Shown in pieces: positions 1 through 33,481 of a stretch of DNA of 33,481 nucleotides. Position 1 is the stretch's first letter, and each line of letters starts with the position of its first letter. The DNA is from a virus. The DNA lies in IMG/VR virus record IMGVR_UViG_3300006052_000239, positions 1 through 33,481 of that record. One strand, given 5' to 3'. The notes beneath the pieces are model-generated. The model was not told where the DNA came from. It searched no databases and was given only the letters and a program-made list of their open reading frames with translations. A program made the translations under genes and the position numbers.

Positions 1-393
1 TCCTTGCCCGACGTAGCTCCTGTTAAAGAAGCTCAAGGTGGCTTGATGGGCACTATTGCTCAGATGGCACCAATGATGCAAGCGATGGCAGCAGCTAAAG
101 GCGGGCGAGTCCCGGCTTTAGTTTCGCCGGGTGAACGGTATTTACCTCCTCAAGAAGTAAAGAAAGTAGCTGAAGGGAAGAAATCCCCAATGAAAGCGGG
201 AGAGAAGATCCCAGGCAAGCCTAAAGTGGGTGGCGCTAAGAACAGCTACGCTAATGACACTGTGCCTAAGACGCTTCAGGAGGGCGGTATTGTATTGCCC
301 CGCAGCGTCACTCAGTCCAAGGACCCAGCCAAGGCAGCTCACGCCTTTGTCTCCTCCATCCTCGCCAAGCAATCTATGAAGGGCAAAAGATAA
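1..393 (+). CDS. C-terminal part of a phage structural protein (partial at left edge)
   Basis: The reading frame is open from base 1, so the gene begins outside the window; the TTG at 4 is not a convincing start. The visible 130 residues are Lys/Gly/Pro-rich and contain two related segments, VPALVSPGERYLPP (about residues 37-50) and NDTVPKTLQEGGIVLPRSVT (about 84-103). The second matches a motif I know from many phage virion proteins (NDTVPAxLxxGExVLP), found near the ends of tape-measure, ejection and other structural proteins. The stop overlaps the next start as TAATG, so it is translationally coupled to two large virion-type genes. I call it structural by motif and context only; the exact virion role is not determinable from this fragment. 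Confidence 0.6.
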   Translation, partial: SLPDVAPVKEAQGGLMGTIAQMAPMMQAMAAAKGGRVPALVSPGERYLPPQEVKKVAEGKKSPMKAGEKIPGKPKVGGAKNSYANDTVPKTLQEGGIVLPRSVTQSKDPAKAAHAFVSSILAKQSMKGKR

Positions 394-2321
394 TGTCAAA
401 GCTATTTCTGGATCTTAAAAAGTTTAAGAAGATCAAAGAAGACGATGATTCCACCACGTTCGAGCATGAGCATGGACATCAAATTGTGGTGAAGTCAAAG
501 GCTCTTACTCCCGCAATGAAAGAACAGATGGACCAACTCCAGCGGGGTAAAGGTATTCCAGTTCCTCCCAAGAAACTTGCTCAAGGCGGTGAAGCTAAGG
601 ACCCGAATTACTGGACTAAGAATCCGATGCCTCTTAATAATGATCTGAAACAACCACAGCCTCCTAAAGGCTACATGCTATCTCAGCCTGATTCAGATAA
701 AGAGATCGAAGTCAAAGACCCTCGCAATGGTCAACCTCAACAGCACGCCCAACCTGAACAGCAATCAGAGGTTCCCCCCGGTGAAACCTATCCCGCTATG
801 GAGGCCAATGGAGGCCAGATCAGGCAAAGTAATCCTAAATTAGAGCAGTCGCGCAAAATGTTCGCTGGTGGAGGCGACACGGCCGAAAAGATTACTGAAG
901 ATGCTATGGCTTCTGCGCCCGTTAACCCTCCTACTCCTACCGACCCCCAAGGTGCGGCATATGCCCAGGCTAATCCCTCTGCTATGGTGCCTCCTAGCCC
1001 CGTAGCAGTGCCAGAAGACGCTCAAGGTGCTGCCTACGCTAATGCCTACAATAAGACTCCTGCACCCGCTCCTGAAGCCCCCCAGCAAGATCAAGGAGAT
1101 GCAGGACCTGCTCAAGCGCCCTCCCCGCAACAAGATACCCCCGCCCAAGCTAAAAGCGATAACATGCTCTCCGGCATTCAAGGCGGTATCGCAGAGCAAC
1201 GCGCAGGGATTCAGCAACAAGCCGCCGCTACGGGGCAACAATCCCAGGATACTCTCCAGGCACTGCAACACGCCCAGCAAGCTAAAGCGGTGGATGATAG
1301 CCACTATCAGACAATGCAAACTGGTCTGCTGGATGAAAGAAACAAAATCTTTCAAGATATTCAGCAAAATCATATTAAGCCTAATCAGTACCTAAGTGAT
1401 ATGAGCGTGCCCGGACGCATTGCCACCGGTATTGGATTACTCCTCGGCGGCATCAGCAGTGGTATTACGGGCCAAGATAATCCTGCTATGAAGTTCTTAA
1501 GTGCTCAGATTGATAGGAATATTGATGCTCAAGCTAAGGAACTAGGTAAGAAAGAGAATCTTCTCTCTGCCAATTATCGTCAATTCCAGAATATCCAACA
1601 AGCTCGTGATTTTACTCGCGTTAATCACAATGACATGCTCAAAGGTATGATTGAGCAGGCAGCGGCTAAAGCCGGCACCCCTATGGCTAAGGCAGCCGCT
1701 TTGCAAGCTATGGGCCAATTGGATAGAGAATCCGGTATGCTCCAAGCTAAAGTGGGCGCTATGCAGACCATTAACCACGCTGCCTCCGGTGAAGGGGACA
1801 TTAACTCCGCTTTACAGACACTGCGTTGGACAGACCCAGCTCAAGCTAAAGAAATTGAAGGGCGCCTTGTACCTGGAGTGGGTATAGCTCAAGTGCCTAT
1901 TTCAGAAGGCGCTAGGCAACAGCTTAATGCTACTCAGGATTTCGATCTCAAGATGAAAAACCTATATACTTGGGCGCAACAACACTCCGGTGAAATGAAG
2001 CTCACCAATCCTACTGATGTTAATTACGGTAAAGCGCTTGCTCAATCGGCTCAGAATGCTTATAGAACAGCTCAGGACATGGGCGTATATAAGAAGTCTG
2101 AGGCGCCTTTGCTGGAAGGAGAGTTGCCTTCCGATCCTACCGCATTCCTTAACAAATATCGGGTGTTGCCTCAGTATAAAGCTGTTCTTGATAACAATGC
2201 CTTGAAGTTCAATAGTTTGCGGAATAGTTACCAGATTCGCCCTTTCAATAATCCGCAACAGCAGCAACAAGCTGCTCCCGCACGATTCACTCCCGCTCAA
2301 ACCTTTAAACCGAGGCAGTAA
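393..2321 (+). CDS. Putative internal virion (ejection) protein, Pro/Gln/Ala-rich, 642 aa
   Basis: The first ~330 residues are low-complexity, rich in Pro, Gln and Ala, with a duplicated QGAAYA element near residues 187 and 212. A glycine-rich hydrophobic stretch (about 345-362, GRIATGIGLLLGGISSGITG) could cross a membrane or mediate helix packing. The remainder is predominantly helical (Ala, Gln, Lys, Met), ending in a Gln run. This architecture, a flexible N-terminus, glycine zipper and long helical C-terminus, is typical of podovirus internal virion proteins that leave the capsid with the DNA and form a channel in the host envelope. No enzymatic motif was seen. The start overlaps the previous stop (TAATG) and the stop overlaps the next start in the same way. 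Alternatives are a scaffold-like or tape-measure component. Confidence 0.55.
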   Translation: MSKLFLDLKKFKKIKEDDDSTTFEHEHGHQIVVKSKALTPAMKEQMDQLQRGKGIPVPPKKLAQGGEAKDPNYWTKNPMPLNNDLKQPQPPKGYMLSQPDSDKEIEVKDPRNGQPQQHAQPEQQSEVPPGETYPAMEANGGQIRQSNPKLEQSRKMFAGGGDTAEKITEDAMASAPVNPPTPTDPQGAAYAQANPSAMVPPSPVAVPEDAQGAAYANAYNKTPAPAPEAPQQDQGDAGPAQAPSPQQDTPAQAKSDNMLSGIQGGIAEQRAGIQQQAAATGQQSQDTLQALQHAQQAKAVDDSHYQTMQTGLLDERNKIFQDIQQNHIKPNQYLSDMSVPGRIATGIGLLLGGISSGITGQDNPAMKFLSAQIDRNIDAQAKELGKKENLLSANYRQFQNIQQARDFTRVNHNDMLKGMIEQAAAKAGTPMAKAAALQAMGQLDRESGMLQAKVGAMQTINHAASGEGDINSALQTLRWTDPAQAKEIEGRLVPGVGIAQVPISEGARQQLNATQDFDLKMKNLYTWAQQHSGEMKLTNPTDVNYGKALAQSAQNAYRTAQDMGVYKKSEAPLLEGELPSDPTAFLNKYRVLPQYKAVLDNNALKFNSLRNSYQIRPFNNPQQQQQAAPARFTPAQTFKPRQ

Positions 2322-4930
2322 TGGATACTCCAGAGCAAATAGTCTCGGACGCAGCGGCACAAGCACCTGCTCCCGCCGCCGCTCCACAAGCAGCTCCCCC
2401 TCAGGCACCGGGCGTTCCTATCTATGATATCTCCGGCCAACAACCAGTGTTCGGCCACATGCACCCCGATGACGTTCATGAAGCTGTAGCCAGTGGCAAG
2501 TATAGCCTCCCCAAAGGCTCTACAGTGCCCGCGTTTGACCCTTCCGGTACTTTGGGAGACTTATCAGCAGATGAGGCTCCACAAGCCTTTAAGAACGGTT
2601 ATAGATATGCCACTCCCGACGCTATTGACGAGAACACTCATACTGGCGCGGGTCAACAGGCTATTGCAGGATTAGAAGGCGTTGCTCAAGGTATCGCCGG
2701 TCCATTAGCTCCTCTGGCCGAACGTGCCCTAGGCGTTAAGGGCGAGGACATTCTAGCTAGAGAGAAGTGGAATCCCACCACGCATGGTATTGGAGAGGCT
2801 GCTGGACTTATCGGCGGCGCTTTTACTGGCACCGGTGAAGCTGCTCTGCTTGAGCATATAGGCGCATCAGCCGCTAAGGTGCTCGGTCCTAAAGGCGCCG
2901 GATTGATGGCTAAGATCGGCGCTCGTTCGCTCTCAGACGCCACTCAGATGGCGCTGTTCCAAGGTGGGGATGAAGTCTCTAAGATGATTGAGGGAGATCC
3001 TAGTCAAACCGCAGGCTCTGCTTTACTGAATATGGGCCATAGCGCAGTGCTTGGGGGCGCTTTCGGAGCTGCTCTAGGTGCAGTGAATCCGCTTTGGAAA
3101 GCCACCGTAGGCGCTAAACTCGGGCAAACGATTGAAGACCTCAAAAGTAGGTTTGATTTCCTTAGCAAGAACCCAGACTTAGGTGAGGCTCTCACTAAAG
3201 AACTCACTGAACAGCATGCAGGAGTTACTTCTGCCGCTGATGAAGTGTACGGTCCCCAAGGTATTAAAGCTCAGGGTATCAGTAAAGCTATGCCAGAGAT
3301 GCATCCCGGTATAAGCGATCAAGCTCAAGATGTTGCCAATAAGATGCAAGAGCGCTTGACTAAGATGCAAGGCGATCCATACAGCTACCCTCCCCGCCTC
3401 ACTACAAAGCTGCAAGGGGACTTAGACAATTACTTAGGCAAGGTTACGCATCCTGATGCCGGTCCTGCGGACATATTCAATGCGGGACAAGACCTTAAAC
3501 AGCAGCTTCAGGGATATAGCAAGTTTGAGAAGATGCTTTCGCCGGTAGATGAAGGATATGATTTCGTTAAGGATAGCAAGGATATGGCACACTCCTTGCG
3601 TAAGGGTTTAGAGGATACCGAGGTTTGGGGGAAGGCTGGAGAGCTACAACAGAAGGTTAATAAAGCCTTTACCGAATACCTCCCTGCGCTTAAGGACTTC
3701 CAAAGCAAGTTCGGTACTAAAGTTGAAGGGCAGATTCAGATTGATCCCGGTAAAGTACAAAGCTATTTAAATCAAGTAGATAAGCCATCTTCTTCTATTA
3801 AGAAACAGATGCTAGAAAATTACTTAGAAGCTAGCGAGAAGTACAAGAAAGTCATTGGAGACGTTCACGCTTCTCTTGGCAGTGAATCTCCTATTCAGCC
3901 TTCCTCTCTGAACGTAGCTAAGTCTACGCTTCAGAAGTCCACCGTCGGGTCTAAGATGGCCGATTACTTTGTAAAGCAGGGCATCACTCACTTAGCCGGT
4001 GAAGGCATCGGCACTGCTGTTGGAGCGGGACTAGGTAGCGTTGTAGGGGCGCCTGGATGGGGGGCTATGATCGGAGAGAAGGCGCTATCCCCTTTCTTTA
4101 AGTCAGTCCTCCCCGGTATCGTCAAGCCTATCATGGAAAAGGCTTCTAATTCTGCTGGACTCAAGGCTGCCGTAGATTACGGCATGGCGGCTGCTAAAGG
4201 CGACGCTGTTATGTCCCGCGCCGCTAAGTCTTTCTTCAAGGCCCCTGGCATGGTGGGAGAGGCTGCCTACAACAATCAAGACCGAATTGAGGCGCAGAGG
4301 GCTAAACTAGACAATCAACTCAAAGCAGTGCAAACGAATCCGTCGCTATTAACTAAGAATAACAATGATTTAGGTCATTATCTCCCCGACCACGCTAATG
4401 CTATTGCAGAGCAGCAAACTATCACCGCTACTTATCTGAATAGTTTGCGTCCCAACACCCAACCCACTTCACCGCTAGATCCAAAGTTACCGCCTGATCC
4501 AATCAAAGCGGCAGAGTATAAGCAAGCATTAGACATCGCCAACAATCCCATGCTGGTGATGGATAAGATGCACAAAGGCACCCTTACTCCTAATGATATC
4601 AAGACGTTACAAGTCACCAATCCCGGTGCCTATAAATCCCTCTGCTCCAAGCTGCAAACTGAAATGATTGCCCATACCCATAAGGGCGAGACAGTGCCTT
4701 ATAAACAGAGAGTGCAGCTATCCATGTTCCTCGGAGCCCCAATGGACAGCACCATGCTCCCCGGTAATATCATGGCCGCGCAGCCCCAGGCACCCGCCCC
4801 ACAACCTGCTACAGCTCAAACCCCCGCTAATGCCCCTAAACGGTCCACCAGCAAGCTCGGCAACGTAGCTAAGAGTGCCCGTACTGATGACCAGGCTAGG
4901 GACTCTAGAGGGGCGTCTAGAAGCGATTAG
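2321..4930 (+). CDS. Putative large internal virion (ejection) protein, 869 aa
   Basis: Residues ~25-105 carry Asp/Gly/Pro-rich elements (VPIYDISG, VPAFDPSGTLGDLSADEAPQ, FKNGYRYATP) that resemble short repeats seen at the N-termini of phage internal virion proteins. Two Ala/Gly-rich hydrophobic zones follow: about 110-260 (several segments such as LIGGAFTGTGEAAL and AVLGGAFGAALGAV) and about 560-605 (GEGIGTAVGAGLGSVVGAPG). A charged helical region of ~300 residues lies between them, and the C-terminus is Pro/Ala-rich. Large size, repeated glycine-zipper segments and coupling to a similar gene upstream support a T7 gp15/gp16-like role in DNA ejection, though no lytic transglycosylase motif is visible. 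A tape-measure role is the main alternative. Confidence 0.55.
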   Translation: MDTPEQIVSDAAAQAPAPAAAPQAAPPQAPGVPIYDISGQQPVFGHMHPDDVHEAVASGKYSLPKGSTVPAFDPSGTLGDLSADEAPQAFKNGYRYATPDAIDENTHTGAGQQAIAGLEGVAQGIAGPLAPLAERALGVKGEDILAREKWNPTTHGIGEAAGLIGGAFTGTGEAALLEHIGASAAKVLGPKGAGLMAKIGARSLSDATQMALFQGGDEVSKMIEGDPSQTAGSALLNMGHSAVLGGAFGAALGAVNPLWKATVGAKLGQTIEDLKSRFDFLSKNPDLGEALTKELTEQHAGVTSAADEVYGPQGIKAQGISKAMPEMHPGISDQAQDVANKMQERLTKMQGDPYSYPPRLTTKLQGDLDNYLGKVTHPDAGPADIFNAGQDLKQQLQGYSKFEKMLSPVDEGYDFVKDSKDMAHSLRKGLEDTEVWGKAGELQQKVNKAFTEYLPALKDFQSKFGTKVEGQIQIDPGKVQSYLNQVDKPSSSIKKQMLENYLEASEKYKKVIGDVHASLGSESPIQPSSLNVAKSTLQKSTVGSKMADYFVKQGITHLAGEGIGTAVGAGLGSVVGAPGWGAMIGEKALSPFFKSVLPGIVKPIMEKASNSAGLKAAVDYGMAAAKGDAVMSRAAKSFFKAPGMVGEAAYNNQDRIEAQRAKLDNQLKAVQTNPSLLTKNNNDLGHYLPDHANAIAEQQTITATYLNSLRPNTQPTSPLDPKLPPDPIKAAEYKQALDIANNPMLVMDKMHKGTLTPNDIKTLQVTNPGAYKSLCSKLQTEMIAHTHKGETVPYKQRVQLSMFLGAPMDSTMLPGNIMAAQPQAPAPQPATAQTPANAPKRSTSKLGNVAKSARTDDQARDSRGASRSD

Positions 4931-4953
4931 GATGAATTCACACAGTATAGAGC

Positions 4954-4971
4954 TAGGGTAATCATCCCCTA
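4954..4971 (+). other. Small hairpin between virion and fibre genes
   Basis: TAGGG at 4954-4958 can pair with CCCTA at 4967-4971 across an 8-nt loop. It sits in the 57-nt gap before the 4988 gene, whose Shine-Dalgarno (AAAAGGAG) lies just downstream. There is no T-run, so it is not a canonical terminator. It may be an RNA-processing or stability element, or chance. Confidence 0.25.
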
Positions 4972-4987
4972 ACCCAAAAGGAGCCTC

Positions 4988-5395
4988 ATGAGCAGAAAAA
5001 ATACCCTTTTAAGCTACCCCACCATCTCAGCCGGTACAATGACCGGTACTTCAGTGCTGACTAGCACCGTTACAAATATCCAATATTTAGACAATGTGGG
5101 CGTGCAGTTTACTTGGAGTGGCTCCCCTGTAGGTAACTTCCAGATTCAAGTCTCTGCTGACTACGCAGCAGACATTAATAATAACGTCACCAACGCTGGT
5201 AACTGGGCACCTTTACTTTTTACATACTGGAACGGGACAATTTTTGTCACCTCTTATAACATCCCAACATCTTTAGGTTCTCCTATCTATATGGACTTGG
5301 ACCTTCTCTCTGCTCCTTGGATCAGGGTACAATATACCAATACTAGTTCAACTGGCACTCTTACGGCAGTCATCACTGCGAAAGCGTTGAATTAA
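4988..5395 (+). CDS. Small beta-rich virion protein, 135 aa, paralogue of the 7993 gene
   Basis: The protein is Thr/Ser/Asn-rich with alternating hydrophobic residues and no charged helices, as expected for a beta-sandwich. It shares a pattern with the 125-aa product of 7993-8370: VQFTWSGSPVGNFQIQVSAD against IQAVFTATPTGTFKIQASSD, then a Trp-containing strand, WIRVQYTNTSSTGTLTAVI against WVRLVYTDTSGGTSTATLM, and a final A-K-A/G. The start follows a good Shine-Dalgarno (AAAAGGAGcctcATG) after a 57-nt gap. It directly precedes the first fibre gene (1-nt gap), suggesting a fibre-associated, decoration or baseplate role. I do not recognise a named family, and function is inferred only from position and fold-like pattern. 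Confidence 0.6.
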   Translation: MSRKNTLLSYPTISAGTMTGTSVLTSTVTNIQYLDNVGVQFTWSGSPVGNFQIQVSADYAADINNNVTNAGNWAPLLFTYWNGTIFVTSYNIPTSLGSPIYMDLDLLSAPWIRVQYTNTSSTGTLTAVITAKALN

Positions 5396-5396
5396 T

Positions 5397-7991
5397 ATGA
5401 GCGCTTATATTCAATATAGGCCCTTAGTCCTCGGCGGCGGAGGCGGCAGCGGTGGAGTTACCTCAATCGGTACTATTGATACCGGTACTCTCAGCGCTAA
5501 CGGTGCAAGTATCTCAGGTTCTTTGCTTTATATGCAGAGCGCCTCTGCCACCTATCCCGGTCTAATTAACCTCGGTACTCAAACCTTTAGTGGAGCTAAG
5601 AACTTCTTAGGAGCTATTACTGTCGGTCCTGCTGCTCAGTTCCAAGTATCCACTAGCGGCGGTATTACTTCCGCTTCTTTAACTGCCTCCCAAGCCGTGG
5701 TGACAGACGGTAGCCATAACTTAGTGTCGATGGCTTATACGAGCCTGAACACCGGTTCAACTATCTGTAGCAGAGATGCTAACGGTAACACCGCGTTTAA
5801 TAACGTGATTGTCACCACCACGAGTACAGTGGCATCCGGGCAAACCATCTCAATGACCGTTGGTAGTGGGGGGGAACAGATTGTAACTGGCTCTGGAAAC
5901 ATTACCTTTAATCTTCCTATTGCCTCTAATCTGTTCATTGGTGAATCTTATCGGTTTAACAACAATAGCACCGGTACTATTACCGTCTATGAAAGCGATG
6001 GCACGACTCTCGTTGGCACTGTCACCGCTGGTGGTCTTGCTGAAACCTTTTGTACCGATAACAGCACTGCGGACGGCACTTGGGATTTGCACCCTTATCT
6101 TGCCCATGCCAGTACGTCTGGAACTGCCGGCACTACGTTACTGGGCACCTTAACTGCTGGTAGCTTGGCGATTACAGGTAACACGCTTCTGACCGGCACC
6201 CTCCAAAGCGGCGGCACAGCGACCACGCAGGCGCTTAACTTGGGGCAGACGGTATCTGTAGGGTCGACAATAGTCGGCGTTAATTACGGCGCAAATCCGA
6301 ACTTTACTGGATACCGCGCTCAGGGCACAGAAGCCTCGCCCACCGCCGTTGTTGGCGGCAACACCTTAGTTAACTTCATTGGTCGTGGCTATGATGGCAC
6401 TGCGTGGGGGGGGACCACGGCTGTGGAGCTGGCTATGTTCGCCGCAGAGAACTGGAGCAATACGGCGCATGGTACAAACATGCGCTTTCTTACCACACCG
6501 GTAACTACCACCACCCTTCTAGAGCGAATGCGCTTAACCGATGCCGGAAACCTTCTCCTAGGTAACACCACCGGCACATCCCTTCTCAGCGTGGGGAGTT
6601 CGGCACAGCTTACGGTGGATACAAGCGGGAACTTGGCGACGAGTGGGACAACAAACTTCAACAATTCAACGGGACTTACCTTTGCGCAACCGATCACAGC
6701 AGGTAATTATATCGGTGCAGCGGGTACAGGCGGCTCACTCTTGATTGAGACTCCTTCACTTAGCTCTGCTTATACGTCGGGGCTTGGAGTCTCTGGTACC
6801 TACACAAGCGGAACAAAATTATCCTCGGTTAACATTGGTGCCTATGGGGTATATTCCGGCGGCGGTTATCAATCTAATCTCACGTTTTCGACTACCAATA
6901 ACACTACGTCAGCAACTGCATTAACTCTTGATTCAAGTCAGAACGCCGTATTCGGAAATAACGTCACCATCCCCGGCACTCTCGGGGTGACTGGCGTAAT
7001 CACCAGCAACGCCGCAACCATGAACCTCACCCCAACGACGGCCACTAACAACGCATTCATGCAGTGGAACAATACCGGCGGTCAGCTCATCATGGGGCTA
7101 GATAACAACACCGGGGCGCATTTTGGTCAGGGTAACTATGCCACGGGGATAAATGCTCCGGGTAAAATAGCGCTGCTATCAAGCGGTACACTGGCCCTCA
7201 CCCTCGACACCTCCCAGAACGCCACGTTCGCGGGAACGGTCTTCGCTGTAGGTCAAGTGACCTCAAGTTCCACAACTGGAAATACAAGCTTCATCCTTAC
7301 CCCTAAATCTGGATCAGCGGGGCAGATTAACAATACCACAGTTGGCGCTCCCACCAACCTTTACACCTCCAATGCGAGCAGTGACGACACTTTGGCCTTG
7401 GCCTTATCGGCATCGGGAAACGCCACGTTCGCGGGAACGGTCACGTCAACCGGGCTGCTCACCGCTTCAGCAGGTATCTCAGTCTCAGGAAGCCCTACCG
7501 GATACACAGGCGAAGTTAAATTCCCGCAAACCCCCGGCTCTGGAAACTACGCAATCTCCACGTTCGACACTGGCTCACCTACTATGGTTTTTGCTCATAG
7601 AGGCACGAGCAATACTGGAACCTTTGCTTTCGGAACCGGAACCGGGGGCAGCACAGTGGCGACAATTACTGCCACGGGCGGGGCAACTCTTTCTGGAGCG
7701 GTAACAGCTACCGTGGTGTCTCCAACTGCAGCTCAAACCACCCTTACCGGATCAGCCGGCACTGCTGTTTGCAGCCAGCCATTCCAGGGATCAAGTTACA
7801 AGAAAGCAATAATCTATCTGAACGGGTACACCGACACCGGAACTCAGACCTATACATTCCCGACTGCTTTTAGTCATACGCCATATATTTACGGTCTAGC
7901 CGGCGGCGTATCGGGAGCAACGGTAACTTCTACCACCATTAAATTCACCACAACGACCCTTTCGGGGTTTGTAATTTGCGAGGGATTCTAA
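5397..7991 (+). CDS. Tail fibre protein 1, 864 aa
   Basis: Thr/Ser/Gly/Asn-rich throughout with very few charged residues, typical of trimeric beta-structured fibres. A Gly-rich N-terminal linker (residues ~14-20) leads to a repetitive shaft containing T-G-T-L-type strands. Three SQNA/SGNA-x-F units occur near residues 516, 607 and 673; the last two read NATFAGTV and are identical at the DNA level over 24 bases. The last ~90 residues differ (two Cys, several aromatic residues, YTFPTAFSHTPYIYGLAGG) and look like a C-terminal receptor-binding head. It lies 1 nt after the small beta protein and just before its paralogue. The exact receptor is unknown. Base use from about 6200 onward differs from the N-terminal part (more GC-rich codons), suggesting mosaic exchange. 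Confidence 0.8.
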   Translation: MSAYIQYRPLVLGGGGGSGGVTSIGTIDTGTLSANGASISGSLLYMQSASATYPGLINLGTQTFSGAKNFLGAITVGPAAQFQVSTSGGITSASLTASQAVVTDGSHNLVSMAYTSLNTGSTICSRDANGNTAFNNVIVTTTSTVASGQTISMTVGSGGEQIVTGSGNITFNLPIASNLFIGESYRFNNNSTGTITVYESDGTTLVGTVTAGGLAETFCTDNSTADGTWDLHPYLAHASTSGTAGTTLLGTLTAGSLAITGNTLLTGTLQSGGTATTQALNLGQTVSVGSTIVGVNYGANPNFTGYRAQGTEASPTAVVGGNTLVNFIGRGYDGTAWGGTTAVELAMFAAENWSNTAHGTNMRFLTTPVTTTTLLERMRLTDAGNLLLGNTTGTSLLSVGSSAQLTVDTSGNLATSGTTNFNNSTGLTFAQPITAGNYIGAAGTGGSLLIETPSLSSAYTSGLGVSGTYTSGTKLSSVNIGAYGVYSGGGYQSNLTFSTTNNTTSATALTLDSSQNAVFGNNVTIPGTLGVTGVITSNAATMNLTPTTATNNAFMQWNNTGGQLIMGLDNNTGAHFGQGNYATGINAPGKIALLSSGTLALTLDTSQNATFAGTVFAVGQVTSSSTTGNTSFILTPKSGSAGQINNTTVGAPTNLYTSNASSDDTLALALSASGNATFAGTVTSTGLLTASAGISVSGSPTGYTGEVKFPQTPGSGNYAISTFDTGSPTMVFAHRGTSNTGTFAFGTGTGGSTVATITATGGATLSGAVTATVVSPTAAQTTLTGSAGTAVCSQPFQGSSYKKAIIYLNGYTDTGTQTYTFPTAFSHTPYIYGLAGGVSGATVTSTTIKFTTTTLSGFVICEGF
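7218..7442 (+). repeat. 24-bp perfect direct repeat within fibre gene 1
   Basis: Bases 7218-7241 and 7419-7442 are identical over 24 nt, beginning AACGCCACGTTCGCGGGAAC, and encode NATFAGTV in the shaft. The 201-bp offset is in frame (67 codons), so recombination between the copies would delete one shaft unit without a frameshift. Confidence 0.85.
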
Positions 7992-7992
7992 G

Positions 7993-8370
7993 ATGAAAGT
8001 AACTAATAAAGTAATAGTTCCAGCCGGTACGGTAATGAACACTACCATTAACTCCCAAGCTATTGATATGCAACAGCTTTGGGGTTGTGCCATCCAGGCC
8101 GTGTTTACTGCCACTCCCACCGGTACATTCAAGATTCAAGCCTCTTCAGATCCAGCTACCAGTTACAACTCTGGTAACGGTCAAGGAGCTAACCCTATTG
8201 TAAACTGGACGGATGTAGCTAATAGCTCCTATGCAGTTACCGCCTCGGGAAATTACATGTGGAACATTTTTGATGTTTGTTACAACTGGGTTCGTTTAGT
8301 ATATACAGACACCTCAGGAGGCACCTCCACAGCTACCCTCATGGTGCAGATCAACGCGAAAGGCGTCTAG
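7993..8370 (+). CDS. Small beta-rich virion protein, 125 aa, paralogue of the 4988 gene
   Basis: Same strand pattern as the 135-aa protein at 4988: a central hydrophobic strand with T-G-T/N-F-K/Q-I-Q, a Trp, then YNWVRLVYTDTSGGTSTATL and a terminal NAKGV. No signal peptide, membrane helix or charged helix is visible. It follows fibre gene 1 by 1 nt and precedes a 71-aa gene and fibre gene 2, so each fibre has one such small protein immediately upstream in its module. I infer a fibre-linked structural role (attachment collar, decoration or fibre chaperone). The duplication is seen directly; the function is not. Confidence 0.6.
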   Translation: MKVTNKVIVPAGTVMNTTINSQAIDMQQLWGCAIQAVFTATPTGTFKIQASSDPATSYNSGNGQGANPIVNWTDVANSSYAVTASGNYMWNIFDVCYNWVRLVYTDTSGGTSTATLMVQINAKGV

Positions 8371-8371
8371 T

Positions 8372-8587
8372 ATGGCATGGAAAATCACTCAGGTTGATAA
8401 CGGCAAGAAGACCTATACGCTCCTTCGCGACACCGGCCACACCATTACGGTGTCAGTACCCCCTCAGCATCAGAATGAAGTGACCGCCCAAGCCTATGTC
8501 CAGGCTGTCTGTGACGGTAACGACCACGCTATCAATTCCCCCGCCAAAAAGCCCAATCTATTCCAACGCTTATTTAAAAGAAAGTAG
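8372..8587 (+). CDS. Small protein of unknown function, 71 aa
   Basis: A compact beta-rich N-terminal half (WKITQVDNGKKTYTLLRDTG, then TITVSVPP) is followed by a short helix and a strongly basic end (KKPNLFQRLFKRK). The C-terminal FQRLFKRK resembles amphipathic tails that bind membranes or partner proteins. It begins 1 nt after the previous stop and ends 3 nt before fibre gene 2, so it is translated as part of the adsorption module. I do not recognise a family; fibre attachment or assembly is the contextual guess. Confidence 0.55.
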   Translation: MAWKITQVDNGKKTYTLLRDTGHTITVSVPPQHQNEVTAQAYVQAVCDGNDHAINSPAKKPNLFQRLFKRK

Positions 8588-8590
8588 TTT

Positions 8591-11500
8591 ATGTCCAGTA
8601 ACTACATTGATATCCCGTTTTATGGTGATGGTCACTGGCAAGCGCCCGTAAACACTCCCTTCGACCTCCCGGTGAACGGTAACCAGCCCGGAGACGCTCG
8701 CATTGTCCTCTCCACAGATCAGATGTATGTTTGGAACGGGAGCGCTTGGCTTGCTACAACCGGTACTGGGGTTATCTCCTTAGATGGCATTAGCGGCGCT
8801 GTGAACCTCGTGGCGGGGTCCAATATCACTATTACGCCCTCTGGCCAGGATATCACCATTTCGGCGTCTGGCGGGGCTCCTGGGGGCTCTCCCACCCAAC
8901 TCCAATATAACAACTCTGGGACATTCGGCGGGGCTCCGCTATCTTCGGTAGATATCACTAATAAGTTTATCGGTATTCAGCAAGCTACCCCAGCCGCTCC
9001 TCTCCACATCAGCGGCGTGTCTGGACAAACTACACCCACTCCAGCTACCCTTACTGGAGCATTAACTCAAGTAACCTCATTAACTTCGCCCACTTCTTAC
9101 TCTGTAACTGAGATTGATTCCCCCCCTCCTCCATCTATTACAGGAGTTACACTAACTTATATTGATGCTCCTCCTAGCGGCGGGGAAACGACTGCTTTTG
9201 ACGCTACTGGAACTTATGTAGCTAATGGGCAGACAATCACTTATAATCTATATACTTACGTGATGGTGGCCGGTAATCGCGTAGCAAATCCTCTCTATGC
9301 CTCTTTCTCTTACACCGATACAATAAACGACGGTATAACAACCTTCTCAGTTGATATTACAGGTCTTATTATCGGAGGAGCGGGGAGAGGAGGTGGGTTA
9401 ATCCTTTGGAAACAAGACACTTTAGGCTACGGTCCATATTTCACTGATATTGGATTACCTTCTGGTGGACTCTATACTGACGATGCCGCCGATCAGAATA
9501 TGGATGCTTATTTGCTATCCCCATACGCCGCTATTGGCTCTACTTGGAGCAATGGCGTAGCAGAATACATCAACGTGAATGGAGGTCCTGTAACTGGGGA
9601 TTATTCGTTTGGAGGTACTGCGGACGATAATTCGGGGGCATACTTCTACGCCACCACAACTTGGTCTGCCGGCACTAGTTTTATGGTGATTAGTCTCACC
9701 GGGAGTAATCACTTTGATGTAGGCACAGCTTTAACATTCACTGATTATGGACAATCCGGTATTCCTCCATTTGGCACGTTTTATGCAATTGCTTTTCCAT
9801 ATCTTCCAACGAGCGTATCGGATGGTTCTCTAGTCAACACTAATCAAAATGAGGGCGAATCTGGGTATACAGCAAATGGTTCTAGCTATTACTACAATAT
9901 TTATGAGTACGAATATAATGTTCTAAATAGTCAGTATTACATAACTAGTGGATATACTGTAAGTCTTAGTGATAATAACGATAGCAATAATTTTGCTTGG
10001 GACTTTAATATCAACCCAGGTACCGGACAAGGGCGCATTGTAACTGTTTCAGTTAATGGTGGTCCTATTGTGGGTGCTGTCTTAGGGAATGTGTCCTCTT
10101 TCACCGATAACAATAGCTGGGGTGCTTTACCTACTCTTTACTCTCTTTCCAGCTATGTGGGCACAACTAGAAATTTCCAAGCTTACGGGGAAAATAGTTC
10201 TCCTCAATATTCAAGCACTTATAATCAAGTTACGTTTACTGATACTAATCCTCCTAAAGGGTATTTGATTCAACATACCGTGTCCGGTTTCGGCAACGCC
10301 CCTAGTGTTAAAATCATTGATCTTTTAACCACAGACCACCCTACCCCCGATCCTAGTTCAGACCCCACTACTTTTATTGAAACTTATTATACTAGAGATA
10401 CAAATATCTCAGTAACTCCTGCTAATATCGGATACTTAGCGACTGGTCAGACTCTTAACTACAATGCTTGGTCTTATAATCCATCTTTATCTATCTATTC
10501 ACCTACTTATGTTAGTTTAGCTCAAGTATTCCCTAACAACGGTAATTACTACACCGTGGGCTTGACCATAGGCAGTGTGGCAGGAGACACATACAAAGTT
10601 CAGAAGGTTGGCACGGGATATGCAACTACGGCCACTACTTCTCTTACTGACGATTTAAATCAGGCTTGGAGCGCGACTAGTACAGTAGCTCCTACTAGCG
10701 GCCCGATCACTGCCGCAATCACAGAGCGCCTTTTTCAGTTCCCGCCTACAGACCCAGGCACATTAGATTCTCGAAATACTGGTCCCGCACCAATTGCATA
10801 CAACACATTTTCTTATAACAATTCTGGCACCTATACGCGCATCGGCACTTATGGCGTGAACAGCACTAGTGCAAACTTTTTTATTGATACTCCCTCGACT
10901 CACGGCCTTGAGATCGGACCCTTGGGAAATCCAAACACTCGTTTTCAGCAGGTCCAAGGCGCTTTCAATCTCAATGGGTCAAACTATGAATGGCTGATCC
11001 ATGGGGAGAGTGTGGGGTACCTTCTACACGCTCAGGCTTCATCAAGCGGCGATGCGCTGATTGTCGGGGATCAGAGTGTTAACACTGGCTTCGGTTCGAT
11101 TTTCAACGTCAAAGCTCCAAGCGGTAAGCAAGCGATCAACATCGACACGACCAATCAAAACGGCGGGAACTTACTTAACCCCGCGCTTGAAGTAACCGAT
11201 CAGTTTTCTGGCAAGGCAGCTACAATCTCCAACAATGGTCGCGGGATGTTCGGCTTCGGATCAAGTGCTGGGAATTCAGTTTTGACCGTTGGAAATGGTG
11301 GAGGCGCCGATCAACTTACCCTAAGCGCACCTGCTTACTCATTTCCGTCTGGATCTCTTGCCGGGTCAATTAACCGCTGGGATAATCTTAGCTCCCCGAT
11401 AGTTTCGTCTACAACTCCAATCGGGAGTCAGCTTGTCTTCACCGATAAGAACGCGAATCAGTACCCATTCGCATTCATGCCAGGAAACAGCCTCGGTAAT

Positions 11501-12169
11501 GTATGGCACACTGATTATACTGGATCGCAGCTTGTCGCCGATAATGCAATTCATTACAATTATTCAGGCTCTACCCTTAATTATATTCAGTTCAATGCCA
11601 CTACTTTATTTGAACAGCCAATAGCCACCGTGAACGGATCAAACGGATCTATTGGGATCGGGAACGGAATAGTTATTGCGCCGAATTCTGGCCCTGGTGG
11701 AAGTCCTGGGTTCAGCGGTCACATGTCAATTGGGATCAATAACGGGAGCACGCAGAAGGTCGGCTTCTTCGGCGCTACACCTATCACACAGCAAGCGAAC
11801 ACGGTCGCGATTGACACGAATCTGATCAATCAGGGACTTCTCGCATCGGGCACCACGGCTAAGTTTGCTTCAGCTCTTACGCTACCCTACGCCGCTAAAA
11901 CCGCTGCCTACACTCTCACCGCTTCCGATGGTACTGTAGATCTTTCTAGCGGCAGCTTCACTTTCACTCTTCCTACCGCTGTAAGCGCTACCGGTGTTAC
12001 GTATGTGCTGTCTAACTCTGGAAGCGGCACACTCACTATTGCCACCACCTCATCTCAGACTATTCGGGGAGCGGGAGCTGCAGCAGCGACAACTAAAACG
12101 CTTGCACAATATCATTCATTTAAAGTTCAATCAGACGGAGCTAACTGGCTTATTATAGCTAGCACTTAA
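8591..12169 (+). CDS. Tail fibre protein 2, 1192 aa, with repeated beta modules
   Basis: The N-terminus has GDARIVLSTDQMYVWNGSAW (about residues 35-54) and GVISLDGISGAVNL, elements I know from phage fibre N-termini. Three degenerate modules with a YNxYxY core follow: about 205-305 (TYNLYTYVMVAGNRV), 425-530 (YYYNIYEYEYNV) and 610-710 (LNYNAWSYNPSL). Each is followed by a D-rich strand, and the first two are associated with a V-N-G-G-P turn. They resemble fibronectin-III-like or Ig-like shaft repeats. The last ~100 residues (LPYAAKTAAYTLTASDGTVD, then SFKVQSDGANWLIIAST) match common fibre C-termini. Almost no Lys/Arg. Bases ~9060-10740 look more AT-rich than the following segment, suggesting mosaicism. 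Likely a long receptor-binding fibre. Confidence 0.8.
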   Translation: MSSNYIDIPFYGDGHWQAPVNTPFDLPVNGNQPGDARIVLSTDQMYVWNGSAWLATTGTGVISLDGISGAVNLVAGSNITITPSGQDITISASGGAPGGSPTQLQYNNSGTFGGAPLSSVDITNKFIGIQQATPAAPLHISGVSGQTTPTPATLTGALTQVTSLTSPTSYSVTEIDSPPPPSITGVTLTYIDAPPSGGETTAFDATGTYVANGQTITYNLYTYVMVAGNRVANPLYASFSYTDTINDGITTFSVDITGLIIGGAGRGGGLILWKQDTLGYGPYFTDIGLPSGGLYTDDAADQNMDAYLLSPYAAIGSTWSNGVAEYINVNGGPVTGDYSFGGTADDNSGAYFYATTTWSAGTSFMVISLTGSNHFDVGTALTFTDYGQSGIPPFGTFYAIAFPYLPTSVSDGSLVNTNQNEGESGYTANGSSYYYNIYEYEYNVLNSQYYITSGYTVSLSDNNDSNNFAWDFNINPGTGQGRIVTVSVNGGPIVGAVLGNVSSFTDNNSWGALPTLYSLSSYVGTTRNFQAYGENSSPQYSSTYNQVTFTDTNPPKGYLIQHTVSGFGNAPSVKIIDLLTTDHPTPDPSSDPTTFIETYYTRDTNISVTPANIGYLATGQTLNYNAWSYNPSLSIYSPTYVSLAQVFPNNGNYYTVGLTIGSVAGDTYKVQKVGTGYATTATTSLTDDLNQAWSATSTVAPTSGPITAAITERLFQFPPTDPGTLDSRNTGPAPIAYNTFSYNNSGTYTRIGTYGVNSTSANFFIDTPSTHGLEIGPLGNPNTRFQQVQGAFNLNGSNYEWLIHGESVGYLLHAQASSSGDALIVGDQSVNTGFGSIFNVKAPSGKQAINIDTTNQNGGNLLNPALEVTDQFSGKAATISNNGRGMFGFGSSAGNSVLTVGNGGGADQLTLSAPAYSFPSGSLAGSINRWDNLSSPIVSSTTPIGSQLVFTDKNANQYPFAFMPGNSLGNVWHTDYTGSQLVADNAIHYNYSGSTLNYIQFNATTLFEQPIATVNGSNGSIGIGNGIVIAPNSGPGGSPGFSGHMSIGINNGSTQKVGFFGATPITQQANTVAIDTNLINQGLLASGTTAKFASALTLPYAAKTAAYTLTASDGTVDLSSGSFTFTLPTAVSATGVTYVLSNSGSGTLTIATTSSQTIRGAGAAAATTKTLAQYHSFKVQSDGANWLIIAST

Positions 12170-12177
12170 GGGGAATT

Positions 12178-12483
12178 ATGAGCATAACAGTGATCAAACC
12201 ACATACAATAATCATACCAAGCCAAAGCTACCAGTTTGCAGGGCTTACGATAAACAAACAGGGGACAGCTCTAAGCGCCCAAGTTGTATTCCTGGTGTTA
12301 GATCCAACTGGCAAACAAATAGACACTTATACGCTTTCCTTCACCGGTAAGGACTATAACACTTTTTGGAACGCTTTCAATACCGGTACTTTCATATATC
12401 AGGAGCTTGCAAAGGCTTTAGGACTTCCCAATAGTCAGATCCCAGGAGCTAAAACCCACGAAACGGAGTTTGTGAACCCATGA
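12178..12483 (+). CDS. Small protein of unknown function, 101 aa
   Basis: Starts after a good Shine-Dalgarno (AAGGGGaattATG). The product is a mixed beta/alpha protein with an IPSQSYQFAGLTINKQGTAL segment, a strand pair around VVFLVLDPTGKQIDTYTLSF, and a helical end. No signal peptide or membrane helix. It sits between fibre gene 2 and the holin-like gene and overlaps the latter as ATGA. I do not recognise a family; a small fibre-associated or assembly protein is possible from position. Confidence 0.55.
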   Translation: MSITVIKPHTIIIPSQSYQFAGLTINKQGTALSAQVVFLVLDPTGKQIDTYTLSFTGKDYNTFWNAFNTGTFIYQELAKALGLPNSQIPGAKTHETEFVNP

Positions 12484-12743
12484 GTGACTTTGAAAGCAAA
12501 TTCGATGCCAAACTCGATAAAGTAGTTGACAAGATTACTTGTATTGAGGTAACATTAGGGAAGCAGCATGTGTGTCTGGAAGAGCATATTCGACGGACCA
12601 ATTTGCTGGAAGATCAAATGAAACCTGTTACAGAACATGTAGCTATGGTTCACGGGATCTTAAAGTTTGTCGGCTTCCTCGCCCTCCTCGGTACGATTAT
12701 TGAAGGTCTGATGTCTCTTTTAACCTACATTCACGGGAAATGA
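12480..12743 (+). CDS. Holin-like membrane protein with coiled coil, 87 aa
   Basis: Residues 1-58 are a charged amphipathic helix suited to a coiled coil (EHIRRTNLLEDQMKPVTEHV). Residues ~59-82 form one hydrophobic segment (ILKFVGFLALLGTIIEGLMS), and the protein ends HGK. This cytoplasmic coiled coil plus single C-terminal membrane helix resembles XhlA-type and class III-like holin-associated proteins. ATGA overlap with the upstream gene and a 1-nt gap before the lipoprotein protease place it with envelope-active genes, near the convergent endolysin. The holin role is inferred from topology and context; it could be a regulator of lysis or an exclusion protein. Confidence 0.5.
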   Translation: MSDFESKFDAKLDKVVDKITCIEVTLGKQHVCLEEHIRRTNLLEDQMKPVTEHVAMVHGILKFVGFLALLGTIIEGLMSLLTYIHGK

Positions 12744-12744
12744 T

Positions 12745-13479
12745 ATGAAACAAGCTCCTAAAAGCGTTAAGCGTTACTTCTACTCCGTCTTGGGCTGCCT
12801 CCTCGGTCTGGCTCTCCTCCACGCTTGCAGCGGCAAAGATGACAGATACTTCATTAGACGCGTTGTGAAGCTCTCCAAGGAGGGAAGTAGCTGTACGGGG
12901 GAGCAGGTACGCGCTCCCTCAGGCGTCGATTACATCCTCACTGCGGCCCATTGCGCAGGCCTGGCAGTAAATGGAAGCATTACTGCCACTACAGAAGAGG
13001 GTTTGGTGGTGCAACGTCGCGTTATTGCTGAAGATAAGAACTCAGATTTGTTGCTTCTGGAAGGGCTGCCTAACCTTGATGGGTTGGAAGTGTCTAGGGG
13101 ACAGAAGACTAGGGATCAGCATGTTAGAAGTTTCGGACATGGCGGCGGTGTCGCTACCTTTAAGACTGAAGGTAACTTGGTGCAATACCAGAGACTTCAG
13201 ATACCGGTGTTTGAAATCAAGACTGATGAGGATAAGGCGCGGTGTGAGGCTGCCCCTAAGTACAAGGCTGCTGAGATTGAAACCCCGTTCGCAGTGTTCA
13301 ATGTATGCGTTATGGACGTTATTGAGCAGCTTAGTACCGTTAAGGTGATTCCCGGTAACTCAGGCGGTCCTATCGTGGACGATGACGGGAAGCTGATTGC
13401 TGTGGTGAGTGCTGGGGGTGACTTCTTTAGCGCTTTCGTCACCCATCCTGATATCGTTAAGTTTTTGGCAGCTTACTAA
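12745..13479 (+). CDS. Lipoprotein with trypsin-like (S1-fold) serine protease domain, 244 aa
   Basis: An N-terminal signal (basic residues 2-10, hydrophobic 12-26) ends in a lipobox-like LLHAC with Cys28. The catalytic triad of chymotrypsin-fold proteases is visible: His69 in TAAHC, Asp101 in NSDLLLL and Ser206 in GNSGGP. Cys50 and Cys70 flank His69 as in the conserved Cys42-Cys58 disulfide of trypsins, and Cys167/Cys188 could pair too, which fits a periplasmic location. The substrate is unknown. It is the last gene of the rightward virion/lysis block and its stop overlaps the convergent endolysin stop by 3 bases. Possible roles are removal of an envelope protein during lysis, superinfection exclusion or virion maturation; the lipid anchor favours an envelope role. 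Confidence 0.8.
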   Translation: MKQAPKSVKRYFYSVLGCLLGLALLHACSGKDDRYFIRRVVKLSKEGSSCTGEQVRAPSGVDYILTAAHCAGLAVNGSITATTEEGLVVQRRVIAEDKNSDLLLLEGLPNLDGLEVSRGQKTRDQHVRSFGHGGGVATFKTEGNLVQYQRLQIPVFEIKTDEDKARCEAAPKYKAAEIETPFAVFNVCVMDVIEQLSTVKVIPGNSGGPIVDDDGKLIAVVSAGGDFFSAFVTHPDIVKFLAAY

Positions 13480-13853
13480 GGGATAAACACCCTGTCGCCG
13501 CTACCCGGTGCTCTGATAGTCAAATGACACCATCCCAAAGTATGGTTAGGGCTTTCCAGATACAACCCACACTGCTCCAATACATCCAAATGATCCATAC
13601 ACCACTGATCTAAGTCGCCGGTGGGGTCTTTGAAGTCACATGCTAAACAGACAGCATGTGCTGATCCTTTAGCCCCTCCAGCATCCTTATTGTAGTGTCC
13701 GGGCCTATATCCAGATGATACTATCATTGGAATCCCGTAGGCGATCCTGAAGCTATTCAGAGCTGTCAGGAGGGCGCTTAGGTTCGCCTCCAAGGCTTCC
13801 GTTAGTGGGTACTCTTGGTCCCTTGTCATTAATATTTCTTCCCGAGCTATCAT
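13476..13853 (-). CDS. Peptidase M15 family endolysin, 125 aa
   Basis: Zinc-ligand pattern of the M15 (VanY/Ply-type) peptidases is complete: SAHAVCLACD supplies His66 and Asp73, and WCHL supplies His110. SSGYRPGHYN (46-55) and the C-terminal GDRVFIP are family hallmarks. These enzymes cut the stem peptide of peptidoglycan and commonly act as phage endolysins. No signal peptide, so release would need a holin. The ATG at 13853 has an AAAGGA Shine-Dalgarno 7 nt upstream; a second Met at 13829 is possible. The gene overlaps the preceding leftward gene by 101 nt (77 from the later Met), which is unusually long. It converges on the serine protease gene with no terminator between them. Confidence 0.85.
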   Translation of the reverse strand: MIAREEILMTRDQEYPLTEALEANLSALLTALNSFRIAYGIPMIVSSGYRPGHYNKDAGGAKGSAHAVCLACDFKDPTGDLDQWCMDHLDVLEQCGLYLESPNHTLGWCHLTIRAPGSGDRVFIP

Positions 13854-13977
13854 TTACTCTATCCTTTTCTACGTTTAGGGTGAAGCCGCAGACATTGCAG
13901 CGTTTCCACTTGTACTCCATACAGTTCATAGGCCAATCATTAAGGAGAATGTGGCAGTCTTTACAGAAGTGATTCAT
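13753..13977 (-). CDS. Small zinc-ribbon-like protein, 74 aa
   Basis: The N-terminal half has two CxxC knuckles, CKDC and CNVC, separated by ~23 residues, the layout of a zinc ribbon. The C-terminal half (after residue ~40) is hydrophilic and probably disordered, and is encoded in the same bases as the start of the M15 peptidase gene. ATGA coupling to the gene upstream (13974-13977) supports translation. No family recognised; DNA, RNA or protein binding are all possible. Confidence 0.55.
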   Translation of the reverse strand: MNHFCKDCHILLNDWPMNCMEYKWKRCNVCGFTLNVEKDRVNDSSGRNINDKGPRVPTNGSLGGEPKRPPDSSE

Positions 13978-14342
13978 TTGAGCTTCTCCCCGCCCATCGC
14001 GGCCTCCAGTTTCTCGGCTGCGGCTAGGGCTTCGACTACAATCTTAAACACCTTAAATTGGTTGCCCACTAAACTCCTGTCGCCGTTGAGTCTTTTCAAA
14101 GCCTCCCTCATCACCCCAATCACCTCGGCTTGCTTGGCGTTGGCGGCGCGGAGTGTGATAAGTTCGTCACCCATGCTTTGAATCATCTCCTGATGAGTTT
14201 CGTAAAAAGCGTCGTCAACATTACTTTTTCTCTCAAGTTCCTCAATCCTTTTCCGGGCTTCGGAGAGCTGGGATTGCATCGAGATGCACCAATTACAAGG
14301 CTCTTGCGTATCCCCGGCAGCCCAAATCCTTGGATCATCCAT
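13974..14342 (-). CDS. Coiled-coil protein with CxxC motif, 122 aa
   Basis: I start at the ATG at 14342 because AGAGGA lies 8 nt upstream; upstream in-frame ATGs at 14351 and 14402 lack this spacing. The protein has CNWC near residue 16, then a long heptad-rich helix (QLSEARKRIEELERK) and a second helical stretch toward the C-terminus. No membrane segment. It overlaps the upstream gene by 8 nt and the downstream gene by 4 nt, so it belongs to the leftward lysis-island operon. Function unknown. Confidence 0.55.
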   Translation of the reverse strand: MDDPRIWAAGDTQEPCNWCISMQSQLSEARKRIEELERKSNVDDAFYETHQEMIQSMGDELITLRAANAKQAEVIGVMREALKRLNGDRSLVGNQFKVFKIVVEALAAAEKLEAAMGGEKLK

Positions 14343-14553
14343 CTTGCACATCCTCTTGGCCCTTGAGGGCTTGGCATGGGTCGCAAAGCATGATTCCTTC
14401 ACACCAGCACTCGTGCTTAAGCGCCTCCCTCAACCTCACCACTTCAGCCTCAAGGGCTCGGCCCCTATTTAAAACGCGCATCAGGTTCACGTTGTCAACT
14501 TCAGAGAAGCTGGACCGTAGACTGCGCTCAAGCTCATCCCACACGTTATCCAT
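14335..14553 (-). CDS. Small protein with Cys-rich C-terminal motif, 72 aa
   Basis: The start at 14553 is set by GAGGAG 7 nt upstream; the frame extends 24 codons further but without a ribosome-binding site and into the previous gene. The product is helical (MDNVWDELERSL, then RALEAEVVRLREAL) and ends in CWCEGIMLCDPC, a probable zinc knuckle. Its Shine-Dalgarno region is complementary over 9 bases to the candidate small RNA at 16811-16819. Function unknown. Confidence 0.55.
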   Translation of the reverse strand: MDNVWDELERSLRSSFSEVDNVNLMRVLNRGRALEAEVVRLREALKHECWCEGIMLCDPCQALKGQEDVQDG

Positions 14554-14557
14554 CGTA

Positions 14558-14914
14558 TTATCTCCTCTGCCAATTAGCGGCGGGTGAGGGCGCCGGACTC
14601 CCCAAAGTGTTAACAAAATTAACAAAGCTACTTGTCATGCTACTCTGACAAGCGGCGAGCTGTGCCCCGGAGGCGCTAGGTCCAAGGATCTGAGCACACT
14701 CCTGCGCGAAGTAGGTGGCAAAGGCCCCCAAGTTGGTGGATACGGTGACAGTGCCTGAGGTGTCCACCTTCCCCGCCACGGTGCTAGTGGTGGTGACATC
14801 CACGTGGGGGGATAGCGGTCCGCAGGAGGAGAGGAGGGTTAACAGGAGCAGGAATGCAAAGGCAGCTCCTGAGATTAAAGTTAGAAAGGCAAGTTTTAAT
14901 GGAAAGTTGTTCAT
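14558..14914 (-). CDS. Putative lipoprotein, 118 aa
   Basis: A positively charged N-terminus is followed by a long hydrophobic segment (LAFLTLISGAAFAFLLLLTL) ending in a lipobox, LLSSC. The mature part is Ser/Thr/Ala-rich with two further Cys (AQECAQIL, AACQSS) that could form a disulfide, and a Pro-rich tail. AGGAG lies 12 nt upstream of the ATG, a long spacing. The next gene starts 4 nt after its stop. It may be an outer-membrane spanin-like lipoprotein because it lies in the endolysin operon, but no matching inner-membrane spanin is adjacent, so I leave the function open. Confidence 0.55.
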   Translation of the reverse strand: MNNFPLKLAFLTLISGAAFAFLLLLTLLSSCGPLSPHVDVTTTSTVAGKVDTSGTVTVSTNLGAFATYFAQECAQILGPSASGAQLAACQSSMTSSFVNFVNTLGSPAPSPAANWQRR

Positions 14915-14932
14915 ATAAGTAATATACTCCTG

Positions 14933-15025
14933 TTAGCTGAATAAGGCAACTAGAAAACTCGTTATTTTATATCCCCAGTAGAATATGTATAGGGTCAAAA
15001 CATAATCCCAGATGCGGTGTCTCAT
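14933..15025 (-). CDS. 30-aa membrane micro-ORF coupled to the helicase gene
   Basis: The ATG at 15025-15023 overlaps the helicase TGA (15024-15022) as ATGA, the coupling used by many genes here. The 30-codon product starts MRHRIWDYVL and is dominated by Tyr, Phe, Leu, Ile and Trp, consistent with one membrane helix. It fills most of the otherwise empty 107-nt gap between helicase and lipoprotein. No recognisable family. The small size limits certainty, but the coupling and composition are suggestive. Confidence 0.4.
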   Translation of the reverse strand: MRHRIWDYVLTLYIFYWGYKITSFLVALFS

Positions 15026-16326
15026 AGTTCTAATTTAACGGCGGCGATACCGTATTCCTCCCTAAGCGTTTTGATCTGCTCCCTAAAATGATTTCTCGTC
15101 CACTTATGACTTGCGTCCTTAATCAAGATGACTTTACCGCTCTCTTTACCGGTGTAGGTCCGCAACACTCTTCCAATTTGCTGTTGAAACCTACCCTTAG
15201 CCTTGCCTAGTCCCGCTATAATCACCCACTCAGCAGGTTTAGTATCCGTACCTTCTCCGAGAATTCCTGTAGTTCCAACTAGTTGCCTCATGGTGCCGTT
15301 GTTAAACATCGTGATATAATGCTTAGTGTCTTCGTTTACACCAGAGGCAAAGTAGCCTCCAGTTAGCTTGCAGATGTTTTCACCGTGCTTTATCTCAGTT
15401 ACTAGGCATAGGGTGGAATGTCCCTTCAGACGCTCCAGGAGGTCTGCTATGGCCTTGTTTCGGTCTTTATGGTTCACCACCAGCTCAGAGTACACTTCAG
15501 CCCAATAGTGCCCCTTAACCTTCTGCTTAGGGATCTCGATGTAATAGGCTTCGATGGGCACAATCATCTTAGCCGCTACCGCATCCTGATAAGACAGCCG
15601 GTATACCACCTGCCCGATAATGGACTCAAGCAGCATCTGCTCCTCATCTTGGGAGCGGTAGGGGGTGGCGGTGAAGTGGTAGCGGTAATAGATACCGCTC
15701 CAAGCCTTCTTGCTCAGGCGTCTATAGGTTGAAGCCGCACCGTGGTGAGCCTCATCCAGTATGAGCATCCCATAGTCCTTGGCTTGCTCTAGGGCAGGGG
15801 AATCAATGTTTTCGATGGTGATGCCCTTCAGGGAGCCGAAGTACTGCCGGAAGGAGTCTTGGAGCTGTGTTTTCAGGGTGAGGTTTGGCACCACGATCAG
15901 GACCGGCACCTGCATCTCCGCTATCAGGAGGGCCATTGTAATTGATTTGCCGCTACCGGTTGGCATGCTAATTGCGCCCCTATGCTCTCTCTTGGCTAGG
16001 GCTACAGCTTGCTGTTGTTGTAGGTATGGGGGGTAGGGTAGGGAAAGGGTGAAGAGGCCCTTGGTGGGCGCCACAGGCCGTCTGGTGTCATTCTGGGAAT
16101 ACTCTATCTCTTTGTCACCTAAGTATTCCACCAGCTTGCTTAAAAGTCCAGTTGGGAAGTCTCCCTTAGCCCCTATCAAGTAGCGTTTGGGACTCCTAGC
16201 CCTCCCCGCGAAGTATGCCACGCGGTTAGGGATAGTATAGCAGAGTACATTCCTTATTTCGCGGAACCTCTCCTGAGTCATCCCTTCCAAGCGTGACATA
16301 CTGTTGCCAATTACCAGTTTTAGCAT
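15022..16326 (-). CDS. SF2 DEAH helicase, UvsW-like, 434 aa
   Basis: ATP-dependent helicase/annealing enzyme likely acting on branched DNA during recombination and replication restart, as T4 UvsW does. Visible motifs: Walker A PTGSGKS (122-128), motif II DEAH (191-194), motif III-like TATP (219-222) and motif VI QIGRVLR (386-392). The N-terminal ~90 residues form a small domain typical of phage UvsW/XPB-like helicases. I choose the ATG at 16326: a longer frame to 16368 would start upstream of the promoter, and MLKLVIGNS matches the N-termini I recall for this family. There is no Shine-Dalgarno; the -10 box lies 7 nt upstream, so the mRNA is probably leaderless. It lies far from the UvsX and gp46/47-like genes and is transcribed the other way. 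Confidence 0.85.
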   Translation of the reverse strand: MLKLVIGNSMSRLEGMTQERFREIRNVLCYTIPNRVAYFAGRARSPKRYLIGAKGDFPTGLLSKLVEYLGDKEIEYSQNDTRRPVAPTKGLFTLSLPYPPYLQQQQAVALAKREHRGAISMPTGSGKSITMALLIAEMQVPVLIVVPNLTLKTQLQDSFRQYFGSLKGITIENIDSPALEQAKDYGMLILDEAHHGAASTYRRLSKKAWSGIYYRYHFTATPYRSQDEEQMLLESIIGQVVYRLSYQDAVAAKMIVPIEAYYIEIPKQKVKGHYWAEVYSELVVNHKDRNKAIADLLERLKGHSTLCLVTEIKHGENICKLTGGYFASGVNEDTKHYITMFNNGTMRQLVGTTGILGEGTDTKPAEWVIIAGLGKAKGRFQQQIGRVLRTYTGKESGKVILIKDASHKWTRNHFREQIKTLREEYGIAAVKLEL

Positions 16327-16333
16327 ATAATAG

Positions 16334-16362
16334 ATTATGCCACGATGGTCACCTGCGGTCAA
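16334..16362 (-). promoter_or_regulatory. Sigma70-type promoter for the leftward operon (leaderless start)
   Basis: On the minus strand: -35 TTGACC (16362-16357), 17-bp spacer, -10 CATAAT (16339-16334). The predicted start is at about 16327, next to the helicase ATG at 16326, giving a leader of 0-1 nt. It is about 35 bp from the divergent + promoter at 16397. Confidence 0.7.
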
Positions 16363-16396
16363 TCTCAATTATTTTTGCTATTCCTACACTTTTCAC

Positions 16397-16425
16397 TTGA
16401 CAGAGCACTTCACTAATCCTATACT
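16397..16425 (+). promoter_or_regulatory. Near-consensus sigma70 promoter facing the non-coding region
   Basis: -35 TTGACA (16397-16402), exactly 17 bp, -10 TATACT (16420-16425), start near 16432. No convincing gene begins for nearly 490 nt downstream. The transcript would cross the AT-rich repeat region, so it could supply a replication primer or a long leader. CACTTC (16406-16411) and GAAGTG (16429-16434) form an inverted repeat around the -10 box, a possible operator. Confidence 0.65.
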
Positions 16426-16471
16426 GAAGAAGTGACTAGTTAGCCTTAATTTTCACAAAATGCAACTTAAC

Positions 16472-16493
16472 GTAACGCTACTGTAACGCAACT
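16472..16493 (+). repeat. Tandem 11-bp direct repeat
   Basis: GTAACGCTACT (16472-16482) is followed immediately by GTAACGCAACT (16483-16493), 10 of 11 identical. One helical turn per unit puts both copies on the same DNA face, as expected for a pair of protein-binding sites. Confidence 0.6.
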
Positions 16494-16571
16494 TTTACTT
16501 TAACCCCCAACTTCCTACCTTTATACACCCTAATCTCATATAACCCATTACAGCTCTAAGTACCCGCTAAC

Positions 16572-16705
16572 ATTGTTAATAATGTAATATTACCTCTTAA
16601 ATTGTTAAGACAGTTTAGATAAATCAACCCTCTTATTAGAGCTGTAACCCTCTAATAAGATTGTTAAGATTATCGCAATCATTAACGAATATGAGCAATT
16701 GTTAA
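16572..16705 (+). repeat. Four ATTGTTAA boxes (iteron-like)
   Basis: Identical 8-mers start at 16572, 16601, 16660 and 16698. Those at 16601 and 16660 extend to ATTGTTAAGA, and the same 10-mer recurs at 31834-31843 inside the palindromic promoter there. The 16601 copy lies within TCTTAA-ATTG-TTAAGA, a short inverted repeat. They may bind a phage initiator or repressor; AT-rich composition could also produce some by chance. Confidence 0.5.
16631..16660. repeat. 11-bp perfect inverted repeat
   Basis: TCTTATTAGAG (16631-16641) and CTCTAATAAGA (16650-16660) are exact reverse complements with an 8-nt loop. An ATTGTTAA box begins at its last base. No T-run follows, so it is more likely a protein-binding or origin structure than a terminator. 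Confidence 0.65.
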
Positions 16706-16741
16706 CACTTCTTAACCTTTAAGTATCATAATCCTTGATAT

Positions 16742-16770
16742 TTGTTATTAATCCCCTTGCTTAATAACAA
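16742..16770. repeat. 10-bp inverted repeat overlapping the small-RNA promoter
   Basis: TTGTTATTAA (16742-16751) and TTAATAACAA (16761-16770) are exact reverse complements around a 9-nt loop. The right arm covers two bases of the -35 box (16757-16762) and the first eight bases of the spacer, the position expected of an operator. Confidence 0.6.
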
Positions 16771-16785
16771 CCGGTGTGTTATATT
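16757..16785 (+). promoter_or_regulatory. Sigma70-type promoter of the candidate small RNA
   Basis: -35 TTGCTT (16757-16762), 17-bp spacer, -10 TATATT (16780-16785) preceded by GTGT, giving an extended -10 (TGt). The predicted start at about A16792 is the first base of a perfect 7-bp hairpin, as in stable bacterial small RNAs. Confidence 0.65.
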
Positions 16786-16791
16786 AGACAT

Positions 16792-16878
16792 ATAGACGCC
16801 ACTCCTCGTCTATCTCCTCCACTCCCCTCCCCCGACTCCGGGCCTCTCTCCTCCCGTCGAGTCGGGGGATTCTTATTT
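16792..16878 (+). ncRNA. Candidate C-rich small RNA, ~87 nt
   Basis: Promoter, 5' hairpin, single-stranded C-rich body and terminator follow one another. Hairpin 1 pairs ATAGACG (16792-16798) with CGTCTAT (16807-16813); its loop is CCACTCCT. The unpaired body (16814-16828) is CTCCTCCACTCCCCT. The terminator stem follows, with loop CCTCTCTCCT. Three exposed CCUCC-like stretches are complementary to Shine-Dalgarno sequences. Bases 16845-16854 match 24273-24282 (leader of the phosphoesterase gene) over 10 bp, and 16811-16819 match the leader of the minus-strand 14553 gene over 9 bp. C-rich motifs that occlude ribosome-binding sites are known in other bacterial regulatory RNAs. No coding potential seen. 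It could instead be an attenuated leader. Confidence 0.6.
16829..16878 (+). terminator. Rho-independent terminator of the small RNA
   Basis: CCCCCGACTC (16829-16838) pairs perfectly with GAGTCGGGGG (16859-16868). The stem extends by CGGG/CCCG (16839-16842 and 16853-16856) after a 2-nt bulge. The tail ATTCTTATTT (16869-16878) is T-rich. No T-run exists on the other strand, so it acts rightward. Confidence 0.75.
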
Positions 16879-16883
16879 AGGGG

Positions 16884-16912
16884 TTGTGTTCTCTGAGCAC
16901 CAGTGTTATACT
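16884..16912 (+). promoter_or_regulatory. Sigma70-type promoter, leaderless, for the 16919 gene
   Basis: -35 TTGTGT (16884-16889), 17-bp spacer, extended -10 TGt-TATACT (16907-16912). Six bases follow before the ATG at 16919, so the predicted start coincides with the A of the ATG. Confidence 0.65.
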
Positions 16913-16918
16913 CTAGAT

Positions 16919-17122
16919 ATGAAATGGATGATATTGGTACTTATCGCTACTGGATGCACCACCCCTCCCACTATCCAAGACTGTATGGCTAAAGTGGAAA
17001 GGGTGGCGGGAAAGAAGAACGCAGATGCTAGGCAGCGGAAACGAGAAGAGAGCGGAGCGTATGAGATGTGCGTTCGGTATCAGTGCGATGCAGATGACGT
17101 GCTTGCTAACTTAGACTACTAG
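16919..17122 (+). CDS. Small putative lipoprotein, 67 aa, leaderless
   Basis: The signal segment MKWMILVLIATGC contains a lipobox-like IATGC. The mature part is highly charged (DARQRKREES) with three more Cys (DCMA, MCVR, QCDA). The frame extends upstream to a GTG at 16886, but that lies within the promoter, so the ATG at 16919 is chosen. No Shine-Dalgarno is visible, consistent with a leaderless mRNA. It is first in the rightward block, with the next gene 8 nt downstream. A small phage lipoprotein expressed from its own promoter could block superinfection or assist lysis; neither is shown. Confidence 0.6.
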   Translation: MKWMILVLIATGCTTPPTIQDCMAKVERVAGKKNADARQRKREESGAYEMCVRYQCDADDVLANLDY

Positions 17123-17130
17123 GAGGTTTT

Positions 17131-17307
17131 ATGGCAGATGTATATCAAGAGATGGCGTATGACGGTTTAACCCAAGATTACCTATTGGTGCTGAAGAGGA
17201 ACACTCAGCTAGAAAAAGATGTCGGTGAACTGATGCGGGAGAACTGCATCCTTCGCGAAATGTATGAACTCACCCAAAAGGAACTCAATGACGAAAAAAT
17301 TAAATAA
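17131..17307 (+). CDS. Small coiled-coil protein, 58 aa
   Basis: The ATG follows a strong AGGAGG (4-nt spacing) and is 8 nt after the lipoprotein stop. The product starts MADVYQEMAYDGLT and continues as one charged helix with heptad character (NTQLEKDVGELMRENCILRE). Such small coiled-coil proteins are frequent in phage early regions. It overlaps the next gene by 20 nt. Function unknown. Confidence 0.65.
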   Translation: MADVYQEMAYDGLTQDYLLVLKRNTQLEKDVGELMRENCILREMYELTQKELNDEKIK

Positions 17308-17665
17308 CGAAGATTGGGTGGATGATATCTCTAGTTTGTTGGCGAAAGAGAGCATTGAGCTGCTCTTGACCCAAGGCGAGAACCGAGGCGAAGGGCTTGG
17401 AGAGCTTTTGATTATCAACTTCATTGCTAAGTTCGTCGGTATGACGGTATTGACAACTTTGAAGTCTGAGCCGGTAGAGAAGAAAGCCAGCAACAAAGAC
17501 AAATGCAAGTTTGTTATGGAAAACTATGCTGGATTGAAGAGTGAGATGCAAGAGGCTATTGCGGCTGGATTTGCAGGTGCCTTTGAGTCCTTTACAGGGA
17601 AGCCGGTGGACTACTACTGCACCATCCAGCCAGTTCCAGAACCCACCAGCAAGTCAGTAAACTAG
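17288..17665 (+). CDS. Protein of unknown function, 125 aa
   Basis: I start at 17288 because AAAGGA lies 5 nt upstream; the in-frame ATG at 17264 has no ribosome-binding site. The protein has an acidic N-terminus (NNEDWVDDISSLL), a central helical and hydrophobic region (GELLIINFIAKFVGMTVLTT) that might be an amphipathic or membrane-proximal helix, and a Pro-rich end with two Cys further upstream. No family recognised. Confidence 0.55.
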   Translation: MTKKLNNEDWVDDISSLLAKESIELLLTQGENRGEGLGELLIINFIAKFVGMTVLTTLKSEPVEKKASNKDKCKFVMENYAGLKSEMQEAIAAGFAGAFESFTGKPVDYYCTIQPVPEPTSKSVN

Positions 17666-17682
17666 AAAGGAAGGGTATCTAT

Positions 17683-17967
17683 ATAACTTTACCGGACGAG
17701 AGGTATAGAGCAGTTAGATACGCTAGAGAGTTCCTTAGGGATCTCCTAGACCCCAAAAAGACACCTAAAGTGCCTAGAGCTATCCGAGACAGGGCGTATA
17801 GCTGCCTCAGGCACTTCCCCGGTGAATGGGACATGGAACAGGTAGCAAAATCAATAGCCGGTATTTTTAAGGAGCCCTATGAAGCTGACAGAGAAAATCT
17901 CAGTAGCAGCAGTAATAACCGTACTAGGAAAGGTAATCGTGGCCGGAATGTCAATAAAACTCGGTGA
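17683..17967 (+). CDS. BPSL0761-family-like small protein with apparent ATA start, 94 aa
   Basis: Read from the ATA at 17683, the product begins (M)TLPDERYRAVRYAREFLRD and continues DPKKTPKVPRAIRDRAYSCL, RHFPGEWDM. This matches the BPSL0761-type family as I recall it (MTxPxERTRAVxxTREFL, then P..VR..A..LLRHYP), whose start coincides with this ATA. AAGGAAGGG lies 7 nt upstream. Between the in-frame TGA at 17584 and residue 30 (ATG at 17770 region absent; CCT-AGA-GCT) there is no ATG, GTG or TTG, so either ATA initiates, or an ATG has mutated or been misread. The C-terminus (Ser/Asn/Arg-rich) overlaps the next gene by 89 nt and may be recently extended. Biochemical role of the family unknown. 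Confidence 0.6.
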   Translation: MTLPDERYRAVRYAREFLRDLLDPKKTPKVPRAIRDRAYSCLRHFPGEWDMEQVAKSIAGIFKEPYEADRENLSSSSNNRTRKGNRGRNVNKTR

Positions 17968-18076
17968 CTTCTCCTTCACCTTTGGCGGTATTGATGGCAC
18001 CACAATCGCAGCTATATTAACCCCCTGCCTCGGTGGAGTACACCTTGAGTCCTGGGTGAAAGGGAAAACAGAATGA
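17879..18076 (+). CDS. Small holin-like membrane protein, 65 aa
   Basis: Good Shine-Dalgarno (AAGGAG, 5 nt). The N-terminal half is hydrophobic (ISVAAVITVLGKVIVAGMSI) and a second apolar segment includes GGIDGTTIAAILTPCLGG. The arrangement of two short membrane segments separated by an F-G-x-I-D-G turn resembles small holin or membrane proteins seen in other phages. It overlaps the next gene as ATGA. A holin role would complement the endolysin or the transglycosylase, but is inferred from topology only. Confidence 0.5.
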   Translation: MKLTEKISVAAVITVLGKVIVAGMSIKLGDFSFTFGGIDGTTIAAILTPCLGGVHLESWVKGKTE

Positions 18077-18312
18077 ATTTAATCAGCACCGCATTAAAAA
18101 AACTATTTGACATGGGAGAAGACACCAAAAAGAAAGTAGTTATAACAAATACCGACATCTCTATAGGAGAGCACATATATCATTATGGTGGGTATTGTTT
18201 TGAAGAGGCCCTGTTTAATTCAGTGTGGTTCTTTGCGGTTAAATTAGCAGAAGAAAAAGTGCTGGAAAAAGTTAAAAAATCTTTGAATGGAACTTATGAC
18301 CATCAAAGTTAA
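18073..18312 (+). CDS. Protein of unknown function, 79 aa
   Basis: ATGA-coupled to the holin-like gene. The N-terminus is helical and basic (LISTALKKLFDMGEDTKKK), followed by a beta-like segment (VVITNTDISIGEHIYHYGGY) and a C-terminal helix (AEEKVLEKVKKSLNG). An aromatic patch FNSVWFFAVKL could contact a membrane. Overlaps the next gene by 17 nt. No family recognised. Confidence 0.5.
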   Translation: MNLISTALKKLFDMGEDTKKKVVITNTDISIGEHIYHYGGYCFEEALFNSVWFFAVKLAEEKVLEKVKKSLNGTYDHQS

Positions 18313-18739
18313 AATCATTATCGCAGCGGTATCCCTCCTCGTCGCCTTTGCCTTCGGCAGATTCACAACTCCCACTAAAACCATCACAGTCACCCATACG
18401 GTAGAAGTGGAGCATAAGACCCAAAAAGAAGACGATACCGACCATAAAGTGACCACCATCACTAAAACCCATAAACCAGACGGTACCACCACTACAGTCA
18501 CTAAGATCACAGATGACCGTGACAAAAAGGAAACTGGTACTGACGATACCAATACAACTACAGACCAGAAGAAAGAAGTCACTAAAGGGGGCAGTAAAAT
18601 CAACTTCTCCATTATGGGGAACCCTGCCACTAATGTCTACGGCGCCACGGTAAATAAAGAGATACTGGGTCCAATAACCGCTGGACTTTTCTTCCTCAGT
18701 AATGGTACTATTGGGATAACGGCAGGATTAAACTTCTAA
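18296..18739 (+). CDS. Membrane-anchored Thr-rich protein, 147 aa
   Basis: Residues ~5-22 form one membrane helix (IIIAAVSLLVAFAFGRF). A Thr/Lys/Asp-rich stalk follows, with alternating charge (TITVTHTVEVEH, KVTTITKTHKPDGTTT), and then a Gly-rich beta-type end (KINFSIMGNPATNVYG, GLFFLSNGTIGITAGLNF). N-in/C-out anchoring with a periplasmic extension is compatible with an inner-membrane spanin, but the stalk is beta-prone rather than a clear coiled coil. I prefer the second ATG (18296), which has GGA 5 nt upstream; 18287 is also possible. Function open. Confidence 0.5.
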   Translation: MTIKVKIIIAAVSLLVAFAFGRFTTPTKTITVTHTVEVEHKTQKEDDTDHKVTTITKTHKPDGTTTTVTKITDDRDKKETGTDDTNTTTDQKKEVTKGGSKINFSIMGNPATNVYGATVNKEILGPITAGLFFLSNGTIGITAGLNF

Positions 18740-18748
18740 AGGAAATAT

Positions 18749-19285
18749 ATGTGTACACATGAGTTTAAAACGTATGTAGGATTTAGTGACTCTTTCGAGT
18801 ATTGTAGTAAATGCAATAAGAAGAGAAGCGAGATTACAGAAGCTCCGCACGTATTTAGCGGCGACTCAGTTACAAAAGCCTTTAAAGATGCGTATAAAGA
18901 TTATGACTGGAGTTCTTTTAAGGGACTTTCTGCATGGCTTCCAGACACGGGAGAACAAGTAATCACCTTCGGGACAGACAGAACACCGGTATCTCATCCA
19001 GAAAGACTTACTGCCGCTCCTATATACTCTCCTTATAATTGGCAGCGAAGATACGGCACAGAGATTCAATATAGCGTGGATGGCAACACTTGGACATCTT
19101 CCACAGCTCCAGAACAGGAAAGCTATGCCGGAGAGGCCAGCCATCAGGTAGTTTGCGTAGACAGACAAAAAGGGCTGATTACTCTTGCGCTGGACGATAT
19201 TAGTTGCCATAAACACTTTGAAGTAGGAATGTTAATAGACACTACTTTGGCAGTATTTGACGACGAAGAAGGAGACGAAGAATGA
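18749..19285 (+). CDS. Protein with N-terminal zinc-ribbon-like motif, 178 aa
   Basis: Strong Shine-Dalgarno (AAAGGA). The first 24 residues carry MCTHEF and FEYCSKCNKK, a Cys/His set suitable for one zinc ion. The rest is a mixed-fold domain rich in Trp/Tyr (SAWLPDTGEQVITF, YSPYNWQRRYG, YSVDGNTWTSSTAPE) with an acidic tail (DDEEGDEE). The acidic tail recalls proteins that interact with single-stranded-DNA machinery, but no family was recognised. ATGA coupling to the next gene. Confidence 0.55.
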   Translation: MCTHEFKTYVGFSDSFEYCSKCNKKRSEITEAPHVFSGDSVTKAFKDAYKDYDWSSFKGLSAWLPDTGEQVITFGTDRTPVSHPERLTAAPIYSPYNWQRRYGTEIQYSVDGNTWTSSTAPEQESYAGEASHQVVCVDRQKGLITLALDDISCHKHFEVGMLIDTTLAVFDDEEGDEE

Positions 19286-19689
19286 AAGACCTAACCGCAT
19301 ACTATGAAGAACTCTCAGCAGATATCCAGAAAGCCTACGAAGGGGGCACCACACTGGAAGAGGCTGAACGCCTGGCAGCTAAGTTTTTGGGAGCGCAGAT
19401 GTGGCTTGTACCTGAGCTGCAGAGAGCTGGATTAGATGCTCGTATGCGTAAAGCGGGAGTGAAGGCTATTAAATCAGCGGTTAGAATTGAGGAGATTAAG
19501 AAATTTGATAAAAAACCTACTGAGGGGGCATTAGAAGATGCAGTAAACCTCAACGAACTGGTGCGGGGAGAGCAAACCGCTTTGGATGAAGCAGAGGTGC
19601 TGGTAGAGATGCTTAATAACTACCTGAGTATATTCACTAATTCCCACATTTTCTTCAGGGGCATCGCAAAGGGGTCTTTCGGTGGGTAA
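19282..19689 (+). CDS. Helical protein of unknown function, 135 aa
   Basis: Almost entirely helical by composition (AYYEELSADIQKAYEGG, LEEAERLAAKFLGAQM, LNELVRGEQTALDEAEVL). The pattern of amphipathic helices and length match small phage proteins of unknown role next to the RecA-like gene. Overlaps the following GTG-start gene by 8 nt. Function unknown; a recombination accessory role is only a positional guess. Confidence 0.55.
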   Translation: MKDLTAYYEELSADIQKAYEGGTTLEEAERLAAKFLGAQMWLVPELQRAGLDARMRKAGVKAIKSAVRIEEIKKFDKKPTEGALEDAVNLNELVRGEQTALDEAEVLVEMLNNYLSIFTNSHIFFRGIAKGSFGG

Positions 19690-19915
19690 ACTTTTAATCT
19701 TTGCGGTTATGTTAGTCGGATGCTCCAATCCTCCGCTTAAATTTCATTTTGCACAAGAAGTGGTAGTGACAAAAGGTTTCTTTAGAGATTGCACCGGGCG
19801 TATTGATTATTACGACACAAAGAGCGGCCTCTACGGCGTGGATTTAACTTGCGGTCCATACATACTCAGCACCAAAGAAATCGAAGAAAGTTACCTGAAA
19901 GGTAAAAATGAGTAA
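19682..19915 (+). CDS. Small putative lipoprotein, 77 aa (GTG start)
   Basis: The GTG at 19682 has AAGGGG 7 nt upstream; no better start exists. The signal GKLLIFAVMLVGC ends in lipobox MLVGC. The mature part is ~60 residues with two Cys (RDCTGR, LTCGPY), a likely disulfide, and a small beta-barrel-like pattern (EVVVTKGFF, GRIDYYD, YGVDLTCG) resembling an SH3-type fold. It could act as an outer-membrane spanin or exclusion lipoprotein; no partner is evident. Overlaps the UvsX-like gene by 8 nt. Confidence 0.55.
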   Translation: MGKLLIFAVMLVGCSNPPLKFHFAQEVVVTKGFFRDCTGRIDYYDTKSGLYGVDLTCGPYILSTKEIEESYLKGKNE

Positions 19916-20819
19916 AATCAACGTCCAATCTATCGTTTCAGACATGCGTAAACTTTATTCTAAGGATAAAAAGGTACAGTCAATCATTTGTACAGGGGAT
20001 ACGGTCAAAACAGAGTATACCAGCGAAGATGTTATCCCCCTCCCGGCAGGGCACCCGCTCTCTCTCCTAACGGGTCTGCCGGGACTCCCTTTCAATAAAA
20101 TTGCTCAGATTGTGGGCAAACCAGACACCGGAAAATCCACCTGGGCAGGTGAAACTATGGCCGCAGCCCAACGCTCCGGTGCTCAAGTAATCCTCTTCGA
20201 CAGTGAAGACAAGTTCGACGCTCGCCGCTTCAAAGACCACTTCAAAGGCAATCCCGAAGAAATCCTCATGGTAAAGACCAACGAAATCCTTAAGGGGGGC
20301 GAACTGGTACGCCGGTATATCACCGCCATCAAGGAACAGAAGGAAGACGCCAAAATCCTCTTTGTCTGGGATAGCGTAGGCGGCAGCCAATCCCGTTCCC
20401 ACGCCGAGCGCGAACTAGACAGTGAGAAACATGCCCAGCCCGGACAGGACGCGAAGGAAAACGGCAGCATCATGAAGATGGTGGTAGCCCTCATTAACAA
20501 GTACCCAGACTCCATTTCGGTATACATGGCTAATCAGTGCTATGACAAGATCGGCTTCATGATGAAGGGACAGGCGGCATCTGGAGGCACAAAGATCGAA
20601 TATCATTCATCTTTTATCGTCATGCTCAAGCGTATTAAAGTATTGACTAAGGTTGTGAAAGGGGTTACAACTAAGGTAGGAATAGTGTCCCGAGCCACAG
20701 TCACTAAGAACCATTTGAGCCAGAATGCAACTTCTGTTCATCAATTGGACTTTGAGATCACGGCAGCGGGAGCTAAGTTAACTGATTCAGAGGAGACAGA
20801 CGAGGATGAGGAAGCCTAA
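19908..20819 (+). CDS. RecA/UvsX-like recombinase, 303 aa
   Basis: ATP-dependent strand-exchange protein that would coat single-stranded DNA and drive homologous pairing. Walker A GKPDTGKST (70-78), a catalytic Glu-equivalent in FDSEDKFD (Glu100), Walker B ILFVWDSVG (Asp155), and an L2-like region after residue 200 (MANQCYDKIGFMMKGQAASG). The C-terminus is acidic (DSEETDEDEEA), as in RecA and UvsX. Length fits phage RecA-like proteins (about 300-390 aa). It is followed immediately by SbcD- and SbcC-like genes, the partners of T4 UvsX in recombination-dependent replication. Confidence 0.88.
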   Translation: MSKINVQSIVSDMRKLYSKDKKVQSIICTGDTVKTEYTSEDVIPLPAGHPLSLLTGLPGLPFNKIAQIVGKPDTGKSTWAGETMAAAQRSGAQVILFDSEDKFDARRFKDHFKGNPEEILMVKTNEILKGGELVRRYITAIKEQKEDAKILFVWDSVGGSQSRSHAERELDSEKHAQPGQDAKENGSIMKMVVALINKYPDSISVYMANQCYDKIGFMMKGQAASGGTKIEYHSSFIVMLKRIKVLTKVVKGVTTKVGIVSRATVTKNHLSQNATSVHQLDFEITAAGAKLTDSEETDEDEEA

Positions 20820-21774
20820 AGCAGTAATTCTGAGTGACATACATTACAATATCAATAGCTGGCCCCTAGCCGATACCGCGCTAATGGCAGCTATAGCCCA
20901 AGCAGAAGCCTACAATGTCCCCGTAGTCATAGCGGGGGACCTTCATGACACTAAGGCTAACCTGCGCGGTGAGTGCATCAAGGCCATGATCGGTACTATT
21001 AGCCGAGCTAAGGTAAAAGTTTTTATCTTAGTTGGCAACCACGATAAAATCAACGAGAAGAGTGAAGAGCATTCCTTAGAGTTCCTTCGCCCCTATGCCC
21101 ATATTATTGATAAACCTATTCATATCGCAGAGTTAGATGTCTGGATCCTCCCCTATCAGCATGACGTAGAGACTTTTAAGGCTCGTGTAGGCGAGATTCA
21201 AATGGGATCTACTCTCATCATGCACCAAGGCGTTAAAGAGGCCTGGACAGGCGACTATGTATTTGATAAGACAGCCGTGCCTGTGGAATGGCTGTACCAC
21301 CTTAATGTAATCTCAGGCCACTATCACCGGTATCAGACCGTCCAAAATGTCACCTATTGCGGTTCCCCTTATACCCAGAGCTTTGGAGAGGCTACCGATG
21401 GCCCTAAAGGCTTCCTGGTACTCTTCGATGACGGTACCCACGAGCAAAAGCCCCTTAACCTCAGGAAGCATGTAGTTATCGAGGCCAATACCGGAAACCT
21501 CAGCTGGGTTCCCCCCACGGTGAATCCCGGCGACTTGGTATGGCTGAAGCTGACAGGACGCGCCTCCACTCTCGCCAAGTTCTCTAAAGATTCTTTCAAG
21601 TCGGTATATGGCGACAACTACAAACTGGACAAGATTCCCACCGACTCAGAGGAAGTGGAGATCAAAGCCGACACCATGACCGCCCAAGAGGTATTAGATA
21701 CACTAATCGAGAAGGTGGACGAACCTGAAGAGTTTAAGGCTTACTTAAAAGCGCTCTGGAGAGAAATATTATGA
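20806..21774 (+). CDS. SbcD/gp47-like exonuclease subunit (metallophosphoesterase), 322 aa
   Basis: Nuclease half of the Mre11-Rad50-type complex, expected to resect DNA ends with the SbcC-like subunit. Metal-binding motifs: SDIHYN (Asp11, His13), AGDLHD (Asp45), VGNHDK, and SGHYHRYQ near residue 170. The C-terminal ~100 residues form the usual capping region. The length is close to T4 gp47 (~340 aa). It overlaps the recombinase by 14 nt and is coupled to a small 73-aa gene by ATGA. Confidence 0.88.
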   Translation: MRKPKAVILSDIHYNINSWPLADTALMAAIAQAEAYNVPVVIAGDLHDTKANLRGECIKAMIGTISRAKVKVFILVGNHDKINEKSEEHSLEFLRPYAHIIDKPIHIAELDVWILPYQHDVETFKARVGEIQMGSTLIMHQGVKEAWTGDYVFDKTAVPVEWLYHLNVISGHYHRYQTVQNVTYCGSPYTQSFGEATDGPKGFLVLFDDGTHEQKPLNLRKHVVIEANTGNLSWVPPTVNPGDLVWLKLTGRASTLAKFSKDSFKSVYGDNYKLDKIPTDSEEVEIKADTMTAQEVLDTLIEKVDEPEEFKAYLKALWREIL

Positions 21775-21992
21775 CGCATCAAGATATTGAACTTACTTTC
21801 CAATTTAAAACCCACTGCAAGTTATGTGGAAGGGCGTGGGCTATTAGAGCCATATTGCTTCAACCAGACCAAACAGGGTATAATCTTATGGTGAAGTCAA
21901 TGATAAAGAGTTTAAATGAAGAAAGTTCCGAGTGTTGTGATAAAGAGTTGCCTAAAATAGGCAAGGAATGGGAAATTGACTATTCATTTTAA
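21771..21992 (+). CDS. Small Cys-containing protein, 73 aa
   Basis: Inserted between the two nuclease-subunit genes and ATGA-coupled to the first. CKLC at 16-19 and a CC pair at 55-56 could bind zinc. Otherwise a mixed short domain ending EWEIDYSF. No family recognised. Placement in the recombination operon may mean it modulates the gp46/47-like complex, but that is inference. Confidence 0.5.
   Translation: MTHQDIELTFQFKTHCKLCGRAWAIRAILLQPDQTGYNLMVKSMIKSLNEESSECCDKELPKIGKEWEIDYSF
21855..21884 (+). promoter_or_regulatory. Possible internal promoter before the SbcC-like gene
   Basis: TTGCTT (21855-21860), 18-bp spacer, perfect -10 TATAAT (21879-21884), inside the 73-aa gene and 120 nt before the SbcC-like start. 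The match is good, but the site lies in coding sequence and may be fortuitous. Confidence 0.4.
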
Positions 21993-22003
21993 AGGGGTAA
22001 TTT

Positions 22004-23626
22004 ATGAAACTAATCCAATGCTTTGCACACAATTTCGGTAGCTATAAACACATTGAATTCTGCTTTGAGGACCTTGGCCTAGCCCTCCTCTATGGCAAGA
22101 CCGGCAGCGGCAAGAGCACCATCCAAGACCTCATCCCTTGGTGTCTCTTCGGTGTAACGGCCAAAGACGGTAACGCAGACGAAGTGCGCTCCTGGAGCAC
22201 CCCCAAAGAAACCACAATAGCTCAGGTTGAAGTAGAAGTTAATGGCAAGTGTATAACAATTAGAAGGGAAAGAGGACCAAATGCAAAAACTGACTTATAC
22301 TATTTTGAAAGCAATAGTCCGGAAACGCTGGTTAGAGGGAAAGATATACCTGATACCCAGCGACTTCTGGAAAATCGCCTTAATGTATCGTCGGATACAT
22401 ACCTTGCAGCGGCATATTTCCATGAGTTTAGCGAAACAGGCAGCTTCTTCACCGCCAAAGCTAAAGATAGACGTAGTGTATTCGAAAGAATCGCAGACCT
22501 ATCGTTATCTACCAAACTGGGAGAAGCAAGCGCCGCCTCCCGCAAAACCACCCGCCAAAGTCTTGAAGCTGAAAACCGGACATTTGAAGGTTGTGAAGTA
22601 ACTATTAGGCAACTCTCTGCCAATATCGAGAATGCGGAAAGCAAGCTGGCCTCCTTTGAAGCTGATTTAGTTAAGGAAATCAAGGTATTAAAAGATAAAT
22701 CATTGGTTTGGGCGGCGGGGATTGTAACGGAGGCTAATAAATGCTCCAACGCTATATCAGCCATAAAACTAGATCCAGATGCAGAGGCCCAAGTAGCTCA
22801 TCTTAAAGAGAAACTAGCGTCGGTGAAGGATCACACCTGCGATAAATGCGGGTCTAAAACCAAATCTAATGAAAGGCAAGAGTTGAAAGATGCTCTCAAT
22901 GCGGCTGAAAGAGGAATGTTGAGCAATATACAGGCCAGGAAAGACATAGTAAGATTCACCGATAAAATAAAGGAACTATCAGAGGCTCAGAGTCCATATG
23001 ATTCTCAACTGGAGGCTCTCAAAGACAAGCCTAACCCGTTTGAAGCCCTCCTAGACGAGTATAGAGCATCCTTAGAATCTGCTGAAGAGAAGCTCCTCCA
23101 GACCGCCGGTAAAGTAGATGCCCTAGAAGAGCGCCTAGCCGGTCTAAATCGCCTTTACGACCTCTCCAGCGATCTGAGAGCCGAACTGCTCAAGAGATCG
23201 GTACAGGAGATCCAAGCAGAGACTAACCGGTACCTGGAGGCCTATTTTGATGCAGAAATCAGGGTACAGTTCTCGGTAGACTCAGATAACCTGGAAGTAG
23301 GTATCCAAAAGTCAGGAAATGAGTGCGTTTACACCCAGTTAAGCAAAGGACAGAGGCAGCTACTCAAGCTCTGCTTCGTCTCCAGCATCATGCAAGCTAC
23401 CGCCAATAGAGCCGGTGCCCATTTCAGCCATATCTTCATGGACGAGGCGCTAGATGGCACAGATTCAACCCTAAAGCTGAAAGCCTACCGACTCCTGCAA
23501 GACCTCAGTAAAGGACATGAGGGCGTATTGGTGATTGACCATGATGAGGGACTCCGTACCCTGTTCGATAAGAAGTTCAAGGTGGAGATGGTTAACGGCT
23601 ATAGTGAATTGAGTGAAGATGAATAA
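22004..23626 (+). CDS. SbcC/gp46-like ATPase subunit of the recombination nuclease, 540 aa
   Basis: SMC/Rad50-type ATPase that would work with the upstream SbcD-like subunit. Walker A GKTGSGKST (31-39); a central coiled coil interrupted by a zinc hook CDKC (279-282); signature LSKGQRQ (446-452); Walker B IFMDEALDG (477-485); and H-loop VIDHD. Size is close to T4 gp46 (~560 aa) and much shorter than bacterial SbcC, meaning a short coiled-coil arm. Strong Shine-Dalgarno (AAAGGGG). Forms the complex with 20806-21774. Confidence 0.9.
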   Translation: MKLIQCFAHNFGSYKHIEFCFEDLGLALLYGKTGSGKSTIQDLIPWCLFGVTAKDGNADEVRSWSTPKETTIAQVEVEVNGKCITIRRERGPNAKTDLYYFESNSPETLVRGKDIPDTQRLLENRLNVSSDTYLAAAYFHEFSETGSFFTAKAKDRRSVFERIADLSLSTKLGEASAASRKTTRQSLEAENRTFEGCEVTIRQLSANIENAESKLASFEADLVKEIKVLKDKSLVWAAGIVTEANKCSNAISAIKLDPDAEAQVAHLKEKLASVKDHTCDKCGSKTKSNERQELKDALNAAERGMLSNIQARKDIVRFTDKIKELSEAQSPYDSQLEALKDKPNPFEALLDEYRASLESAEEKLLQTAGKVDALEERLAGLNRLYDLSSDLRAELLKRSVQEIQAETNRYLEAYFDAEIRVQFSVDSDNLEVGIQKSGNECVYTQLSKGQRQLLKLCFVSSIMQATANRAGAHFSHIFMDEALDGTDSTLKLKAYRLLQDLSKGHEGVLVIDHDEGLRTLFDKKFKVEMVNGYSELSEDE

Positions 23627-23999
23627 CCCCAGACTCACTAAACAGGACATGGGACTTCTAAAGGGGGCGATTCGCAGGGTGTTCTCTAGGTCCGAACTAA
23701 GAAAGCGTGTCATAGCTAAAGCTGTCGTAGATCATAGGGACCCATCCAGACCGAGGGTTACAAAATGGGTCCGGTGTAATCAGTGTAAGCAAGTCACTCC
23801 GGCCTATTTGGCGGAGGTGGACCACCTGATTCCGATTGTTAAAATTGAAGAGATAGGGTATAATATAGATTGTAACACACTAGTAGATAGGATCTGGTGT
23901 TCTGAGGACCTGCTTCAGGTTCTCGACAAGACTTGTCACGCAGCTAAAACCAAAGCCGAGAATGCACAACGGCGCTTACATAAGAAGAGGAATAAATAA
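23619..23999 (+). CDS. HNH endonuclease-like protein, 126 aa
   Basis: CNQC, then EVDHLIPI, then LDKTCHAAKTKAEN: the order Cys2, D-H, and C-H-x(2)-K-T matches HNH proteins, where the DH supplies the metal/general base and the Cys pairs hold a structural zinc. I use the ATG at 23619; a GTG at 23613 is possible. Overlaps the SbcC-like stop by 8 nt. It could be a free-standing homing-type enzyme or a phage recombination/packaging nuclease; lack of an interrupted gene nearby favours the latter. Confidence 0.7.
   Translation: MNNPRLTKQDMGLLKGAIRRVFSRSELRKRVIAKAVVDHRDPSRPRVTKWVRCNQCKQVTPAYLAEVDHLIPIVKIEEIGYNIDCNTLVDRIWCSEDLLQVLDKTCHAAKTKAENAQRRLHKKRNK
23836..23864 (+). promoter_or_regulatory. Possible internal promoter in the HNH gene
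   Basis: TTGTTA (23836-23841), 17-bp spacer, perfect TATAAT (23859-23864). It would transcribe the coiled-coil and phosphoesterase genes. Located inside coding sequence, so only moderately supported. Confidence 0.4.
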
Positions 24000-24265
24000 T
24001 GTCAGATGTGAAACTTATTCGCAAACAACTCCGCAATGTTATCCAATCCGACCTCGATGAGATTCTGAAGAAAGAAGTGTTTCAGAACCTCGAAAAACAG
24101 ATTGCAGCGGTGGTTAATTATCGCATTAATGAGATCCAGGCTCAAGTCACCAAGACTTTGAAGGAGCTGGATGAACGGTCAAAGGATATGCAACAGTTCG
24201 TAATGAGACAACTGATCCAGCAAGCTAACCAACAGGTAGATAGTCTGGCTAATAAACCTGAATAA
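23999..24265 (+). CDS. Coiled-coil protein, 88 aa
   Basis: TAATG overlap with the HNH gene. The whole protein is helical with heptad spacing (QLRNVIQSDLDEILKKEVFQ, then IQAQVTKTLKELDERS) and a Gln/Asn-rich end. No Cys, membrane segment or signal. Function unknown; oligomeric scaffold proteins of this sort are common in phage early operons. Confidence 0.55.
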   Translation: MSDVKLIRKQLRNVIQSDLDEILKKEVFQNLEKQIAAVVNYRINEIQAQVTKTLKELDERSKDMQQFVMRQLIQQANQQVDSLANKPE

Positions 24266-24270
24266 CCTTG

Positions 24271-24284
24271 GAGGAGGAGAGAAA
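24271..24284 (+). promoter_or_regulatory. Extended purine-rich ribosome-binding site, possible small-RNA target
   Basis: GAGGAGGAGAGAAA precedes the ATG at 24285. It holds two overlapping GGAGG-type elements. Bases 24273-24282 are exactly complementary to 16845-16854 in the candidate small RNA (10 bp), which would cover the Shine-Dalgarno. Confidence 0.45.
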
Positions 24285-24977
24285 ATGAGTCAATGTATAT
24301 TGGTAATTTCAGACTATCACGCGCCCTATAACCACCCAGACGCCCATAGATTCCTCGCGGCAGTAAAGAAGAAGTACAAGCCTACGGAAGTCGTTTGCAT
24401 CGGTGACGAGGCTGATTTTCATGCTCTCTCCTTCCACGACTCAGATCCAGACCTAGACGCCCCCGGCGAAGAGCTACGGAAAGCTATCAAGGAGCTGAAG
24501 AAGCTCTATAAGCTGTTCCCCAAATGTACCGTGATTGAGTCTAATCACGGCTCTATGGTGCTCCGGAAAGCCCTAGCTAACGGGATGCCCAAAGCAGTGC
24601 TCAGGAGCTACAATGAGATCCTAGAGGCCCCTAAAGGCTGGATATGGAAGTTTGACCACAAGACTAATACTCCTCTGGGACCAGTTTACTTCTGCCACGG
24701 TAAAACAGGAACTGCGGGTAACTTAGCGAAATCTTACGGATTATCTACAATTCAGGGGCACTTCCATGAAAAAGCTCAAATCACCTACATCTCTACTCCA
24801 GAAAAACTTATGTTCGATGCTCATACTGGCTGCCTTGCTGATGACAATTCTCTTGCCCTTGGCTACAACAAGATCAATCCCAAGCGCCCTATTATGTCTA
24901 TTATCGTCATTGTTAACGGTATTCCTCATATCGTCCCGATGATTGTCAAAAATCGTAAATGGACAGGTACTCTGTAA
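24285..24977 (+). CDS. Calcineurin-like metallophosphoesterase, 230 aa
   Basis: Dimetal phosphoesterase fold with all motifs: SDYHAPY (Asp10, His12), CIGDEAD (GD), ESNHG (NH), FCHGKTG and GHFHE. No partner domain or signal peptide, so cytoplasmic. Phage members of this group include nucleases and phosphatases whose substrates are mostly unknown; here it is distinct from the SbcD-like enzyme (no DNA-binding cap and a different spacing). Expression may depend on its very strong, purine-rich leader. A nucleic-acid or nucleotide substrate is likely given the neighbours, but not shown. Confidence 0.75.
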   Translation: MSQCILVISDYHAPYNHPDAHRFLAAVKKKYKPTEVVCIGDEADFHALSFHDSDPDLDAPGEELRKAIKELKKLYKLFPKCTVIESNHGSMVLRKALANGMPKAVLRSYNEILEAPKGWIWKFDHKTNTPLGPVYFCHGKTGTAGNLAKSYGLSTIQGHFHEKAQITYISTPEKLMFDAHTGCLADDNSLALGYNKINPKRPIMSIIVIVNGIPHIVPMIVKNRKWTGTL

Positions 24978-24996
24978 TATCAACTACTTAGCATCC

Positions 24997-25025
24997 TTGA
25001 CAACCCGCATCCAATAGGGCATACT
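24997..25025 (+). promoter_or_regulatory. Sigma70-type promoter, leaderless, for the transglycosylase gene
   Basis: Consensus -35 TTGACA (24997-25002), 17-bp spacer, -10 CATACT (25020-25025). Six bases follow before the ATG at 25032, so transcription should begin at the start codon. No Shine-Dalgarno at usable distance. Confidence 0.7.
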
Positions 25026-25031
25026 CTATGA

Positions 25032-25427
25032 ATGAGCCTAGCAATGATGTTTCTTACTGTATCGCAGCTACTTTCCCTTCCAACTGGTATGTTAAGCGCA
25101 ATCTGCTATACAGAGAGCAAACATATCCCGAACCGCGTCCATCGCGACGATGGTGGAAGCAGCTCCCTAGGAATATGCCAAATCAAACTAAGCACAGCCC
25201 GTTCTATGGGATACAAAGGCACCGCGCAAGGACTCATAGATAAGCCAGCCACCAACATCTACTTTGCGGGGCAATATCTCCGGTATCAATTGTTCAGATA
25301 TAATCACAATTGGTTTAAAGCGATAGCCGCCTATAATTCAGGTAGCCTTAAACTAGATAATCATGGTAAGATAAGGAATCAGCGGTATGTGAATCAGGTA
25401 ATGGCTGCATTTAAGGAGGGAAGATGA
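25032..25427 (+). CDS. Lytic transglycosylase (SLT-like), 131 aa, leaderless
   Basis: Cleaves the glycan strand of peptidoglycan. Motif order matches family 1 lytic transglycosylases: CYTESK with catalytic Glu28, SLGICQIKLSTAR (the GLMQI..TA element, 45-57), and AIAAYNSG near residue 98. The first 20 residues are hydrophobic but probably the first helix of the domain rather than a signal peptide. The predicted mRNA begins at the ATG. ATGA coupling links it to the HExxH gene. It may be a second endolysin or a virion-associated enzyme; isolation from the virion genes and its own promoter favour an intracellular product. Confidence 0.8.
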   Translation: MSLAMMFLTVSQLLSLPTGMLSAICYTESKHIPNRVHRDDGGSSSLGICQIKLSTARSMGYKGTAQGLIDKPATNIYFAGQYLRYQLFRYNHNWFKAIAAYNSGSLKLDNHGKIRNQRYVNQVMAAFKEGR

Positions 25428-25735
25428 AATTCGAAGCATTAAATAGAGATTGGACTGTTACTGTACTCAGCGCCGATGACTTCAAGAGGCGGTTTGATGA
25501 TGAAGCAGCAGCCTTCACCCTTCCCGACTCCAATGAGGTGGTGTTCTCCGAGGACGGTCTGTGCCTCGCCACCGTGGTGCATGAACTCACTCATTGCTAC
25601 TACGACTCACTCTGCGTTTCCAGTGCCGAACTCACTCCGCATCAGATTGAAGAGGTCTTTGCGGAGATGTTTGCCATCCACGGAGAGAAGATGCTGAAGC
25701 TGGCAAAAAAGATTTATTACGAGATTAAGGATTGA
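25424..25735 (+). CDS. HExxH zinc metalloprotease-like protein, 103 aa
   Basis: VVHELTHCYYD (about 52-62) has the zincin HExxH signature. IEEVFAEMFAIHG, ~20 residues later, provides a Glu in the position expected for a third ligand (EExxAExxA-like). No signal peptide. Similar short HELTH proteins occur in many phages, with unknown targets. Coupled by ATGA to the transglycosylase; the next promoter begins inside its last codons. A protein-processing role in infection is plausible, but no substrate can be read from the sequence. Confidence 0.65.
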   Translation: MKFEALNRDWTVTVLSADDFKRRFDDEAAAFTLPDSNEVVFSEDGLCLATVVHELTHCYYDSLCVSSAELTPHQIEEVFAEMFAIHGEKMLKLAKKIYYEIKD

Positions 25736-25760
25736 TTCTAGTCCTAGGTAGTGTTACAAT
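25732..25760 (+). promoter_or_regulatory. Sigma70-type promoter of the dNMP kinase gene
   Basis: TTGATT (25732-25737), 17-bp spacer, extended -10 TGt-TACAAT (25755-25760); start near 25767. This transcript has a normal short leader with AGAGGAG before the ATG at 25779, in contrast to the leaderless set. Confidence 0.6.
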
Positions 25761-25778
25761 CTTAGAAAGAGGAGCAAC

Positions 25779-26321
25779 ATGAAGATTATCGGTTTTTCAG
25801 GTCTGATGGGAGTCGGGAAGAGTACAGCAATCGCTTCAGTTAGGGCGCTCCATACCGCCCCCACTAAGCAGTTCAAGTTCGCGCAACCTCTTTACGACAT
25901 TCAAGAATACATATACGATCGTATAGCCCAAGTATACAAGCCTGGAAAGGACTTCGTTAAAGACCGCACCCTCCTCCAATGGGTGGGCACAGAGTGGGGA
26001 CGCGGCACTATCTCTGAAAGCCTCTGGATCGACCTCTGGAAAGCCGAAGTTACCCGCTACCTCACTCGTAACCCTCACGCAGTGATTGTCTGCGATGACG
26101 TTAGGTTCGACAATGAGGCAGAAGCTATTAAGGCTATGGGCGGTAAAATCATTCAGCTCACAGGCCCATCCCGCACCGACACTGGAGCAGGTATTTCAGG
26201 CCACGCAAGCGAAAATGGCATTGACTCTATGTTTATTGATGCTACAATAGACAATAGCGGTCCAATTGAAGATTTGAAAAGATTACTCGAAGAGTTCAAT
26301 GCAACTCATCGGGTATGGTAG
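25779..26321 (+). CDS. Deoxynucleoside monophosphate kinase, 180 aa
   Basis: Phosphorylates dNMPs to dNDPs to feed phage DNA synthesis. P-loop GLMGVGKST (8-16), central DRTLLQWVGTEWGR (family-typical LLQxxGTExGR) and IVCDDVRFDNEAEAI (Walker B-like DDVRFxNE). Length and motifs fit the T4 gp1-type dNMP kinases found in many phages. Own promoter with a good Shine-Dalgarno. Next gene (SSB-like) follows after 29 nt. Confidence 0.85.
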   Translation: MKIIGFSGLMGVGKSTAIASVRALHTAPTKQFKFAQPLYDIQEYIYDRIAQVYKPGKDFVKDRTLLQWVGTEWGRGTISESLWIDLWKAEVTRYLTRNPHAVIVCDDVRFDNEAEAIKAMGGKIIQLTGPSRTDTGAGISGHASENGIDSMFIDATIDNSGPIEDLKRLLEEFNATHRVW

Positions 26322-26350
26322 GCAGTAAACAATAAACAAAGGAGCAAGTA

Positions 26351-26848
26351 ATGGCATTTAAACGTAAAGCAGATAGTAGTCAGGGAGAGCAGTTCAAGTT
26401 CTCCGCAATTGGCGACTCAATCACCGGTGTCTATCTCGGCAGTCACGACTTTGAAGGGGACTATGGCCCTACGAAGAAGCATCTGTTTAAGACGGACTCT
26501 GGCATCAAGGTCATCTTCGGTAAGAAGCAACTTACCGAACTCTTAGCCGGTGAAAAGACCGGTCAACTTATGCGCGTCACCTATGATAGCGATAAGAAGA
26601 TGGCAAAAGGTCGCGCACCCCTCCAACTCTATACGGTGGACATTGACGATGAATATCAAGCATCTGAAGATGAAGTCACCGAGGCAGTGGCCGCCGCAGA
26701 AGAGGGCGAGGACTACGATGCCGAGGATGAAGCTGAAGTCGAAACCGCTCCTGTCAAGGCAAAGCCACGGGCAGCCGCCCCCGACGCCTCCCGCCAAGCA
26801 GCGGTACAGGCCCTCTTGAATAGGGGGAAAAAGAACGCAACGGCTTAG
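26351..26848 (+). CDS. Putative single-stranded-DNA-binding protein, 165 aa
   Basis: An N-terminal ~100-residue domain with OB-fold-like strands (GDSITGVYLGSHDF, KHLFKTDSGIKVIFGK, QLMRVTYDSDKKM) is followed by an acidic region (EEGEDYDAEDEAEVE) and a Lys/Ala-rich tail. SSB proteins of phages share an OB domain and acidic tail, but here the extreme C-terminus is basic (NRGKKNATA), which is atypical. Location between dNMP kinase and primase-helicase supports a replisome role. A 109-nt non-coding spacer follows. Confidence 0.6.
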   Translation: MAFKRKADSSQGEQFKFSAIGDSITGVYLGSHDFEGDYGPTKKHLFKTDSGIKVIFGKKQLTELLAGEKTGQLMRVTYDSDKKMAKGRAPLQLYTVDIDDEYQASEDEVTEAVAAAEEGEDYDAEDEAEVETAPVKAKPRAAAPDASRQAAVQALLNRGKKNATA

Positions 26849-26957
26849 GACGCACTTCGCACAAATTATTGGACGAATCGGACCCTAAAAGCAGGGAAAG
26901 CCCCCTGGCCTTGAAGGCTTGACGCGAGGGAGAGACCTCAGTTTTTAAAGGAGAAGT
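26849..26957 (+). other. 109-nt non-coding spacer before the primase-helicase
   Basis: Longest gap inside the replication block. No ATG or convincing promoter in it. Contains GC-rich segments able to form small hairpins: CCCT/AGGG around 26893-26906 and GCCT/AGGC near 26918-26928. The Shine-Dalgarno AAAGGAG lies at its end. Probably a structured leader or processing site; no known riboswitch recognised. Confidence 0.35.
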
Positions 26958-28838
26958 ATGCTCTACGTGGTGTTACCCCCAGATTGGCTTAAAGCAGAGT
27001 TTCCCGAAGTGCGTACAGAGCAGCTTGAATGCTCCTTCGAGGAAGCCTTAGAGTTTAACGCAGCAGGATATAACCTGTTCTATTACCCCAACTGCCCCAA
27101 GAACCCAGGCACCGCCTTCATTAAAGCCCATGAGGTAGACCAGTTCGATTACGTATTCGTAGACTGCGACCTCAAGGATGGATTCTGGCCCGATAAAGAT
27201 ACCTTTGTGGCAGAACTGCACCGGTGGGGGCCTACGCCCACTCGCATCGTAGACAGCGGCAATGGCATCCACGCCTATTGGAAGGTAGTGGACTTAGACG
27301 CCCATTCCTTCCTGCGCCTCCAACGCCGCGCCGCCCGCCACTTCAGCACCGACTTAGCGGTGTCCCAGCTTAAGCAGCTTATGAGAGTCGCGCCCTCGAT
27401 GAACACTAAGGACCCCCTCAACTATAAGCTCTGTGATATCCTCTCTAGCTCAGATATAGAATATACCGCTGAGTGCCTAGATAAAGCCCTCCCTATCATC
27501 TCCCAAGAGGACGAAAACTACTGTCAGACCCATTACGATAAAGCCTACCAACTGGAGTCAGACATCAAGATTGATGAACGCATTCCAGAGAAGTTTAGCC
27601 GCCTCCTCCGCACTAGCAAAGAGGTTAAAGAGATTTGGCGCTCCGCATCCGATGACAGGAGCAAAACTGACTACCGCCTCGCCCATATCCTTTACGCAGA
27701 GGACTTCACCAAGGAAGAGGCTCTCTCCGTCCTAGTGAACTGTAGCAAAGCTCTCTCCCGCGCTCCCATCCACCGGTACAACTATGCTCTTAACATCGCA
27801 GACAAGATTTGGCCTGCCGCCTCCGACGAACCCACAGTGCAGCTCTCCCACTCCGTAGCTGACATCTTAGCTCGTACCGGTAATATCAAAGGCACTCCAT
27901 TCCCCTGTTGGGAGGTGTTTGATGGCACTCACAACGGCTTCCGACTCACTCAGGTTATGGGCCTCATCGGGCCTTCTGGGGGCGGTAAGACCACACTCGC
28001 CATGAACTTCTTCTATTGGTTCATTAAACGCAATCCCCAATATATTCACGTATTTGTATCCCTTGAACAACCCCAAGAAGAAATTGCAGACCGATGGGTT
28101 AAAATTACACAAGGAAACGACAAGCTGCATGACCGCGTTCATGTCCTCAGTAACTACAATGAAGATGGTAGCTATCGAAATCTCTCCCTCTCCGAGATTG
28201 AAACCTATATAGTTGACCTTGAGAAGCGCCTGAACACCAAGGTGGGATGTGTCGTTATCGACCATATCGGCGTCCTAAAGAAGCAAAGCAAGGAAGGCGA
28301 GAACCAAGGGCTAATCGATGTTTGCCACGGTATGAAAGCCTTTGCAAAGCGCACCAATACCTTCCTAGTGATGCAATCCCAGACCTCAAGGGAGAAGGCT
28401 GCTGGAGGCGACGTAGAACTGGACAAGGACGCCGCCTATGGCACCTCCATGTTCGAGTGGTATTGTGACTATGTTGTTACCACCTGGCAGCCCCTTAAAA
28501 GAATCTACACCCAGGCACCGAATATGCTTTGCTCTGCCTTCAAATATGCTAAGATCAGACATAAGAACACTCGGAGAGATGCCATTAAAGAGGACGCGGT
28601 ATATATCTTGATGTTTGATCCAGAATCAGAATTGCTGTCAGAAATGACCCAGATTGACGAAGAGGCCTATGAGACTTGGAGCAGCATAGCCACTAATATC
28701 AGAAACAAGGATCGACGTAGAGAACCGAAAAAAATGACTAAGATCGACTGGACCGGTAAGGGAGACAAAAATGGAGAAGTTAAACATAATCGAGACAGCG
28801 GCGGGAGTACAGGACCTAATAGAGTACCTGGAGGATAA
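26958..28838 (+). CDS. Primase-helicase fusion (AEP-type primase plus DnaB/RecA-type helicase), 626 aa
   Basis: The N-terminal ~150 residues carry archaeo-eukaryotic primase marks: FVDCDLKD (Asp69, Asp71) and SGNGIHAYW (His105), followed by RVAPSMNTKDP, as in RepB/PrimPol-like primases. After a helical linker, a RecA-fold helicase begins near residue 315: Walker A GPSGGGKT (338-345), VVIDHI (Walker B) and MQSQTSREKA (DnaB motif 3-like). One protein would unwind the fork and prime the lagging strand, like T7 gp4 but with an unrelated primase type. The 3' end overlaps the polymerase gene by 68 nt. Confidence 0.85.
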   Translation: MLYVVLPPDWLKAEFPEVRTEQLECSFEEALEFNAAGYNLFYYPNCPKNPGTAFIKAHEVDQFDYVFVDCDLKDGFWPDKDTFVAELHRWGPTPTRIVDSGNGIHAYWKVVDLDAHSFLRLQRRAARHFSTDLAVSQLKQLMRVAPSMNTKDPLNYKLCDILSSSDIEYTAECLDKALPIISQEDENYCQTHYDKAYQLESDIKIDERIPEKFSRLLRTSKEVKEIWRSASDDRSKTDYRLAHILYAEDFTKEEALSVLVNCSKALSRAPIHRYNYALNIADKIWPAASDEPTVQLSHSVADILARTGNIKGTPFPCWEVFDGTHNGFRLTQVMGLIGPSGGGKTTLAMNFFYWFIKRNPQYIHVFVSLEQPQEEIADRWVKITQGNDKLHDRVHVLSNYNEDGSYRNLSLSEIETYIVDLEKRLNTKVGCVVIDHIGVLKKQSKEGENQGLIDVCHGMKAFAKRTNTFLVMQSQTSREKAAGGDVELDKDAAYGTSMFEWYCDYVVTTWQPLKRIYTQAPNMLCSAFKYAKIRHKNTRRDAIKEDAVYILMFDPESELLSEMTQIDEEAYETWSSIATNIRNKDRRREPKKMTKIDWTGKGDKNGEVKHNRDSGGSTGPNRVPGG

Positions 28839-30897
28839 GGACTTAGTTGCATTTGATACCGAGACTACTGGAATAGCCAAAGACAGTAAAATCATAGGGT
28901 TATCTGTCTGCGCTGAACCTAATGTAGCATTTTATGTCATTACTTCCGCTTGGGATACAAAAGAACAGTCTTTAGTGGTCACTGATACCGTTAGGAGGAT
29001 GGACGGTCTTTGTATGGCGCTGCAAAAGAAGAGGCTTATAGCCCACAACGCAGTTTTCGATTGCGCTATGATAGCCAACAATTACGGCGTAGATCTCATG
29101 CCAAGCGTACATAGTGACACAATGATCCTCGCCCACCTCCTTGACGAGAACCGCAGAGTGGGCCTCAAGGAACTCTGCGCTAACCTCTACGGTGACAGCG
29201 CTAAAGCCGAACAGGACGAAATGAAAGCCTCGGTGACCGCTAACGGTGGCCTCCTCACCAAAGCCTGTTATGAGCTATATAAGGCAGATGCCCACCTAAT
29301 CGCCAAATACGGGGCCAAAGACGCCATCCTCACCTATAACCTCTTCTATGAACTGCTCCCCGAACTCTACAAAGAGGGCCTAGACAAGTTCTTCTATGAG
29401 GACGAGTCCATGCCCCTCCTGAGAGGCTGCACATACCAACTGAACACCGTAGGTCTCAAGATTGACCTAAAAGGCCTCCAGCAGCTCCGTAAAGACCTCG
29501 AAGTGGAGATCATGGAGACTAGGGGCTATATCTACAAAGAAATCGAACCTCATGTCAAACAGAAGTATCCTGGAACCGGTAAAACCAATCATTTCAATAT
29601 CGGTGCCCCCCAACAGATATCCTGGCTGCTATTCGACAAGCTAGGTAACAACTTCACCCGCCTCGGTGACACCGGCAGGGAGCTGTGCCACGCCCTAGAG
29701 TTGCCGCTCCCCTATACCAACCTCGCCAAGCGTAACTTCATCCAAGCATGTAAAGACCGCAAAGGATGGCATTGGCGCGACCCCGGTACTGTCTGGGACA
29801 AAAAGACCCGTAAATACAAAGGGAAGGCCAAAGTTAACGACTATTGGACCTATCTTAGCGCAGATGCCACGACCCTAGCCAACTACGCAGAGAAGTACAA
29901 GTGGGTTAAGGCCCTGCTCCAGCACAACAAAGCTACCAAGATGCTCTCCACGGTAGAAGGTATAGAAGAGGCGACCAAATATGGAATCATCCACCCCAGC
30001 TTCCTACAGCACGGCACAACCTCTGGGCGGTACTCTAGCCGCTACCCCAACTTTCAGAATCTACCTAGAGATGATAAACGCATCAAGGCTTGCATCGTCT
30101 CCCGCCCAGGAAAGGTATTCGTGGGAGCAGACTACTCCCAGCTGGAGCCCAGGGTTTTCGCTTCCCTTTCCAAAGACGAAAGACTCCTCCAATGCTTCAA
30201 AGACGGAGATGACTTCTACTCGGTGATCGGTGCAAGCGTATTCGGCAAATCAGACGCCACAATGAAGAAAGACGACTCCCCAAACTCTTTCCCAGTGAAG
30301 TACAAGAAACTCAGAGAAGTGGCTAAGGTTATCGCCCTCGCCACACCCTACGGTACCTGCGCCCCCCAAATGTCCTCAGAGCTGAAGAAGAAGGCCAATC
30401 TAGAGAAGAGCATGGATGAGTGTCAAGAGATCATCGAGGACTATTTCGCCAACTATCCTAGCGTCCATAAGATGATGCTGGCAGCTCATGAGCAAGCCAA
30501 AACCGAAGGCGTAGTCTATAACCTTTTCGGACGCCCTCGCCGCATCCCTAAGGCCAAAGAGATCAAGACCAAATATGGCAAGATGCAGCATAAGGACCTC
30601 CCTAGAGAGTACCGCACTCTCCTCAACCTCGGTATGAACCATACCGTACAAAGCACTGGAGCCAGCGTAGTTAACCGCGCTGCTATTAGATTCCTTAGTC
30701 TTGTCGAGGAGTTAGGGTGGAAGGATATCAACCTCATCCTAAACGTCCACGATGAATTAGTGGTGGAATGCCCTGAAGACGTAGCCGATGCAGTAGTGAC
30801 CCTCCTGAAAGAGGCTATGGAGAACACCGTGGTGCTCCCTGGGGTGGATCTAATCGCAGAACCTAAAATTGGTCATAATCTTGCGGAGTTAAAATGA
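28771..30897 (+). CDS. Family A DNA polymerase with 3'-5' exonuclease, 708 aa
   Basis: Replicative polymerase. Exonuclease motifs: Exo I FDTETTG (Asp29, Glu31), Exo II IAHNAVFD, Exo III YGAKDAILTY. Polymerase motifs: A VGADYSQLEPR (about 450-460), B KVIALATPYG (Lys and Tyr-Gly), C NVHDELV (659-665). No 5'-3' exonuclease domain; length matches T7-like gp5 (~700 aa). AAGGGA lies 7 nt before the ATG, which is inside the primase-helicase gene (68-nt overlap). ATGA coupling to the next small gene. Confidence 0.93.
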   Translation: MEKLNIIETAAGVQDLIEYLEDKDLVAFDTETTGIAKDSKIIGLSVCAEPNVAFYVITSAWDTKEQSLVVTDTVRRMDGLCMALQKKRLIAHNAVFDCAMIANNYGVDLMPSVHSDTMILAHLLDENRRVGLKELCANLYGDSAKAEQDEMKASVTANGGLLTKACYELYKADAHLIAKYGAKDAILTYNLFYELLPELYKEGLDKFFYEDESMPLLRGCTYQLNTVGLKIDLKGLQQLRKDLEVEIMETRGYIYKEIEPHVKQKYPGTGKTNHFNIGAPQQISWLLFDKLGNNFTRLGDTGRELCHALELPLPYTNLAKRNFIQACKDRKGWHWRDPGTVWDKKTRKYKGKAKVNDYWTYLSADATTLANYAEKYKWVKALLQHNKATKMLSTVEGIEEATKYGIIHPSFLQHGTTSGRYSSRYPNFQNLPRDDKRIKACIVSRPGKVFVGADYSQLEPRVFASLSKDERLLQCFKDGDDFYSVIGASVFGKSDATMKKDDSPNSFPVKYKKLREVAKVIALATPYGTCAPQMSSELKKKANLEKSMDECQEIIEDYFANYPSVHKMMLAAHEQAKTEGVVYNLFGRPRRIPKAKEIKTKYGKMQHKDLPREYRTLLNLGMNHTVQSTGASVVNRAAIRFLSLVEELGWKDINLILNVHDELVVECPEDVADAVVTLLKEAMENTVVLPGVDLIAEPKIGHNLAELK

Positions 30898-31139
30898 ATA
30901 ATTATGATCTTAAAATGAGCGACACGGTGTCGGCACTCAAAGAATACTACGATATCAGTGCCTTACCAGAAACAGATAGCATCAAATATTTTTTAATCCT
31001 GAGATATAAGGCCAAAGCAAGCCCCCGCCTTATAGCAGAGATGGCAAGACTTAGAGAAGAAGGAAAGAAAGCCTTTCCGGCTTATATGCAAAAATTAATT
31101 TATCATCCTAACCCATTCCTTGAAATTATTAAGAAATAA
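30894..31139 (+). CDS. Protein of unknown function, 81 aa
   Basis: ATGA-coupled to the polymerase gene. Helical and basic (SPRLIAEMARLREEGKKAFP), with Tyr-rich segments (ALKEYYDIS, FLILRYKAK). Given its tight coupling it may be a polymerase accessory protein, but no family was recognised and there is no thioredoxin-like feature. Confidence 0.5.
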   Translation: MNNYDLKMSDTVSALKEYYDISALPETDSIKYFLILRYKAKASPRLIAEMARLREEGKKAFPAYMQKLIYHPNPFLEIIKK

Positions 31140-31158
31140 CCTAATAATAGTTCTAGAC

Positions 31159-31187
31159 TTGGGAGTTGAATAGCGCTATTCTGATAT
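31159..31187 (+). promoter_or_regulatory. Weak promoter with a 14-bp perfect palindrome (possible operator)
   Basis: GAATAGCGCTATTC (31168-31181) is a perfect palindrome in the spacer of a weak -35/-10 pair, TTGGGA (31159-31164) and TGATAT (31182-31187), ahead of the 31201 gene. The palindrome is certain; the promoter is doubtful. A dimeric repressor site would explain it. Confidence 0.4.
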
Positions 31188-31200
31188 CAGGAGAAACGAT

Positions 31201-31479
31201 ATGAACAAGATCACGAGTGAACAAGTAGTAGCCCTTCTTAAGAGTACCGATGGAGCAATCTTCTCTGTCACCTTCGTAAAGAAGGACGGAACGGATCGCG
31301 ACATGGTTTGCCGCCTCGGCGTCACCAAACACCTCAAAGGCGGCGAGCAGGCCTACGATCCCGCTGAGTATGACCTCCTCTGTGTCTTTGACATGCAGAA
31401 GGCAGCTTATCGGTCCATTAACCTGAACACCCTCAAGAGAGTCAAACTTGATGGCCAAGAATATGAAGTGATTCAATAA
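31201..31479 (+). CDS. SH3-like barrel protein (WYL_2/DUF2693-like), 92 aa
   Basis: The sequence FSVTFVKKDGTDRDMVCRLG, then KHLKGGEQAYDP, LLCVFDMQ and YRSINLNTL follows the pattern of the small phage SH3-beta-barrel family I recall as WYL_2. These are short barrels with an initial helix; most are of unknown function, possibly binding nucleic acid. Shine-Dalgarno AGGAG, 7 nt. Located after the 14-bp palindrome, so it may have separate control. Confidence 0.65.
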   Translation: MNKITSEQVVALLKSTDGAIFSVTFVKKDGTDRDMVCRLGVTKHLKGGEQAYDPAEYDLLCVFDMQKAAYRSINLNTLKRVKLDGQEYEVIQ

Positions 31480-31499
31480 CCTAACAAGGAGTAGAACGT

Positions 31500-31610
31500 A
31501 TGAAGATCATTGAAGTATCATGGATCACGCTTGAGAACCTTAACAAATTGATAGCCAAAGGCTACATGGTCCGTATCGTGGGTAACCCATCCACTAAGAA
31601 AGGGAAATGA
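31500..31610 (+). CDS. 36-aa micro-ORF
   Basis: ATG at 31500 follows AAGGAG with good spacing, 20 nt after the previous stop; the next gene begins 1 nt after its TGA. The product starts MKIIEVSWITLENLNKLIAK and ends in a basic KKGK. A short helix with amphipathic character; function unknown. Placement and ribosome-binding site argue that it is translated. Confidence 0.55.
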   Translation: MKIIEVSWITLENLNKLIAKGYMVRIVGNPSTKKGK

Positions 31611-31611
31611 T

Positions 31612-31797
31612 ATGAAGACCAGCGAACACGTTAGAGATGTCCTAGAAGCTATTGAATCTGTTAAACTTAGGATAGAACAGGCGCACAAATCAGGGCAGTT
31701 CTGCTCTATTACCAGCCTGCTCCTAGACCTCGCCGCCCTTCAAGCCTGTTTAGCAGTAGAGGTTGAAAAGCTCTTAAAGGGAGATAAAGCCGCGTAA
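31612..31797 (+). CDS. Small helical protein, 61 aa
   Basis: Good Shine-Dalgarno (AAAGGGA). The product is two or three amphipathic helices (HVRDVLEAIESVKLRIEQAH, LLLDLAALQACLAVEVEKLL) and may be a helical hairpin or dimer. It precedes the palindromic promoter at 31820-31858, with no terminator between. Function unknown. Confidence 0.55.
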   Translation: MKTSEHVRDVLEAIESVKLRIEQAHKSGQFCSITSLLLDLAALQACLAVEVEKLLKGDKAA

Positions 31798-31819
31798 TTG
31801 CTAGCAAATAAAAATAGTT

Positions 31820-31858
31820 AATATAACACTTGCATTGTTAAGATGCAGGTGTTATATT
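31820..31858. repeat. 16-bp near-perfect inverted repeat spanning a promoter
   Basis: AATATAACACTTGCAT (31820-31835) and ATGCAGGTGTTATATT (31843-31858) are complementary at 15 of 16 positions (the remaining pair is T-G) around a 7-nt loop. The loop and its neighbours contain ATTGTTAAGA, shared with the origin-like region. The -35 box is inside the left arm and the -10 box ends the right arm. The symmetry also yields CTGCAT-N17-TATATT on the minus strand. Confidence 0.75.
31830..31858 (+). promoter_or_regulatory. Sigma70-type promoter, leaderless, for the 31865 gene
   Basis: -35 TTGCAT (31830-31835), 17-bp spacer, extended -10 TGt-TATATT (31853-31858). Six bases follow before the ATG at 31865, placing the predicted start on the A of the ATG. 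Embedded in the inverted repeat, so likely regulated. Confidence 0.65.
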
Positions 31859-31864
31859 ACTTAT

Positions 31865-32203
31865 ATGAACAACATCAAAAGTAAATTTAAGCGTTTCTTC
31901 CAAAAAATCAAAGACCGGTTCCCTTCCCGCATCCCCGACGGGATGACCGCTCACAATGAATGGGTACAATCCCTCATTGACACATACGGCTTCCCCAATA
32001 ACGATAGCGTTCGCTTCACCTTTGCCTCCATGATCCTTCAATTGGGTCAATTGGACGCCTATAAGCCTAAGCGTGACTTTGCCCTTGCCGGCCTCGCAGC
32101 CGCAAGCAAAGAGATTGCCCTTGCTCGCATGAAGGAGCTTAAGGCAGCTAATGACGAGAAGGTACAGGCTGAAGCTAATGTCACCCCAATTACAACCTCC
32201 TAA
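31865..32203 (+). CDS. Protein of unknown function, 112 aa, leaderless
   Basis: The frame extends 10 codons upstream, but those lie inside the promoter, so the ATG at 31865 is used. The N-terminus is strongly basic and aromatic (NNIKSKFKRFFQKIKDRFPS), then a helical domain with EWVQSLIDTYGFPNNDSVRF and a long C-terminal helix. No Shine-Dalgarno is visible. The basic helix could bind nucleic acid or membrane. Overlaps the next gene by 26 nt. Confidence 0.6.
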   Translation: MNNIKSKFKRFFQKIKDRFPSRIPDGMTAHNEWVQSLIDTYGFPNNDSVRFTFASMILQLGQLDAYKPKRDFALAGLAAASKEIALARMKELKAANDEKVQAEANVTPITTS

Positions 32204-32657
32204 ATGTACCCACTGCGAAGGCTACAAGGTCAAGCATGAGAACCTTTGCAAGAGACATTTCCAAGCGTTACAGAAGGTCTGGGCGAGAAAATTGGAAAAA
32301 GCAGGTTTCGAAGATATTGAAAACCCTGAATTCTTCCCTTCCGGTAACCCAGACGGTAGTATCAAGAACTGGGCTTCCAGTGACCTTCTTCGCCAAGCTA
32401 AGTCCAACCCTGTCCTATACGAATCTAAGGGGGAGTATTACCGGCTTGCGGGACAGTTTCTTCACGAGTATCAGTTTGCGAATAAAACAGAAAAACTTAT
32501 TTTTGAGCTTCATTCTGAAGGAGATTCCATAGTGACAATTGTGGGCATCCTCGGCAGTAAGCGTATTCGTAGGTTCTCTGGACGCAAAGTGTGCATCAAT
32601 AACGTGTTTCGCACCATCAAACGCCTCACCGGTATTATGCTCGGAAAGTTAAAATGA
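32178..32657 (+). CDS. Zinc-finger and helix-turn-helix-like protein, 159 aa
   Basis: The N-terminus carries CTHC-x(8)-LCKRH, a four-ligand zinc site (Cys3His). The C-terminal ~50 residues (FELHSEGDSIVTIVGILGSK, then NNVFRTIKRLTG) look like a helix-turn-helix. A DNA-binding or transcription-related role fits, but no family name was recognised. I prefer the ATG at 32178 (start SPQLQPPKCTHC); 32151 is an alternative with an AAGG upstream. ATGA coupling to the GNAT-like gene. Confidence 0.55.
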   Translation: MSPQLQPPKCTHCEGYKVKHENLCKRHFQALQKVWARKLEKAGFEDIENPEFFPSGNPDGSIKNWASSDLLRQAKSNPVLYESKGEYYRLAGQFLHEYQFANKTEKLIFELHSEGDSIVTIVGILGSKRIRRFSGRKVCINNVFRTIKRLTGIMLGKLK

Positions 32658-33079
32658 CGTTAGATAAGAAGGATTTAATTGCTATTAGAGACGCCAAACC
32701 CGGCGACGAAGCCTTTATCATGTCCACTTGGCTGAAAGGCCTCCTATTCGGCGGTGACGGTATATGGCGCAAGATCCCCTCAGATATCTACTATTCCAAT
32801 CAGCACAAGATTATGGAAAGAATCCTCACCTCTCCCGTTACCAAAGTAAAGGTAGCCTGTTTAAGAGAGGATGCCGACGTAATCCTAGGCTACGCGGTGT
32901 ACCGACAAGCGGCAGAAGTGACTGTACTTGATTGGGTATTCGTAAAACGAGATTGGAGAAGCATTGGCATTGCCAAGAGCCTCTGTCCCCCTAAAATTGA
33001 TTCAGTGACCTTCCTCTCCAGAGTAGGAGAGGCTATCCTGGCTAAGAAGGCCAAAATTGTCTTTAACCCATTTCTTTGA
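32654..33079 (+). CDS. GNAT-like acetyltransferase, 141 aa
   Basis: Features of GCN5-type N-acetyltransferases: an N-terminal IRDAKPGDEAFIMSTWLKG, a central strand VILGYAVYR, and LDWVFVKRDWRSIGIAKSL, where WRSIGIA occupies the acetyl-CoA-binding R/Q-x-x-G-x-G/A motif (here less canonical). Several phages carry this type next to small early or packaging genes. Substrate unknown; acetylation of a host protein or DNA-related target is possible. Confidence 0.6.
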   Translation: MTLDKKDLIAIRDAKPGDEAFIMSTWLKGLLFGGDGIWRKIPSDIYYSNQHKIMERILTSPVTKVKVACLREDADVILGYAVYRQAAEVTVLDWVFVKRDWRSIGIAKSLCPPKIDSVTFLSRVGEAILAKKAKIVFNPFL

Positions 33080-33090
33080 AAGGAAATAAC

Positions 33091-33312
33091 ATGGCAGACC
33101 GCACCTCAAAACAGATCCAAGAAGATTTTAACCAGCTCGCATTTCGTGCGGGACATCTCCAGCACGATATCTGGCAAAAAGAGAAGGACCTCAAAATGTT
33201 CAATGAAACCCTTGCCGGTTTCCAGGCAGAATACACCAAAGTAAAGGCGGCAGAAGATGAAGCTGCCAAAGCCGCTCCAGTAGCAGAGGTGGCTAATGTC
33301 AGCTCCACGTAA
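33091..33312 (+). CDS. Coiled-coil protein, 73 aa
   Basis: AAAGGA 6 nt before the ATG at 33091 sets the start; a TTG at 33076 is less likely. Helical and charged (QIQEDFNQLAFRAGHLQHDI, EKDLKMFNETLAGF) with an Ala-rich end. Overlaps the following partial gene by 17 nt. Similar short coiled-coil proteins often precede packaging genes in phages, but function cannot be read here. Confidence 0.55.
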   Translation: MADRTSKQIQEDFNQLAFRAGHLQHDIWQKEKDLKMFNETLAGFQAEYTKVKAAEDEAAKAAPVAEVANVSST

Positions 33313-33481
33313 GGTATCCTTCGCCCGCCTCCACGAAGCCTTCCAGCAACCCGGTGTCACCGGCCTCTCTAACCTCCCTAAGACGCTCTGCACCAGCCAG
33401 CAGAAAGGCATTCAGATGTGGTACACTTCAGAAGGACTTGAAGTCACCTTGAACGAAGCTACGTTCATTATCCCCCTCAAT
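33296..33481 (+). CDS. Partial protein of unknown function (runs off the right edge)
   Basis: From the ATG at 33296 the frame is open to the last base (62 codons). The product begins MSAPRKVSFARLHEAF and continues LSNLPKTLCTSQQKGI, then GLEVTLNEATFIIPLN. No stop in the window. The start is inside the end of the previous gene. No family recognised from the fragment. Confidence 0.5.
   Translation, partial: MSAPRKVSFARLHEAFQQPGVTGLSNLPKTLCTSQQKGIQMWYTSEGLEVTLNEATFIIPLN

Follow-up and report, generated by a model that had tools for sequence, protein, structure and literature searches.

The window analysed here is a viral contig from IMG/VR, 33,481 bases long and possibly a fragment. It encodes a family A DNA polymerase, a DnaB-like helicase, a UvsX-like recombinase and SbcC/D-like proteins, along with a metallophosphoesterase, a dNMP kinase, a UvsW-like helicase, an SLT-type lytic transglycosylase (SLT) and an M15 peptidase. 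A nucleotide search against isolated phages gave no near match to the window, a search with one 864-aa protein (5397-7991) returned no match, and an Rfam search of the window's right part was negative. Among the matches listed, isolates carry a metallophosphoesterase less than 50% identical and an SLT about 27-33% identical to those of the window; as these matches are only distant, the host is not given by any isolate. The genes considered below are as follows.

14558..14914, minus strand: predicted lipoprotein of 118 aa, lipobox LSSC
15022..16326, minus strand: UvsW/ResIII-type helicase of 434 aa (phrog_16, E 7.8e-63; PF04851), no Shine-Dalgarno (SD) sequence at its ATG
16919..17122, plus strand: predicted lipoprotein of 67 aa (MKWMILVLIATGC...), first gene of a rightward operon, no SD
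24285..24977, plus strand: metallophosphoesterase (phrog_221, E 1.4e-58)
25032..25427, plus strand: SLT of 131 aa (PF01464, E 3.6e-16)
31865..32203, plus strand: gene for a 112-aa protein, conserved downstream of the DNA polymerase (34-member alignment)

The metallophosphoesterase gene adjoins the SLT gene upstream on the same strand, and its closest relatives are 69-76% identical. Used as a query, it yielded eight syntenic relatives, and a polymerase alignment of these eight (A1) then retrieved about 59 loci with 49-58% polymerase identity, some contigs being repeated. In all, about 60 related loci from IMG/VR entered the comparison; neither the helicase nor the polymerase, searched as a single protein, had brought up relatives. 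The related contig G002 (58,984 bases) also encodes an RNA ligase and the large terminase subunit, which indicates that these are tailed phages; in the core group, most of the longest contigs measure 53-59 kb. The only lead to a host is one relative contig that was binned in a MAG labelled Candidatus Omnitrophota.

Promoters directly before five start codons

An earlier note on this DNA had described four promoters whose position would place transcription at the start codon, and we found all four with the boxes and spacings it gave. A pattern search added a fifth, at ATG 14914, which that note had overlooked. The elements are given in promoter order (-35, spacer, -10, distance to the ATG).

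14915..14949, minus strand: promoter of the 118-aa lipoprotein gene, the fifth site (TTGCCT 14949-14944, 17 bp, TATATT 14926-14921, 6 nt, ATG 14914)
16327..16362, minus strand: helicase promoter (TTGACC 16362-16357, 17 bp, CATAAT 16339-16334, 7 nt, ATG 16326)
16884..16918, plus strand: promoter of the 67-aa lipoprotein gene (TTGTGT 16884-16889, 17 bp, TATACT 16907-16912, 6 nt, ATG 16919)
24997..25031, plus strand: SLT promoter (TTGACA 24997-25002, 17 bp, CATACT 25020-25025, 6 nt, ATG 25032)
31830..31864, plus strand: promoter of the 112-aa gene (TTGCAT 31830-31835, 17 bp, TATATT 31853-31858, 6 nt, ATG 31865)
31853..31873, plus strand: the 21-nt TATATTACTTATATGAACAAC, which recurs unchanged at 14926-14906 of the minus strand and covers the -10, the +1 and the first three codons

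At all five sites the start codon is ATG and the -10 hexamer lies about 10 bp before it, ending 6-7 nt upstream. The transcripts predicted from these positions would have no nucleotides upstream of the start codon and hence no SD. TATATTACTTATATGAACAAC, discriminator included, is common to the starts of the 112-aa gene and the 118-aa lipoprotein gene. At ATG 14914 an AGGAG sits upstream of the -10 and is therefore absent from the predicted transcript; at ATG 31865 there is an AGGT (-6.4 kcal/mol) some 15-18 nt before the start codon, likewise ahead of the predicted transcription start. For the helicase, the +1 would fall 1 nt before the ATG, or on the A itself if a purine is chosen.

The earlier note had also suggested scanning for -10 boxes 6-7 nt before ATGs. 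For each of the 964 ATGs on both strands of the window we took the best-scoring sigma70 promoter whose -10 ends 6 or 7 nt before it, and ranked the ATGs by that score. With an E. coli sigma70 matrix built on approximate frequencies, which may not fit the host, the top five ATGs were exactly the five gene starts, with scores of 9.4-11.7; the best ATG that is not a gene start reached 7.5, and at a score of 8 the Fisher p is about 1e-7. Of the 47 starts listed for the window, 5 are thus of the leaderless type. An SD precedes most of the others, as had been noted before: 31 of these 42 pair with the anti-SD at -5 kcal/mol or better.

The same placement was then sought across related loci. An unbiased scan of about 55 of them counted strong promoters by their distance to the ATG of an ORF: 31 end at offset 6, compared with 0-10 at each of the other offsets from 0 to 24, and the two main families among the 31 were the SLT (17) and the 112-aa gene (5). 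Together with the ranking of the 964 ATGs, this offset scan rules out chance placement of the promoters. Fifteen other conserved families of these loci, each with five or more distinct members, have 0-2 members apiece with a promoter placed 6-7 nt before the start; good SDs prevail in all of these families but one. We regard the gene-selective class of leaderless starts predicted by these comparisons as real in this phage clade.

The SLT start across related loci

The SLT of the window has no SD, and its N-terminus is short and hydrophobic. An alignment of N-termini and an in-frame TGA directly upstream back the assigned start. Of 28 distinct SLT starts, window included, 25 have a sigma70-type promoter (TTGACA, 16-17 bp, TATACT) whose end lies exactly 6 nt from the ATG; each start was the in-frame candidate near the expected N-terminus with the best promoter, a choice that somewhat favours our hypothesis. 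The constancy of the offset at 6, although 5 and 7 were allowed, and the other families, which served as controls, speak against this choice as the source of the pattern. Duplicate contigs had been dropped by similarity of the upstream sequence, and the loci kept still share ancestry. Downstream starts with an SD were tried for the SLT and rejected on comparison of the SLT starts.

A logo of the 25 starts carries information at TTGACA (-35 to -30), G (-14), TATACT (-12 to -7) and the ATG. Within the -10, A-11 and T-7 are invariant (25/25), the extended -10 G at -14 is present in 20 of the 25, and all 25 start codons are ATG. Position -1 is a pyrimidine in 18 of the 25, before the A at +1, and with the A of the ATG taken as +1 the hexamers match the textbook sigma70 positions. 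Averaged over pairs of sequences, identity reaches 0.68 in the hexamers but falls to 0.32 for the spacer, 0.31 for the discriminator and 0.27 for the sequence further upstream. It is mainly this randomisation of spacer and discriminator that argues for selection on the promoter positions that were kept.

The remaining starts are informative as well. In L058, where the SLT overlaps the upstream gene by 4 nt, and in L127 there is no such promoter and an SD is present instead (-7.3 and -9.2 kcal/mol, respectively), and L103 is a near miss, with an offset of 8, or of 5 with a long spacer. SLT members added later fit in L140, L155 and L169, and L135 scores best at offset 5; at some sites (L016, L053) the -35 box is weak. 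The form is shared by six SLT genes (L057, L063, L064, L079, L102, L105) whose N-terminus is longer and different or whose SLT type is distinct. Leaderless-type SLT genes occur on both sides of the deepest (midpoint) split of the polymerase tree, so the leaderless form of the SLT is most simply read as ancestral. From these sequences, we consider the SLT leaderless start to be probably ancestral in the phage clade and very probably under selection.

The four promoters had originally been described as one class of selected leaderless genes. Selection of particular genes holds up for the SLT, with its 25 of 28 starts and its gene specificity, but a single conserved class of four is not supported: a conserved leaderless start of the helicase was rejected, as relatives in G002, L011, L016/G008 and L082 are not of this form. 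Relatives of the 67-aa and 118-aa lipoproteins were not found in the related loci, and their leaderless start is read from the window itself.

Two start types in the 112-aa gene

The 112-aa protein has no Pfam or PHROG match; its structure model is helical and confident, and a fold search with this model gave no match. Among 39 distinct members of the family, 9 are leaderless, 29 have a short SD leader and one is undecided. Many of the SD-leader members are preceded by a recognisable promoter of the same type, and they independently back the promoter assignment, since the SD begins shortly after the predicted transcription start. Given the well-supported branches of the polymerase tree, the leaderless label must have changed three times or more. 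The predicted message of the 112-aa gene in L016 starts AUGCGAGGGAAUAUG, which combines a 5'-AUG with an SD ahead of a second in-frame AUG; judged by its sequence, this start is a plausible intermediate between the leaderless and SD forms.

Proposed translation from the SLT promoter and alternative readings

Taken together, we consider it likely that the window carries five sigma70-type leaderless starts and that the SLT form is ancestral and selected; for the SLT we prefer a reading in which its translation would be locked to its promoter. Sigma70 transcription of the five genes would begin at the A of the start codon, and the resulting mRNAs, 5'-AUG first, would engage ribosomes without an SD. 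The SLT gene lies without an SD inside a long co-directional replication operon, so read-through RNA would be expected to yield little of the enzyme; only RNA begun at the SLT's own promoter would be translatable, through its 5'-AUG. The position of the promoters, their conservation, the absence of SDs and the replacement of promoter and SD by one another are direct readings of the sequences. That the leaderless start serves to insulate the SLT from read-through is quite possible, if slightly less probable than its opposite. We put forward more tentatively a lock operating throughout the clade, in which SLT is made only from its own promoter and its output follows 70S or initiation-factor status. 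A link of leaderless starts to this status is possible by analogy, with phage phiYS40 as the precedent (PMC3594737).

Leaderless starts could instead reflect a habit of the host: in a host rich in leaderless genes, any promoter-proximal phage gene would be leaderless, with no gene specificity. TA-led leaderless genes do average 13-39% in some bacterial groups (PMC3160421), and the window sites are mostly first in a transcript or follow a gap. However, 29 of the 39 112-aa genes have an SD leader, many of them behind the same promoter type, whereas the SLT is leaderless almost always. In a crude test on the Omnitrophota MAG and 57 genomes of the phylum, moreover, offset 6 was not above offset 11 (149 vs 143), and we consider a host-wide habit rather unlikely. 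Genome compactness might also have squeezed the promoter between the upstream gene and the SLT, making leader loss a by-product without function. This would suit L014, L088, L090 and L095, where the upstream gene stops 14-17 nt before the SLT ATG, the promoter lies inside its 3' end, and translational coupling of the SLT to that gene is conceivable. Yet the gap is 32-60 nt in most loci, many of which could fit a promoter plus a short leader, and the spacing is still 6 nt; L051, which keeps the leaderless spacing with a gap of 201 nt, is a further hint in this direction. The 112-aa gene, for its part, accommodates a promoter plus a short SD leader, and compactness appears unlikely.

The choice of start site can vary by 1-2 nt, so that transcripts might start 1-5 nt ahead of the ATG, or at more than one position, and carry tiny leaders. 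The 7-nt distance at the helicase and the deviations of 1-2 nt in L103 and L135 would agree with this, but the exact 6-nt spacing in 25 of 28 SLT starts and the pyrimidine at -1 before the +1 A in 18 of 25 make it improbable; a leader of 5 nt or less would in any case be functionally leaderless, because it is too short for an SD. Finally, the SLT could be translated from a polycistronic message, by coupling or by SD-independent initiation, with the promoter being incidental. The upstream gene is indeed near and co-directional, but the hexamers are conserved while all their surroundings are near random, and both loci that have no SLT promoter have SDs, which leaves an incidental promoter very unlikely.

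The reading preferred here, a promoter-locked leaderless start, can be set beside known systems (leaderless mRNA is reviewed in PMC9031893). In phage phiYS40 of Thermus thermophilus, most middle and late transcripts are leaderless, the host group is rich in leaderless genes, and IF2 is raised and IF3 lowered (PMC3594737). Both phages have a class of leaderless transcripts, predicted from sequence in our case, but here the class covers few selected genes (5 of 47 window starts), chiefly one cell-wall hydrolase, in a clade that is otherwise SD-led. The cI mRNA of lambda is leaderless (PMC9031893, PMC3160421), as predicted for the window phage in that the message starts at the start codon and has no SD. 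There, however, the form serves one gene, the repressor of a temperate phage, in contrast to a lysis-type enzyme and other genes here, and neither a repressor nor an integrase was noticed in the incomplete contig of the window phage. Bacterial genes whose start codon follows a TANNNT at about 10-12 bp (TA-led genes) are taken as leaderless (Zheng et al. 2011, PMC3160421). They share the placement of the -10 with our sites, but they are a statistical class in host genomes, whereas the phage starts are conserved orthologue by orthologue with a full -35 and an extended -10. Leaderless phage mRNAs are therefore known from lambda cI and phiYS40; we found no paper on leaderless lytic transglycosylase genes, and no conserved use of leaderless starts for a cell-wall hydrolase, in the open-access literature searched.

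These loci bear on the question of what leaderless mRNAs are for in organisms that mainly use SDs: one orthologous phage gene, the SLT, keeps a leaderless start over deep divergence as its neighbours keep SDs, and the 112-aa gene toggles between leaderless and SD starts under one promoter type. The two genes offer a ready comparative and reporter system for the function of leaderless starts.

Outside the clade, the starts in L160, L163, L168, L175 and L176 look leaderless or nearly so (offsets 5-7).

Lytic transglycosylase starts outside the clade and a repeated cassette

Promoter-like boxes were found 5-7 nt before the ATG of the lytic transglycosylase gene in phages outside the clade (L028, L160, L163, L168, L175 and L176), and the promoter-before-ATG layout of this gene, as read from sequence, may therefore extend beyond the clade. 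In L028, the arrangement was as follows.

near 6333-6345 of L028, lytic transglycosylase start, GTGACA-17-TATTCT-7 nt-ATG

Other out-of-clade transglycosylase genes, for example those of L149, L164 and L173, have plain Shine-Dalgarno sequences.

Within the window, a 21-nt promoter/start cassette at 14906-14926 (minus) is identical to one at 31853-31873 (plus); 17 kb separates the two copies, and their genes are unrelated.

The divergent intergenic region

The divergent helicase and 67-aa lipoprotein genes are separated by ~540 bp (16380-16919), in which GTTAA/TTAAC words are abundant and which also contains:

16397-16425, extra promoter-like site without a gene behind it, TTGACA-17-TATACT
16757-16785, extra promoter-like site, TTGCTT-17-TATATT
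near 16829-16876, GC-rich hairpin with a T-rich tail

This region could be an origin and/or the source of an ~80-nt small RNA ending at the hairpin.

The 112-aa family, other genes and host

The 112-aa protein (31865-32203) and its homologues share the motif LPxGMTEF..W and a position downstream of the polymerase. Its predicted structure is confident (pLDDT 94) and mostly helical, and no fold match was found for the model in PDB or BFVD. The DnaB-like helicase gene (26958-28838) shares 68 nt with the DNA polymerase gene (28771-30897), which is read in another frame.

Four large proteins, of 642, 869, 864 and 1192 aa, are encoded at 393-12169. No PHROG match was found for the first three, and the only such match of the 1192-aa protein was that of a C-terminal stretch to phrog_37034 (unknown function).

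L127 (PLNN01000002.1), a contig of this phage group, was binned in a fen-derived Candidatus Omnitrophota MAG, possibly a lead to the host or else a mis-binning.
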